NCBI RefSeq assembly: GCF_001636315.1 | Contig: NZ_KV440949.1 | Location: forward strand, 1,466,703 to 1,530,702 | DNA from: Neobacillus mesonae | GTDB lineage: Bacteria > Bacillota > Bacilli > Bacillales > Cytobacillaceae | DNA: 64,000 bases | Reading direction: 5' to 3' | Part shown: positions 1 through 64,000 of the stretch, one piece after another | Layout of the letters: each line of letters begins with the position of its first letter | How positions within the stretch are numbered: the stretch's first letter is position 1 | Position numbers and translations under genes: made by a program | The notes under the pieces: model-generated | Seen by the model: the letters and a program-made list of their open reading frames with translations, nothing else | What the model was told of the DNA's origin: nothing | Database searches by the model: none

Positions 1-342
1 CGAACCCACGTCCAAAGATATCGGCACTTAAGCTTCTACGAGTGTAGTCGATATATTCGTGTTTCGCTGAGCCTTTTGCCTATCGACGGGCGGCCGGTCA
101 GCTAGCCTGGTTGTTCTCTTCCTTCATCCTCAGGCGGTGGAATCCGGCGTAGCCTGCTAAAAGTGAGTCCGCTACCCTACCACACAGGCGATGGAGGGGC
201 GAACCGCTTAGTGCTTAATTAGGCAGCTAAAGCGAAGTTGTTGTTAGTTTTGCCAGTTATTGGCTTTGACGTTTTAACGAGGCCGATCCCCTCGACTCGC
301 AACCCAAGCTCGAACTACCCCTGTCGAATCCGTAGCGTCCCC
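1..342 (-). ncRNA. ssrA: transfer-messenger RNA (tmRNA), 3' end cut by window edge
   Basis: tmRNA rescues stalled ribosomes together with SmpB, encoded just downstream. On the minus strand the molecule begins GGGGACG at 342, followed by the family-typical GATTCGACAGGG, and runs to the T-arm at position 1. The last roughly 20 nt (end of the T-arm, acceptor 3' strand and CCA) lie outside the window. The tag reading frame is visible at 219-254. The mature sequence closely follows the known Bacillus tmRNA throughout. A sigma-A promoter lies about 90 bp upstream, so a 5' leader is presumably removed by RNase P. Confidence 0.96.
219..254 (-). other. tmRNA proteolysis-tag reading frame
   Basis: Eleven codons plus TAA inside ssrA encode GKTNNNFALAA. 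After the unencoded alanine carried by tmRNA this gives AGKTNNNFALAA. The ALAA end is the ClpXP degradation signal, and the GK-NNNFALAA pattern matches tags known from other Bacillus relatives. clpP itself is encoded at 15777-16379. Confidence 0.92.
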
Positions 343-433
343 ATTATAAAAGTGCTGATGATCAGCAAGAACGTTAGGAAACTGGCAAGTTGTTTGAGCA
401 AAAGTTTCTATCGCTTATCTCAGCGACAAACTT

Positions 434-461
434 ATTATAACATACTCAGTGAATTTTGCAA
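434..461 (-). promoter_or_regulatory. sigma-A promoter of ssrA
   Basis: On the minus strand TTGCAA (456-461) and a perfect TATAAT (434-439) are separated by 16 bp. Transcription should start near 427, leaving a leader of about 85 nt before the mature tmRNA 5' end at 342. Confidence 0.7.
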
Positions 462-488
462 TTGTAAGTAATTGTAAGATAAACCAAA

Positions 489-956
489 TTACATTTTCTG
501 ACGCTCGCGGAAGGCACGTTCAATTTCACGCTTCGCTTCCTTCTTCTTCAGGTCTTCACGCTTGTCATAGTTTTTCTTACCCCTTGCAAGACCAATTAAA
601 ACCTTACAGAAGCCATTTTTTAAATAAAGCTTTAATGGAATAAGTGCATAGCCGGATTCTTTAGCTTCTCCATATAGCTTATTAATTTCCTTTTTATGAA
701 GCAGCAGTTTCCGTGTTCGTAATGGATCATGATTATATCGGTTTCCCTGCTCATATGGGCTGATATGCATTCCGAATAAATCGGCTTCTCCATTTTGAAT
801 CCTGACATAAGAATCCTTTAAATTAACTCGCCCGGCACGAATGGACTTGATTTCGGTCCCTTGGAGGACGATGCCGGCTTCGTACGTTTCTTCGATAAAA
901 TAATCATGCGTCGCCTTTTTATTTTGGGCAACTACCTTTCCTACTCCTCTTGGCAT
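489..956 (-). CDS. smpB: SsrA-binding protein SmpB
   Basis: A 155-residue SmpB of normal family length. It binds the tRNA-like part of tmRNA and delivers it to stalled ribosomes. The OB-fold core occupies about residues 10-125; the very basic tail ([18 protein letters not shown] at the C-terminus) is the part that enters the empty mRNA channel. A GAGGTG ribosome binding site precedes the ATG at 956. It lies between rnr (upstream) and ssrA (downstream), all read leftward, as in B. subtilis. An eight-unit repeat array separates it from rnr. Confidence 0.97.
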
Positions 957-1015
957 AAAAGTTTCACCTCATCTCTGGATTTTATTGTAACAGAAACGCG
1001 GAGTTCAGTACAACG

Positions 1016-1045
1016 AAAAGAGAGCTCGTATGGAGCCCTCTCATT
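1016..1045 (-). terminator. possible terminator between rnr and smpB
   Basis: On the minus strand GAGAG-GGCTC, loop CATAC, GAGCT-CTC is followed by TTTTCGTT. The stem is good but the U-run is short, so it may only weaken read-through from rnr into smpB. Confidence 0.45.
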
Positions 1046-1087
1046 AGTGCTGTCTCGCTTGTTCATACACACAAGATTACTTTTACG

Positions 1088-1503
1088 TGACCTTGCACTG
1101 CTTTTTTATGCTCGTCCGGGCACGTAGAACACTTCTAAATGACCTTATACTGCTATTTCATGCTCGTTCGGGCACGTAGAACACTTCTATGTGACCTGAC
1201 GCTGCTTTTTCATGCCTGTTCGGGCACGTAGACCGCTTCTATGTGACCTTGCGCTGATTGTTCATGCCTGTTCGGGCACGTAGACCCATTATACGTGACC
1301 TTACACCACTTTTTTATGCTCTTTCGGGCACGTAGAACCCTTATACGTGGCCTTACACCACTTTTTTATGCTCGTTTGGTCACGTAGAACCCTTCTACTT
1401 GACCTTGCGCTGCTTTTTCATGCCTGTTCGGTCACGTAGAACCCTTCTACGTGACCTTGCACTGCTTTTTTATGCTCGTTCCTGCACGTAGACACCTATA
1501 AAA
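1088..1503. repeat. array A: 8 tandem 52-bp hairpin units between smpB and rnr
   Basis: The marker TGACC (TGGCC in one copy) recurs at 1088, 1140, 1192, 1244, 1296, 1348, 1400 and 1452, an exact 52-bp period with no drift. Each unit joins a T-rich stretch ending in TGCTCGTT or TGCCTGTT to a dyad CACGTAGAA / TTCTACGTG. At 1430-1456 the dyad is perfect, with 12-bp arms around a CCC loop. Divergence is by point substitution only, not by length. It lies entirely outside the genes, 6 bp from the rnr stop codon. No recognised repeat family can be named from the sequence alone. Confidence 0.95.
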
Positions 1504-1509
1504 CTTAAT

Positions 1510-3849
1510 CTACCTCTTCTTTTTCCGTTTCGTGCTCTTAGACACTGGGACATTCTCATAAAATTTACGTTTCTTTTTTGGCTTTTTCCCTTCACCCGAG
1601 GCATTCGGCTTTTGATTATTGCCGCCTTCCTTGTTTTTCCGCGGTTTATGTGTTTCGCTGCCTGTTTTAAAAACCTTCGGTGTATCAGGACGTTCGCGGC
1701 GGCGTGTGCCTTTCATGCCGACAATCTCGAAATCAATGGAATGCTCTTCCTTATTTACTTTTACCACGCGGACGGTGATTTCATCGCCGATACGGAAGAC
1801 ATTCCCGGTGCGTTCGCCGATCATCGCGTAATGGCGCTCATCGAAACGGTAATAATCATCGGTCATATAGCTGACATGGACAAGGCCTTCAATCGTATTC
1901 GGCAGCTCGACAAACATCCCGAAGTTTGTTACCGAACTGATAATACCATCGTACTCTTCACCAATCTTATCCTCCATATACTCGGCCTTCTTCAATTCAT
2001 CGGTATCCCGCTCCGCATCTACTGCACGGCGTTCCATTTTTGAAGAATGCTCGGCAATGTCAGGCAGGTCGACATTCCATTTTTCCCGCGTTGCCTCATC
2101 CAGCTTGCCTTCAATGATGTAAGTCCGAATTAATCGGTGCACAATCGTATCTGGATAACGGCGGATTGGAGAAGTGAAGTGGGTATAGAACTGCGTCGAT
2201 AACCCAAAGTGCCCAATGCTTTCAGGATAGTACTTGGCCTGCTGCATCGAGCGCAGCATTACAGTGGAAACGACCATTTCCTCCGGTTTACCCTGCACCT
2301 CTTCAATAATTTCCTGCAAGGCCCTTGGGTGCACTTGATTGGCCGTCCCTTTTACGATATAGCCAAAGTTTGTAATAAACTCGAAAAACTTTCGCAGCTT
2401 ATCTTCTTTTGGATCTTCGTGAATTCGGTAAATGAACGGCACTTCCATCCAGTGGAAATGCTCCGCAACGGTTTCGTTGGCAGCTAGCATGAACTCTTCA
2501 ATCAGCCGCTCCGCCACTGAACGTTCACGTATAATGACATCAGTCGGCTTGCCTTCTTCGTCGACAAGTACTTTTGACTCTTTGAAATCAAAATCAATCG
2601 CACCGCGCGTCATCCGCTTATTACGAAGGATGGCTGCCAGTTCCTCCATTAATTCAAACATCGGCACCAGCGGCTCGTAGCGGGCTCTCGTTTCCTCATC
2701 CTTATCTATAAGGATTCTGTTCACATCGTGATAGGTCATCCGCTCGGTTGTTTTAATCACACTTTGAAAAATCTCATGGGAAACCACATGGCCCACTGAG
2801 TCGATTTCCATTTCGCACGATAACACAAGCCGGTCAACCTGTGGATTCAAGGAACAAATCCCATTCGACAGGCGATGTGGAATCATCGGAATAACGCGGT
2901 CAACTAAATAAACACTCGTCGCCCTGTCGGCTGCTTCAAGGTCAATCGGTGACCCTTCCTTTACATAATAGCTGACATCGGCAATATGAACGCCAAGCTT
3001 GTAATTGCCGTTCTCAAGCTTAGTCACCGTAACCGCATCGTCAAGGTCCTTCGCATCGGCCCCATCAATCGTGACAATCGTCTCACCGCGAAGATCACGC
3101 CGGTTCGTCAATTCACTTTCGTCGATGGTGTCAGGCACGGCATTCGCCTGCTGTAAAACCTCATCAGGAAAGGCCATTGGCAGCCCGTGCTTATGTATAA
3201 TTGAAAGGATATCAACACCGGGGTCGTTTTTGTGGCCAAGGATCGTGACTACTTCCCCTTCGGCACTTTTTCTTCCTTCAGGGTACGTGGTTAATTTAAC
3301 AACCACCTTATGCCCCTCAACCGCCCCTTTGGATGCCTCTTTCGGGATGAAGATATCACTAGCGAATTTTTTATCATCGGGAATCACAAAGCCAAAGTTT
3401 TTGCTTTCAACATAGGTGCCAACAATCTGCTGCACCCCCCGTTCAATAATTCGAATAACGCTCCCTTCACGGCGCTGTCCGGCGCTCTCTGAGGACACGC
3501 GGACTAATACCGTGTCCCCATGCATCGCGTTATTTGTTTCTGTCGGCGGGATAAAAATATCGTCCATACCAGGTTCATCAGGAACCACAAAGGCAAACCC
3601 TTTGGCATGGCCCGTCAGCTTTCCGCGTACAAGGTTCATTTTTTCCGGCAGTCCGTAACGATTAGCTCTAGTACGGACGACTAATCCTTTTTCCTCCATA
3701 TTAACGAGCGCTTTAACAAATTCCTTAAAGTCGCCCGAATCCTGTATGCCAAAGGCTTCCTCCAGTTCCTGAACAGTTAATGGTTTATAGGCCTCGTCCT
3801 TCATATATTGCAAAAGCCTGTTGATGTGCTTTTGAATGTTTTCTTCCAT
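1510..3849 (-). CDS. rnr: ribonuclease R (3'-5' exoribonuclease)
   Basis: A 779-residue RNase R, which degrades structured RNA and takes part in tmRNA-linked mRNA decay. Domains in order: N-terminal winged helix (about 1-70), two cold-shock/OB domains (about 72-210), the RNB catalytic domain (about 250-590) with the metal-binding aspartate cluster [10 protein letters not shown] at 262-271, an S1 domain (about 640-725), and a strongly basic tail rich in Lys and Arg. The length is usual for Firmicutes. It lies between the esterase gene (upstream) and smpB. The RBS is GAGGGATT before the ATG at 3849. Confidence 0.97.
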
Positions 3850-3873
3850 GGCAATCCCTCCTCAATCGGATTT

Positions 3874-4620
3874 CTAATCGTGCCAGTCCAGTTTTTCTAA
3901 AAAGGCGTACACATCCTCGTGCAGCTTGTCTCTTTCCCTGTCAAGCGTGATCACATGACCTGATTCTTCGTACCACTTGATTTCTTTTGTTGTTGATTCG
4001 ATTTCGTTATAGATGATATTAGCACTTTCAGGGTTGATCATATGGTCATGGCGGGCTTGAACCACAAAGGTTGGCGCATAAATCATGTCAATATTTTTCC
4101 GGACTTCTGAGATTAATCCTTGAAGTGCTTTTAACGTGTTCATCGGTGTTTTTTGAAACTCGTTCATTTCCAATTCGATTTGCTCGTCCGATTTTCCTTC
4201 TCGCTTTTTAAATTCCCGGGCATATTCGAGGACCCCTTCGTACATAACTTGTTCGCTTTTTATATACATCGGCGCACACATTGGCACAATTCCTTTTATA
4301 GGTACAGTGTATCCTAATTTTAAGGAAAATACGCCGCCTAAGGAAAGTCCTGCCACCGCAATTTCCTCGTGACCGTTATTTTTTAAAAAATTGTACCCGT
4401 TTAAGACGTCCTGCCACCACTCTTCAGGGCCAGTATGGACCAGCTCCTCCGGCGGCACACCATGTCCTTTATAATGCGGCGCATGGCAAGTATAGCCTCT
4501 TTTCTCAAGATAACGTCCCAGCATTCGCACATCAGATGAATTACCGGTAAAGCCATGCAGCAGGAGAACGGCCCTCTTCCCGCCTTGAAAGGTAAATGGT
4601 TTTGGTAATGTAATTTTCAT
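3874..4620 (-). CDS. carboxylesterase, Est30/YvaK type (alpha/beta hydrolase)
   Basis: A 248-residue serine hydrolase very similar to the Geobacillus Est30 carboxylesterase, which cleaves short acyl esters. Visible motifs are the oxyanion loop HGFTG (22-26), the nucleophile elbow GLSLGG with Ser93, a late Asp in QARHD and the catalytic His in SGHVI. The start at 4620 is chosen because an AAAGGAG site precedes it and the homologue begins MKI-PKPF here. The frame stays open 68 codons further upstream, but that stretch is encoded by the 21-bp repeat array and lacks an RBS. B. subtilis keeps this gene next to rnr and secG. Confidence 0.93.
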
Positions 4621-4746
4621 GTAAAAAACTCCTTTGATGCAAATATTGCTATTCTTTAGTTTAAGCAATGGTGTCGCTAACAATCCAGAAAAAAGGCTTG
4701 ATAGATGTGGAAGTGAGCTTTTTATCCGGGATATTCTTATATCGAT

Positions 4747-4990
4747 TCCGCGCAAGCTGGATCGTATTTCGCGAAGTTTTATGTTTATTTCGCGGGTTTC
4801 TGGATTTATTTCGCCGATTTTCACAATAATTTCGGGAACTTCTGCATTATTTTCGCCAATCTACCCTTTTTAGTTTAGATACCACCCAGATTTTAAGTTT
4901 ATTCCACCGATTTTGATGGTATTCCGCGGTTTTTCTGATTTATTCCACTGATTTTCACGTTTATTCCGCCAACTATAACCATATATTCCG
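4747..4990. repeat. array B: 21-bp tandem repeat between est and secG
   Basis: TTCG marks recur at 4768, 4789, 4810, 4831 and 4852, exactly 21 bp apart. The family then continues as ATTCC marks at 4901, 4921, 4942, 4963 and 4985 (20-22 bp). The plus-strand consensus is close to TTTATTTCGCCGATTTTCNNA. Read on the minus strand it gives a seven-residue periodic peptide (REI, GEI), which creates the spurious N-terminal extension of the esterase frame. The 4621-5051 gap holds only this array and the secG terminator. Confidence 0.9.
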
Positions 4991-5011
4991 TGAAACATTT
5001 TCAGGCAGACA

Positions 5012-5039
5012 CAAAAACCCGGCACAATGGCCGGGTTTC
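5012..5039 (-). terminator. intrinsic terminator of secG
   Basis: On the minus strand AAACCCGGC, loop CATTGT, GCCGGGTTT runs straight into a T-run. It sits 12 bp past the secG stop and ends the secG transcript before the 21-bp array. Confidence 0.88.
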
Positions 5040-5051
5040 GATCATTTCATA

Positions 5052-5285
5052 TTAAATTTTAAAGTAAGTAACGGCAAGTGCTAGTAAGATAAATAAAACG
5101 GCTAATACAACCGTAATTCGATGAAGAATCAAATCAATTCCCCGTGCTTTTTGCTTACCGAATAATGATTCTGCACCACCGGAAATGGCACCGGATAGTC
5201 CAGCGCTTTTGCCTGATTGAAGTAGTACAACTGCAATTAATCCGATACTTACAATTACTAATAATACGACTAAAAATGTATGCAT
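5052..5285 (-). CDS. secG: preprotein translocase subunit SecG
   Basis: A 77-residue membrane protein, the small stimulatory subunit of the SecYEG channel. Two hydrophobic segments (about 3-22 and 54-74) flank a Gly/Ser-rich loop with LFGKQKARG, typical of SecG. The start at 5285 follows a strong AGGAGGTGG site; an upstream in-frame ATG at 5333 has none. It is monocistronic here, with its own promoter and terminator. Confidence 0.95.
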
Positions 5286-5323
5286 GAAGGCCACCTCCTG
5301 TAGACACATAACACAGTACATTA

Positions 5324-5352
5324 AATTTACCATAAAAATTCCCGTTTCACAA
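5324..5352 (-). promoter_or_regulatory. candidate sigma-A promoter of secG
   Basis: On the minus strand TTGTGA (5347-5352) and TAAATT (5324-5329) are 17 bp apart, placing the start of transcription about 30 nt before the secG RBS. Confidence 0.5.
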
Positions 5353-5378
5353 TAGAATATTGCGACAACTTTTGGTAA

Positions 5379-6296
5379 TTATCTTGAAATAGAAGAGGCC
5401 ATTCTCACATATGTATGGCGTTTCCCTCTCACGACAACCGAATAGGCCATAATATTTTCCGGTATGGACATTCCCGATGCACCGGCGTCGCCAATGTGGA
5501 AGAGGTCTGCACCTGCCATTTTGCTGTTTAAGGCAATTTGCTTAATCGTTGCTTCGTCGGCACCTTCTTGGCTTGTTCCTGTTGTAAGGATCGCCAGTGC
5601 ACCCTTTTCATGAACGGCATCAACTAATTTTGCTGTTTTTTCAACAGTGAATCCTGGAACGGTTCCTGGAGAAGGAATGAGTATAATGTCAGCGCCTGCT
5701 TCGATAAACGAATGCAAGGTGTCAGTTGACATCAAGCTACCGCCTGCTTCACCGGCCACACCGGCACTATGCATTTTTCCAGCAATAATTAAACCATCTT
5801 CTCCAAAAACCTTACGGGCTACTTGAATCGCTTTGGTGATCGCCGTGTTGGATACACCTGTCTTTGGATTTCCTGTAAGACAGACAAAATCAAAGCCTAA
5901 TTCCTTCGCCTTCCGCAGCGACTTTTCCGTTGCCATCCGCCCCTCTGGCAACTCATGTAAAGTCTCCATTTGAACCGCATCCATATCTACAGGCTCCAAA
6001 TTCAACCCAATCGGCCTGCCGACAAGTTTTTTCAACTCTTTCACAATGGTGTCAGGCGCCGTTGTGGATAACCCCTCAAAATGTGGATTAAAGACATCAA
6101 AGAAGTTGAGCAGGATGAGGTCGGCGCCAAAGGCTGCGGCCATTTCGGCGTTGGTGACAGCTGGGTAGTACGGGGTGACGGCTCCGATGACTTCGGCGAC
6201 CATTGTCCGGCCCTCTGATGCTAGAATGGCCTGCTTAAGCTCTTTTCCCGACATTTTGGCAAAATCAGATGCAGTACAGTCTAATAGACGTTTCAT
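5379..6296 (-). CDS. TIM-barrel protein of uncertain function (DUF7916-like)
   Basis: A 305-residue protein that looks like a complete (beta/alpha)8 barrel: successive hydrophobic strands such as ADLILLNFFDV, FVCLTGNP, GLIIAGKMHSAG, ADIILIPSPGTVPG and LAILTTGT end in small or polar loops. I recall relatives being labelled PEP phosphonomutase or haloacid-dehalogenase-like, but the phosphonomutase active-site signature is not apparent, so I give no reaction. The repeated G-T-S/G-S-L loop style would suit a phosphate-bearing ligand (inference). A strong AAAGGAGG site precedes the ATG. It lies behind eno, but the eno terminator separates them. Confidence 0.8.
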   Translation of the reverse strand: MKRLLDCTASDFAKMSGKELKQAILASEGRTMVAEVIGAVTPYYPAVTNAEMAAAFGADLILLNFFDVFNPHFEGLSTTAPDTIVKELKKLVGRPIGLNLEPVDMDAVQMETLHELPEGRMATEKSLRKAKELGFDFVCLTGNPKTGVSNTAITKAIQVARKVFGEDGLIIAGKMHSAGVAGEAGGSLMSTDTLHSFIEAGADIILIPSPGTVPGFTVEKTAKLVDAVHEKGALAILTTGTSQEGADEATIKQIALNSKMAGADLFHIGDAGASGMSIPENIMAYSVVVRGKRHTYVRMASSISR

Positions 6297-6318
6297 GAAA
6301 CATTACCTCCTTTGTGAG

Positions 6319-6347
6319 AAAAGGCACCCACAAATCATGGATGCCTT
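6319..6347 (-). terminator. terminator of the glycolytic operon (after eno)
   Basis: On the minus strand AAGGCATCCA, a short loop, TGGGTGCCTT is followed by TTCTC. It lies 16 bp past the eno stop and should end the cggR-gap-pgk-tpiA-gpmI-eno transcript. Confidence 0.8.
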
Positions 6348-6362
6348 AACTTTAAAAAGTTA

Positions 6363-7673
<1,311 letters not shown>

Positions 7674-7708
7674 TTAAAAAAATTATTTATTTTTGCATCA
7701 ATACGAGT

Positions 7709-10055
<2,347 letters not shown>

Positions 10056-10173
10056 CTATTTAAAGCTTCAATAATTTAATATTTCACTTTAAATTTGTGA
10101 AGCTTAGCTCTGCTTACACCGCCTTTGCCAACAATAAAATTTGTTAAGCTTATATTACTGAATTAGAGTCAAT

Positions 10174-11358
10174 TTACTTATCGTTTAAAGCAACAACACC
10201 TGGAAGTGCTTTTCCTTCCATAAACTCAAGTGAGGCGCCACCGCCAGTTGAAATATGGCTCATTTGATCGGCTAACCCAAACTTTTCAACCGCCGCCGCT
10301 GAGTCACCGCCGCCGATGACAGAATACGTATCTTTCGCAGCAGCAAGCGCTTCGGCAACTGCCTTAGTTCCGCCTGCAAATTTATCGATTTCAAATACAC
10401 CCATTGGTCCGTTCCAAATAACAAGCTTTGATTTTTCAATTACATCACGATAGATAGCCGCTGTCTTTGGACCGATATCAAGTGCTTCCCAGTCAGCCGG
10501 AATTTCCTCAATCGCAACCACCTTCGTATTGGCATCTGCCGAAAAATCATCAGCAACAATCGCATCAACCGGCATATAGAAGTTAACGCCCTTTGCTTTT
10601 GCTTTTTCCATGAAGGATTTGGCAAGTTCGATTTTGTCTTCTTCAAGCAATGATTTGCCGATTTCATGCCCTTGCGCTTTGACGAATGTATAAGCAAGAC
10701 CGCCGCCGATAATAAGATTGTCTACTAACTCAAGCAGATTTTCAATAACACCGATCTTGTCCTTTACTTTCGCGCCGCCTATGATTGCGGTAAATGGACG
10801 CTCTGGATTCGAAAGAGCTTTACCGAGTACATCCAATTCTTTTTCCATTAAGAAGCCGCTGACAGCCGGAAGATGGTGAGCAATTCCCTCAGTAGAGGCA
10901 TGTGCCCGGTGTGCCGCACCAAAGGCATCATTCACATAAATATCGGCAAGCTCAGCAAATGCTTTTGCAAGCTCTGAATCATTCTTTTCCTCACCTGGGT
11001 AAAAGCGAACATTTTCAAGCAGCAAAACATCGCCTTCGTGCATCGTGTCAATTAATGCCTTAACAGAATCACCGTATGCTTCGTCAGCCTTTTTTACTTC
11101 TTTGCCAAGATGCTCAGAAAGCCTTACTGCCACTGGGGTTAAGCGCATTTCTTCGACCACTTTCCCCTTTGGGCGGCCGAGGTGGCTGGCTAAAATCACT
11201 TTTGCACCTTGTTCCACCAAATATTGAATAGTTGGCAGTGCTGCACGGATCCGGGTTTCATCTGTTATTTTTCCATCCTGCATTGGCACGTTGAAGTCTA
11301 CCCGGCAAAACACGCGTTTCCCTTTGACATCGACATCTTTTAACGTTTTCTTGTTCAT
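10174..11358 (-). CDS. pgk: phosphoglycerate kinase
   Basis: A 394-residue kinase making ATP from 1,3-bisphosphoglycerate. The N-terminal substrate site [10 protein letters not shown], the basic-patch region HLGRPKG, and the C-terminal nucleotide loop [14 protein letters not shown] are all present. It follows gap across a 150-bp spacer holding a strong hairpin, and is followed by a 178-bp AT-rich spacer before tpiA. Confidence 0.98.
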
Positions 11359-11416
11359 CGAAAGGACCTCCTATGTATGGCTTTTATGCTTTAAAGTCGT
11401 TAAAGCAAATTACATT

Positions 11417-11449
11417 AAAAAAGGAGAGGGGGAATCCCCCCTACTCCCC
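11417..11449 (-). terminator. GC-rich hairpin between gap and pgk
   Basis: On the minus strand GGAGTAGGGGG, GATT, CCCCCTCTCC is followed by six T. As an intrinsic terminator it would lower downstream glycolytic gene expression relative to gap. It could equally protect a processed cggR-gap mRNA end. In B. subtilis the gapA transcript is known to be more abundant than the full operon mRNA. Confidence 0.7.
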
Positions 11450-11508
11450 ATGGAATACCATAAATATTATAAACAGTTTGCCTTAAAAATACCAATGCTA
11501 ACCAAAAA

Positions 11509-12531
<1,023 letters not shown>

Positions 12532-12569
12532 TTATTTGGGTAAAGCATTTATTTAAAAAATTTTATAAA

Positions 12570-13592
12570 CTACCATTTAACTAATGATCCCGCTGCACCT
12601 TCATCCGTGATGAGGATGGTAGATGCGGGTGCCTGTTTCATATAAGCTTTGATTGCCTTAGCCTTTGAAGTCCCTCCGGCAACAGCCAGCACATTCGGGA
12701 TTCCTTCAAGTGTTTCCAATTGCATGCCAATGGTTGACACCTTATGGACAATCTCGCCGCTTTCGTTAAAGTAATAGCCAAACGCTTCTCCTACAGCGTC
12801 TGCCTCTTCAAGCTTCTTTAAGATTTCCGAGGAACTTTTTCGGCGCCCAGCCATTTTAATAGCGTCTCCAATCCCATGAAGAACCATGTTAGCGGATTGT
12901 ATCAGCTTTAAATTTTCATGTATGTCAGGCTCTTTAATCAAGGAATGATAAATTTCCGGACTAACCTGATCTGGCACATAGAAAACTCGATGCTTTCCAT
13001 GGGTGTTGTTTGCCATAATTGCGCAAATGGTATTCGCTTGATTTTGCACATCTTCACCAACACCGCCACGTGCCGGAACAAATAATAATTTCTTATCACC
13101 GCATTCAGGAGTTAATTGTTCAGCAACTGCGGCCATGGTTGAACCGCCGGTCACAGCGATGATATTTTCCCCTTGAAGAAGCTTTTTCATACAAACAGCA
13201 GCGGCTTTGCCAAGCTCGCGTTTAACAAGTGGCGACTCATCTCCATCACCAGGTACGATGATTACCTTTTTGATTCCTAAACGATGCTTAAGCTCCAATT
13301 CTAGGACATCAATTCCTTTAAGTTCACGCATCAAGCCTTCCAAATCCTCCAGCAGATTTCGTCCTTCCAGCGTCAAACTCATCCCGATATTATTTGCGGT
13401 AATAAGATTTTGATCTTTGAGGAAGTCTACTTCACTACGAAGAACTCTTTCGGTTAAACCAAGACTTGCCGCTAAGCTTCTGCGCCCTACCGGCTGCATA
13501 AATCCGATTGAACGAAGAATGGAATACCTTTTTTGCAGAACTGGCAGGAAATCAGGCAATAATCTTTTTGTGATATCGATGAAGGACTGCAT
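12570..13592 (-). CDS. cggR: central glycolytic genes regulator CggR
   Basis: A 340-residue SorC/DeoR-family repressor. An N-terminal winged helix (about 20-70, GRRSLAASLGLTERVLRSEVDFL) is followed by a sugar-phosphate-binding domain (about 90-340) with PGDGDESPL, VTGGSTMAAVAE and the late AVAGGTSKAKAIKAY phosphate loop. In B. subtilis fructose-1,6-bisphosphate releases it. It is the first gene of the glycolytic operon and its operator is visible just upstream, so it should repress itself and the five genes behind it. RBS AAAGGAG. Confidence 0.96.
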   Translation of the reverse strand: MQSFIDITKRLLPDFLPVLQKRYSILRSIGFMQPVGRRSLAASLGLTERVLRSEVDFLKDQNLITANNIGMSLTLEGRNLLEDLEGLMRELKGIDVLELELKHRLGIKKVIIVPGDGDESPLVKRELGKAAAVCMKKLLQGENIIAVTGGSTMAAVAEQLTPECGDKKLLFVPARGGVGEDVQNQANTICAIMANNTHGKHRVFYVPDQVSPEIYHSLIKEPDIHENLKLIQSANMVLHGIGDAIKMAGRRKSSSEILKKLEEADAVGEAFGYYFNESGEIVHKVSTIGMQLETLEGIPNVLAVAGGTSKAKAIKAYMKQAPASTILITDEGAAGSLVKW

Positions 13593-13622
13593 AAGTGTTT
13601 ACTCCTTTATAATATGTTGTTG

Positions 13623-13658
13623 GTCAAAAAATGTCCACCATAGACATATTATGTCCCA
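13623..13658 (-). promoter_or_regulatory. CggR operator (bipartite)
   Basis: The minus strand reads GGGAC-N6-TGTC-N4-GTGGAC-N6-TGAC. The published B. subtilis operator is CGGGAC-N6-TGTC-N4-CGGGAC-N6-TGTC, so spacing is identical with a few base changes. It lies about 30-65 nt downstream of the expected transcription start, as required for the roadblock mode of CggR. Confidence 0.88.
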
Positions 13659-13666
13659 CTAGCCGC

Positions 13667-13709
13667 AAAAAAAATCACTCTTGCTACGTTTTTTATTGTA
13701 ACAGGAGTG
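13667..13709 (-). terminator. terminator of the glutaredoxin-like gene
   Basis: On the minus strand CACTCCTGTTAC, a 10-nt loop, GTAGCAAGAGTG (12-bp stem with one mismatch) is followed by ATTTTTTTT. The first arm and loop include the -10 box of the cggR promoter, so terminator and promoter share bases. Confidence 0.85.
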
Positions 13710-13723
13710 AAAACTTATTTCAA
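13695..13723 (-). promoter_or_regulatory. sigma-A promoter of the cggR-gap operon
   Basis: TTGAAA (13718-13723) and TACAAT (13695-13700) with 17 bp spacing on the minus strand, an excellent sigma-A match. The expected start is near 13688. Confidence 0.82.
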
Positions 13724-13727
13724 ACAT

Positions 13728-13982
13728 TTAGATTTCCTTTTTTTGCTGTAAACGATTACTTATGTCAAATTTATTTACAAATCCATAGGCTGCCTCTTCA
13801 CCGTCGATATGAACAACCGGGATCATCAACCCATAACGCTCCGTCAATTCATCACTCGATTCAATATCCACTTCTTCAAGATCAAAATCATACTCCTCTT
13901 TAAGCTCAAGCAGCAACGCCAATGCCTTATCACACAAAGGACAACGGCTGCGAGAATAAATCGTAACAATCGTCTGCGGCAT
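13728..13982 (-). CDS. glutaredoxin-like thiol protein
   Basis: About 84 residues with a thioredoxin-type fold: beta strand IVTIYSRS, then CPLC (CxxC redox pair), helix ALALLLELKEEY, the strand LEEVDIES, and the cis-Pro region MIPVVHIDG. Members of this DUF836/glutaredoxin group are presumed disulfide reductases; no partner is known here. The start at 13982 (MPQTIVTIY) follows AAAGGA; an in-frame ATG at 14006 lacks an RBS and overlaps the rpoN stop. It lies directly behind rpoN. Confidence 0.85.
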   Translation of the reverse strand: MPQTIVTIYSRSRCPLCDKALALLLELKEEYDFDLEEVDIESSDELTERYGLMIPVVHIDGEEAAYGFVNKFDISNRLQQKKEI

Positions 13983-14005
13983 AAAATTATGTTCCTTTCT
14001 TAACA

Positions 14006-15328
14006 CTAGTTAAACCGTTTCCGTTTTGAGGAGGACGGGATGCCAAGCTGGTCGCGGTATTTGGCGATGGTTCGGCGTGATACAACGATTCCTTCTGCTG
14101 TTTTTAGTTGTTCCACGATGTCCTGATCGGATAATGGCTTTTCTTTGTTTTCGTTGTCAATCAGCTTGCTGATGGCGTTTTTCACCTGAGTGGATGAGGT
14201 ATTTTCATCCCCCGAGACGGTTTGGATTGTGCTTGTAAAAAACGACTTCAATGTGAAGGTGCCAATTGGTGTCTGCACGTACTTTTCACGGACAGCCCGG
14301 CTCACGGTTGATTCGTGGATATCCAGCTCAGCAGCCAGCTCCTTCATTGTCATCGGCACTAAATTTTGCGGCCCCTTTTGGAAAAAGGCCGTTTGCTTCT
14401 CGACAATTTTAGCGACGACCCTCGTTAATGTTTCCCTGCGCTGTTCAATACTTTTTAAGATCCATTGGTAATCCTGCAGCTTATCTTGTAAAAAACGGCT
14501 TACCTGCTGGTCCTTGTCCTTAAATTTATTAAAATATTGGTCATTAAATGTAATTTTAGGAATCGTATCGTCAAACATACGGACGGTCAAGCCCTCAACG
14601 GTTTGTTCAATAATCACATCTGGAATAATGTAAGCAGATGTTTCACGGCCTAACATGGCGCCCGGTTTTGGATTTAATAATTGGATTTCATCGAATACAG
14701 TTTGAATATCCTTTAATGACACCTGCAGCTCCTTGGCGATTTGCTTCCACTTCTTCTCAGCAAACGGGACGAAATAGTCTGTAAGAATTCTTTTTGCCAG
14801 CTCATTATCGGGATCTTCATATTCTACTTGGATGAGCAGACACTCCTGCAAATTTCGTGCTCCAATCCCTACTGGCTCGAGCGATTGAATCATTAGTAAA
14901 CAATTTTCGGCCAGCTCGCTGCTAATTTTCAGCTTTGACGCAATCTCATGCAGATCATCAGCAAGGTAACCGTTTTCATCCAAATGCTGGATTAAATAGC
15001 GAATAACTCGTAATTGTTCCCTAGATAAAGCTTTTATATTTAATTGTGATAGTAATTGCTCTTCAAGTGAAAATGATTTTGCAGCGATTTGTTCAATCCA
15101 ATTCTTTTCCGCCTTTTGATGCTTTTTCCGATTTCGGTCAATCAGGGGATTCATTGGCTGCACATTGACATTCTCTATTTGTAATAAAGGATTCTCGAGT
15201 GCTTTATTTTCCAAAAACTCACTCAATTCTTGAGCTGAGTATTGCAATAAAGCAATTGCCTGAGACAGCTCCTGGGTCATCGCCAGCTTGAGCGTCTGCT
15301 GCTGCCATAAACCTGCTTTTAAATTCAT
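14006..15328 (-). CDS. rpoN: RNA polymerase sigma-54 factor (SigL)
   Basis: A 440-residue sigma-54. The Gln- and Leu-rich region I (LWQQQTLKLAMTQELSQAIALLQ) binds bEBP activators, an acidic/core-binding middle follows, and the C-terminal DNA-binding domain carries the RpoN box SRRTIAKYR. Promoters of the -12/-24 type depend on it; in Bacillus these serve levanase, amino acid and acetoin catabolism. The RBS is a purine-rich GGGGGAGAG before the ATG at 15328. No sigma-54 activator is encoded in the window. Confidence 0.96.
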   Translation of the reverse strand: MNLKAGLWQQQTLKLAMTQELSQAIALLQYSAQELSEFLENKALENPLLQIENVNVQPMNPLIDRNRKKHQKAEKNWIEQIAAKSFSLEEQLLSQLNIKALSREQLRVIRYLIQHLDENGYLADDLHEIASKLKISSELAENCLLMIQSLEPVGIGARNLQECLLIQVEYEDPDNELAKRILTDYFVPFAEKKWKQIAKELQVSLKDIQTVFDEIQLLNPKPGAMLGRETSAYIIPDVIIEQTVEGLTVRMFDDTIPKITFNDQYFNKFKDKDQQVSRFLQDKLQDYQWILKSIEQRRETLTRVVAKIVEKQTAFFQKGPQNLVPMTMKELAAELDIHESTVSRAVREKYVQTPIGTFTLKSFFTSTIQTVSGDENTSSTQVKNAISKLIDNENKEKPLSDQDIVEQLKTAEGIVVSRRTIAKYRDQLGIPSSSKRKRFN

Positions 15329-15454
15329 TTCTCTCCCCCCTACGACTATTTTACATGAAAGAGGCGGTTTGGTGTATCGGAAAATTCGTTTTGGATAGTT
15401 TTGTCTGAATTACTGCTTTAGTAGAAGTTAGAGGAAACAGGGAGGTATCGATAA

Positions 15455-15492
15455 AAATAAAAACCTCCTGTCATTAAATGATCAGGAGATTT
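15455..15492 (-). terminator. terminator of tRNA-Arg
   Basis: On the minus strand CTCCTG, an AT loop, CAGGAG is followed by GTTTTTATTTTT, directly after the tRNA 3' end. Confidence 0.8.
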
Positions 15493-15498
15493 TCATAA

Positions 15499-15570
15499 CG
15501 CCCTCGGAGGGAATCGAACCCCCAGTACAAGAACCGGAATCTTGCGTGTTATCCGTTACACCACGAGGGC
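15499..15570 (-). tRNA. tRNA-Arg (anticodon CCG)
   Basis: A 72-nt cloverleaf. The acceptor stem GCCCTCG pairs with CGAGGGC; the anticodon stem-loop CAAGA-TTCCGGT-TCTTG exposes CCG (reads CGG); the T-arm contains GGTTCGATTCC. The discriminator is G at 15499 and CCA is not encoded. The gene has its own promoter and terminator. Confidence 0.97.
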
Positions 15571-15590
15571 AAAATATTAGCGACTCACAT

Positions 15591-15619
15591 ATTATATGAC
15601 ATTATCTCTATCTTTGCAA
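15591..15619 (-). promoter_or_regulatory. sigma-A promoter of tRNA-Arg
   Basis: TTGCAA (15614-15619) and perfect TATAAT (15591-15596), 17 bp apart on the minus strand. The start falls about 14 nt before the tRNA 5' end. Confidence 0.8.
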
Positions 15620-15700
15620 GAGGGGAATAGGTTTTAAATAACGAAAGACTGGATATCCTTGTTAGAGGGAAAGTTGTCGAACAAAAATAAAGGTGTATTG

Positions 15701-15730
15701 TTTGACCTTTATTGACCATCAGTGTATGAT
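15701..15730 (+). promoter_or_regulatory. clpP promoter with CtsR operator
   Basis: TTTGACCTTTATTGACC (15701-15717) is, on the other strand, the CtsR heptad repeat GGTCAAT-AAA-GGTCAAA. It covers the -35 TTGACC (15702-15707), which is 17 bp from TATGAT (15725-15730). clpP should therefore be repressed by CtsR and induced by heat or protein stress. Confidence 0.88.
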
Positions 15731-15776
15731 AACTATACATAGTTTTAAGCCTTTTCAATCCAAAGGAGGAAAGAAA

Positions 15777-16379
15777 ATGAATTTAATTCCTACAGTTATT
15801 GAACAAACAAACCGCGGCGAAAGAGCTTATGACATTTATTCTCGTCTGTTAAAAGACCGAATCATCATGCTCGGCAGCGCCATCGACGATAATGTTTCCA
15901 ACAGTATTGTCGCACAGTTACTTTTCTTGGAGGCAGAAAACCCAGAAAAGGATATCACCCTTTATATTAACAGCCCTGGCGGCAGCATTACAGCCGGTAT
16001 GGCGATCTATGATACGATGCAATATATTCGCCCTAACGTATCAACTGTTTGTATCGGTATGGCCGCATCCATGGGTGCTTTCTTACTGGCAGCAGGCGAA
16101 AAAGGCAAACGTTTTGCCCTGCCAAATGCCGAGGTTATGATTCACCAGCCACTTGGCGGTGCTCAAGGGCAGGCTACAGAAATCGAAATTGCCGCAAAGC
16201 GCATTCTATTCCTGCGTGAAAAATTAAACGGCATTTTAGCTGAACGCACAGGCCAGCCAATTGAAGTGATCCAGCGCGACACTGACCGCGACAACTTCAT
16301 GACAGCTGATAAAGCAAAAGAATACGGACTAATTGATAACATCATCAGCCGTAATATCCTTGATAAAAAAGAAAAGTAA
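15777..16379 (+). CDS. clpP: ATP-dependent Clp protease proteolytic subunit
   Basis: A 200-residue serine peptidase that forms the tetradecameric chamber used by ClpX, ClpC and ClpE; it degrades tmRNA-tagged and misfolded proteins. The catalytic Ser lies in [14 protein letters not shown] and the His in MIHQPLGG. The start at 15777 follows AAAGGAGGAAAG; the longer open frame begins upstream of the RBS and is rejected. It is the only plus-strand gene in the first 46 kb, convergent with crh. Confidence 0.98.
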
Positions 16380-16388
16380 TAAATCTCA

Positions 16389-16422
16389 AAACAATCGGCA
16401 GCCTTTTGCCGGTTGTTTTTTT
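16389..16422 (+). terminator. terminator of clpP
   Basis: AACAATCGGCA, short loop, TGCCGGTTGTT followed by a T-run, 10 bp past the clpP stop and before the convergent crh gene. Confidence 0.85.
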
Positions 16423-16478
16423 GTAACGCAAAAAGGGCTGGTCCCTTTGGCCATACCCTGCTGCATACTGTTACAAAA

Positions 16479-16736
16479 TCAATGTTCCTTTTCGATGAAA
16501 TCACTCAACTCATTAATGGCCGTTTCTTCATCATCGCCATCTGCAATAATCGTAATTTCAACACCTGAACCTACTGCTAAGCTCATTAACCCCATAATAC
16601 TTTTAGCGTTAACCTTTTTGCCGTCCTTCTCTAAGAAAATATCCGCGGAGAAGCGATTCGCCTCCTGAACAAAAAGAGCAGCCGGCCGTGCCTGTAACCC
16701 CGTTTTTAATTTTACTTCCACTTGTTTCTCCATCAT
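16479..16736 (-). CDS. crh: HPr-like catabolite repression protein Crh
   Basis: An 85-residue HPr homologue. The position of HPr's catalytic His15 is occupied by Gln (KTGLQARPAAL), while the regulatory Ser46 region AKSIMGLMSLA is kept. Crh therefore cannot carry PTS phosphate but can be phosphorylated by HprK (encoded at 33287) and act as a CcpA cofactor. It heads the crh end of the whiA-yvcK-rapZ group as in B. subtilis. RBS GAGGAGG. Confidence 0.96.
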   Translation of the reverse strand: MMEKQVEVKLKTGLQARPAALFVQEANRFSADIFLEKDGKKVNAKSIMGLMSLAVGSGVEITIIADGDDEETAINELSDFIEKEH

Positions 16737-16796
16737 AATCTGAAATCCTCCTCAATATCTATCTATTTTGTTTATTTTTTCACAAAGATGAATGAA

Positions 16797-17747
16797 TTAT
16801 TTCTTAATGGGCATATCCCCAGCTCGAAGCTTTTCGGCAATTTCATCTATTTTTCGCAAACGATGATTAATGCCCGATTTACTAATCGAACCACCGGAAA
16901 CCATTTCCCCCAGTTCCTTTAACGTGACATCCGTATACTGCAAACGCAGCTCCGCAATCTCCCGCAGCTTATCTGGTAAAATTTGCAGCCCAACCGTCTG
17001 GTTAATAAAACGAATATTTTCTACCTGCCGGATTGAGGCACCAATTGTTTTATTTAGATTAGCCGTTTCACAGTTGACCAAACGGTTCACAGAATTGCGC
17101 ATATCCCTGACAATTCTAACATCTTCAAAACGAAGCAAAGCATTATGAGCGCCAATTATGTTCAAAAACTCGGTAATTTTCTCTGCTTCCTTTAAGTATG
17201 TGATAAACCCTTTTTTGCGCTCAAGCGTTTTGCTGTTCAGCCCGAAGGTATTCATCAGCTCACATAAAGAATCGTTATGTTCTTTGTAAAGCGATGCTAT
17301 TTCCAAATGATAGGATGACGTTTCCGGATTATTCACCGACCCCCCTGCCAGAAAGGCGCCGCGTAAATAAGACCGCTTACAGCATTTCTTATTCACAAGC
17401 ATAGGAGATATATCATGAATAAACGTAAAGCCTTCACCTAAAATGAATGTATCTTCCAGAATTTCTTTTGCTTGCTGGGTGAGACGGACAATGTACACAT
17501 TATTCTTTTTCAAGCGCATTTTCTTTCTTACCAATAATTCTACTTGAACATCATACCTTTTTTTCAATAAAGTATAAATTCTCCTGGCAATCGCTGCATT
17601 TTCGGTCTGAATATCGACAACTATTCCGCGATTTGAAAAGGAAAGGGAACCGTTCATTCGAATAAGAGCTGATAACTCTGCACGAATACAGCAGCTTTTC
17701 ACTTCCAGATTAGTTAATTCCTTTTTCGTTTCCGAAGCGAAAGACAT
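16797..17747 (-). CDS. whiA: DNA-binding protein WhiA
   Basis: A 316-residue WhiA. The N-terminal part (about 1-220) is LAGLIDADG-homing-endonuclease-like without nuclease function ([24 protein letters not shown]), followed by a C-terminal helix-turn-helix ([25 protein letters not shown] in segments). In Bacillus it affects cell division and chromosome segregation. The start at 17747 follows GGAGGTGA. It sits 75 bp after yvcK. Confidence 0.95.
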
Positions 17748-17822
17748 CTCCCTCACCTCCATTAACAACAGTTTTAAAAATGTTTTCAAAAATATTTATA
17801 TTTTCATAATTCTATAACATAT

Positions 17823-18806
17823 TTACGCTTTATAACGCTTTTTGGTTTCATTAATCAGCAAGTTATATAAAATTTTTGCCACCTTTTTTGGATCATGTCG
17901 GAGCGCACCATTTTCCAGGTTTGCGATATCTGCATGAACGACCTCAAGATCCAGTTCAAACAGCTGCGGCATATCATAAGCAACTGGGCTGGCCAGCTCT
18001 TCTTTATAACGGAGCTGTACGTCCTGCGGAATTTCCTTATTATTCACAAGAATTGTATTAATAAAAGCACAATCCATATGTTCGTAAAACGCTTTAATAT
18101 GATCACTTGCGGAAAATCCATGTGTCTCTCCAGCCTGTGTCATCAAATTACAAATATACACCTTTTTAGCGGACGAACGGCATACCTCGTCACCAAGCTT
18201 GGGAACGAGAAGATTCGGCAATATACTCGTATAAAGACTTCCTGGGCCGAGGATAATTAAATCAGCCTGGCGGATTGCCTGCAGCGTTTCCGGTAATGGA
18301 CGAATATCTTCCGGTGTCAAAAATACCCTTTTTATTTTTTTCCCGGAATAAGGTATCTTTGATTCACCCGAAACGACAGTCCCATCCTCCATTTCCGCAT
18401 GCAAAACAACGCTTTGATTGGCAGCCGGCAAAACCTTGCCTCTGACATTCAATACCTTGCTCATTTCCTGAATCGCATAAACAAAATTGCCGGTTATAGA
18501 GGTCATGGCTGCTAAAATGAGGTTGCCAAGCGAGTGTCCTGATAGCTCATTCGATGTTTTAAAGCGGTGTTGAAACATTTCCTCCACTAATGGTTCAACA
18601 TCCGAAAGGGCCGCTAACACATTACGGATATCACCGGGCGGCGGAATATTCAGGTCTTCACGGATTCTGCCGGAACTGCCGCCATCATCGGCAACCGTCA
18701 CAATGGCAGTTATTTCAACAGGAAACTGTTTCAAGCCCCTGAGCAAAACAGGAAGCCCTGTTCCCCCGCCGATGACGACAATTCGTGGCTGACCATAATC
18801 GCTCAT
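17823..18806 (-). CDS. yvcK: YvcK/MgfK family gluconeogenesis and morphogenesis factor
   Basis: A 327-residue protein of the CofD-like fold. The N-terminal nucleotide-binding loop [14 protein letters not shown] is followed by [11 protein letters not shown]. In B. subtilis it binds UDP-sugars, is needed for growth on gluconeogenic carbon and influences PBP1 localisation. The start overlaps the rapZ stop by 4 nt (ATGA), so the two are translationally coupled. Confidence 0.95.
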
Positions 18807-19696
18807 GTTGTTTTTTCCTTTCTCCTCTCAATGTCACGGTGCGAAATGACGGTTTTGTAATCCTTTTGGAAATACTTCCCGATATACTCCGCTAATGTTA
18901 CCGAACGGTGCTGCCCGCCGGTACAGCCAATGGCAATGACCAGCTGCGCCTTTCCTTCCCGTTTGTAATGCGGAAGCATAAATGTGAGCAAATCCGTCAC
19001 TTTTTCAATAAACTTTTGCGTTTCATTCCATTTCAGAACATAACTGGAAACTTCCTCCTCCAGCCCTGTTTTCGGACGCATATGTTCAATATAATGTGGA
19101 TTTGGCAAAAAGCGTACATCAAACACTAGATCCGCATCGATTGGGATACCATATTTAAAGCCAAATGACATGACATTGACGGTAAAGATCGATTGTTTAT
19201 TCGCAGTGAATTCCTCTACAATCTTCTCACGTAATTCGCGTGGTTTCATCTGGGAAGTGTTGTAAATTAATTGAGCTCTCCCCTTTAATTCCTCTAACAG
19301 CTCTCTTTCAAGAGTGATACCCTCAAGCGGCAGCCCTGATTTGGCCAGCGGATGGGATCTTCTAGTCTCTTTGTATCGTCTGACCAATGAAGCATCATCG
19401 GCATCTAAAAATAGTATCCTTGGCGTCACCCATGAGGTTTCCGCCAATTCATCTAATGACTTAAACAGATGATCAAAGAATTCCCGTCCCCTGAGGTCCA
19501 TGACAAGGGCAACTTTATTCATTTTATTCCCGGATTCCTTCATTAGTTCTAGAAATTTTGGAAGCAATGTAGGGGGCAGATTGTCAACACAGAAAAACCC
19601 TAAATCTTCAAAGCTTTGGACGGCAACAGTTTTTCCGGCGCCGGACATTCCGGTAATTATCACGATTTGAACATCACTTGTCGAACCGGTACTCAT
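18803..19696 (-). CDS. rapZ: RNase adapter / nucleotide-binding protein RapZ (YvcJ)
   Basis: A 297-residue P-loop protein with Walker A GMSGAGKT at about 15-22 and the C-terminal RapZ signature [11 protein letters not shown]. In B. subtilis YvcJ hydrolyses GTP/ATP and affects competence; in E. coli RapZ directs small RNA decay. It lies between the Nudix gene and yvcK. Confidence 0.95.
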
Positions 19697-19718
19697 TATT
19701 CAATTCCTCCTAAATATT

Positions 19719-20186
19719 CTAGCTCGGATCTAATCGGTAACTAATTAGCTGAAAGTCTTTTGTATAGGTAAAAGTGCCATAAATGATTCCTTTTCCATGG
19801 ATCATATAGTCAATAATATGATGATCACCTGCAGCCATTGGCAGATTTTTGATATCGTCGAACGGGTGCCACGCAAGCTTTCCTTCCTCAGATTCATCAA
19901 GGTCGACACCATCTGATTCTGTCGCAATAAACGTAAACATCATCCATTCCGAAAGAAGCTGATCCCCTTCCTTCATAATCATCGTAAAAATCCCTTTTAA
20001 CTGCGGATTTTTTAAGTATACACCTGTTTCTTCACGGTATTCCCTGATACACGAATCACGTACCGATTCGCCCGGCTCCATTTTCCCGCCAGGAGCTACC
20101 CACCAGCCTCTGCGCGGTTTTTGCAGCAATAATACTTTTTGATCCTTGACCAAGACACAATTGGTAACACGCTGCACCCTATTCAC
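19719..20186 (-). CDS. Nudix hydrolase (YvcI-like, 8-oxo-dGTPase type)
   Basis: A 155-residue protein with an intact Nudix box, G-x5-E-x7-REETG-x-Y (GGKMEPGESVRDSCIREYREETGV region, residues about 32-56; the general-base REE is present). It probably removes an oxidised or unusual nucleoside diphosphate derivative; substrate not deducible. It is the first gene of the yvcI-rapZ-yvcK-whiA-crh run and has its own promoter. Confidence 0.9.
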   Translation of the reverse strand: MNRVQRVTNCVLVKDQKVLLLQKPRRGWWVAPGGKMEPGESVRDSCIREYREETGVYLKNPQLKGIFTMIMKEGDQLLSEWMMFTFIATESDGVDLDESEEGKLAWHPFDDIKNLPMAAGDHHIIDYMIHGKGIIYGTFTYTKDFQLISYRLDPS

Positions 20187-20237
20187 CTTCTTTAAAAGAG
20201 CAAATCGCTCTTATATCCTGTATAATTTATTCTACTC

Positions 20238-20266
20238 ATTATACTATTTTTAAGAAACAGTCACAA
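20238..20266 (-). promoter_or_regulatory. sigma-A promoter of the Nudix-rapZ-yvcK-whiA-crh group
   Basis: TTGTGA (20261-20266) and perfect TATAAT (20238-20243), 17 bp apart on the minus strand. A small hairpin AAGAGC/GCTCTT follows at 20197-20213 in the leader just before the gene. Confidence 0.75.
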
Positions 20267-20323
20267 TGAATACAAATTTGATAATTCTGTTAAAACAGAA
20301 AAGCGCAAGCGCCCGTAGAAAAG

Positions 20324-20357
20324 ACAAAAAAAAGCACAGGCTGCTGGACCTGCGCAC
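20324..20357 (-). terminator. terminator of trxB
   Basis: On the minus strand GTGCGCAGG, loop, CCTGTGC followed by eight T. A run of A on the other side means it may work in both directions. Confidence 0.82.
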
Positions 20358-20451
20358 AAAAAAGTATATAAATTAAAGGGGGTCAATTTCTCTAATCATA
20401 CCTTATTTTTATTTCACTACTGTTACAGTTAAATGAAAAAAGAGTTAAGTT

Positions 20452-21462
<1,011 letters not shown>

Positions 21463-21468
21463 TTATAT

Positions 21469-21505
21469 AAAAAAACGATTAAGCTTAGTATTACCACTTA
21501 ATCGT
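21469..21505 (-). terminator. terminator of the TPR gene
   Basis: On the minus strand CGATTAAG, loop, CTTAATCG followed by seven T, between the TPR gene and trxB. Confidence 0.82.
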
Positions 21506-21546
21506 AATAAACAATTGTTATATAGTCCAAAAATCTGCTCGGATTT

Positions 21547-23040
21547 TTAATTTAAAAATTCATTGACCAGTTTTACATATTTTCCGACGGTGGCAGAGGA
21601 GATTTCGTAGCGGCTGGCTACCTCCTGCTGTGATACTTTTTCACTGCGGAGCTTGTGCCAGACATACTCAACCGCTCCCGCCCAGGCGCGTTTGTTTTTC
21701 AAGGCGACGCCAGCTTTTGCCGCTTCAACAAACACCGAAAACCACATTAAATAAAGACCTGCTTCAATCGTCCCAATCGGCTGGTAGTTTTGATAAAAAA
21801 GTTCGGCGATTTCCTGAGCATCCGCTGTTGCCGACGGCTTGCCGGAACGAATGAGCGAAATATATTCTTTCTCCAAGGCGGTAAATTTATGGTTTTGGAA
21901 CAGCCTTTTCGAAGTGATGATTTCATCCTTTTTACTTGAAACAGATGTCAAAAATAACGCAAACAGTCGTTCTTCAACATAGTCACTTTCCAGCTTTTGA
22001 AAAATCGAACCAGAAATATCTTCAAACCCGTTTGCCTGCTCCTGATCCTCTGCCCAAGGTTCGCTGCCTTCCTTTTCCGGATTCATCTCAAGAAGCCTTT
22101 TCCAGATGGCCCTAGCAAAATTCTCGTAACCTACATGATAGGAGGAATAAGATAGCCAATAATAGAATGGGCCGTCCCCATCAAAGCCGGTTTTATATAG
22201 TTTTTTCAACCATAAATAAGCGAGTTCATATTCGCCGACCAGGGCGAAAGAGGTTCCAAGCTTAAACTGCTGCTCACTCAACAGAGGCTGAATTTTTTTC
22301 AAAGAATCAATCATCTGTTTCACATATTTTATGCGCCCTTGATAGTGGGCAAACACCATTTTATTGCACAGTGCATGAAGATTCCCCGGATTCCGTTCCA
22401 GCACCTCGTTAAGGATGTCTTCGGCTTTTTCCGCCTGGCCAAGGTAAAAATAGGCAAGCGCTAAGTTGTTATAAGCGGACCAGTATTCCGGATATTCTTC
22501 AACAACTTCCTTTAACAGCTCTATCGCTTTTGGAAAATAACCTGATTCCAACAGGTCGCGGGCCTGCTCCTGTTTGATGATTAAATCATCCTGTCCGTAT
22601 AGCTCATCCTCAAGCTCCTCCGATTCAAACGAGAGAAGCTCCAATAGTTCCTCGGCATCTTCCGCAAAATCACCATCAGGATCCATTTGTAAGTAAAGCG
22701 TCGCATGATGGTATGCATCTTTAAAAAATCCCAAATGGGCATAATTATTCGCTAAAAAATAATGGCATTCAGTCATTTCGTGGTCTAAATCTTCAAGGAT
22801 GAGGTGTAAGAGTCGGTTGGAATGTTCAAATTCGCCCAGTTCGGTTGACACAATCGCCAACTGGCATGCAATCATCGGTTCACCCGGCTCAAGCTGCAGC
22901 GCCCGTCCCAGATATTTTTTTGCTTTTAAGAAATCACGTCGATGGTATGCCTTGATCCCCTTCTTAAAGTAATATTCCCCCGTAGGTACAAATGAAACAA
23001 TTTTCCCCTTTTGCATTCTTGCTTTTGCGTCTTTCCTCAT
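21547..23040 (-). CDS. tetratricopeptide-repeat protein (YvcD-like)
   Basis: About 497 residues with several TPR units: YYFKKGIKAYHRRDFLKA, an acidic linker near 140-155, and WSAYNNLALAYFYLGQAEKA among the clearest. TPR scaffolds bind other proteins; the partner is unknown. The C-terminus (VSQQEVASRYEISSATVGKYVK) looks like a helix-turn-helix, unusual for a plain scaffold and suggestive of a regulatory role (inference). The start at 23040 follows GGAGG at 5 nt; 23055 is an alternative with a poor RBS. Position between trxB and hisI as in B. subtilis. Confidence 0.88.
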   Translation of the reverse strand: MRKDAKARMQKGKIVSFVPTGEYYFKKGIKAYHRRDFLKAKKYLGRALQLEPGEPMIACQLAIVSTELGEFEHSNRLLHLILEDLDHEMTECHYFLANNYAHLGFFKDAYHHATLYLQMDPDGDFAEDAEELLELLSFESEELEDELYGQDDLIIKQEQARDLLESGYFPKAIELLKEVVEEYPEYWSAYNNLALAYFYLGQAEKAEDILNEVLERNPGNLHALCNKMVFAHYQGRIKYVKQMIDSLKKIQPLLSEQQFKLGTSFALVGEYELAYLWLKKLYKTGFDGDGPFYYWLSYSSYHVGYENFARAIWKRLLEMNPEKEGSEPWAEDQEQANGFEDISGSIFQKLESDYVEERLFALFLTSVSSKKDEIITSKRLFQNHKFTALEKEYISLIRSGKPSATADAQEIAELFYQNYQPIGTIEAGLYLMWFSVFVEAAKAGVALKNKRAWAGAVEYVWHKLRSEKVSQQEVASRYEISSATVGKYVKLVNEFLN

Positions 23041-23180
23041 GAAGTCCTCCATCATCCTTTTAATAACCTATGTAGTATAACACATTTAAGGGCTGAACGA
23101 GAAGGGATTTAGGCAGGGTGTCGATGGAAAATGTTTATGGAGGCTATTTTTCAACACAAATCGAAAAAAAAAGACCAGCA

Positions 23181-23813
23181 TTAAGACCGGTCTCTTCCTT
23201 TGTGTCTTTCTTCTAACGTTTTCAACACTTCTTTGAACGGCAGCCCCTGTTCCACCAGCAGCACCTGCAAGTGATAGAGCAGGTCGGCCGCTTCCCACTT
23301 CAACTCTTCAGGATCGCGATTTTTCGCTGCAATAATTACTTCGGCGGACTCTTCACCGACTTTTTTCAATATTTTATCGACGCCTTTTTCAAAAAGATAG
23401 GTGGTGTAGGCGCCTTCCGGACGCTCTTTCTCACGTTGCTGGATGACCGTTTCTAGCGATTGTAAAATCTGATACTCTCCTAAGTGTGTTTTCCGCTCCG
23501 TCACTTCTTGGGAAAAACAACTGACAGCACCTGTGTGGCAAGCCGGACCTTTAGGTTTTACGAGCACAAGCAGCGCATCCTTGTCACAATCATATTTCAT
23601 CTCCACGATAGTTTGGGTATTGCCGCTAGTCTCTCCTTTATGCCATAACTCTTGGCGTGATCTGCTGTAAAACCATGTTTCACCGGTTTCCAACGTTTTT
23701 TCAAGCGATTCTTTATTCATATAAGCAAGCGTCAATACTTCCAATGTTTCAGCGTCTTGGATGATCGCCGGAAGTAGTCCTTTTTCATCAAATTTGATTT
23801 CGTTCGAATTCAT
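23181..23813 (-). CDS. hisI: bifunctional phosphoribosyl-AMP cyclohydrolase / phosphoribosyl-ATP pyrophosphatase
   Basis: A 210-residue HisI-HisE fusion, steps 2 and 3 of histidine synthesis. The N-terminal cyclohydrolase (about 1-110) carries the metal site DCDKDALLV and CHTGAVSCF. The C-terminal pyrophosphatase (about 115-205) has [15 protein letters not shown] and LLYHLQVLL. Last gene of the operon; overlaps hisF by 4 nt. Confidence 0.96.
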
Positions 23814-24571
23814 CGAACCGTCACTCCCTTTTCACTCAAATAGCTTTTCACTTCTTGGACAGAGGTTTCTTTATAGTGAAAAATCGAAGCAGCCAAAGCT
23901 GCATCCGCCTTTCCTTCGTTGAACGCTTCAGCAAAGTGTTCGGCATTTCCAGCACCTCCGGAAGCAATGACCGGTATGGTTACCGCATCGCTAACCGCTC
24001 TCGTCAGCTTTAAGTCAAAGCCATTTTTTTCACCGTCGCTGTCCATGCTCGTTAACAAAATTTCTCCAGCGCCAAGCTCCATTGCTTCCCTGGCCCAGTC
24101 GATTACCTTTTTATCAGTAGGTTTGCGGCCGCCATGGGTGTAGACGCGCCATGTGTTGATGTCTGGGTCGAATTTCGCATCAATCGCGACTACGATGCAC
24201 TGCGAGCCGAAAAAGTCTGAGCCTTCTTTTATTAACGCCGGATTTTGAACCGCTGCTGTGTTCAGCGACACTTTATCGGCGCCGGCTCGGAGGATTTTTT
24301 TCATATCTTCGAGAGAATTGATGCCGCCGCCGACGGTGAATGGAATAGCAAGCTCAGAGGCTACCGCTTTAACTACCTCGACCATTGTCTTCCGGCCTTC
24401 CACCGAGGCGGAAATATCTAAAAACACCAATTCGTCTGCACCCTGCTCATCATATACTCGTGCAAGCTCCACCGGGTCACCGGCATCGCGCAGCTCGACG
24501 AACTGAATCCCTTTGACAACACGGCCATCTTTTACGTCAAGACAGGGGATGATCCTTTTTGTAAGTGTCAT
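23810..24571 (-). CDS. hisF: imidazole glycerol phosphate synthase subunit HisF
   Basis: A 253-residue TIM barrel forming IGP and AICAR from PRFAR using ammonia from HisH. Catalytic Asp in [14 protein letters not shown] and the second in TSMDSDG; phosphate-binding GGGI and ASGGAG loops. Overlaps both hisA and hisI by 4 nt, so it is tightly coupled. Confidence 0.97.
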
Positions 24572-25299
24572 TTCGAGCTCCCCTCTTTCAACGCTTCTTT
24601 TAATGTAAACCGTTTTTCATATAGGGCTTTTCCTATAATAGCACCGCTGATGATTTGTGCCTCTGCAAGTTCTTTGAGATCATCTAGACTGCTGACCCCA
24701 CCTGAAGCAATGACGTTCTTACCGGTTACCTCAGCCAAATCGCAGACTGCGGCAATGTTGGGGCCTGACAGCATTCCATCTGTCGCGATATCGGTAAAGA
24801 TAAACGTCTCCGCTCCTGCCTCAGCAAAGCGTTTGCCAAGCTCAGTGGCCTTCACTTCGGATGTTTCCAGCCAGCCGTGGGTCGCGACAAAACCATTCTT
24901 GGCATCAATGCCAATTGCGATTTTTTCGCCGTACTTTTTAATCATTTCTATGGCAAACTTCGGATTGTTAACGGCGATACTGCCAATAATTACGCGGTCG
25001 ACCTCATTTTCCAAGTAGTGCACAATATCTGCTTCGGTACGAATTCCGCCACCGATTTGAATATTTACGTTTGGCAGTTTTTTGGCCGCCTCAATCACAA
25101 AACGGTCATTTACCCGCCTGCCGTCCTTGGCACCATCGAGATCAACCATATGGATCCATTCTGCACCATCATTTGCAAATTGGGCGGCCATATCAAACGG
25201 TGAATCCCCATATACGGTTTCCTTATCATAATCCCCCTGCAGCAGGCGGACACATTTTCCGCCCCGCATATCAATAGCCGGATATATCGTTAAACTCAT
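24568..25299 (-). CDS. hisA: ProFAR isomerase HisA
   Basis: A 243-residue TIM barrel, sister of HisF: the catalytic Asp lies in [14 protein letters not shown], the second in [12 protein letters not shown], and phosphate loops are GGGIR and SGGVSS. It isomerises ProFAR to PRFAR. 4-nt overlaps with hisH and hisF. Confidence 0.97.
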
Positions 25300-25925
25300 C
25301 GAACCGCGTTCCTTTCTGCAGCTATTTTTAAAAAGTTATCAAGCAGCGCCATCCCAAGCTTACTGCTTTTCTCAGGATGGAATTGCATGCCAAAAATATT
25401 ATCTCTCCCAACAACCGCCGCCACTTGTTCATGATAGTTTGTCTTTGCGATGGTGACCGGCGAGTTTTCAGCATTTATAAAATAAGAATGAACGAAATAC
25501 ACGTAATCTTCATTTAGGTTTGCTGTTAACGGTGATGGTTTTACAAACTTAAGCTGGTTCCAGCCCATATGCGGTACTTTGTATGCTGTGCTGCTGTCGT
25601 TTGTTGTTCCAGGAAAACGGCGGACACTGCCCGGGAGCAGCCCCAACCCTTTCGTAAAACCATTCTCCTCACTGCTTTCAAACAGTAGCTGCATACCAAG
25701 GCAAATGCCAAGCAGCGGCTTTCCTGAAGCGGCAAATTCCTTAATCGTTGCTGCCGGCAGCAATTTCATTGCATCGCGGAAGGAACCCACCCCCGGAAGG
25801 ATTAACGCATCCGCTTGCAGCAGTTTGTCTTTATCAGAAGTTATAAAATAATCGGCGTTGAGCCGTTCAAGCGCTTTGCTTACACTGAACAGGTTTCCCA
25901 TGCCGTAGTCTACGATTCCTATCAT
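25296..25925 (-). CDS. hisH: imidazole glycerol phosphate synthase subunit HisH
   Basis: A 209-residue class I glutamine amidotransferase giving ammonia to HisF. Nucleophile Cys in [11 protein letters not shown], His/Glu in MQFHPEKSS. The ATG at 25925 ([11 protein letters not shown]) fits the family; a GTG four codons earlier (25937) is also open. The bases just before the start contain GGTGTCAGGCACC, a 13-mer found also at 43896-43908, so the translation start region may have been reshaped by a repeat. Confidence 0.94.
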
Positions 25926-25987
25926 GGTGCCTGACACCGCCTTGAATTTTTTGGATAATGTTGCTGTATATGTGTGTGCCGTTCGTT

Positions 25988-26575
25988 TTAAAGCATCCCT
26001 TTTGTCGATGGAACACCTTTGATGCGCGGGTCAATTGTTGTTGCTTCGTCGAGCGCGCGTCCCAGAGCTTTAAAAACTGCTTCGATCATATGGTGTGTGT
26101 TTTTTCCATAATGAACAATGACATGTAGATTCATCCTGGCTTCAAGTGCCAGTTTCCAGAGAAATTCGTGTACAAGCTCCGTATCGAAGGTGCCGACCTT
26201 TTGTGCAGGAAACTCGGCGCGCATTTCGAGATGCGGGCGGTTGCTAAGGTCTACAACAACCTGCGCCAGCGCTTCATCCATTGGAACAAATGCGTTCCCG
26301 TAACGCTTAATGCCCTTTTTGTCCCCTAACGCTTCACGAAGTGCCTGTCCTAAACAAATGCCTATATCTTCAGTTGTGTGGTGGCCATCCACTTCAACAT
26401 CGCCATTGGCATCTACTGTTAAGTTGAATTGGCCATGCTTGGTGAACAAATCGAGCATGTGAGTAAGGAATGGGACTCCGGTTTCGAGGGTTGATTGCCC
26501 TTCACCGTCTATATCTAATGCTAGCTTTATATTGGTTTCGTTTGTTTTGCGTTCTATACTTGCGATTCTTTCCAT
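25988..26575 (-). CDS. hisB: imidazoleglycerol-phosphate dehydratase
   Basis: A 195-residue monofunctional IGPD (no phosphatase domain). Mn-binding motifs [10 protein letters not shown] and KNTHHMIEA are intact. RBS AAAGGAGG. Unlike the downstream genes it is not coupled to its upstream neighbour: the 255-bp gap to hisD is filled by array C. Confidence 0.97.
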
Positions 26576-26621
26576 GAGGGTGAATACCTCCTTTGATTTC
26601 GAATATTATTTCGGGTTGTCT

Positions 26622-26829
26622 TTATTAAAGACACTTTTACCCGTTTTTCGATGTGTTTTGTCCTAAAGAAGCCTTATTAAAGACACTTTCACCTTTTTTC
26701 CAATGCGTTTTGTCTTTAAGAAGCCTTATTAAATACATTTTCACTAATTTTTGGATGCGTTTTGTCCTTAAGAAGCCCTATTTAAGACACTTTCACCTTT
26801 TTTCGATGCGTTTTGTCTTTAAGAACAAA
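26622..26829. repeat. array C: 4 tandem 52-bp hairpin units inside the his operon
   Basis: Units begin at 26622, 26674, 26726 and 26778 (marker ACAC/ACAT at 26631, 26683, 26735, 26787; exact 52-bp steps). Each has TTAAAGACA, a T-rich spacer with TTTTTTCGATGCG, and TGTCTTTAA, then AAGAAGCC. Between units this gives a hairpin TGTCTTTAA/TTAAAGACA with an inner AAG-C-CTT stem. The array touches the hisD stop codon and ends about 45 bp before the hisB start. The unit length equals that of array A though the stem sequence is different. Confidence 0.95.
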
Positions 26830-26830
26830 C

Positions 26831-28102
26831 TTAGTCGTTCTTAAGCCGCGATTCCACAGCTCGGGCGTGGGCTTCGAGTCCTTCCATGCGTGCAAACGCG
26901 GCAATTTTTTCGGCATTCTCCATAAAAGCCTTCTTGCTGTAAACAATCACACTAGATTTTTTTTGAAAATCATCAACATTTAGCGGGCTGGAGAACCTTG
27001 CTGTGCCGTTTGTCGGAAGTACGTGGTTCGGCCCGGCAAAATAATCGCCGACAGGCTCCGAGCTATAGCGGCCAATAAAAATCGCGCCGGCGTGGCGGAT
27101 TTTTCCCAGCAGCTCCATGGCATTGGCTGTGATCACCTCAAGATGCTCCGGTGCCAGCTGGTTCACAACCTCAACCGCCTCTTCCAAATCAGCGGTAACG
27201 TAAATGGCACCATAATCAGCAATCGAACGCTCTGCAATCTCTCGTCGTGGCAGCACGGTAAGCTGCTTTTCAACCTCCGCCGAAACTGCTTCCGCAAGCG
27301 CCATTGAAGGTGTGACCAATACACTGCAGGCCCTTGGATCGTGCTCCGCCTGCGACAGTAAATCAGCAGCAACCTCATCGGCCAAGGCCGTTTCATCTGC
27401 TAAAATGGCAATCTCACTTGGTCCGGCAATCATATCAATATCAACATCGCCATAAACCTCACGCTTAGCCAAAGCGACAAAAATATTTCCCGGACCGGTA
27501 ATTTTATCTACCGATGCAATCGATTCCGTTCCGTAAGCAAGCGCGGCAATTGCCTGGGCTCCGCCAACCTTATAAATCTTTTCCACACCTGCTTCCTTCG
27601 CTGCTACTAGCACAGCCGCAGGCATGCAGCCTTGACGGTCAGGAGGCGACACCATAACAATCCGCTTAACCCCTGCAACCTTTGCCGGCAACACATTCAT
27701 CAGCACGGATGATGGGTAGGCCGCTGTTCCGCCTGGTACATATACACCGACTGAATCTAAAGGGATAATTTTTTGCCCTAAAATCGTTCCGTTCTCTTCT
27801 GTTGTCATCCACGATGGACGGAGCTGTTTCTCATGAAAGGAGCGGATATTTGCCGCTGCTTCGCGCACAATCGCAACAAATTCTTCGGAAACTTTGCCAT
27901 ATGCTTCTTCGATTTCTTGTTCCGTTACTGAAAAAGAAGATAACTGTACCTGATCAAATTTTTCCGTCAGCTCTCGTATCGCCTCATCTCCACGGGTACG
28001 GACATCAGCAATAATCGTCTTCACGGCAGCCTGCTGTTCAGAAGTTCCGGCTTCCACCGAACGTTTTATTGAAATAAGATCATTCACTTTTAGTATTTTC
28101 AT
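26831..28102 (-). CDS. hisD: histidinol dehydrogenase
   Basis: A 423-residue NAD-dependent enzyme performing the last two steps to histidine. Signature region [13 protein letters not shown] and Zn/catalytic residues in QAEHDPRA and APEHLEV are present. The start at 28102 (MKILKVND) follows GGTGGG; 28132 is an unsupported longer option that would overlap hisG. It lies 16 nt after hisG. Confidence 0.96.
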
Positions 28103-28118
28103 TTTTAACCCACCCACC

Positions 28119-28742
28119 TTAAACAACTCCATAAAGCCGTGTGACTAACTCGTCAATTTGCTCGTCTTTAATTCGGTAACTGACTGGATTAACAATCAGC
28201 CGTGAGGTCACATCGACAATTCTTTCATATTCGACGAGTCCGTTTTCTCTCATCGTCCGGCCGGTTGAGACAATGTCGACAATACGGTCGGACAAACCGA
28301 TGATCGGGGCAAGTTCGATGGAGCCGTTTAATTTGATTATCTCCACCTGTTCGCCTTGTTCACGGAAATAGGCTTCGGCCACATTCGGGTACTTTGTTGC
28401 TACCCTTGGCGTTACATCATTCATTTTGGTATCTGGCAGCCCAGCAACCGCCAAATAGCAGTGGCTAATTTTTAAATCAAGCAATTCGTAAACATCGCGC
28501 TCTTCCTCTAATAAAACGTCTTTACCAGCAATGCCAACATCGGCGACGCCGTGCTCCACGTATGTGGCAACATCCATCGGCTTAGCTAAAATAAACCGCA
28601 AGTTCTCTTCTGGGACATCAATAATCAATTTCCGTGAATCGTCAAACTCCGGCGGCAGACTGTATCCCGCTTTCCGAAGCAATTCCACCGCTTCCTCAAA
28701 AATCCGCCCCTTTGGCATGGCCATAGTCAGAATCTCACTCAT
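28119..28742 (-). CDS. hisG: ATP phosphoribosyltransferase, short form
   Basis: A 207-residue HisG_S, the first step of the pathway. It lacks the C-terminal regulatory domain and needs HisZ, encoded just upstream. The motif [12 protein letters not shown] and the PRPP loop [16 protein letters not shown] are present. The start at 28742 ([12 protein letters not shown]) follows GAGGTG; the longer frame to 28775 overlaps hisZ and is not favoured. Confidence 0.96.
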
Positions 28743-28752
28743 AGGAACACCT

Positions 28753-29925
28753 CTATTCATTACTTCGTCCACCAATTAAAAAGGTAGTTTCAGCAAATTT
28801 CTTCGTAAAGGCATCAAGATTGTTTACCCCGGTTATATCTTGAAGAACAGCCTTTTGACCTTGCTCTCGCATTTTGCCTGCTAGTTGAAACGCTTCGCTG
28901 CGCCGCTCCTGGCTGAAAAAAATGCAATGCGTATCGTTTTCAAGCTGATTGCTGCCCAATGCCTCCAGCAGCATATCAAGTCTGACAGCAAAGCCTGTGG
29001 CACTAGCATTTTTTCCAAATTTCTCAATTAAACTGTAACGGCCGCCATTCCCGATTGGAAAGCCGACATTCCCAGCATAGACCTCATATAGAATACCGGA
29101 ATAATAGCTCATATGGCTGACGATCGAGAAATCAAATTTCACATGGTCTTGGGCGCCATAGTCCTTGATTACTTCCCAAAGTTCCTGCAGCTCGCTAATC
29201 GCCTTTTTTCCTTGGCCGTTTTCAATAATGTCTGCGGCATATTGCAGTACTTCTTCCCCGCCGCGAAGCTGCAGCAGCTTGAGCAGCCTTTGTTTATCAA
29301 TCGACGAAAGGTTTAATGACTGAACATGCTCGCGGTAGCCGACATAATTTTTTTCATATAAAAATTTCCGTAAGACGCTAGCCCTGCCGTTTGTTCCTAA
29401 AATTTGGACAAACAATTCCTGGGCAAAACCGACATGGCCGATTGAGACTTGGAATTGATCCAAACCTGCTTTTTTGAGGGAGGAAATCAATAAGGCAATG
29501 ACCTCGCCATCACAGGATATGGTTTCTTCGTTGATGCACTCAATGCCGATTTGTTCGAACTCCGCCGGGCGTCCGCCCTCTCTTTGCTGAGCCCGGAAAA
29601 CGTTAGCTGAATAAGCTAACCTGACTGGAAGGTCTTCCTGAAGCAGCTTTGATGCCGCAACTCGGGCAATAGGTGTTGTCATTTCCGGTCTTAACACCAG
29701 CGTGTGCCCTTCTTTATCCAATAATTTAAACAGCTGGGCGTCGTGAATCGCCGAGGCTGTGCCAACCGTTTCATAATATTCTAGAGTTGGGGTTTCAATA
29801 AATTGATAGCCCCAAAGCTTAAACGTCTCCGCCAAATGCATGCGTACCCGGTATTTTTTTTCGTATAATTCCGGCAGGGTATCGCGCATCCCTAACGGCT
29901 TTTCAAACATAAACAAGCGGCTCAT
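28753..29925 (-). CDS. hisZ: ATP phosphoribosyltransferase regulatory subunit HisZ
   Basis: About 390 residues, a HisRS-like class II aminoacyl-tRNA synthetase fold without charging activity; it forms the HisG-HisZ complex and senses histidine. Motif 2 region [15 protein letters not shown] and HisRS-like FEQIGIECI are seen. Start 29925 is favoured because the AAAAGG site abuts the ATG at 29934 but is well spaced for 29925. First gene of the operon. Confidence 0.94.
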
Positions 29926-29992
29926 TTTGCTCATCCTTTTCGTTTCACTTTAGTCTGCTAATATATTAGAGAGTTAAAGATAATTAATTAGT

Positions 29993-30021
29993 AGTTTATA
30001 CCTTGAGGTGATTTTCGTCAA
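29993..30021 (-). promoter_or_regulatory. possible his operon promoter
   Basis: On the minus strand TTGACG (30016-30021) with TAAACT (29993-29998) at 17 bp, or TATAAA at 15 bp. It lies just downstream of array D. No T-box (specifier stem plus AGGGTGGnACCGCG) was found in the leader. Confidence 0.4.
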
Positions 30022-30067
30022 CGAAAAAGTTTGGCTGATATTGGATTTTGCGGGTTTTGGCGTTATT

Positions 30068-30240
30068 TTCGCGGAGTTTGCATAAGATTTCGCTGTTTTC
30101 CGTAATTATTTCGCGGACTTTGGACGGAATTTCGCCGATTTCCTCATTTATTTCGCCGACTTCAACCAGAATTTCGCCGATTCCTCATTTATATCGCAAA
30201 CCCTACACAAGATTTCCACTGACTTCCACATATATCCGCC
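30068..30240. repeat. array D: 21-bp tandem repeat upstream of hisZ
   Basis: TTCG marks at 30068, 30089, 30110, 30131, 30152 and 30173 are exactly 21 bp apart, then degenerate copies at about 30193, 30214 and 30234. The consensus matches arrays B and E (TTTATTTCGCCGATTTNNNCA). It fills the 29935-30297 gap between the acyltransferase terminator and the his promoter. Confidence 0.92.
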
Positions 30241-30265
30241 AAACATATTTTTCCCATCTTTTTAT

Positions 30266-30297
30266 AAAAAAAAGCCCGGTCGTTCAGACCAGACTTT
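30266..30297 (-). terminator. terminator of the hprK-lgt-yvoD-ppaX-yvoF operon
   Basis: On the minus strand AAGTCTGGTC, TGAAC, GACCGGGCTT (with G-U pairs) followed by a T-run, immediately after the acyltransferase stop. Confidence 0.78.
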
Positions 30298-30828
30298 TCA
30301 TCTTTTTCCATATATCTCATCGTCAGCCCAGCGTTCGGCGAGCTGCTCTTTTGTATAGATAACCCGCATAGGGTTGCCGCCTACAAAGCTGCCGGGCGGG
30401 ACATCCTTATGCACGAGGGTGCCGGCTGAGACGATTGCCCCGTCGCCGATCGTGATACCCGGCATGATGGTGGAGTTAGCGCCAATCATAACTTCGTCGC
30501 CAATGATTACATCGCCGAGACGGTATTCTTTAATTAAATATTCGTGTGCCAAAATCGTGGTGTTATAACCAATGACCGTATTGCGGCCGACAGAAATCTT
30601 TTCCGGAAACATGACATCGAGCATGACCATTAGCGCGAATGACGTGTGTTCTCCAACTTTCATGCCAAGAAGTGTACGGTAAAGCCAATTTTTCATTCCT
30701 AAAAACGGTGTATAGCGAGCCATTTGGATCACGATGAAATTTTTGACGACCTTCCAAAAAGGAACGGTTTTATAGACATGCCAGAGAGAATTGGCGCCTT
30801 CAACGCGGTAGCGGGTTGTCCTCCTCAT
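30298..30828 (-). CDS. acyltransferase with left-handed beta-helix (YvoF-like)
   Basis: A 176-residue hexapeptide-repeat protein of the NodL/LacA/maltose O-acetyltransferase group. Repeating I/V-G-x-x-x units (VGRNTVIGYNTTI, IGDEVMIGANSTI, IGDGAIVSAGTLV) build the beta-helix; H in LAHEY is a candidate catalytic residue. The acceptor is unknown; a cell-wall or polysaccharide target would fit the lgt/hprK operon (inference). It starts 4 nt after ppaX. Confidence 0.88.
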   Translation of the reverse strand: MRRTTRYRVEGANSLWHVYKTVPFWKVVKNFIVIQMARYTPFLGMKNWLYRTLLGMKVGEHTSFALMVMLDVMFPEKISVGRNTVIGYNTTILAHEYLIKEYRLGDVIIGDEVMIGANSTIMPGITIGDGAIVSAGTLVHKDVPPGSFVGGNPMRVIYTKEQLAERWADDEIYGKR

Positions 30829-30832
30829 CTTT

Positions 30833-31477
30833 TCATACCCCGAGGATGGTTAATAAATCAGGCATCTCGGCCAAAATGTAATCAGGCTCATATTTTGCCA
30901 GAAAATCACGGCCTTTAAGTGACCAAGCCACTGCAGCTGTCAGTGTGCCGGCATTTTTCCCGCCTAAAATATCATGATAATTGTCACCGACCATGATTGC
31001 TTCAGAAGGAGCCGATTCCAGCTGTTCCAGTGCTTTTAACAGCGGTTCGGGATCCGGCTTTACTTTTTCCACATGATCCATCGCTACCACCACATCGAAA
31101 AAAGCATCAAGCTTCATTAAGCGAAGGCCCTTTATAGCCACATCCTCACGTTTTGTCGTCACAATCGCAAGCTTGTAGCCTTTTTCCTTTAATGTTTTTA
31201 TTGTTTCATATACACCGGGAAATTCTCTAACAAGTACATCATGCTGAGAGAGATTAAATGCCCGGTATTCCGCAACCATTTCCTCTACACGCTCCGGATC
31301 CACGCTGCCAAACGCCTCATGAAGGGTTGGTCCCATAAACGGCAGAACATCCTCGCGTCCATATTTACCCGGATAATATTTTTCAAGTGTATGCAGGTAC
31401 GTTGCGATGATTAATTCATTTGTATCAATTAAGGTTCCATCTAAATCAAATAACAGCGTCGTAATTTTATTATCCAT
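30833..31477 (-). CDS. ppaX: pyrophosphatase PpaX
   Basis: A 214-residue HAD-family hydrolase that in B. subtilis removes the pyrophosphate produced when HprK dephosphorylates HPr-Ser-P. HAD motif [14 protein letters not shown], motif II TTKRE and motif [18 protein letters not shown] are intact. It shares its operon with hprK and overlaps yvoD by 8 nt. Confidence 0.95.
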
Positions 31478-32414
31478 TTATTGTTTCCTTTCTTTGAATC
31501 AGGCCCGTTCGTTGCCAGATCGTACCGACAATTAAAGTTAGAGCAACAGCCACCCCGAGCCTTATTAAAAATAGAGGCCATACCGGAATACCTAGTGGCA
31601 CAAAGATGAGCGTGTCCTCGACTACAGCATGACAGGCGACTAGAAAAATAAAGGCCAAGGTTACATCCTTTTTGCTGACCCCGTCCTCTTCTACTGCCTG
31701 AATCATAACACCGGCACCGTAAGCTAACCCAAACACAAGCCCAGCCGCCATGGTCGTCGAAGTGTTCTCCTTCATCCCTAGTGAGCGAGTAATCGGAGCC
31801 ATCATCTTTGAAAACTTTTGAAGCCACTGCAAGTCTTTTAAAATTTGAATCACGACCATTAAAGGGACGACAATCATTGCCAGCTGCAGGATGCCAAGCC
31901 CGGCTTTTTCCAAACCTTCCAGGAACATCCCCGCAAACGTATCCGCCGGCGCGGCCTTCGCTTCTATCAGCCCGTATTTGGCAGGCTCACTGCCGCCGCT
32001 CCAGACTAGATTAATGACGGCAGCGGACACGAACGCCAAGCCGAGCCTTGTAGTGAGAATGACCCACAGTTTAACACCGGCTTTCATGGCTACCCCAGAC
32101 TCAATAAATAAATTATGTGAAAATGACATCATGACAGCTAAAATAAAAACCTCTTTGACGGAAAAGTCTAGTGACAGGATGGCGCCAATTCCGGCATAAA
32201 GGTTCAGGAAATTTCCTAGAACGAGCGGGATGGCAGCGTCTCCTGACAAGCCAATCAGTTTCATCACCGGAGTTAGCAGCTTAATAATCCACGGTAAAAC
32301 CGGTGTGTACTGGAGCATGGCAACGATGAGAGTAACTGGAAAAATTATTTTCCCCAATGTCCAAGTTGTTTTTAAGCCAACCATGAACCCTTTTTTGACA
32401 GAACTAAGAAGCAT
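31470..32414 (-). CDS. nucleoside-recognition (Gate) domain membrane protein, YvoD-like
   Basis: A 314-residue membrane protein with roughly eight hydrophobic segments and two Gate-type repeats ([26 protein letters not shown]). Relatives include spore maturation proteins SpmA/SpmB; the transported or sensed compound is not established. It lies between lgt and ppaX, 17 nt after lgt. Confidence 0.85.
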
Positions 32415-32431
32415 TTCCCCAAAACTCCCTT

Positions 32432-33271
32432 TTATATATTACTTTCATCTAAATAACGGACATCTGAATGTCCCTTTTTGCGGCGGTAATAGATAATCGC
32501 AATTGCAACAATAATCAATGCAATTGAAATTGTTTGGGCCATTCGCAGACTGCCAAGCATTAGGCTGTCTGTCCGCATGCCTTCTACAAAGAAGCGGCCG
32601 ATTGAATACCAAATGACATAACTAAGGAACATTTCCCCGCGGCGTAAATTTACCCGGCGGAGCAAGATGAGTAAAATAAATCCGGCAAAGTTCCAAAGTG
32701 ATTCATATAAAAAAGTAGGATGATAGTAAACTCCGTCTATCTCCATTTGATTAATAATAAAATCAGGTAAATGTAGTCCTTCTAGGAAGGAGCGGCTGAC
32801 TTCTCTGCCGTGTGCCTCCTGGTTCATGAAATTTCCCCAGCGGCCAATCGCCTGCCCCAAAATAATACTGGGTGCTGCAATATCAGCCAGCTTCCAAAAC
32901 GATATTCCACGTTTCCTTGTAAAAATAATCGCTGTAATGACCGCACCAATCAGCGCCCCGTGAATCGCAATCCCGCCGCCCCAGATTTTAGGGATGTCGG
33001 CCGGGTGCTGGGAATAGTAATCCCATTCAAAAATAACATAATAAATCCTGGCGGAAATAATGGCAATTGGAATGGCCCACAGCATTAAATCAGCAAACGT
33101 ATCCTGGGGCAGCTTTCTTCGATTGGCTTCCCGGATGGCAATATACAACGCTAGAGCAAGACCAGAGCCGATGATGACTCCGTACCAATGCACCGGGATT
33201 GGGCCAAGGTTAAAGGCAATCGGGTCCAATGCCGGATATTGATCGATTGGTGGATTTTGACTGTTGTTCAT
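32432..33271 (-). CDS. lgt: phosphatidylglycerol-prolipoprotein diacylglyceryl transferase
   Basis: A 279-residue integral membrane enzyme that adds diacylglycerol to the lipobox Cys of prolipoproteins. Seven hydrophobic segments; the Lgt signature [17 protein letters not shown] and the HGAL and YGR-type regions ([19 protein letters not shown]) are present. It starts 15 nt after hprK, the usual Firmicute arrangement. Confidence 0.97.
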
Positions 33272-33286
33272 CTAAATCTCCTCTTC

Positions 33287-34243
33287 CTATTCCATATCTT
33301 CATGTTCATGATCATGATCATGGTCGGCCTCTTCAATCACGTCGGAGAGACGCTCCGTAAATTGCTGCGCCGCATTGACACCCATCCGTTTTAACCGGTA
33401 ATTCATTGCCGCAACCTCAATAATAACGGCCAGGTTTCGTCCAGGGCGGACCGGAACCGTCAGTTTGGTCACATCGGTATCAATAATTTTCATTTTCTCT
33501 TCATCTAATCCAAGGCGGTCATACTGCTTCTTCGGATCCCAAAGCTCCAGGTTAATCACCAGGGTAATCCGTTTATTGCTGCGGACAGCACCGGCGCCAA
33601 ACAGGGTCATTACATTGATAATACCCAGGCCGCGGATTTCGAGTAAATGTTCAATTAGCTCCGGTGAGGTTCCAATTAGTGTATCTTGGTCTTCCTGGCG
33701 TATCTCGACACAGTCATCAGCAACCAGCCTGTGGCCCCGTTTCACTAATTCCAGCGCTGTTTCACTTTTTCCGACACCGCTTTTTCCGGTAATTAATACA
33801 CCGATTCCGTATACATCGACCAAAACTCCATGAACTGCCGTGGTAGGCGCCAGTTTACTCTCCAAATAATTGGTCAGCCGGCTTGAGAAACGAGTGGTTT
33901 TCATGTTTGTTCTTAGCACTGGAACGGATTCCCGTTCAGACGCTTCGATTAACTCAGGAGGCACCTCTAATCCTCTGGTGATAATAATCGCAGGTGTGAT
34001 GTCCGTGCATAAGCGTTCCATTCTTGACACCTTTTCTCTTTGAGAGAGTTCTGCAAAAAAGGACAGTTCCGTCATTCCTAGAAACTGAATGCGTTCAGCG
34101 GGATAAAATTCAAAATAACCAGCCATCTCGATTCCAGGGCGAGAAATATCGCTCATGGTGATGGGGCGGTTAATTCCCTCTTCGCCGCTGATTAATTCAA
34201 GTTTAAATTTTTCCAATATATCTTTAGTGCGTACTTTTGGCAA
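33287..34243 (-). CDS. hprK: HPr kinase/phosphorylase
   Basis: A 318-residue HprK, the sensor of carbon catabolite control. It phosphorylates Ser46 of HPr and Crh and reverses this by phosphorolysis. The C-terminal catalytic domain has Walker [13 protein letters not shown] and the HprK signature [18 protein letters not shown]. The start codon is TTG at 34243, preceded by AAGGAGGA. The C-terminal tail is rich in His, Asp and Glu ([13 protein letters not shown]), unlike the short tails I know from the family. Its partners crh and ppaX are both in the window. Confidence 0.96.
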
Positions 34244-34336
34244 GAAAATTTTCCTCCTTAACAGCCTCTCTATTTTTCAAAAAAATATATTTTTTTCATT
34301 TTACCATTTTTCGAGCGAGAACCATACTTTCGGAGA

Positions 34337-34379
34337 TTAAAAAAGGTGCGCACCATTTTTAAATGGATACGCACCTTTC
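34337..34379 (-). terminator. terminator of the yvlB-yvlD cluster
   Basis: On the minus strand AAAGGTGCG, inner stem ATCCATTT/AATGGT, CGCACCTTTTTT. A long stem with T-run directly after the yvlD stop. Confidence 0.88.
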
Positions 34380-34380
34380 A

Positions 34381-34749
34381 TTATTTTTTCCTAGAGGACC
34401 TTGATGGTTCCAGAATGGTTTTTTGAATGACCAGGTTTACGAGTGACATCAGCACCGCGAAAAACAGTGCCATGCCAAAGCCATCAATCTCAAAGGCATC
34501 GCCCATCAAGTAATCCGTCAGTTCCAGCGTCATCGCGTTGATCACAAACAAGAATAATCCCATTGTCAACACGGTGACCGGCAATGTGAACAGAATCAGC
34601 AGCGGACGGACCAGCACATTTAAGATTGATAACAAAACGCTTGCCTGAAGGGCTGCTGTAAATCCTGACAAATAAAAGCTTTCATGGAAATAACCGGCTA
34701 GTGCCATGAACAAAACTGCATTAATGATACATCCAATGAGCCATCTCAT
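34381..34749 (-). CDS. phage-holin-4/DUF360 family membrane protein (YvlD-like)
   Basis: A 122-residue protein with four hydrophobic segments and the family segment LNVLVRPLLILFTLPVTVLTMG. Despite the holin label, the chromosomal members are envelope proteins, and in B. subtilis yvlD sits in the sigma-W-linked yvlABCD operon. Here it is last of three genes, 25 bp after yvlB. Confidence 0.88.
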   Translation of the reverse strand: MRWLIGCIINAVLFMALAGYFHESFYLSGFTAALQASVLLSILNVLVRPLLILFTLPVTVLTMGLFLFVINAMTLELTDYLMGDAFEIDGFGMALFFAVLMSLVNLVIQKTILEPSRSSRKK

Positions 34750-34774
34750 GTAAAAATCCCCTATATTTTAAAAT

Positions 34775-35881
34775 TTACTCTGTTGCTTTTTCCAAACTAA
34801 TCGTACCTGTTTTTGTTTCTGCATAGATCTTCAACATTTTATCAGGATGATTGACGGATTGGAAGCGAAGCAGCTTCTGAATCATCTCACTCTTCTCCTC
34901 CAGAATCTGCACACCAGTGAGCTTCAAATTAAAGCCGCCAAGATTCGTTTTCAGCTCACCATTGATCGGCAATGCTTCCGGCACAAATAGATCAACTGCG
35001 CCTGACGTTGTTTTCGCATGTATCCATTCACAACGATCGCCGCTGAGGTTATAATTGATATTTCCATTGAACGATTGGGCTTCCGTCTTTTTAAAATCAC
35101 CCTCCAGATTGATTGCACCATTGATAGTTTCTGCTTCGAGCTCATCGATTTGACTGGTCAGAATGCTAATTTTACCATTTGCTGTTTCAATTTCTCCCCT
35201 TTTTCCATGTACATGGTCCAGGGCGATTTGGCCATTCGCCGTTTTTACGCGGAGGTCGTCGACGTTCATCTCACTGCCGGAAATCGGTCCGTTGAACAGT
35301 CTCACTCTAATCCGCTCGTATTGTGCTTTCGGTACAAACACAACGGCTTCGACCTTCATCCATTTTTGCTGCGTATTAAATTTTAGCTTTTGACCCTCTA
35401 CTGTAAAAATAACATCACGTAAAAAGTTTTGTCGCGCTTGTTCCTGATTTTCCACACGGTACACCTTCGCCTGACATTCCACGCGCACATCCGGTTGGTC
35501 CCACGCGGCTAGTTTGACTGACCCGTTTGCAACATCAATATCAATATCCTTGAGATCAACATCCCCGTGATGAAAAATATGCGAAATATCCACGGATTGG
35601 CCAAAATTTAAATCGAAATCAAATTCCTTAATTTTTTTCAAAGCCGAATCGACAAATTCAAAAATCTTCTCCTTCGTTGATTGATACTTCGCTTGGAAAG
35701 GGTCTTCTTTCTTGGCCTCTTCAAATTGCACAACGGTTGAAAGTTCGTTAATCATTTGCTCTTTTTTCTGGTCGGCCGATTTTTGTGCATTTTCTAATTC
35801 CTCTAATAAGGTTAACGCTTGGTCCACCGTCAGTTTTCCATCTTCCACCAATTTTAAAATCCGTTTCCGTTCCTCTTTCAT
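34775..35881 (-). CDS. DUF4097 beta-helix protein (YvlB-like)
   Basis: A 368-residue protein. The N-terminus (MKEERKRILKLVEDGKLT, about 1-30) is a SHOCT/bactofilin-adjacent helical motif common in this family, then a coiled, charged segment to about 95. From about 110 a run of short beta strands with repeated V-x-x-A-N-G or T-x-N-G motifs (VANGSVKLAAW, VKTANGQIALD, IETANGKISIL, AETINGAINLE) forms the DUF4097 beta-helix. Function unknown; the membrane-stress context is inferred from neighbours. Start 35881 (ATG after GAGGTGGG), not the GTG at 35890. Confidence 0.88.
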   Translation of the reverse strand: MKEERKRILKLVEDGKLTVDQALTLLEELENAQKSADQKKEQMINELSTVVQFEEAKKEDPFQAKYQSTKEKIFEFVDSALKKIKEFDFDLNFGQSVDISHIFHHGDVDLKDIDIDVANGSVKLAAWDQPDVRVECQAKVYRVENQEQARQNFLRDVIFTVEGQKLKFNTQQKWMKVEAVVFVPKAQYERIRVRLFNGPISGSEMNVDDLRVKTANGQIALDHVHGKRGEIETANGKISILTSQIDELEAETINGAINLEGDFKKTEAQSFNGNINYNLSGDRCEWIHAKTTSGAVDLFVPEALPINGELKTNLGGFNLKLTGVQILEEKSEMIQKLLRFQSVNHPDKMLKIYAETKTGTISLEKATE

Positions 35882-35922
35882 TTTACCCACCTCAAACTAT
35901 AGTTATTTTTCCCCATTCCATC

Positions 35923-36237
35923 TTATTCTGTGATTAGTACCTTTACGCCTTTAATAATGTTATAAATCACAACTACAATCCAAACGAGCCCTGTGACGAT
36001 AGCCGCGATGATTGTAAAAATCGGAAGTTCATTTTGATAATTGACCATTTCATATACAACCGCAATGACGACAAAGATCGTTGGAATGATCGGAATCAAA
36101 TGCGATATCAACGACTTTTTCGCATGCTGCTTTGTTTCGGGATCGCTGCTAGCCAGCCAGACTATAAATGGAAAAATAAACCCCGCAAAAAATATACTAA
36201 AGTAACACAAACTTGACAGTACTTTTCTCGTTTCCAT
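35923..36237 (-). CDS. DUF4870 family small membrane protein (YvlA-like position)
   Basis: A 104-residue protein with three hydrophobic segments (about 6-29, 46-65, 72-97) and the typical DUF4870 feature of a short polar SSDPETKQHAKKSL loop after the first segment. No function known. It leads the group DUF4870-yvlB-yvlD, 41 bp upstream of yvlB. Confidence 0.85.
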   Translation of the reverse strand: METRKVLSSLCYFSIFFAGFIFPFIVWLASSDPETKQHAKKSLISHLIPIIPTIFVVIAVVYEMVNYQNELPIFTIIAAIVTGLVWIVVVIYNIIKGVKVLITE

Positions 36238-36356
36238 CTCGTCCCACCATCCTCTATCTATATGTACGATTTGTGAAGATGAAAGTTTCGTGTTTTTTTA
36301 CAACGACTGGAAAATTACATGCTTGTCCTATTTGTGAGGTGGGTGTTGATGGGGAT

Positions 36357-36530
36357 TTCGCGGACCTCTTAATTTATTTCGCGGATTTGTGCATTTATTT
36401 CGCGAACTTTCGCAATTATTTCGCCGGTTTCCGCATTTATTTCGCTGACTTTCGCATTTATTTCGCCGTTTTTCAAAAGTTTTCGCTGAACGCATTCGAT
36501 TTCGCGGGTTTTGCCGATAATTTCGCCAAA
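36357..36530. repeat. array E: 21-bp tandem repeat downstream of uvrA
   Basis: TTCG marks at 36357, 36378, 36399, 36420, 36441, 36462, 36482, 36501 and 36522: six exact 21-bp steps among nine units, others 19-21. The consensus TTTATTTCGCNGATTTTCGCA equals arrays B and D. The 36238-36591 gap contains only this array and the uvrA terminator. Confidence 0.93.
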
Positions 36531-36543
36531 TTCCATTTCAAAA

Positions 36544-36597
36544 GCATAAAAAAAGAGCTGAAACCAATATAATCAAGTTTCAGCTCTTTTTTTATGC
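36544..36597. terminator. bidirectional terminator after uvrA
   Basis: A near-perfect palindrome: AGAGCTGAAAC and GTTTCAGCTCT around an AT loop, flanked by A7 and T7. It overlaps the uvrA stop codon. Confidence 0.9.
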
Positions 36598-39465
36598 TTT
36601 GATCGCACTTTTGTCTTCGATTTGCTGTTTCATCCTTAAACGGTCGCGTTCAAGAATTGGCTTTAAATATTTTCCGGTGTACGAACCAGAAACTTCAGCG
36701 ACCTTTTCCGGCGTTCCGGTTGCGATAATGGTACCGCCTTTATCGCCGCCCTCTGGTCCGAGGTCAATCAGATAATCTGCAGCCTTAATGACATCAAGGT
36801 TGTGCTCGATGACTAGAACCGTGTCGCCATTTTCAACCAGCCGCTGCAACACAACTAGTAAACGGGAAATATCATCGACGTGAAGGCCTGTTGTCGGTTC
36901 ATCCAAAATATAGAACGATTTACCGTTTGAACGTTTGTGCAGTTCAGAAGCGAGCTTCACGCGCTGGGCTTCCCCGCCTGATAACGTTGTTGCCGGCTGC
37001 CCGAGCTTGATATAGCCAAGTCCGACATCATAGATTGTCTGCAGCTTACGACTAATTTTAGGAATGTTTTCGAAAAACTTTAACGCATCCTCAACTGTCA
37101 TTTCAAGAACATCAGATATATTTTTACCCTTATACTTTACTTCCAGCGTTTCGCGGTTATAACGTTTCCCGTGGCATACTTCACAAGGAACATAAACATC
37201 AGGCAAAAAGTGCATTTCAATTTTTATAATCCCGTCGCCGCGGCAGGCTTCACAACGGCCGCCTTTTACGTTAAAACTGAAGCGGCCTTTTTTGTATCCG
37301 CGGACCTTTGCTTCGTTTGTGGACGCGAATACATCACGGACATCGTCAAACATGCCGGTATAGGTTGCCGGATTGGAACGAGGTGTCCGACCAATTGGCG
37401 ATTGGTCAATATTAATGACCTTTTCCAGATGTTCAATCCCTTTAATGCTTTTATGCTGGCCTGGCTTGGTTTTAGCCTTATTTAGTTTTTGAGCCAGGGA
37501 CTTCAGCAGAATTTCATTAATGAGTGTACTTTTTCCAGAACCTGAAACACCCGTAACTGCAATAAACATTCCCAGCGGAATTTTGACATTGACATTTTTT
37601 AAATTATTCTCGGCAGCACCCTTTATTTCCACGTAACGGCCATCCGCTGTACGGCGTTCCAATGGCAGCGGGATAAACTTCTTCCCGGAAAGGTATTGGC
37701 CTGTCAGCGAGTTAGGGTCAGCCATTACTTCAGCAGGCGTCCCGGCAGACACTACTTCCCCGCCGTGAACTCCAGCACCTGGACCAATATCAATTAAATA
37801 ATCGGCAGCGAGCATCGTATCCTCGTCATGTTCAACGACTATCAATGTATTGCCAATATCGCGCATGTTTTGCAACGTGCCAATTAGGCGGTCATTATCC
37901 CGCTGATGGAGACCAATAGACGGCTCGTCTAAAATATATAAAACGCCGGTTAAACGGGAACCGATTTGGGTTGCTAGGCGAATCCTCTGTGCTTCACCGC
38001 CGGAAAGCGTCCCAGCTTTACGACTTAGGGTTAAATAATCGAGCCCAACGTTCACTAAGAAACCAAGCCGTTCATTTATTTCTCGTAAAATCAATCTGGC
38101 AATCTGGGTTTCTTTTTCAGACAGCACTAGGTTTGAAAAGAAGTCGCGTGCCTCTTCAATCGAAAGGTCGGTTACTTGAGCAATATGGCGGCCATTAATA
38201 AGAACGGCCAGCGTTTCCTTTTTCAAACGGTACCCTTTACATGCCGGGCAAGGCTGCTCCGCCATGTATTTCTCCATTTGTTCACGGATGAAGTCAGAGC
38301 TTGTTTCCTTATAACGGCGCTCGACATTGCGGATGACGCCTTCAAATTCGATATAGCCTTCACGGATTTGGCCGAAATCGTTCTCATAGCGGAAATAAAT
38401 TTTTTCACCCTTAGAACCGTAAAGAACTTTTTCTAGCAAATGCTCGGGAATGTCCTTTACAGGGATATCCATATCAATTCCGTAATGATTGCAAACCGCT
38501 TCCAACAGCTGCGGGTAATACTGCGAGCTTGTCGGCTCCCACGGGGCAATGGCATGCTGCTTAAGTGTTAAATCCTTATTTGGAATCACCAAATCGACGT
38601 CTACTTCAAGCTTGGAGCCAAGTCCGTCACATTCCGGACAGGCGCCAAACGGGCTGTTAAAGGAAAACATCCGCGGTTCTAGCTCCCCGATGGAAAAACC
38701 ACAGAGTGGACAAGCGTGATTTTCGCTAAACATCAGCTCCTCTTCCCCTATGACGTCCACAATGACCTTACCTTCGCCAAGACCGAGGGCGGTTTCTAGT
38801 GAGTCGGCAATCCTGGCAGCGATTCCTTCCTTGACAACAATTCGGTCGACGACGACTTCGATTGAATGTTTTTTATTTTTCTCAAGCTCAATGTCTTCAC
38901 TGAGGTCTAGCATTTCTCCATCTACACGTACGCGGACGAAGCCTTGCTTTTTAATATCTTCGAACACTTTGACATGCATGCCTTTTCTTCCCGAAACAAT
39001 CGGTGCAAGAATTTGCATCTTTGTCCGTTCCGGATATTCAAGAATCCGGTCCACCATTTGTTCAATCGTTTGCGAGGAGATTTCAATATGATGATTCGGG
39101 CAGGTCGGATGTCCCACCCTGGCAAATAAAAGCCGTAAATAATCATAGATTTCGGTCACTGTTCCAACAGTCGAGCGCGGGTTACGGCTTGTCGTTTTTT
39201 GATCGATGGAAATCGCCGGGGATAATCCCTCAATCGTATCAACATCCGGCTTATCCATTTGCCCGAGGAATTGCCGGGCATAGGCCGACAGCGATTCCAC
39301 GTATCGGCGCTGTCCCTCGGCATAAATCGTGTCAAACGCAAGCGAGGACTTTCCCGACCCGGAAAGTCCTGTTATCACAACAAGCTGATCTCTCGGAATG
39401 GTGACATCTATATTTTTTAAATTATGGGCTCTGGCGCCTTTGATAATTAATTTTTCCATCGCCAT
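36592..39465 (-). CDS. uvrA: excinuclease ABC subunit A
   Basis: A 957-residue damage-recognition ATPase of nucleotide excision repair. Two ABC modules: Walker [10 protein letters not shown] (about 31-39) and GVSGSGKST (about 640), signatures [12 protein letters not shown] and [12 protein letters not shown]. Zn-finger Cys pairs CPLCGF..CPECDGL and [16 protein letters not shown] are intact. It starts 7 nt after uvrB; the RBS GGAAGGATGA overlaps the uvrB stop. Confidence 0.98.
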
Positions 39466-39472
39466 GTGCAGG

Positions 39473-41452
39473 TCATCCTTCCGCTTTCAATTCCAAAATT
39501 AAGTCACGAAGCTCGGCGGCGCGTTCAAAATCAAGCGCTTTGGCCGCGGCTTTCATTTCTTTTTCCATGTCGGTAATTAATTTGTCTCTTTCCTTCTTCG
39601 TCATCTTGCCAAACGCAGCAGTTGGTTTGTACTCCTCCTGCTCCTCCGCCGCATGGGTGGCGCGAATGACATCGCGAATACCCTTTTGAATCGTTTTCGG
39701 CGTAATGCCATGCTTCAAATTGTATTCCTCTTGAATGCTGCGGCGCCGCTTTGTTTCACTGATAGCTTTTTCCATCGAATCAGTCATACGGTCGGCGTAC
39801 ATGATGACGCTGCCATTAGAATTCCGGGCGGCACGGCCAATTGTTTGAATCAGCGAACGCTCGGAACGGAGGAAGCCTTCTTTATCGGCATCGAGAATCG
39901 CCACCAGTGATACTTCTGGAATATCCAGACCTTCCCGGAGCAGGTTGATTCCGACCAGAACATCGTACGTACCAAGGCGCAGCTCACGGATAATTTCAAT
40001 CCGCTCGAGCGTTTTTACCTCCGAATGCAAGTACTGAACTTTGATTCCGATTTCTTTTAAATAATCGGTCAGATCCTCAGACATTTTTTTCGTTAGCGTC
40101 GTGATGAGGACACGTTCGTTCCGCTTCACCCGGTCCTGAATTTCGCCGATGAGGTCATCAATTTGCCCTTCAATTGGACGCACATCGATGATAGGATCAA
40201 GCAAGCCGGTTGGACGAATAATTTGTTCAACCATCAATGGGGTGTGTTCTATCTCAAATGGACCCGGTGTTGCTGATACAAACACGATATTATGGATATG
40301 TTTTTCAAACTCATCAAACATCAGCGGGCGGTTGTCGAGAGCTGACGGCAGGCGGAAGCCATGATCGACCAGCACCTGTTTCCTCGCCTTGTCACCATTG
40401 AACATTCCCCTGATTTGCGGCAATGTAACATGGGATTCATCAATTACGATTAAAAAATCCTCAGGAAAATAATCCAATAAAGTATATGGTGTTGCCCCAG
40501 CCTGTCTTAAGGTGAGATGGCGCGAATAGTTTTCAATGCCCGAGCAGAAGCCCATTTCCCGCATCATTTCCAAATCGTAGCGGGTGCGCTGTTCAAGGCG
40601 CTGCGCTTCAAGCAATTTGTCTTCAGCCCTAAGGATTGCGAGTCGTTCCTCGAGTTCTTTTTCAATATTCTCAATCGCTATCCGCATCTTTTCTTCTCTG
40701 GTAACGAAGTGGGATGCCGGGAAAATAGCCACATGCTCGCGCTCACCCATAATTTCGCCGGTAAGGGCATCAACTTCACGAATCCGGTCAATTTCATCCC
40801 CGAAAAATTCTACACGAATGCAATGTTCGTCTCGGGATGCCGGGAAAATCTCGACCACGTCGCCGCGGACACGGAATGTTCCCCGTTTAAAATCGATATC
40901 ATTCCGTTCATATTGAATGTCAACGAGTCGGTGCAGCAGCTGATTGCGTTCAATCTCCATTCCCGTTCGGAGGGAAAGCACCATTTCGCGGTATTCTTCC
41001 GGATTACCGAGACCATAGATGCAGGAAACACTGGCAATGATGATGACATCGTTGCGTTCGAACAACGAGGATGTTGCCGAGTGACGCAGTTTATCAATCT
41101 CATCGTTAATGCTGGCGTCTTTTTCAATAAACGTGTCTGTCTGCGGTACATAGGCTTCCGGCTGATAATAATCATAATAACTGACGAAATACTCGACCGC
41201 ATTGTTCGGGAAAAATTCCTTAAACTCGCTGTATAGCTGGCCAGCCAGCGTTTTATTATGTGCAATGACTAAAGTGGGCTTATTTACCTCTTTAATCACG
41301 TTGGAAATTGTGAATGTTTTCCCCGTACCAGTTGCGCCAAGAAGTGTTTGATAGCGCTTGTTCTGGCGGATGCCTTCAACTAGCTCTTTAATGGCTCCCG
41401 GCTGGTCTCCTTGGGGTGAATATTTTGACACTAATTCAAATTGGTTCTCCAC
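39473..41452 (-). CDS. uvrB: excinuclease ABC subunit B
   Basis: A 659-residue DNA-loading helicase-like subunit. Walker [10 protein letters not shown], the beta-hairpin region [12 protein letters not shown], helicase motif DESH, and the C-terminal UVR coiled coil ([17 protein letters not shown]) are present. Start codon GTG at 41452 after GGGAGGAAC. A LexA box lies about 100 bp upstream, so the uvrBA pair should be SOS-induced. Confidence 0.98.
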
Positions 41453-41549
41453 GAAAAGTTCCTCCCAAATTAAATTCCCGGTCTATCTACTTTGAAAAAT
41501 TCAATAATATCATTTTACCACATTCCCCCTAAAACAAACCAACAATATG

Positions 41550-41563
41550 CGAACTAATATTCG
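41550..41563 (-). promoter_or_regulatory. LexA (SOS) box of uvrBA
   Basis: Minus strand CGAATATTAGTTCG, one arm mismatch from the B. subtilis core CGAAC-N4-GTTCG. A TAAAAT hexamer near 41512-41518 is a possible -10, but I see no clear -35 at normal spacing. Confidence 0.72.
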
Positions 41564-41647
41564 ATTTTTTTATATTAAAGGCTTAGATGGCGATTAAAAC
41601 ACAACAGGCAATGATGCATAAGAAAAGTCCTCATCCCTCATCAACAA

Positions 41648-41680
41648 AAAAGCCTGCCTTAAAAAAGACAGACCTTGAAT
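41648..41680 (-). terminator. terminator of csbA
   Basis: On the minus strand AAGGTCTGTC, TTTTTTAA, GGCAGGCTT followed by TTTTTG; stem includes G-U pairs. Confidence 0.65.
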
Positions 41681-41683
41681 GAA

Positions 41684-41926
41684 TTATCCGTTTTTGGGTG
41701 TGCGGGGCTTCATTTTGGCGGCGAGCCAGAAGCCGGCCGTCAGTGATAGGGCATCGACAACAATTAAAATAAAGGAATTGGTGTACCCCTTATAAACTGA
41801 AGCCGCAATTAAAGCAACGGTTAGCACAAGACCAATTATCCGATTATAGGTAACGCGTGTGAACAATAACACGAGCAGGCCGGGCAAAATAAACCCTGAT
41901 AAATATCTAATGATTACGATTTCCAA
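41684..41926 (-). CDS. csbA: CsbA family small membrane protein
   Basis: About 80 residues with two or three hydrophobic segments; LFTRVTYNRIIGLVLTVALIAASVYKGY closely resembles B. subtilis CsbA, a general-stress protein of unknown role. The start is probably the TTG at 41926: the only RBS (GAGGTG) is inside the longer frame that begins at ATG 41941. In B. subtilis csbA is sigma-B dependent; here I see a sigma-A-like promoter instead and no GTTTAA/GGGTAT pair. Confidence 0.86.
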   Translation of the reverse strand: MEIVIIRYLSGFILPGLLVLLFTRVTYNRIIGLVLTVALIAASVYKGYTNSFILIVVDALSLTAGFWLAAKMKPRTPKNG

Positions 41927-41963
41927 ATGAGTGCACCTCATTTAATTAATTTCCTGTCCATTT

Positions 41964-41992
41964 ATTCTAGGAATTAATTCGAAAAATTGCAA
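41964..41992 (-). promoter_or_regulatory. candidate sigma-A promoter of csbA
   Basis: TTGCAA (41987-41992) and TAGAAT (41964-41969), 17 bp apart on the minus strand, in the gap after panF. Confidence 0.55.
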
Positions 41993-42004
41993 TTAAAATG
42001 CCAT

Positions 42005-43435
42005 TTATTTAACGGTTTTAACGCTCGCAGCATAGCTGACAACCACAAATCCAATCATTGAAATCAAAATCGGCATAACAACGGTGTGCATTCCGAAGGC
42101 ATTTGGATAAAAACGGTCCAATATTATATAAGAACACATTCCTAAAACCATTGAAGCAATCGCTCCATATTTATTGCCCCTTGCCCAGTACAAGCCGAAA
42201 ATAACCGGCCAAATAAACACCGACTCAAGACCGCCAAAGGAAAATAAATTTAGCCAAATGATTAAATCGGGCGGACTTAAAGAGAGAATAATCACAATCA
42301 AGCCGATGATGGCCGTTACACTAAAGCTGATTTTTTTCACATGGCTTTGGCCGGCATTTGGCTTAATGTAATTCAAATAAACATCTTTCACCAGCGCCGA
42401 GCTGACGAGAATTAATAAAGCGTTAACGGTCGACATGATCGCTGCCATTGGTGCGGCAAGAACAATTCCGGCAGCAAACGGCGGAAGTACCTTCATCGAT
42501 AATAACGGCATGACGGTATCACCAATTTTAACACCAGGCAGCACCGGTCGCGCAAAAACCCCAATTAAGTGCATGCCAAGCATGATAAAGCCGACGACAA
42601 TCGTCCCAATGATAATCGCGCTGTGCATCGCTTTGGAATTTTTATATGACATCGCCCGGACGGTGATTTGCGGAAGCCCAACAACTCCAATTCCCACTAA
42701 AATCCAAAAGGAAGAAACATAGGATGGTGTCAATGTTCGCTCTGCCCCAAATGGGCTGATTAAGTTCGGATTTTCAGCCGCTAAATCGGAAATGATTTTG
42801 GGAATGCCCCCGCCTGCTTTAATGGTAGCAATCAACAAAACCAGCGTACCGGCAAACATGACAACCCCCATAACCGCATCGGTCAAAGCAACTGCCCGGA
42901 ATCCGCCAATAATAACAAAGATTAAGACAGAAAAAGCAAAAATCAATAATGCCGTTTTGTAAGGTAAACCGGTTAGGCTCTCAACAAGCCGCGCCCCTCC
43001 AATCCACTGGGCGGTCATAGAGGAAAACAGGAAAATAATAATGCTGGCCGCTGATAACAAGACAACGGTCTTACTTTGATACCGCTCTTTCAAAAAGTCT
43101 ATTAACGTGATGGCCTTATATTGCCTCGCAACAATAGCAAACTTTTTCCCCAAGACCATTAGTGTAAAATAGCCGGTGGCTAGCTGGGCCATGGCCAAGA
43201 GAACCCAGCCAAGACCTTGAGTATAGGCTACGCCGGGACCGCCGATAAAGCTTGAGGCGCTTCCATATGTCGCGACCATTGTCATCGCGAGGATAAATCC
43301 GCCCATCTGCCGTTCGCCTAGAAAATATTCCTCCAAGAAGGAATTGGATTTAAGTACAAATTTATGCGACCAAAAGCCGACAGTAAAAATAATTAGTAAG
43401 AAAATTATTAATGGTGCAATAACGCCCCAATTCAT
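42005..43435 (-). CDS. panF: sodium/pantothenate symporter PanF
   Basis: A 476-residue solute:sodium symporter with about 13 membrane segments. The N-terminal ATYGSASSFIGGPGVAY region and IGGFRAVALTDAVMG are typical of the SSS family. Pantothenate is chosen over proline because the preceding gene is a YhdT homologue (yhdT-panF pair as in E. coli). Starts overlapping the yhdT stop by 4 nt. Confidence 0.86.
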   Translation of the reverse strand: MNWGVIAPLIIFLLIIFTVGFWSHKFVLKSNSFLEEYFLGERQMGGFILAMTMVATYGSASSFIGGPGVAYTQGLGWVLLAMAQLATGYFTLMVLGKKFAIVARQYKAITLIDFLKERYQSKTVVLLSAASIIIFLFSSMTAQWIGGARLVESLTGLPYKTALLIFAFSVLIFVIIGGFRAVALTDAVMGVVMFAGTLVLLIATIKAGGGIPKIISDLAAENPNLISPFGAERTLTPSYVSSFWILVGIGVVGLPQITVRAMSYKNSKAMHSAIIIGTIVVGFIMLGMHLIGVFARPVLPGVKIGDTVMPLLSMKVLPPFAAGIVLAAPMAAIMSTVNALLILVSSALVKDVYLNYIKPNAGQSHVKKISFSVTAIIGLIVIILSLSPPDLIIWLNLFSFGGLESVFIWPVIFGLYWARGNKYGAIASMVLGMCSYIILDRFYPNAFGMHTVVMPILISMIGFVVVSYAASVKTVK

Positions 43436-43716
43436 CTGCGTTCCCCCTCTTCTTCATCAAAGGGAACATCTTTAAATAGGAATTTTACTGTGATGCTCAC
43501 AAGGATCACCATCACAATAAATCCAGCAATACAGCTATAAAAGAACCAAGCCGGCAGCCCAAAAATGTATGTATATTCTTCCACCTTGTCCGAACCAAGC
43601 CCATAAGCAAACCCATACCACCAAAGAAAATTAATGATCACCAGAACAACGCCAATCAGCGCTTCCCGATGGGCAATCTTAAACCGCTTATCCTTGGGAT
43701 TAACTGGCTTCTTCAC
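43432..43716 (-). CDS. yhdT: YhdT family (DUF997) membrane protein
   Basis: A 94-residue protein with two hydrophobic segments and the family motif INFLWWYGFAYGLG. Always met beside panF; role unknown, perhaps an accessory of the symporter. RBS AAGGAGGA. Confidence 0.86.
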   Translation of the reverse strand: MKKPVNPKDKRFKIAHREALIGVVLVIINFLWWYGFAYGLGSDKVEEYTYIFGLPAWFFYSCIAGFIVMVILVSITVKFLFKDVPFDEEEGERR

Positions 43717-43795
43717 CAGGATTCCTCCTTATCAAATGCTGCTATAATGCGAAATGATTACCGCTATTGTTCCCGTATCTTTCAGAAACAAAGCA

Positions 43796-43844
43796 AAAAC
43801 CTTATTTTCACGGTATTTATCGTACCACATGAAAATAAGGTTTT
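43796..43844. terminator. bidirectional terminator upstream of yhdT
   Basis: Perfect 15-bp arms AAAACCTTATTTTCA (43796-43810) and its complement (43830-43844) around a 19-nt loop. It ends the CDF transporter transcript before yhdT. Confidence 0.9.
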
Positions 43845-43861
43845 GTACATTTTTCTATTAC

Positions 43862-43951
43862 AGTGTCCACCCCAGGCGTACAAATGTCCACGAGTGGTGT
43901 CAGGCACCAAATTAGTACTGCCGCATCGGCACTGCGGCAGCGACACCACCA
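43862..43951. repeat. intergenic nested-hairpin element
   Basis: Just behind the CDF stop: outer arms GTGGTGTC/GACACCAC and inner arms CTGCCGCA/TGCGGCAG, both perfect 8-mers, preceded by two GTCCAC copies. It contains GGTGTCAGGCACC (43896-43908), the same 13-mer as at the hisH start (25926-25938). It may be a copy of an interspersed intergenic repeat. Confidence 0.6.
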
Positions 43952-43955
43952 TTGT

Positions 43956-44879
43956 TTAGTTGCAGGTTCCATGCGGGCTGGGGCAGCCATTTGCTGCTTT
44001 TTCGACTTGGATGGTGCTGTGTTCGATATGGAATTCGTCATGTAATATTTTTTGTGATTGGGCAAGGATTTCATCATGAATTCCATTATTGGCGATGGTG
44101 ATGTGGCAGCTTAATACCGGGTATCCGGAAGTGATCGTCCAAATGTGCAAATCATGAACCTCCTGAACGAGCGGAACCTTCTGCAACGCCGCTTTTACGT
44201 CATTGGAGTTTATTTGCGTTGGTGCTCCTTCCATTAGAATATGGAAGGAATCCTTCATCACCCGCCAGCCGCTGATGAGAATTAATACGGCAACAATCAC
44301 ACTGGCAATTGGGTCAGCAATTCCCCAGCCAAAAAACATAATTAACAACGCCGCAATAATGGCCCCGACCGAGCCTAGCATATCGCCAATCACATGCAAA
44401 AAGGCGCTTCTGACGTTTAGGTTTTCGTCCTTATCACCGCTCATTAAAATCCAAGCGGCCACAATGTTGACCAATAATCCAATAACAGAAATAATCAACA
44501 TTCCCGTACTTTGCACTTCTGGCGGGGCAAAAAAGCGGTGAATGGCCTCGTAAAATATAAACAGGGAAATTACAATTAGCGTTAAGCCGTTTAGTGCTGC
44601 GGCAATAATTTCAAATCGTTTATAACCGTATGTTTTTTCCTGTGAAACTGCCTTTTCCCCTAGCTTAATGGCAAAGAAGCTTAAACCCAATGCCGCCGCG
44701 TCGCTCAACATGTGGCCTGCATCTGAAAGCAGTGCTAAGCTGTTAGTTAAAAATCCTCCGATTACCTCGACAACCATAAAGGCTGCAATTAATAGAAATG
44801 CACTGAACAACGCTTTTTTGTTGTTTGTATGTGAATGGCCATGTGAGTGTCCGTGTCCATGTCCATGATGGTGACCCAT
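43956..44879 (-). CDS. cation diffusion facilitator (CzcD/ZitB-like Zn/Cd exporter)
   Basis: A 307-residue CDF transporter exporting Zn2+ or Cd2+ in exchange for protons. The N-terminus is His-rich (MGHHHGHGHGHSHGHSH), six membrane segments follow, with metal-site residues SDAGHMLSDA (HxxxD) and FLHVIGDMLGS, then a cytosolic C-terminal domain (VQEVHDLHIW). The start at 44879 follows GGGGGGAT; the longer frame to 44951 is not needed. Downstream of CadC and the methyltransferase, consistent with metal resistance. Confidence 0.92.
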   Translation of the reverse strand: MGHHHGHGHGHSHGHSHTNNKKALFSAFLLIAAFMVVEVIGGFLTNSLALLSDAGHMLSDAAALGLSFFAIKLGEKAVSQEKTYGYKRFEIIAAALNGLTLIVISLFIFYEAIHRFFAPPEVQSTGMLIISVIGLLVNIVAAWILMSGDKDENLNVRSAFLHVIGDMLGSVGAIIAALLIMFFGWGIADPIASVIVAVLILISGWRVMKDSFHILMEGAPTQINSNDVKAALQKVPLVQEVHDLHIWTITSGYPVLSCHITIANNGIHDEILAQSQKILHDEFHIEHSTIQVEKAANGCPSPHGTCN

Positions 44880-44951
44880 AATTATCCCCCCTAGAACCGC
44901 AGCCCATGCGGCCCCCTGATTTCTCTCTTGCCTAAACCGAAAATGTTCCAA

Positions 44952-45569
44952 TTAAGCTTTAGTTTTTCTAATCTTTATGTTTCGATACATATCGCCGAAT
45001 AGGACGGGATGGTTTTCTAATAAAAAAATCGTTTGGCCATCGTGTTCTTCAACTATTTTTTCAAACGAGATACCGATATCTGTTCCAAAAACTTTAACGA
45101 TGGGACGCATCAACTTTTTAACAAGCGAAGGTTTTGACGAAAATTTATCGAAAATAACAATCAGTCCGTCCGGCCGCGATACTCGAATCATTTCTGAAAA
45201 GGCCTTGCTGCTATCCGGGACAACGGAAAGAATTAAGCTTGCTACCACATAATCAAATGAGTCGTCGAGCAGCTGTAATTCTTGAGCGTCCATTTGATAA
45301 AACTTGATCACGTCGGACGAGAATTTCTTCTTCGCCTGCTGGAGCATTTCTTCTGAATAATCAATGGCTGTTATTTCCAGTTGATTAACGGGAATCAGTT
45401 CAAGGTCTGCACCGGTTCCGACACCCACAAATAAAACTTTATCTCCGGGCTGAAAGTTTATTCCGTTGAACACCTCGCGCCTAGCCTTTAAGAATGGCCC
45501 TTTGTTGAAAAAATAATCATATACAGGCGACCACAGACTGTAAATCCATTGATTCCAATGATTGTTCAA
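44952..45569 (-). CDS. class I SAM-dependent methyltransferase
   Basis: About 205 residues. SAM motif I VLFVGVGTGADLELI, motif II acidic ITAIDYSEEML, MDAQELQLLDDSFDYVVASL (motifs III-IV). The substrate is unknown; UbiE/phospholipid methyltransferases are the nearest style. The start is probably TTG at 45569 because AAGGGGGTG precedes it and lies inside the longer frame from 45608. Set between the cadC locus and the CDF gene. Confidence 0.8.
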   Translation of the reverse strand: MNNHWNQWIYSLWSPVYDYFFNKGPFLKARREVFNGINFQPGDKVLFVGVGTGADLELIPVNQLEITAIDYSEEMLQQAKKKFSSDVIKFYQMDAQELQLLDDSFDYVVASLILSVVPDSSKAFSEMIRVSRPDGLIVIFDKFSSKPSLVKKLMRPIVKVFGTDIGISFEKIVEEHDGQTIFLLENHPVLFGDMYRNIKIRKTKA

Positions 45570-45651
45570 CGAAATCCACCCCCTTACTTTGTACAGAACC
45601 AGCAGCATCTATATCGGCGAAATTTTGCAAGTTATCGGCGAATCGTAAAAT

Positions 45652-45758
45652 TTAAGTGTACTCTTTTACCCGCATGAGCCGTAGACCATTTAAAGTCACA
45701 ACAGCGCTCAGGAAAAACCTAAGACTCGCTAGACATGTTTAACAAGCGCCTCGACCAT
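45652..45758 (-). pseudogene. remnant of a deleted cadA-type P-type ATPase gene
   Basis: Directly after cadC (18 nt) stands AGGGGAG and ATG (45758) opening a 9-codon frame, MVEALVKHV-stop. About 40 bp further, 45652-45717 encodes VVTLNGLRLMRVKEYT-stop, which matches the conserved C-terminal end of CadA/ZntA ATPases (VTLNGLRLLRVK in relatives). The start region and the end of the gene appear joined by a large internal deletion of about 2 kb. The 5' part is assigned by position only; the 3' part by a dozen residues. Confidence 0.6.
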
Positions 45759-45776
45759 TGCCGCTCCCCTTCTTGT

Positions 45777-46148
45777 TTACTCACGTTCGGCCACCTCTTC
45801 TTGGTGTTCAAGCGCAATTTGAATTAATTGTTTTACATGGTCATCATCAAGGGAATAATAAACTAACTTCCCTTCTTTTCGGTATTTCGCTAAACCAAGG
45901 TTTTTGAGATGACGCAAATGATGCGATGCTGTTGCTGTTGTAGCCCCAACAATATTTGCAACATCGCAGACACATAGCTCATCTTCAAGCGTGAGCGCAT
46001 AGGCGATTTTCATCCTGGTTTCGTCCGATAATGCTTTAAAAAGTTTCGTCACTTCAATGATATGGCTGGTTTGGGCAAGTTCCTGCTGGACGCGTTCGGT
46101 TTTCTCGCTGTCTACACAGGTAATCTCACAAACATCGCTCTCTTTCAT
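45777..46148 (-). CDS. cadC: CadC-type ArsR-family metal-responsive repressor
   Basis: A 123-residue winged-helix repressor. It carries both parts of the CadC Cd/Pb/Zn site: N-terminal Cys pair in DVCEITCVDSEK and ELCVCD at the alpha-3 helix. DNA-recognition helix ATASHHLRHLKNLGL; C-terminal DDDHVKQLIQIALEH resembles the secondary Zn site. Start 46148 (MKESDVCEI), preceded by GGTGG. Two perfect ATTCAAA-N6-TTTGAAT operators lie upstream. Its usual partner cadA is missing except for a remnant. Confidence 0.93.
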   Translation of the reverse strand: MKESDVCEITCVDSEKTERVQQELAQTSHIIEVTKLFKALSDETRMKIAYALTLEDELCVCDVANIVGATTATASHHLRHLKNLGLAKYRKEGKLVYYSLDDDHVKQLIQIALEHQEEVAERE

Positions 46149-46163
46149 TGGTCCACCTTCTTC

Positions 46164-46210
46164 ATTCAAATATTCGTTTGAATATATCATATTCAAATAC
46201 AGGTTTGAAT
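46164..46210. promoter_or_regulatory. two CadC operators between cadC and the DUF2071 gene
   Basis: Perfect dyads ATTCAAA-N6-TTTGAAT at 46164-46183 and 46191-46210, 27 bp apart start to start. This matches ArsR/CadC operator style (CAAATA-N-TATTTG-like). They lie in the divergent gap, so both directions could be metal-regulated. Confidence 0.85.
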
Positions 46211-46240
46211 GTCAATCACTTTATAAGGAGTTTTCTAAAA

Positions 46241-46918
46241 ATGGGCTGGATTATGAAGCAGACTTGGGAGGATATATTATTTTGCCACTGGGAGGCGGCT
46301 CCTGAGCGTTTACGAGGATTTATTCCGGCTGAACTGGACCTGGATTTATTTGACGGTAAGGCCTGGCTGACGATTCTCTCGTTTCGGGTCAACCATCAAA
46401 GATTCCGATTTCTGCCGGAGATCCCGTTTCTGAACCGTTATTTAGAATTAAACGTAAGGACGTACGTCAAATATGGAGATACGGCAGGAGTTTATTTTTT
46501 CTCACTGGATGCTAATCATTTGCCCAGCATTATTGGTGCGAGGATGACGGCATTGCCATATGTGCTGGCTAGGATTTCCTTTTTTAAGAGGGACCGTGAG
46601 TTTATTTTTAACAGTAAGCGGATGTTAGGAAATGGGGAATATTCACTGCAATATAGGGTGTCCAGCGGTCCAGGCGAGCGGCTTGAGCCGGGAACCTTGG
46701 GTAATTGGCTTTTGGAGCGTTATTGCCTATTTACAACGTGGGGACCGTTTTTGTTGAAGGGAAATATTAGCCACGAAAGCTGGGAGATCAGCAAAGCTCA
46801 GATCAAGTTGGCGACGAATTTAGTTACCCCTTTTGGTGTGGATGAAGGTCCGCAGCTTGTCCATTATTGTCCGCATAAAACGGCATTTATTTTTCCATTA
46901 AAAAGGGTGCGGCGGTAA
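46241..46918 (+). CDS. DUF2071 family protein (YqjF-like)
   Basis: A 225-residue protein of unknown function, of the acetoacetate-decarboxylase-like fold family DUF2071. Typical segments are HWEAAPERLRGFIPAELDLDLFDGKAWLTIL, NVRTYVKYGDTAGVYFFSLDA and the C-terminal VHYCPHKTAFIFPLKRV. The start at 46241 follows AAGGAG; the frame upstream of it runs through the CadC operators. Divergent from cadC and sharing its operators. Confidence 0.87.
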   Translation: MGWIMKQTWEDILFCHWEAAPERLRGFIPAELDLDLFDGKAWLTILSFRVNHQRFRFLPEIPFLNRYLELNVRTYVKYGDTAGVYFFSLDANHLPSIIGARMTALPYVLARISFFKRDREFIFNSKRMLGNGEYSLQYRVSSGPGERLEPGTLGNWLLERYCLFTTWGPFLLKGNISHESWEISKAQIKLATNLVTPFGVDEGPQLVHYCPHKTAFIFPLKRVRR

Positions 46919-46925
46919 GGCATTT

Positions 46926-48101
46926 TCATAAAAATAAAATGCCCCCGACCGCACCCGTAACGACTATCACCCATGGCGGCAGTTTCCAATATGCAAGCAT
47001 ACTAAAAAGAATAGCCGCAATAGCAAAGTCTATCGGTGCTAAAATGGAACTCGTCCATATCGGATTATAGAACGCCGCAATCAAAATGCCCACCACTGCT
47101 GCATTTACCCCGATTAACGCCCCTTTGATTTTCGGATTTTGCCTCATTGGGTTCCAAAAAGGCAATGTTCCTAATATAAGAAGGAAAGCCGGTAAAAAGA
47201 CCGCAATCGTTGCGACAAGACCGCCCACCCATCCATTCGTCACTGCCCCAATGTACGCCGCAAACGTGAATAACGGCCCCGGTACGGCCTGCGCCGCACC
47301 GTATCCCGCAAGAAATTCTTCTTTCGTTAACAAACCTGTGGGTACAAATTCCCGTTCCAATAATGGCAGTACCACATGCCCGCCGCCAAACACCAATGAA
47401 CCCGAGCGGTAGAAGCTATCAAATAATGCAAGCCAATAGGACGATGTGAATTCTTTTAAAATTGGAAGGAAAATTAGCAAGCTGAAAAATAATACTAAGC
47501 AAATGGCGGCAAACCGGTGTGAGATGGCAACTGAAATGTTACCTGATGGTTCTTCTTTGGTTTGTTTGAACAGAATCAAACCGGCAGCAGCAGCCAAGAC
47601 AATAATTCCGACCTGTGTAAAAGCAGTCTGCCACAAGAGTGTAAGTGTTAGGGAAAATAGGGCAATCGCTTTCGTCGGTTTATCAGGTGTTAATTTTTGG
47701 GCCATTCCTGCGATAGCATGGGCAACGACTGCGACTGCGACAATTTTCAACCCATGAATCCAGCCTGCGTCATGAATGTTCAATCCTTTTAACAACAGTG
47801 CAAACAGGATTAAAGCAATGGCTGATGGTGCAGTGAAGCCAATGAATGCTAGAATTCCTCCAAGGAGACCGCCTCGTTGGACACCAATTCCGATACCAAC
47901 CTGACTGCTCGCCGGGCCGGGTAAAAATTGACACAGCGCCACCAAATCGGCATAACTTTTTTCATCAAGCCATTTTTTCCGGCGGACATATTCTTCGTGG
48001 AAATATCCCAAATGGGCAACAGGCCCTCCAAATGATGTAAGCCCAAGTCTTGTTGAGACTAATAGAATTTCCAATAGCTTGTTTTGATTATTCTGTGGCA
48101 A
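46926..48101 (-). CDS. chrA: chromate efflux transporter, long two-domain form
   Basis: A 391-residue ChrA with two homologous halves, each starting with a GxxxFGGPVAHLGYFHEEYV or GSLVFGGGHVVLPLLEREFV type motif (about 17-36 and 232-251). About ten membrane segments. Exports chromate, probably coupled to the membrane potential. Convergent with the DUF2071 gene; a GGCATTTT/AAAATGCC hairpin separates them. Confidence 0.92.
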   Translation of the reverse strand: MPQNNQNKLLEILLVSTRLGLTSFGGPVAHLGYFHEEYVRRKKWLDEKSYADLVALCQFLPGPASSQVGIGIGVQRGGLLGGILAFIGFTAPSAIALILFALLLKGLNIHDAGWIHGLKIVAVAVVAHAIAGMAQKLTPDKPTKAIALFSLTLTLLWQTAFTQVGIIVLAAAAGLILFKQTKEEPSGNISVAISHRFAAICLVLFFSLLIFLPILKEFTSSYWLALFDSFYRSGSLVFGGGHVVLPLLEREFVPTGLLTKEEFLAGYGAAQAVPGPLFTFAAYIGAVTNGWVGGLVATIAVFLPAFLLILGTLPFWNPMRQNPKIKGALIGVNAAVVGILIAAFYNPIWTSSILAPIDFAIAAILFSMLAYWKLPPWVIVVTGAVGGILFL

Positions 48102-48218
48102 TCTTCATCTCCCCCTGTGTTAATTCTATATTTATACTTTAGTAGACTTTCACACAAAAGCCAATTAAAAGGGGGTAGAAAATCATTTTTCCCGCTGTTG
48201 AATTTTTAACGGAGTTAC

Positions 48219-48540
48219 GGGGAGAATCAGGTGCTGTTATTGACCGTTTGGAGCTTTGGATGGAGAGGAGCGGGCAGAATCGATACTCGATTTTTACCTT
48301 TTAGGCCCTCGGGTGGGCGGTGGCGGGCAGAATCAACCCTTTATTTTTAACATTTGCTCCTCTTGAGGGTATCTTCGGGCAAAATCATGCCTGGTTTTTG
48401 ACCGTTAAGACTCTTGGGTGGCGGTACCGGCAAAATCAACGCTTTATTTTTACCGTTGCACCATCTTTTTCAACCTACGCGGGCAATTGAACTCACCTAT
48501 TTTTACAAATAACGCCACCCAACACACACCCAATGGGCGA
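48219..48540. repeat. array F: about 52-bp tandem repeat between chrA and cydS
   Basis: GGGCA-type marks at 48219, 48272, 48325, 48377, 48428 and 48481, then 48535: steps 53, 53, 52, 51, 53, 54. The unit is G-rich (GGGCAGAATCAA) followed by TTTATTTTTACC. Some units have a small dyad (CAACG/CGTTG near 48437-48460), but no constant hairpin. Within the 48102-48545 gap I see no gene. Confidence 0.82.
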
Positions 48541-48545
48541 TAGAA

Positions 48546-48668
48546 CTATCTCCGCCCGCTCTTCCCATTATCCCTCACTGCCCGATCCATCGGGGCCAGC
48601 CAAAAAGCCGCCAAAATCGAAATCACCACAACAAGAAACGGTGCATAAAAAATAAAGAAACTCTCCAC
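48546..48668 (-). CDS. cydS: cytochrome bd oxidase small subunit CydS
   Basis: About 40 residues, one transmembrane helix: FFIFYAPFLVVVISILAAFW, then a short charged tail. It strongly resembles CydS, the third subunit seen in the Geobacillus bd oxidase structure (YAP-VVV---AAFW pattern), and lies at the expected place directly behind cydB. GTG at 48668 is well spaced after GGAGGGGG; ATG at 48674 would give 42 residues. Confidence 0.82.
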   Translation of the reverse strand: MESFFIFYAPFLVVVISILAAFWLAPMDRAVRDNGKSGRR

Positions 48669-48682
48669 AGACATCCCCCTCC

Positions 48683-49708
48683 CTACACATGATCATCACG
48701 ATTGCCCTGCACGTACTCTTTGTTAAACAGAAACAGCCGCAACAATAAATACAATGACGGCACCAGAAGCCCAAGCCCAGCGATAAACGCAATCACCAAG
48801 GAAGTTGCCATCGCTTCATTCGTAAAGCTGTCATAAATAGTCAAGTACGGATACATTAAGTACGGATAGTGGGAGATGCCGTACGCCAAAAAGGCAAGCG
48901 CAAACTGCCCGGTCAACAGCACAAATGCCAAGCCATAGGCAATTCCCTTCCACAGCAAATACACCGTACCGGCAAACAAGAGCACCGATAGCGCAAACAT
49001 CCACCACAAATCTACAAGCCGGTCATAATGTTCCGGGTTATGGGTCCGCATCTCCACAATGATGCCAGCTGCCGTGATAATCGCCGGAAGCGACCATCCA
49101 AGCGCATATTTTCGCAGCAGCTTCACAGCTCCCCAGTCTTTTGCTTTCCGCGAATACCATGTTAAAAACACCGCCGAAATATACAACACCGATGTCAAAC
49201 TTAAAACGACGATACTCCACGATAACGGACTAGTAAACAACGTCCAGTAATCAAGCGCTGGTCCAAAATGCTCCATCGTGACAAAACCGCCTTCGGAAAT
49301 CACCAGCACGATTGACAAGGAAGCCGGAATAAACAAACCAGTAAGTCCGTATAAAAGGGTATAACGGCGATGCTTCAAACCGCCATAGATGGTAAAGGCA
49401 TAATAAGAACCTCGGATGGCCAGCAAAATAATCGCAATGCTTGCCGGCACAAGCAATGTCGAGCCGTAATAATAAGCGGTTTTTGGAAAAAAGCCAACAA
49501 TCCCGACGAAGAAAAACACTAAAAAGACATTTGTTACTTCCCATACTGGGGACAAATATCGTTGAATCACCTTCGTCAAAATATGCTGCTTGCCCGTTAA
49601 GGTGCTGTAAGCGTTAAAGAACCCGGCACCAAAATCAATCGACGCTACCATGATATAGCCAAAAAGAAACACACCTAAGACAGTAATCCCAATTATTTCA
49701 AGATCCAT
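48683..49708 (-). CDS. cydB: cytochrome bd ubiquinol oxidase subunit II
   Basis: A 341-residue membrane protein with eight to nine helices, the structural partner of CydA. IDFGAGFFNAYSTL at the N-terminus and PVWEVTNVFLVFFFVGIVGFFP fit CydB. It overlaps the cydA end by 16 nt, so translation is coupled. Confidence 0.94.
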   Translation of the reverse strand: MDLEIIGITVLGVFLFGYIMVASIDFGAGFFNAYSTLTGKQHILTKVIQRYLSPVWEVTNVFLVFFFVGIVGFFPKTAYYYGSTLLVPASIAIILLAIRGSYYAFTIYGGLKHRRYTLLYGLTGLFIPASLSIVLVISEGGFVTMEHFGPALDYWTLFTSPLSWSIVVLSLTSVLYISAVFLTWYSRKAKDWGAVKLLRKYALGWSLPAIITAAGIIVEMRTHNPEHYDRLVDLWWMFALSVLLFAGTVYLLWKGIAYGLAFVLLTGQFALAFLAYGISHYPYLMYPYLTIYDSFTNEAMATSLVIAFIAGLGLLVPSLYLLLRLFLFNKEYVQGNRDDHV

Positions 49709-51051
49709 TTTTGATCCCCTGCTTTCTCTGCCGCTCGGTCAGCCAATTCGCGTTCCACTGGATTCTTACGGAACATCCTCCATAACACTAGAACGCTGCC
49801 AATTCCTAGAATTAAATAGAGCCCGACAAAAAGCCAAAGCATCACATCCACTTGTCCACTGCTGGTGGCTGCCTCATGTGTCCGCATTATTCCCCTAAGA
49901 ATCCATGGCTGCCTGCCAACTTCTGCAAGCCACCATCCAGCTTCAATGGCAATAATCGAGAGCGGGCCGCCAAGAACGATAAGCCAGCGGAACCACTTTG
50001 CCTCAATGAAACTCCATTTTAACCACATACCAAGCAAATAAAAGACGGACAGACCAACCATCCACATGCCTATCGTCACCATTACATCAAACAAATAGTG
50101 GATATAAAGAGGCGGTATATCCTCTTCCGGAAATTGATCTAATCCAATCACACTGGAGTATAAGCTGCTATGGGCCAAAAAGCTGAGAGCATATGGAATC
50201 TTGATCGCATATTTCACTTCGTCATTAGCGAGAACTCCATATAAAATCAGCGGCGCTCCTTCTCCTGTTTCAAAATGCCATTCAGCGGCGGCTAATTTTT
50301 CCGGCTGATATTCCGCTAAATACTTGCCAGAGAAATCTCCGATAATGGCCGTTGCAATGGAAAAAACAAAACCAAGCTTCATCGTTAAAAATAACGCCTT
50401 CTTATGATATGTATGGTTGGAGCCTTTTAACAAACGATAAGCCCCAATCGCGGCCAGAATAAAAGCGGAGGTCATATAGGCGGTCACCAACACATGGGCC
50501 ACTTTGGTCGGCATGGCCGGATTAAACATTGCCACGAGCGGTCTAACATTCACGAGCTGCCCTTTCACCAAGTCAAAACCCTGCGGCGCATTCATAAAGG
50601 CATTGACAATTGTAATGAAAATAGCCGAAAAGGACGCCCCAAGTGCAACCGGAATTAACAGGAGCAAATGCCGTTTCGCATTTTTAAACCTGTCCCATGT
50701 ATAGAGATAAATGCCTAAAAAAATCGCTTCGAAAAAGAAAGCGAATGTTTCCATGAATAAAGGCAGCGCAATCACATTTCCCGCCAGTTCCATAAAATTC
50801 GGCCATAACAACGAAAGCTGCAGACCAATCGCCGTACCTGTCACAACGCCAACCGCCACAGTTATCACAAAGCCGCGCGTCCAGCGTCTGGCTAATAAAA
50901 TGTAGTGTTCATCCTGTTTTTTGATCCCCACCCATTGTGCAATCATAATCATCAGCGGCACGCCAACTCCAATGGTTGCATAAATGATATGAAAGGACAA
51001 CGTCAATTCTGTTAAAACCCGGCTAAAAAATACAGCCTCTTCATTTCCCAT
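49693..51051 (-). CDS. cydA: cytochrome bd ubiquinol oxidase subunit I
   Basis: A 452-residue haem-bearing subunit reducing O2 with quinol electrons. Haem ligands are seen in LSFHIIYATIGVG (His) and KVAHVLVTAYM (His), and GRQPW marks the conserved WxxxxxGRQPW motif (here AEVGRQPWI). The quinol loop is short, as in the Geobacillus-type (YthA) enzymes, not the long E. coli form. Acts at low oxygen or under cytochrome aa3 inhibition. Confidence 0.95.
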   Translation of the reverse strand: MGNEEAVFFSRVLTELTLSFHIIYATIGVGVPLMIMIAQWVGIKKQDEHYILLARRWTRGFVITVAVGVVTGTAIGLQLSLLWPNFMELAGNVIALPLFMETFAFFFEAIFLGIYLYTWDRFKNAKRHLLLLIPVALGASFSAIFITIVNAFMNAPQGFDLVKGQLVNVRPLVAMFNPAMPTKVAHVLVTAYMTSAFILAAIGAYRLLKGSNHTYHKKALFLTMKLGFVFSIATAIIGDFSGKYLAEYQPEKLAAAEWHFETGEGAPLILYGVLANDEVKYAIKIPYALSFLAHSSLYSSVIGLDQFPEEDIPPLYIHYLFDVMVTIGMWMVGLSVFYLLGMWLKWSFIEAKWFRWLIVLGGPLSIIAIEAGWWLAEVGRQPWILRGIMRTHEAATSSGQVDVMLWLFVGLYLILGIGSVLVLWRMFRKNPVERELADRAAEKAGDQKWILK

Positions 51052-51069
51052 CTCTCAATCACCTTTCTC

Positions 51070-51204
51070 TTATCCCGAAAAAATCCGTCCAATAATTGAC
51101 AACCCCAATACAAATGCCACAATCAAGGTAAGCCAAATCAACCCTCGTTCTTGTTTTTTATAGATAGGAATTCCTCCTTTATGTTTCTTTTCCCCATTTC
51201 CCAA
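51070..51204 (-). CDS. putative 44-residue membrane peptide upstream of cydA
   Basis: An open frame between ctaG and cydA, overlapping the ctaG 3' end. It has one strong hydrophobic helix (LIWLTLIVAFVLGLSIIG) after a basic stretch (YKKQERG). A TTG at 51204 gives 44 residues. An AAAGGAGG site lies inside the frame, and a start just after it would need ATT or ATC. Either a real tiny subunit or assembly peptide, or chance; I recognise no family. Confidence 0.45.
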   Translation of the reverse strand: MGNGEKKHKGGIPIYKKQERGLIWLTLIVAFVLGLSIIGRIFSG

Positions 51205-51986
51205 TGTTGTACTCTCTTTTCTAGGTAAAAAGTTAACAGAATGGATAATTTATGCATCCCCAGCATTAAAACCCCTGCCAGCAGCTGGTCCCATTGTGAA
51301 TGAAAACCACCAGGCAGAATGTGCAAGTTATCGAGACCAGAAACAGGCATACAAAGGGCCGCGGTCATTTGCGCCAAATATGGCGTGTTGCCACCACCCA
51401 TCCAGGCATTTACGATGAAAAGCAAACAAGCCGGCATTAAGAATAACCCGCTGAGAAAAGCAAAGCGTTTCTTTTTGGCATTAGTATGATCAGGTACAGC
51501 GATGGGCATCCACATACGGAAAGCCAGGACCAGCAGTACTAATAAATAGCTACTTTGAATAGCTGGATGCTGCGACAGAAACGTTAAAACAGCTGAAACA
51601 TGGTACAGCAAGAACAACACAGCAAAGACCGATAAAGCAGCCATCGGTTTTGGAAAAATATTAGCCACCCCAGCTGCGCTTATTTTTCGAAAAGAACGCA
51701 CCGGAATACCCAATAAACAAAGCGGCGGAAAAATAAAAAAGAGAATGCTCATTTGGACCATGTGGGTGCTAAAGGTCAGATGGCTTAGAGCCGCCAAAGG
51801 ACTGCCGATTGTTATATATAAAATGGCTAAACTGGTAAAAAACAATAGCGGATGACGTCCAAATATTTTTATATTCGTAAAATAGGTAACGAGAATCCCA
51901 TATAGAAAGGCGACTAGCAGCAGACCCATTAACAGCGGTATATTCCAAGCTAATTGACCGCTAAGCAACAGTGTGTAATAAAACAT
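51138..51986 (-). CDS. CtaG family cytochrome oxidase assembly membrane protein
   Basis: A 282-residue protein with about seven helices; typical CtaG/caa3 family segments include SHLTFSTHMVQMSILFFIFPPLCLLGIP and HPAIQSSYLL. B. subtilis CtaG assists cytochrome caa3; here it heads the cyd operon, so a role in bd assembly is possible (inference). Start 51986 follows AGAGGGGGA; the longer frame to 52037 is not favoured. Confidence 0.86.
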   Translation of the reverse strand: MFYYTLLLSGQLAWNIPLLMGLLLVAFLYGILVTYFTNIKIFGRHPLLFFTSLAILYITIGSPLAALSHLTFSTHMVQMSILFFIFPPLCLLGIPVRSFRKISAAGVANIFPKPMAALSVFAVLFLLYHVSAVLTFLSQHPAIQSSYLLVLLVLAFRMWMPIAVPDHTNAKKKRFAFLSGLFLMPACLLFIVNAWMGGGNTPYLAQMTAALCMPVSGLDNLHILPGGFHSQWDQLLAGVLMLGMHKLSILLTFYLEKRVQHWEMGKRNIKEEFLSIKNKNEG

Positions 51987-52090
51987 GAATCTTCCCCCTC
52001 TGCCTTTAATCCCTTGGCCGCTGACCGCACGACTCATGCTTTATAAATCCACTAATTAACTAATATGACAAAAAACTGAATTTCAGAATA

Positions 52091-52130
52091 AAAAGCGCCC
52101 AGAAACGAATGTACGTCCCTGGGCGCTTTT
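52091..52130. terminator. terminator of the acylase gene
   Basis: AAAAGCGCCCAG and CTGGGCGCTTTT around a loop of about 15 nt, directly after the acylase stop on the minus strand; symmetric A/T flanks make it bidirectional. Confidence 0.9.
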
Positions 52131-52137
52131 GATGTTC

Positions 52138-54582
52138 CTATTTTTTAAACTGTAAATAATCAATCGACTCAGCATTCGCCTTTACATCTTTTTCAGTAAA
52201 AAGAATCGGTTTAAATTCCCAATTGGCATACATGTCAATTTGATCTGCATAATGCTGATGAACCGTTCCGTATTTACTGATAAAACCAATCTGGCCTGGA
52301 GGTGTGATGTTAAAGCCATGTGGACCTTTTTTGGTCATTTCCACATAGTGATTCTCACTTCCCCTATTCATCTCCGGAATTGGTTTATCAGAACCAAGCC
52401 CATGCGGGAATCCGATAAATGAACTACCGCCAAAGGCTGTTGTCCGTGCTTTGGTTAACCATTGGTCCATTTTCTCGCCTGTCTTATTTTCCAATTGACT
52501 GATTGTTTGATCAAGGCTATCAAGAATCAATTGGTCTCGGGATTCCCCGTTTAACCAATCATAGCCTACAGGTTTTTTTGCATCCTTCCCTTGGAAAGTT
52601 CGTAAACATACACCACAGCCATAAGCCTGGTCAATAATTGGCTTTAACTCGCCATAACTTTCACCAAGGTCCGCTTTAAATAAGTTTTCAACTACACGGG
52701 ACCACCAAGCTTCGAAAATCGTAACAGCAGGGCTGTCGTAATTTCCATCCTTGTTCAAATCTTCATTAAGGTTGTTCCAGTCTTTCAAATAGTGATAAAC
52801 TTCCTCATATTTTTGATTCTTATCGAGATTGTTCTTAAGCGCTTCTAATAAATATGGCTTAAACCATTTAGTTCGCAAATTAGCAAGACTTGCATGATAG
52901 TTAAAGTCATTGATTTTTTCTAAAGTGATATTATCAGCTTCTTTAGCTTGGTCGATGTATTGCTGGACCCTTTGATCCGCGGTCCATCTAAAGCTTTGCT
53001 CCCCATTACCCCAGTCTGGAGCGGGTTTATTATTCCAGTTGGCCACAAAACCAGCCTTAGGATTAATTACATGCGGGTTATTTTTAGGATCTAGGAAGCC
53101 TTTCCACTCATATTCACCGGTACCTGGAGTTGGCAGCCTGTCATCTACACGCTTATCGCGGTTAGGAATTTTTCCAACATGGAAATACGCGATATTTCCC
53201 CGTTTGTCAGCATAATGCCAGTTGAGTGACATTGTGTATTTCCTTGCTGCTTTCTCAAATTCATTCAAGTTATGGGCATAGTTTGATTCTAAATAGGCAG
53301 ACCAGCTCTGTGCCTCTGTTCCGCGGAACGCCCATGCTTTACTATAAGCAGAATGACTATTTTCATCTAAATAAATGACAGGACCGTGCACGGTTTCGTA
53401 GAATACCTTTTCTAGCTTTTTCGATTTACCGTCTTCTGTACGAACAGCAAAGGTCTCAACCCGCTTTTTCATATCATGCCATTTACCTTTGTAAAAATAT
53501 TGATGCGGGTTCGCTGGATTGAGCTTTTCCTTGAAAATATCAACGACATTTCCATAGCCTGCGGTAGCCGTAAAGCCAATATCTTTTGTTGCGCCAAACA
53601 TAATGAACGGATAGCCGGTGAATGCAGAACCTTCAATGTCAATTTCCGGGGAGTGGAGTCCGACTTCATAAATGAAACCCGGTGCCGTCAGCCCTACCTG
53701 AGGTCCCCCAAACACCATGGCATTCCCGGATTTTGATTTCTTAGGACCAACTACCATCGCATTGCTTCCCACTTTTAACGGCAGACCTAGTTCATGTGAG
53801 TTGGCTTCGAAATCCTTCCGCTTCTTTACGAGATTAGCGGCAGCCTCCGTTACCTCTTTAGAAACTTGCGATACATTCCTTGAGTGCTTGGCCTGAACAG
53901 TTGTTTTCGCTTCCATAATGCTGGTTGGTGATGCCGGGTCATCAGCTGGAATAATATCGTTGAACATTTTTTCCGCCTTTTCAGCCCCATATTGTTTTGT
54001 TAGTTTCTCTAAAATCGCAGCGTTCTGAACTTCCTGTTCCTGATCCATAAAAACAGTCATCGACGACATGTACAATCTTAGTACATCAACATCTGTCCAT
54101 TTTTCTGGAGTAACATGGTAATCATGAAACTCTTTCGATAATAAATGGTCTGGATCTTTTAATGCCTCATTTACATACTGAGTAATCCCTTCAGCGAAGT
54201 ATTCCATTACTTTTTGCGAAAACGGATCCATTTTGGCTATCATGTTTTTTATTTCCCGATCGCTGTAACCGTCCCGGCGCATTTTCAAATCAAGGTCTAG
54301 GTACTTTTCCCCGAAAACTGAGGCTACCTTCCCCTCATTGCTGAGGCGAAACATCATTAGTTGAAATAAACGGTCTTGTGCCATCGTATATCCATAGGCA
54401 CGATATAAGTCTTTTGTCGATTTTGCGTAAATATGTGGAACACCATATTGGTCTCTCACAATTTTCACGGCACTCTTGTTATTTGTAACACTTTTATGAT
54501 TATTTGGTTGTTTTGCCATTGTCTTTGTTGTAGAAAAGACTAAGATAAAAACAGTAAAAATAACTAGAATCCGTTTACACAT
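52138..54582 (-). CDS. penicillin G acylase-like secreted Ntn hydrolase
   Basis: An 814-residue precursor, highly similar over its length to the Bacillus (Priestia) megaterium penicillin acylase. Signal peptide about 1-23 ([17 protein letters not shown], cleavage near TMA-KQ). Alpha chain to about 272, then the autocatalytic nucleophile Ser273 in VGSNAMVVG starting the beta chain; [25 protein letters not shown] and [12 protein letters not shown] follow. Hydrolyses phenylacetyl-type amides; natural substrate may be acyl-homoserine lactones or aromatic amides (inference). Start 54582 after AGGAGG. Confidence 0.93.
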
Positions 54583-54649
54583 AAAATATCCTCCTATTCC
54601 TTCATGGCTAATGTTCAGCATGCCGATTTATTAAATAATGTGAATTTTA

Positions 54650-54697
54650 TGTAACGTTACAAAACGTAGTATAGTTGAAATGTTATTAATAAGTAAA
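54650..54697 (-). promoter_or_regulatory. acylase promoter with palindromic operator
   Basis: TTTACT (54692-54697) and TATACT (54668-54673), 18 bp apart on the minus strand. The perfect palindrome TGTAACGTTACA (54650-54661) covers the expected transcription start, a good place for a repressor. Confidence 0.6.
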
Positions 54698-54802
54698 GAA
54701 TATTCAGTTAGTTTATGAAAATCAGTCCTATCATCATGTGAAAATAACACTATAAAAAAAGGAGAGCTTTTCCATTTATTACTTTTATCTAGGACTACGG
54801 TT

Positions 54803-54816
54803 ATGCGTTAACGCAT
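54803..54816. promoter_or_regulatory. perfect 14-bp palindrome, possible operator
   Basis: ATGCGTTAACGCAT, in the divergent gap between the acylase and tetR. TTAACG recurs at 54843-54848 and 54855-54860. Owner of the site unknown. Confidence 0.5.
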
Positions 54817-54882
54817 GATAGCAGTGTCAGTAAGCTCTATCTTTAACGTGGTTGTTAACGAATTCGGTTATACCATAAATGT

Positions 54883-54925
54883 AATGAACAAGCTGTTGAT
54901 TATCTTCAGATTTGGATCATATAAT
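54883..54925 (+). promoter_or_regulatory. tetR promoter with candidate autoregulatory operator
   Basis: TTGATT (54896-54901) and TATAAT (54920-54925), 18 bp apart. The dyad AATGAACA-AGC-TGTTGATT (54883-54901) covers the -35 box. Its half-site AATGAACA returns in the dyad at 55573-55605. Confidence 0.6.
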
Positions 54926-54959
54926 TTGTCTATCAAGAATCGTAAAGGAGTCCATAACA

Positions 54960-55565
54960 ATGACCGAACGAGCAGCGGAAAAACGAGTAAATCGCACCAA
55001 ACGACTGATTCGCGACACTCTTACAGAACTAATCGAGGAGAAGGGCTTTGAAGGAGTAACTATCCGCGATTTAACCGAGAGAGCCAAGATTAACCGCGGT
55101 ACCTTTTATTTACATTACCGGGATAAATATGATTTATTGGAGCAAAGTGAAGACGAAGTCATTAAGGGGATTGTTCAGCTCGTACATGGAATCAGTCCTA
55201 TAGAAGCGGTTGCCTATACCAGCCAGAATGAACCATTCCCAATTATTCAAAAGCTATTTGAATACTTTCAGGAAAACGCCAATTTCATGAAGGTGATCCT
55301 TGGACCAAAGGGAGATCCCGCATTTCAAGTTAAACTTAGAGAACTCATTACCGAAACGTTTCTAAACAAAATGGCAAAAGAAATCAACAGCGAAGCGATG
55401 ATGGTTCCTGTGGAGTTTTTAACAACGTATGTCAGTGCCGCACATGTTGGTGTCATTCAACATTGGCTCGAAACTGGAATGGAAAAATCCCCTCGTGAAA
55501 TGACTTTAATTTTAGCAAAAATGACGCTGCTGGGACCTGGGCACGTGGCAGGATTGAAAAAGTAA
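54960..55565 (+). CDS. TetR/AcrR family regulator (with TetR_C_7-like domain)
   Basis: A 201-residue repressor. HTH at about 8-55 with TIRDLTERAKINRGTFYLHYRDKYDLLE; C-terminal ligand domain about 75-195. The start at 54960 follows AAAGGAG. It stands before an ABC-2 exporter pair on the same strand, so it probably controls itself and the exporter. Confidence 0.93.
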   Translation: MTERAAEKRVNRTKRLIRDTLTELIEEKGFEGVTIRDLTERAKINRGTFYLHYRDKYDLLEQSEDEVIKGIVQLVHGISPIEAVAYTSQNEPFPIIQKLFEYFQENANFMKVILGPKGDPAFQVKLRELITETFLNKMAKEINSEAMMVPVEFLTTYVSAAHVGVIQHWLETGMEKSPREMTLILAKMTLLGPGHVAGLKK

Positions 55566-55572
55566 TTCCTAA

Positions 55573-55605
55573 ACAATGAACACTTTACTCATTATTGTTC
55601 ATTGT
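55573..55605. promoter_or_regulatory. perfect 10-bp dyad between tetR and the ABC operon
   Basis: ACAATGAACA, 13 nt, TGTTCATTGT. There is no U-run, so an operator for the TetR protein is more likely than a terminator; it shares AATGAACA with the site at 54883. Confidence 0.55.
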
Positions 55606-55684
55606 AATTCATGTATCCGCATTTTAAGATAATGGTATAGAAATTCAACACGGTGTTCAGTGCCGTGGGTCAGGAGGAATTGCC

Positions 55685-56428
55685 TTGAATCCAACTATTT
55701 CAGTAGAGAAAGTGAACAAAAGCTATGGAAAAAGGTCTGTTTTAAACGATGTAAACTTGACAATTGAACTAGGACAATTATATGGCTTAATCGGTCCTTC
55801 CGGTGCCGGAAAAACGACTTTGGTCAAAATGATTGTTGGCATGGAAAAGGCAGACAGCGGGACAATTCAGGTGCTTGATGAAAAAATGCCGAATCTCGCC
55901 ATCCTCCAGGAAATCGGCTATATGGCGCAATCCGATGCTCTTTATTTGGAGCTGACCGGTGAGGAGAATCTAAAGTTTTTTGCCTCCCTTTTTAAATTAA
56001 ATAAAGAGGAGCAGCGTAAACGAATTGCTTATGCCGCAGGTTTAGTTAACTTAACCGCCGATTTAAAGAAACGAGTTGCCGCCTATTCCGGGGGCATGAA
56101 AAGGCGCCTTTCGCTCGCCATTGCCTTGATTCAAGACCCTAAGCTATTAATCTTGGATGAACCAACCGTTGGGATTGATCCAGAGTTAAAATTGTCGATA
56201 TGGAGTGAGCTTTTGCGCCTCAAAAATGAAGAGGGCAAAACGATTATCGTTACCACCCATGTCATGGACGAGGCTGAAAGATGCGATGTTGTCGCGATGG
56301 TACGGGATGGACGAATAATAGCAAGTGGTACTCCCGATGAGTTAAAAGACTTGTATCATGTTGGAAGCTTGGATGAAGTATTTTTAAAAGCGGGAGTGAA
56401 GCAGCATGAGAATCTCGGCGTTAATTAA
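55685..56428 (+). CDS. ABC-2 type exporter, ATP-binding protein
   Basis: A 247-residue ATPase. Walker A GPSGAGKTT (about 38-46), signature YSGGMKRRLSLA, Walker B LLILDEPTVGIDP and switch His in TTHVMDEA. Start codon TTG at 55685 after AGGAGGAATTGCC. Overlaps the permease gene by 23 nt. Substrate unknown; a drug or lipid-like compound is usual for TetR-linked pairs. Confidence 0.94.
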   Translation: MNPTISVEKVNKSYGKRSVLNDVNLTIELGQLYGLIGPSGAGKTTLVKMIVGMEKADSGTIQVLDEKMPNLAILQEIGYMAQSDALYLELTGEENLKFFASLFKLNKEEQRKRIAYAAGLVNLTADLKKRVAAYSGGMKRRLSLAIALIQDPKLLILDEPTVGIDPELKLSIWSELLRLKNEEGKTIIVTTHVMDEAERCDVVAMVRDGRIIASGTPDELKDLYHVGSLDEVFLKAGVKQHENLGVN

Positions 56429-57467
56429 ACGAATCCTTCGGCAATTGCTGCGAGATAAGCGAACCCTGGCGTTAATGTTTGTCGCACCATTATTGATTCT
56501 GACCTTGATGTACTTTTTATTTAATGGCAATACCGTTGATCCGAAATTGGGAGTAGTGGGGATTGAAGAGCAGCTTGTGGATGGCTTTAAAAAAGCGGAT
56601 ATTCAGGTAATAAATTTGGAGAAGGCCAAGCATGATTCGGTGATTGATCAAGATCTGGACGGTTTGCTCCAGCCAGATCCTGATTCCGGAAAAATGATTT
56701 TAACGCTGCGTAACGATGACACAAGTAAGGCAAAGGCTTTGCAAATGAAGGTGAATCAAGTATCTGCGGCGCAAATGCAAAAAAAATTAATCCAGCAGAA
56801 TCCGACAGCGGCTGGGATGGCAGCGGAACAGATTGACACAAAATACGTTTACGGTAATAAAAACACCGTCTTTTTTGATGTGCTAAGTCCAATATTAGTT
56901 GGCTACTTTGTCTTCTTTTTCGTCTTTATTATTTCGGGAATTGGGCTTTTGCGTGAGCGGACAACTGGAACGTTGGAGCGGCTGATGTCAACACCAATCC
57001 GCAGATGGGAAATCGTCACCGCTTATTTGACCGGCTACGGAATCTTCGCTGTCATTCAGACGGTGATCGTCGTACTTTATGCCATTAATGTACTAGACAT
57101 CGTCTTGGCTGGCTCGATTTTTCATGTTATCCTGATAAACCTGCTGTTGGCGCTAGTTGCCCTTTCTTTAGGAATTTTATTATCGTCGTTTGCCGCTTCG
57201 GAATTTCAAATGATACAATTTATACCGGTTGTCGTAATTCCGCAAGTATTTTTCGCTGGGATTTTTCCGCTGGACGGAATGGCTGACTGGCTTCAGGGGA
57301 TTGCCAAAATAATGCCGATGTATTATGCGGGCGATGCTTTAAAATCAGTTATGTATAAAGGCATGAGGCTAAGTGACATTAGCACTGATCTGATCGCCTT
57401 GGTAATCTTTGCTGTGATCTTTATCCTATTAAATATCTTTGCATTAAAGAAATACAGGACACTATAA
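56406..57467 (+). CDS. ABC-2 type exporter, permease
   Basis: A 353-residue ABC-2 permease: one N-terminal helix (about 18-40), a soluble domain of about 140 residues, then five helices from about 165 with the signature LRERTTGTLERLMSTPIRRWEIVTAYL. Works with the preceding ATPase. A terminator follows at 57480. Confidence 0.93.
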   Translation: MRISALIKRILRQLLRDKRTLALMFVAPLLILTLMYFLFNGNTVDPKLGVVGIEEQLVDGFKKADIQVINLEKAKHDSVIDQDLDGLLQPDPDSGKMILTLRNDDTSKAKALQMKVNQVSAAQMQKKLIQQNPTAAGMAAEQIDTKYVYGNKNTVFFDVLSPILVGYFVFFFVFIISGIGLLRERTTGTLERLMSTPIRRWEIVTAYLTGYGIFAVIQTVIVVLYAINVLDIVLAGSIFHVILINLLLALVALSLGILLSSFAASEFQMIQFIPVVVIPQVFFAGIFPLDGMADWLQGIAKIMPMYYAGDALKSVMYKGMRLSDISTDLIALVIFAVIFILLNIFALKKYRTL

Positions 57468-57479
57468 ACGAAGTTATAA

Positions 57480-57504
57480 AAGACTCCCATCACGGGAGTC
57501 TTAT
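57480..57504 (+). terminator. terminator of the ABC exporter operon
   Basis: AAGACTCCC, ATCAC, GGGAGTCTT, then ATTGAT; strong stem, poor T-run. May act for the convergent small gene as well. Confidence 0.65.
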
Positions 57505-57536
57505 TGATGTATCCAAATTAAGTATAAACGGAACTT

Positions 57537-57746
57537 CTACTCATTCTCTCGATTCTCGGCACGGTCCATTGATCCATCGGCGCCTTCGCCCGCCTTATTG
57601 CCAAGTGCACCGCCAGCAATGGCCCCCGCAACAGTGCCAAGCGGGCCCAAAACAGAGCCTACTGCAGCACCAGCAGCAGCACCGGCACCAGTGCCCAGTG
57701 CTTCACCAGCATCGATATCATCGCGATTTCGTTTGTTGTCAGCCAA
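57537..57746 (-). CDS. small glycine-zipper protein
   Basis: A 69-residue protein: charged N-terminus (NKRNRDD), a Gly/Ala-rich hydrophobic centre with repeating GxxxG spacing (GTGAGAAAGAAVGSVLGP; GAIAGGALG), and an acidic C-terminus ending RAENRENE. Such proteins insert in or bind to membranes; function unknown. Start codon TTG at 57746 after AGGGGGTG. Confidence 0.8.
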   Translation of the reverse strand: MADNKRNRDDIDAGEALGTGAGAAAGAAVGSVLGPLGTVAGAIAGGALGNKAGEGADGSMDRAENRENE

Positions 57747-57872
57747 TTATTTCACCCCCTAGTTTGGGATGTGCTGCTATTTTCTTTCACATCCCTAAGA
57801 AATAGGTTGCTCAATATATTGTTTTTCATTACAAACAAAACCGGGCAGCTTATTCATTCATAGCCCTTTTGT

Positions 57873-58535
57873 CTAAAAAATATCTTTCAAAGCAAGGTCC
57901 ACAGAATGAGACTTGAGGAAGAACCTAGAATAGTTCGGGTTCTCACTTGCTTCCTTTGTAAGGACCGCATGTAAAATAATATCAGCATAAATATCAGCAA
58001 TCTCCGGAATCGTGTAACGCCCATTGGTTTTATACCACTTACAAATCCAGTTAACCGCGCCGAAAATAGCCATCGAAATAATTGGTATTGGCAGTTCTTC
58101 TCGGAACTCACCGCAATCGATTCCATCCTGAATGACCCTGAACATTAAATCTTTATATTGGTCCCTCTTCACCTTAATTTCCGTAAAATATTCAGGAGCA
58201 AGATAGGAATATTCCTGGTAGAATACAGTAACTTGAGATTTATAAAGATCAAGCACCATAACAAAGGATTTGATAATTCCATGCAGCCTCTCTGTTGGCG
58301 TATTCCATTGCTTATATGCTTTCTTTCCTTCTTCTAATATGTAGGAAATAAATTGATCATGAATCACATAAAGAAGCTCATCCTTTGACTTGAAATTATG
58401 ATAAAATCCTCCCTTAGAAGTATTGCTTTCTTTTACAATCTGATCAACCGTTACCTTGTGGTAGCCCCGAGCTTCAAACAAACGGAGCGATGTCTCAATA
58501 ATACGTTCTCTTAATGATGATGATTTGTCAGCCAT
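57873..58535 (-). CDS. TetR family regulator
   Basis: A 220-residue repressor. HTH at about 10-55: HKVTVDQIVKESNTSKGGFYHNFKSKDELLY; alpha-helical ligand domain behind. RBS AGGGTGA. No obvious target next to it; the GH20 gene is divergent, and the small glycine-zipper gene follows. Confidence 0.92.
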   Translation of the reverse strand: MADKSSSLRERIIETSLRLFEARGYHKVTVDQIVKESNTSKGGFYHNFKSKDELLYVIHDQFISYILEEGKKAYKQWNTPTERLHGIIKSFVMVLDLYKSQVTVFYQEYSYLAPEYFTEIKVKRDQYKDLMFRVIQDGIDCGEFREELPIPIISMAIFGAVNWICKWYKTNGRYTIPEIADIYADIILHAVLTKEASENPNYSRFFLKSHSVDLALKDIF

Positions 58536-58775
58536 ATAATATTCACCCTATTATATTTTAGCACCACTTTCTGAAAAGTGGTAATATTCTTCAACGCAGA
58601 AATTTCTTAATTAGACCAAAATAAAAAACAAAAGAAGCCAATGCTTCTCAAAAAATCTGCGCACAGCCTTTGAAACCCTTGGTTAAGCTGGGAGAGCTCC
58701 TCCTTCTTCGTTTAACTTGACGGAATATTCTGTAAAACAGTGCTTTTAGCTCATTAATTTTCATTTGATTAAAGG

Positions 58776-58781
58776 TATACT
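58776..58781 (+). promoter_or_regulatory. possible -10 box of the GH20 leader
   Basis: TATACT at 58776-58781; no good -35 (ATTAAT at 17 bp). Transcription from here would start just before the antiterminator at 58803. Confidence 0.35.
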
Positions 58782-58802
58782 AGTTCTGATTGGTTCATAT
58801 GT

Positions 58803-58836
58803 ATCACATGTTACTGTTGCGAACAGGCATGGTGGT
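58803..58836 (+). promoter_or_regulatory. ribonucleic antiterminator (RAT) of LicT/SacY/BglG type
   Basis: TGTTACTG (58809-58816), 7 nt, CAGGCA (58824-58829): the conserved core of LicT-family RATs (TTGTTACTG...CAGGCAA). The structure fits as well: upper stem CTGTT/AACAG with loop GCG, internal loop TTA/GCA, lower stem CACATG/CATGGTG with one bulge. Its 3' half overlaps the first arm of the terminator at 58826, so the two folds exclude each other. A phosphorylation-controlled BglG-type protein, not encoded here, would bind it. Confidence 0.78.
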
Positions 58837-58892
58837 AAGTAAAAGGAATTCACAACCTTTTATTTCCCCATGCCTTTTTATTTTTTATGAAA
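58826..58892 (+). terminator. leader terminator before the GH20 gene
   Basis: GGCATGG-TGGTAAG-TAAAAGG (58826-58846) pairs with CCTTTTATTTCCCCATGCC (to about 58874), followed by TTTTTATTTTTT. It lies about 140 nt before the coding start and would block transcription unless the RAT forms. Confidence 0.85.
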
Positions 58893-59028
58893 AGGAGGAG
58901 AAAGAGTTTCAACGTTTTACTGCTGTGATAATTGTCTTATCATTATTTGAAAAAGGGAGGAGAGAATTTGAATTGATAATTTATGATTCTTTCCTTTCTA
59001 AGAAATCATTTAAGAGGAGGATATCGTT

Positions 59029-62000
59029 TTGAAAAGTTTGTCACGAAGTTTATTTGGAAGATCGATTAGTGTGCTGCTTACTATTCTATTAATTCTACCA
59101 TCGTTTTTGACAGGACTATCGCTGGAAGCTAAAGCAGTCACGGAGCCAATCTACACTGCATCAGGATCTGAAACCGCAGCATTTGGTCCGGAAAAAGCTT
59201 TTGACGGACATTATAATCGGTTTACGAATAAGGATTCCAGATGGGCTAGCACAGTAGGATTGGCCTCAAAGGAAAATCCTAAATGGCTTCAAGTTGAGTA
59301 TCCCGAAGCAAAAACAATTCAAGGATTTAAAATCCATTGGGAAAGAAAAAATGTAAATACATACTCCATCCAGGTGTCCAATGATGGTGTAAACTTTAAA
59401 AATGTGTATCACTCTACGGAAAGTAAAAATCAATGGATAGAAACCATTAAGCTGGCTAATGCCGAAACAGCTAAAATAGTAAGATTAGTCATCACAGATT
59501 TTGTATCTAATTCCCCTAATGTAGAAAAAGATGTGGATTGGGCTGCTGTCTCCGTGTATGAGTTTGAAGTTTTAGAAAGCTTAAATTCAGTTGTGGCCGA
59601 AACCGGTAATGCTGCGGTTGGGAAAACCGCGTCTGCTTCAAATACAGAAGCGGGAACAAACTTTGTCCCCGGTAATACTGTAGATGGAGACTGGAATACA
59701 CGTTGGTCCACCGATAAAGGTAACAATGTTCCAAGAACGTTGACAATTGATCTCGAAGCCCTAACGCAAGTTCAGTCAGTCATAATTAACTGGGAACGAA
59801 CAAATATTATTGCCTTTAACATGACCTATTCAGAGGATGGAACGCAATATTTTCCATTCTATCGTCAGACACAAAAGTCTGACATTCAACGCCAAATACT
59901 AAACATTCCAAGCCCTGTGAATGCCAGATATTTAAAACTAGAAATCACCCAATATGATGGCGGCACAATAAACTGGCAGAATGTTGGCATTAATGAAGTG
60001 GAAGTGTACTCCACCAAAAATAATGAAGCACCGGCAGAAATCACTTCACTAGAACAAATCACCTCCCTAACGGTAAATGAAGAAAAAGGAAAACTCAACA
60101 TTCCAAAAGCGGCAAATGGAGAAATTGCTGTTGTGGGAAGCAACGCTTTACCTGTCATTAGCTTAGAAGGAAATGTAGTTACTCCATTAACAGATAAAAC
60201 TGTTAAAGTAACCCTGAAGTTAACAAAAAAAGATAAAAGTACCGAGTCAAAGGAATTTAATGTTTCTGTAGACGGAACTTATAAAGATGAGGGGAAAAAT
60301 GAAAAACCAATCGTCATCCCTGCCCTTCAAGAATGGTATGGTTTGGAGGGAACAAAAACAGTTGATGATTCAACTGCATTAGTGGTAAAGGATCCTGCTT
60401 TCCAAAAGGCTGCTAAAATTCTCCAACAGGATTTAAACGATCTAGAGGGACTTAATCTTTCGATTGGGGCAAAAGACACCAATGCGATTATTTTTAAAAA
60501 GGATGCAGCAGGTGTTTACGGTAAAGAAGGCTATGGGATTGAAATTCAGAATAACAATATTGTCGTGACAGCGGAAGAGTATACGGGGGCTTTCTATGCA
60601 ACCAGGACCCTGCACCAACTTTTGAAGCAAAGCGATTCGAATGCAATTTCAAATGGGTTAATTCGCGATTATCCGAAGTATAAACTCCGCGGGTTCATGT
60701 TGGATGTCGGCCGTAAATTTACTGATCTTGATTATCTATATGATTATGTAAAGAACATGAGCTACTATAAATTGAATGACTTCCAAATTCATTTAAATGA
60801 CAATGAATTAGAAATGCATTTATATGACACGATTGAAGATGCCATTAAAAATGCTTATGCCGGATTCAGATTGGAGTCCAGCATAGTTGGAGAAAATGGG
60901 GTTCCATTAACATCTCAAGATGGTTATTATACGAAGCGGGAATTTAATCAATTCATTTCGGATGCCGAGAATTATGGAGTGGATATTGTCCCAGAGTTTG
61001 ATACACCGGGACATGCCTTATCTATGGTTAAGGTAAGGCCCGATCTTTACTATAAGGGTCAAATTGTAAACGGCAAACAACCTGAAGAAGCAGCAGCAAT
61101 GCTTGATTTATCACATCCGGATACATTGCCGTTTATTAAATCCATATATAATGAGTACTTGGATGGTGAAAATCCAGTATTTAAAAACGCTCCTATCCAT
61201 ATTGGAAGTGATGAGTATTATGGAGGTGCAGAAGCATATCGTGCATATGTCGATAATATGTTGAAATTCGTTCGTGACGAAAAGCAACGAACTGTACGCC
61301 TGTGGGGAAGCCTTTCGAATAAAAGCGGCTCTGCACCAGTTACGTCTAAAGATGTACAATTGCAGGTTTGGAATACAGGGTGGGCTAATCCTCAACAAAT
61401 GCTCAATCAAGGATTTAATATCATTAATATTGATGACGGCCAAGTTTATATGGTGCCGAGAGCGGGTTACTATAGAGATCGCTTAAATCCGCAAACCATT
61501 TACAATAGCTATCAGCCAAATAAGTTTTCTAATGGGACAGTTGTCAATGAATCGAACCCGCAATTTTTAGGTGGTATGTTCGCTTTATGGAATGACAAGG
61601 TTGGAAAACTTGAAAACGGAATTACTCCCTATGACATGTTTGACCGTGTGTTTGAGGCAATTCCTGCAATTGCTCAAAAGAATTGGGGAAGCGATACGAC
61701 ACATGTTCCTTACACAAAGTTCAATGAGGCAGCGAAGAAGACAGGGTTTGCTCCAAATACGAATCCAAAATTTGATGTGAAGACAGTTGGTTCAACTGTT
61801 ATCGATTATGATTTTACTAAAGGTGACAAGGACAATAGTAAAAATGGCTATGACATTGTAGAAAAAGTTAATGCAAGTTTACCAGCTGAACTAGGCCTTC
61901 AATTAAATACCGGAAAGAGCTATGCACAAACGGGTTTAACCAATCTAGGACCTAATGCTGTTATGAATGTCACCCTGACATTAAAGGATACGAACGGTCC

Positions 62001-63024
62001 ACAAATATTGGCAGAAGAGAGCCATGCTGGAACGAATAAAACCAATGCAACCATTTATGCCGTAAATAAAGATGGCTATGTAGGTTACGATTATGCAAAC
62101 CGATCCTATTCCTTCGATTACAAGTTAGTTAGTGGTAAAAGAACAACGCTCACATTTGTAACAGAATTTGAGAAAACTAGATTATTTGTGAATGGTGAAG
62201 AAATACCACTAACAACCGAAACAAGTATGCCTTACAATACGCTGGTATTACCGCTTGAAAGAATTGGCAGTGCAACTGATTCTGTTCGTGGTATCATTTC
62301 TTCCTTTCATGTAGAAAAAGGAAAATTTGTAGACCCAACAAGAATTGACACTAAAACAATGAAAATTACCGCCACAAGTGAAGAAACATCCCAGGGGGAC
62401 ACGAATGTTGAAGGGCCGATTAAGCTTGCGTTTGATGGAAATGTAAACACGTTTTGGCACTCCAAGTGGAGCAAAAATCCGCCGCTCCCTTATGAAGTAA
62501 ACATAGAGCTCGCTGAAAAAACTAAACTTGGCAAATTTGTCTATACTCCTAGACAAAGCGGCGACAACGGACGCATATTAAAATATCGTCTACAGGTCAG
62601 TACTGACGGGGAAACCTATGAAGAAGCGGCTTCTGGTACTTGGAGCAGCAATCCGTCCGTTCGAACCATTAATTTGAATGGGGTTAAAACACAATTTGTC
62701 CGACTTATTATTGAAGATGGCGTTGGCGGATTTGCAAGTGCGGCTGAATTCTCATTGCATTCTAAGGTCCAAGCCCCGCAAGTGACGATAGACGGCTTAG
62801 ATGAAGAACTAAAAATAGCCTTTAATCTAGGGCTGATCACCAACAAAGGCATTCTTAACAGCCTGCTCGCCAAGGTTGACCAGCTTCAAAAAGCTTCTGG
62901 AGACGAAAAACAATTCCAAAACGGATTGACAGCCCTGGTAAACGAAATTCAGGCTCAATCTGGCAAGCATCTTGACAAAAACTACGCTGCCCTATTGCTC
63001 GAGATCATTGCTGAATTAAAGTGA
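59029..63024 (+). CDS. secreted multidomain GH20 beta-N-acetylhexosaminidase
   Basis: A 1331-residue exported protein. Signal peptide about 1-35 (LLTILLILPSFLTGLSLEAKA). Two F5/8-type C (CBM32) modules at about 40-185 and 190-330, an Ig-like segment (about 340-425), GH20 N-terminal domain (about 430-545), GH20 barrel (about 550-900; RGFMLDVGRKF at 554, catalytic HIGSDE with Asp728-Glu729), a LamG-like module (about 920-1105), a third CBM32 (about 1112-1245) and a C-terminal FIMAH-like module (about 1255-1331). No LPXTG anchor. It would cut terminal GlcNAc/GalNAc from glycans. Start codon TTG after AAGAGGAGG. Confidence 0.93.
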   Translation: MKSLSRSLFGRSISVLLTILLILPSFLTGLSLEAKAVTEPIYTASGSETAAFGPEKAFDGHYNRFTNKDSRWASTVGLASKENPKWLQVEYPEAKTIQGFKIHWERKNVNTYSIQVSNDGVNFKNVYHSTESKNQWIETIKLANAETAKIVRLVITDFVSNSPNVEKDVDWAAVSVYEFEVLESLNSVVAETGNAAVGKTASASNTEAGTNFVPGNTVDGDWNTRWSTDKGNNVPRTLTIDLEALTQVQSVIINWERTNIIAFNMTYSEDGTQYFPFYRQTQKSDIQRQILNIPSPVNARYLKLEITQYDGGTINWQNVGINEVEVYSTKNNEAPAEITSLEQITSLTVNEEKGKLNIPKAANGEIAVVGSNALPVISLEGNVVTPLTDKTVKVTLKLTKKDKSTESKEFNVSVDGTYKDEGKNEKPIVIPALQEWYGLEGTKTVDDSTALVVKDPAFQKAAKILQQDLNDLEGLNLSIGAKDTNAIIFKKDAAGVYGKEGYGIEIQNNNIVVTAEEYTGAFYATRTLHQLLKQSDSNAISNGLIRDYPKYKLRGFMLDVGRKFTDLDYLYDYVKNMSYYKLNDFQIHLNDNELEMHLYDTIEDAIKNAYAGFRLESSIVGENGVPLTSQDGYYTKREFNQFISDAENYGVDIVPEFDTPGHALSMVKVRPDLYYKGQIVNGKQPEEAAAMLDLSHPDTLPFIKSIYNEYLDGENPVFKNAPIHIGSDEYYGGAEAYRAYVDNMLKFVRDEKQRTVRLWGSLSNKSGSAPVTSKDVQLQVWNTGWANPQQMLNQGFNIINIDDGQVYMVPRAGYYRDRLNPQTIYNSYQPNKFSNGTVVNESNPQFLGGMFALWNDKVGKLENGITPYDMFDRVFEAIPAIAQKNWGSDTTHVPYTKFNEAAKKTGFAPNTNPKFDVKTVGSTVIDYDFTKGDKDNSKNGYDIVEKVNASLPAELGLQLNTGKSYAQTGLTNLGPNAVMNVTLTLKDTNGPQILAEESHAGTNKTNATIYAVNKDGYVGYDYANRSYSFDYKLVSGKRTTLTFVTEFEKTRLFVNGEEIPLTTETSMPYNTLVLPLERIGSATDSVRGIISSFHVEKGKFVDPTRIDTKTMKITATSEETSQGDTNVEGPIKLAFDGNVNTFWHSKWSKNPPLPYEVNIELAEKTKLGKFVYTPRQSGDNGRILKYRLQVSTDGETYEEAASGTWSSNPSVRTINLNGVKTQFVRLIIEDGVGGFASAAEFSLHSKVQAPQVTIDGLDEELKIAFNLGLITNKGILNSLLAKVDQLQKASGDEKQFQNGLTALVNEIQAQSGKHLDKNYAALLLEIIAELK

Positions 63025-63047
63025 TGGTGGAGAGCGTTCATAGAACC

Positions 63048-63175
63048 GTCAAAAAGTATGATTGAAAGACATTTTTTATGATTTCTGGGGCGGATGTGTC
63101 CTTCATCGCGATTATGAAGGACACTCCGCCCAAACTTTAAGATGGATTAGTCCTTCATCGGGGGAATGAAGGACA
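63048..63175. repeat. array G: 52-bp hairpin repeat behind the GH20 gene
   Basis: GTCCTTCAT at 63098 and 63150, exactly 52 bp apart, each pairing with ATGAAGGAC across a 7-nt loop (25-nt hairpins). A decayed third copy starts near 63048 (GTCAAAAAG...). Unit length and hairpin size equal arrays A and C. Confidence 0.85.
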
Positions 63176-63323
63176 TTACTTTTAGTACCTGCTAAAGATT
63201 ATATCCAATTTGCATTTTCATATTTATTAAAAAAAGCAGCACACTAGATATAACCTGTTATACTTCTTGTTCTAAAGGCTTTAGTATTTTTATTGGGGAA
63301 TTAATGATCATAATTACTGACAA

Positions 63324-63353
63324 AAAAAACAGCGAGAGAATTACTTCTCTCGC
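63324..63353 (-). terminator. terminator downstream of minJ
   Basis: GCGAGAGAA, TTAC loop, TTCTCTCGC; on the minus strand it is followed by TGTTTTTTTT. It should end minJ transcripts, and may also stop GH20 transcripts from the other side. Confidence 0.82.
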
Positions 63354-63437
63354 ATAATATTATTTAGACCCCATTCAAACATGAAAAACACTTTCATTGA
63401 ATGATGGAATGGTTCAAGAAAATTTTTTAAAATTTTG

Positions 63438-63542
63438 TTCCGTTTATTTATGAACGTTTTCCGTTAAATTATGAAAAATAAATTCGGACTTTTTTGGTAG
63501 AAATCCAGGATTTATTGAACGAAATCCGCTCTTTTTTGGTGT
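63438..63542. repeat. array H: 21-bp tandem repeat between GH20 and minJ
   Basis: TTCCG marks at 63438 and 63459 and AAATCC-type marks at 63480, 63501 and 63522, 21 bp apart with one 3-bp shift; CTTTTTTGGT recurs at 63489 and 63531 (42 bp). Related in period but diverged in sequence from arrays B, D and E. Outside arrays G and H and the terminator, I see nothing in 63025-63553. Confidence 0.8.
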
Positions 63543-63553
63543 TTTACATACAG

Positions 63554-64000
63554 TCAGGCACCCTTTTCATATTTCCGCTCATCCAGGACGAAGAGAATAC
63601 CGAGTTCGTGGTGGTCGCCTTCGAATAGGGCGCGTTGAACGAAGCGGATTTCGCCATTTGTGTCGAGGACATCTAGTTTGCAGTGGGCGCGATTTTTCTG
63701 CAATGCCTCGTAGAATGTGTTTTCATCCCGAATCGCTGACCCATTGATTTTTGTGATAATTTCGCCAACCTTCAGCTCCATTTTTTCAGCAGGGGATTCC
63801 GGAATTATTCCAATAATCATTAAGCCGTTATTCTTTTTCGAAAAGTAAAACGGACGATTATCATCCTTTAAGTAGGCAATTAACGCTAACGATTCACGGC
63901 CGATTAAGGCAAGTGCCGCAACAATAATCGACACTAGCGGGTGCCAATAACCTGCAACCGCCAGGAGGGTAATCAACACACCCAATGTTGTCACCTGCCG
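63554..64000 (-). CDS. minJ: MinJ-like cell-division topology protein, C-terminal part
   Basis: The 3' 149 codons of a gene that continues past the right edge. Two hydrophobic segments (GVLITLLAVAGYW; LVSIIVAALALIG) are followed by a PDZ domain (GLMIIGIIPESPAEKMELKVGEIITKINGSAI in segments). MinJ bridges DivIVA and MinCD at cell poles in Bacillus; the csbA-minJ neighbourhood supports this. The GTG at 63994 is only an internal codon; the frame is open to the edge. Confidence 0.85.
   Translation of the reverse strand, partial: RQVTTLGVLITLLAVAGYWHPLVSIIVAALALIGRESLALIAYLKDDNRPFYFSKKNNGLMIIGIIPESPAEKMELKVGEIITKINGSAIRDENTFYEALQKNRAHCKLDVLDTNGEIRFVQRALFEGDHHELGILFVLDERKYEKGA

Follow-up and report, generated by a model that had tools for sequence, protein, structure and literature searches.

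Tandem repeats of constant unit size, 52 and 20−21 nt, but of variable sequence have been described in Bacillus by Subirana and Messeguer (2021, PMC8161180), using a search setting of at least four repeats per array. In their table, B. mesonae (= Neobacillus) carries 95 tandem repeats, 88.4% of which are of 52 nt. For the laboratory strain B. subtilis 168, the table gives no repeat of 52 nt. Short signals and their reverse were noted within one repeat, no sequence conservation was reported, and the repeats were termed enigmatic and without known function. The text of that paper contains neither 'leading' nor 'orientation' nor 'palindrom'.

The arrays resolved here, in a 64-kb stretch of the Neobacillus mesonae genome (the window) and in a sample of its chromosome, share with these repeats the same two lengths, an intergenic location, a large number of arrays per genome, and a sequence that varies between arrays. 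Unlike in the published account, however, a single covariance model, R1, describes most of the 52-bp units, which point with replication. The two-size-class phenomenon itself is already published; the shared hairpin design and the replication direction of the 52-bp arrays are added here. As a whole, the 52-bp arrays make up one satellite-repeat family within the published constant-size Bacillus class, from which the AT-rich 21-bp arrays stand apart as a family of their own.

Tandem arrays of the window

The initial annotation had placed eight tandem arrays with periods of 52 or 21 bp in the window:

1080..1500 (also 1088-1503), minus strand: 52-bp array of about 8 copies (7.9 by Tandem Repeats Finder, TRF), between rnr and smpB (Pfam)
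4747..4990, minus strand: 21-bp array, with secG on one side and an alpha/beta-hydrolase gene on the other (Pfam)
26622..26825 (also to 26829), minus strand: 52-bp array of about 4 copies (3.9 by TRF), with R1 matches on this strand
30068..30240, minus strand: 21-bp array, lag 42 stronger than lag 21 by autocorrelation
36357..36530, minus strand: 21-bp array 3' of a uvrA-like gene (Pfam), the most regular 21-bp array in the window
48219..48540, minus strand as assigned by one weak R1 match (48356-48407, E 0.69): degenerate 52/53-bp array of about 6 copies
63048..63175, no strand assigned: short 52-bp array, degenerate, in which two inverted repeats are clear; the flanking genes are convergent
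63438..63542, no strand assigned: degenerate 21-bp array, the weakest of the eight

Autocorrelation of each array was compared with 500 dinucleotide shuffles, for which p = 0.002 is the floor of the test. All eight arrays reached this floor at the claimed period, confirming the annotated periods, and seven of the eight also did so when the maximum over all lags was taken (p = 0.014 for 63438-63542). The match at lag 52 was 0.82 for 1088-1503, 0.72 for 26622-26829, 0.54 for 63048-63175, and 0.43 for 48219-48540, where lags 52 and 53 tie. At lag 21, it was 0.60 for 36357-36530, 0.55 for 63438-63542, 0.51 for 4747-4990, and 0.47 for 30068-30240 (0.60 at lag 42). TRF with a score of at least 40 recovered five of the eight arrays, its rows lacking 48219-48540, 63048-63175, and 63438-63542. 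At least four copies were counted by TRF in 1080-1500 (7.9) and 36355-36474 (5.3), with 26622-26825 at 3.9 and the rest of the window arrays shorter or too degenerate.

The array at 1080..1500 matches the R1 model on the minus strand, which is the leading strand here, with a best score of 44.1 bits. The array at 26622..26825 is flanked by a histidinol dehydrogenase gene and an imidazoleglycerol-phosphate dehydratase gene (Pfam). The annotated location outside genes was upheld by the gene caller, apart from a single ORF call of 56 aa (score 23) within 36357-36530, which is taken as spurious. If ORF 3874-4824 were extended to an alternative, longer start, it would overlap the edge of array 4747-4990. 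No Rfam covariance model matched positions 1000-1560 at E up to 1, and window-wide only tmRNA and tRNA were found. Unique CRISPR-type spacers between the repeats were absent from the window arrays.

Unit sizes across the chromosome

The chromosome was sampled in 60 evenly placed 20-kb stretches, which together with the window amount to 1.264 Mb. This sample holds 98 arrays with a period of at least 10, including 31 at 52, one at 53, 29 at 21, and three at 20. A period of 52-53 or 21/42 occurs in 52 of the 64 sampled arrays that reach 2.5 copies. Of the 225 copy-to-copy steps in 27 arrays of the 52 class, 207 are of exactly 52, 11 of 51, six of 53, and one of 50. The initial annotation had called the two size classes strict, a term that is fair, though not in an absolute sense.

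Autocorrelation summed over 418 gaps was strongest at lags 52 (z 16.6), 104 (14.9), and 21 (5.6), with lag 42 weak (2.7). A broad spread of periods, which would have spoken against the two-class claim, was not seen; two sharp size classes, located in gaps and chromosome-wide, are supported by the 1.264-Mb sample. In coding sequence, lag 52 gave no peak and lag 21 only a weak one (2.4), and two 21-class rows of the sample fall within genes. Coding repeats were rejected as the origin of the 52 class, since a period of 52 is not divisible by 3 and is without a peak in coding sequence. Units of the arrays measure 51-53 or 20-21 nt, are non-coding, and differ in sequence from array to array, as in the constant-size class.

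Shared design of the 52-bp units

As aligned for 28 of the 32 sampled arrays, the 52-bp unit consists of a hairpin, whose 10-bp stem is imperfect and whose loop is 7 nt long, and a 21-nt, often A-rich linker. This alignment (A1) omits arrays 1907549, 2431573, 3654797, and 3880888, whose hairpin register is unclear, and enters array 5241637 against the leading strand. Stems differ from array to array through compensated changes. In A1, 85.4% of cells are paired versus 49.3% after shuffling (28 arrays), where the register is each unit's own best hairpin and favours pairing; a further alignment, A2, was fitted to the model. The covariation score of the 28 arrays was 0.889 versus 0.232 for shuffled units and at most 0.176 for slid registers. 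At nine relatives' loci, with 21 distinct rows, pairing was 91.4% versus 61.7%. A hairpin was significant at p < 0.05 against the unit's own shuffles in 22 of 32 consensus units, and strand- and rotation-free EM on 31 array consensus units gave a score of 526.5 versus at most 305.0 in 15 shuffles.

Variation within arrays is lower in the 3' arm (0.053) and 5' arm (0.106) than in the loop (0.147) and linker (0.142), and 13 double compensated changes were found in stems versus 4.9 expected. The excess of G.T (71) over A.C (55) in stems was not significant. Mean folding z for the two strands was −3.14 and −3.21 as RNA and −2.88 and −2.78 as DNA, with a slight advantage in stability for the leading strand (p = 0.04). 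Given this near-equal folding and the absence of a significant G.T excess, neither strand is singled out as the active one. In the 43 sample stretches (860 kb) without 52-bp arrays, no R1 match was found at E of at most 0.1 and three at E 0.44-0.91, indicating that solitary units are rare.

Of the initial interpretation, constraint on structure is supported for the 52 class. The 52-bp units are, moreover, no set of unrelated sequences with a shared period: most turn out to be variants of one hairpin plan, so that part of the constant period reflects common descent. Helical phasing, the initial reading of the two lengths, found no support: neighbouring arrays in one gap share the 52-bp register in one of four cases, with spacings of 884 (17 x 52) as well as 747, 509, and 327, which are not multiples of 52. 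This constitutes weak evidence against helical phasing, short of a refutation.

Array orientation relative to replication

The orientation of the arrays adds a feature that the initial annotation had not seen. By AT skew, and likewise by EM, 31 of 32 sampled 52-bp arrays point with replication, and so do 61 of 62 matches to the motif CATTGCCCRAAA, on both arms. EM on shuffled units still orients 25-29 of 31, compared with 29 of 31 real units in the same run, so that base content accounts for much of the polarity found by EM. Clusters of R1 matches follow replication in 39 of 43 cases; for those outside training, the 26 of 30 that do so are no significant excess over a 78% rate (p = 0.18). Genes lie on the leading strand in 74.6% of cases, close to this comparison rate.

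In gaps with lagging genes or with convergent or divergent flanks, 12 of 12 arrays still follow replication, including four of four where both genes are lagging and four of four divergent gaps. Local transcription as the orienter of the 52 class is not supported by these 12 arrays, which lie in gaps without gene agreement. Leading-strand AT skew is 0.273 in arrays versus 0.008 in array-free gaps, and bulk skew was rejected as the cause of the array skew on the basis of the latter value.

Uniformity is lower in opposed arrays (p = 0.005 for 31 versus 5 arrays; p = 0.023 for 30 versus 6). Their copy number differs with p = 0.022 in the first comparison and 0.126 in the second, for which stretches were partly picked for known arrays or exceptions, so that 30:6 is not an unbiased rate.

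For the 21-bp class, EM oriented 21 of 29 arrays one way and 20 of 27 in a second run, and since shuffled units reach 14-21, polarity of this class is not established. One 21-bp pattern occurs at 41 forward places and one reverse place, all but two on one arm. By eye, the 21-bp core may resemble DnaA boxes.

Related repeats in the family

Among 81 genomes of the family, 55, spanning many genera, have R1 matches at E 0.01, and the other 26 have none; G005 and G007 are without a match to the repeat model. Skew was measured in five other genomes (G001, G036, G086, G056, and G019), and the polarity agrees in four of them, by hand tallies of clusters among the matches listed. The exception is G019, with 7 of 12 assignable clusters, again among the matches listed; its cluster 2813792, where skew is near zero, was set aside. 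The skew changes sign within the intervals that contain positions 2463255 in G086, 4485846 in G036, and 3283190 in G001. G002, G003, G004, G006, G008, and G063, for which there is no skew sample, stand outside the polarity count. In N. kokaensis and L011, the rnr-smpB gap holds about 1.5 units with the same stem and register as the array of about 8 copies in the window.

Discussion

We tentatively favour, with a probability of roughly 0.3, an orientation-dependent, fork-coupled amplification of a structure-constrained hairpin unit. The computed observations behind this reading are the hairpin plan, its covariation, the polarity in most genomes tested, and the difference between about 1.5 and about 8 units at one site. 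Copies would be gained at the replication fork, when single-stranded DNA allows the unit to fold; the purine-rich strand has the sequence of the lagging-strand template. Stem sequences would drift by compensated changes and be homogenised within an array, such that plan and length are retained under a changing sequence. Arrays in the opposite orientation would be less efficient in gaining or homogenising copies and would decay, and the fixed linker length might be a constraint set by the folded intermediate or by a protein bound to it. The lower uniformity of opposed arrays speaks for this model. Against it stand the missing polarity in G019, the near-equal folding of the two strands, the orientation of shuffled units by EM, the R1 clusters outside training that do not significantly exceed the 78% rate, and the copy-number difference of p = 0.126 in the second comparison; nor is the unit length of 52 accounted for. 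A more doubtful alternative is that the arrays are chromosome-wide, replication-polar hairpins of conserved structure and variable sequence, recognised in one of the two strands by a host machine at the fork or behind it, which would both propagate them in 52-bp steps and use them.

A polarity that holds on both arms irrespective of genes, constant unit length, and occurrence in many genera would also suit a polar functional element, read by an origin-to-terminus machine such as a translocase, a segregation factor, or a repair factor, with selection against the wrong orientation. We consider this unlikely in view of the stem and loop sequences that vary between arrays, the family genomes without R1 matches, and the missing polarity in G019 among the matches listed. 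In addition, the B. subtilis SpoIIIE signal (SRS), GAGAAGGG, occurs in one of 252 units, and SpoIIIE/SRS signal arrays were rejected on this count. It is likewise unlikely that the hairpins act as transcribed RNA in 3' ends, operons, or small RNAs. The compensated stems fit such a role, the rnr-smpB array precedes a terminator-like hairpin, another array lies between two his genes, and 52-nt repeats of B. coagulans are transcribed according to published RNA-seq (PMC8625621), but replication orientation in both-lagging and divergent gaps, G.U tolerance that is not significant, and the lack of a matching Rfam family argue against it.

Polymerisation of a protein on double-stranded repeats at helical spacing, as proposed in the initial annotation and by Subirana and Messeguer, appears quite unlikely. 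Lengths near two and five helical turns are tightly kept, and inverted repeats suit dimeric proteins; a symmetric site, however, does not predict replication polarity, the register is common to neighbours in one of four cases, and the stem is kept by pairing more than by sequence. Mobilisation of REP-like elements by a Y1 (RAYT/IS200-type) transposase on the lagging-strand template would account for polarity, hairpins, and variable sequence, and Y1_Tnp matches number three in this genome, two of them without internal stops. Yet R1 matches occur in 6 of 14 genomes without PF01797 (30 in G011, 10 in G010, and 8 in G076), several of which consist of many contigs, versus 49 of 67 with it, an association that is weak at best across the 81 genomes. 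A Y1/RAYT gene as a requirement is not supported by these six genomes, and together with the rarity of solitary units this makes Y1 mobilisation very improbable.

The shared hairpin plan allows one covariance model to find and compare these repeats across genomes, and the polarity narrows the possible mechanisms, as neither local gene expression alone nor symmetric protein binding predicts it. Both features make this enigmatic class of bacterial repeats accessible to testing.

Among other known systems, REP/BIME elements with RAYT transposases are intergenic hairpin repeats in tandem, whereas the arrays here are direct tandems of a 52-bp unit, with no dependence on a Y1 gene seen. Partly palindromic direct repeats are shared with CRISPR, but here the whole 52-bp unit repeats, with no unique spacers. 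SRS (SpoIIIE) and KOPS (FtsK) lie on the leading strand, oriented from origin to terminus; their polarity is alike, while here it belongs to hairpin arrays of variable sequence in which SRS is nearly absent. Integron attC sites are hairpins of conserved structure and variable sequence with a preferred orientation to replication, a likeness of working only, as no gene cassettes lie between the 52-bp units. If the more doubtful reading of a host machine that propagates and uses the arrays is true, the replication-polar 52-bp set would amount to a satellite system of bacteria that has a polarity of its own, similar in kind to KOPS or attC sites but unlike either.

Tandem arrays of two period classes

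The eight intergenic arrays proposed in the initial annotation, four with units of about 52 bp and four of 21 bp, are all real at the claimed periods; Tandem Repeats Finder (TRF) recovered five of the eight, and three are degenerate. The window covers C1 positions 1466703-1530702 of a 5.81-Mb genome. For RNase R the closest named relative among the matches listed is Neobacillus kokaensis (95% identity), and the genome is accordingly taken as a probable Neobacillus.

Gaps holding the 52-bp arrays of the window, and neighboring features
First array: gap between rnr and smpB
Second array: gap between the genes for histidinol dehydrogenase and imidazoleglycerol-phosphate dehydratase
Third array: gap between a chromate transporter gene and a cytochrome bd subunit gene
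Fourth array: convergent gap
1018-1042, - strand: terminator-like hairpin after the rnr-smpB array; a similar one lies in the same gap of loci L009 and L013
25988-28132: putative histidine operon, with a 52-bp array between two of its genes

Because the latter array lies inside an apparent operon, it is probably transcribed and tolerated there. A scan for terminator-like sites gave a count no higher than in shuffles.

In a genome sample made up of the window and 60 stretches of 20 kb at even spacing, 64 of 98 arrays with a period of at least 10 fall at 52-53 or 20-21. Among the 64 arrays of 2.5 copies or more, 52 have periods of 52-53 or 21/42. Across 418 gaps, summed autocorrelation is highest at lags 52 (z 16.6), 104 (14.9) and 21 (5.6), with lag 42 weak (z 2.7). 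Coding sequence peaks only weakly at 21 (z 2.4) and not at all at 52. Around rnr in 80 relatives' loci, 25 of 85 arrays have periods of 51-52 and 36 of 85 periods of 20-21. Locus L135 (8613-9810) holds about five copies of a 246-bp tandem repeat; its length is a multiple of three, and it may be part of a gene for a repetitive surface protein.

A shared hairpin in the 52-bp units

With the leading strand setting the orientation of each unit and the best hairpin its rotation, 28 of 32 sampled arrays could be aligned almost without gaps; the other four were excluded. The common outline is A-rich, GGTC/TGTC, stem, loop (often with AGGG or AGG), stem, GCCC/GAC, A-rich. At the ten positions pairing as i+j = 36, 85.4% of cells are paired (49.3% when shuffled), and in 21 distinct rows from 24 matches in nine relatives' loci 91.4% (61.7%), figures biased toward pairing by register choice and by model fit, respectively. 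Every one of these 24 matches lies on the rnr strand. Both-sided changes occur in 108 of 280 stem cells of the 28 arrays, and covariation reaches 0.889, against 0.232 when shuffled and at most 0.176 in slid registers.

An EM alignment that makes no use of pairing and leaves rotation and strand open scored 526.5 (at most 305.0 in 15 shuffles), and 353.2 on the relatives' units (at most 256.0 in ten). By their own shuffles, 22 of 32 consensus units form a hairpin at p < 0.05, and within arrays variation is lower in the stems than in the loop or the linker. The covariance model of the unit is specific in this genome, since 43 sampled stretches lacking 52-bp arrays (860 kb) held no match at E <=0.1; three weak matches there had E of 0.44-0.91.

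Orientation with replication

By GC skew, the origin lies at about 2.64 Mb of the contig and the terminus at about 5.216 Mb. One stretch of the left arm (L155, 2570001-2590000) has the skew sign of the other arm, which may reflect a local inversion or an island. The A-rich strand is the leading strand in 31 of 32 sampled 52-bp arrays, the exception (array 5241637) lying about 25 kb past the skew change, and strand-free EM of array profiles returned the same 31/32. When EM was run again, on consensus units, 29 of 31 were oriented with replication; shuffled units still gave 25-29 of 31, so much of that signal is base content. A sequence-specific check independent of base content is provided by CATTGCCCRAAA, for which 61 of 62 occurrences agree with replication, on both arms.

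The covariance model, run genome-wide with scores for 150 of 2048 candidates, gives 43 clusters, of which 39 agree with replication. Outside the training set the count is 26 of 30, above one half (p = 6e-5) and not significantly above a rate of 78% (p = 0.18), which is near the 74.6% of called genes that lie on the leading strand. Stronger evidence against gene orientation as the explanation of the polarity comes from gene context: in gaps that are convergent, divergent or flanked by lagging-strand genes, all 12 arrays run with replication. Opposed arrays, oriented against replication, are present and appear real.

Clusters agreeing with replication in other genomes with measured skew (counted by hand, among the clusters listed)
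G001: 18 of 20
G036: 21 of 21
G086: 15 of 15
G056: 8 of 8
G019: 7 of 12

Replication polarity of 52-bp arrays is common, not universal. Outside these arrays, the sample also holds octamers strongly biased to the leading strand, among them GAAGGGGA (61 vs 3) and GAGAAGGG (35 vs 8), a type that may be this species' translocase-orienting signal.

Turnover and origin of the arrays

In N. kokaensis and in locus L011, the rnr-smpB gap carries about 1.5 units with a stem identical to that of the window's array of about eight, and L011 has an extra array of different stem in the same sense. Copy number thus shifts within a site in steps of whole units, with new stems arising next to old ones. Of the 80 relatives' loci, 7 have 51-52-bp arrays in this gap by TRF. 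Opposed arrays show lower uniformity than co-oriented ones (p = 0.005 with five opposed, p = 0.023 with six); they have fewer copies at p = 0.022 in one comparison and p = 0.126 in the other (five and six cases).

The likeliest source of the arrays, at odds that we put below even, is fork-coupled gain, in which units folding out of single-stranded DNA would be gained as the replication fork passes, and opposed arrays would decay. We prefer it because it accounts for the polarity, growth by whole units, conservation of structure and not sequence, and decay of opposed arrays; it accounts neither for the 52-base unit length nor for genome G019. That the arrays instead serve a polar function seems to us improbable, as does, to the same degree, a role as transcribed RNA, and binding of a protein to the double-stranded units is slightly less probable still. 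Y1 transposases as the driver and SpoIIIE signals both performed poorly in tests. The genome holds three Y1-transposase-like genes (L169, L170 and L171), one with an internal stop, with no link to the arrays here.

The 21-bp class

An AT-rich core is common to the 21-bp units of this genome, with EM consensus TTTTCGCnGATTT on the strand recovered; those of relatives give TTGGCGGATAAA, and both EM scores are above shuffles (243.8 vs at most 183.8; 277.8 vs at most 213.7). In the sample, divergent gaps contain none of the 31 rows of 21-bp arrays located outside genes, while 131 of 624 gaps of at least 80 bp are divergent, as if these arrays avoided promoter-bearing gaps. In L094, two arrays of different units (6430-6586 and 6882-7023) lie less than 300 bases apart; one has units that read GGCGGATA on the + strand, its neighbor units that read ATTTCGC.

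Comparison with known repeats

We recognized no report of replication orientation or of a common hairpin model in the literature searched, which leaves most subscription journals outside its coverage, and absence from print is not claimed. Tandem repeats of exactly these two sizes and of variable sequence are described in Bacillus (Subirana and Messeguer 2021, PMC8161180), where nucleoid proteins and small RNAs were considered for them, and a further study reports transcription of these repeats in B. coagulans (PMC8625621).
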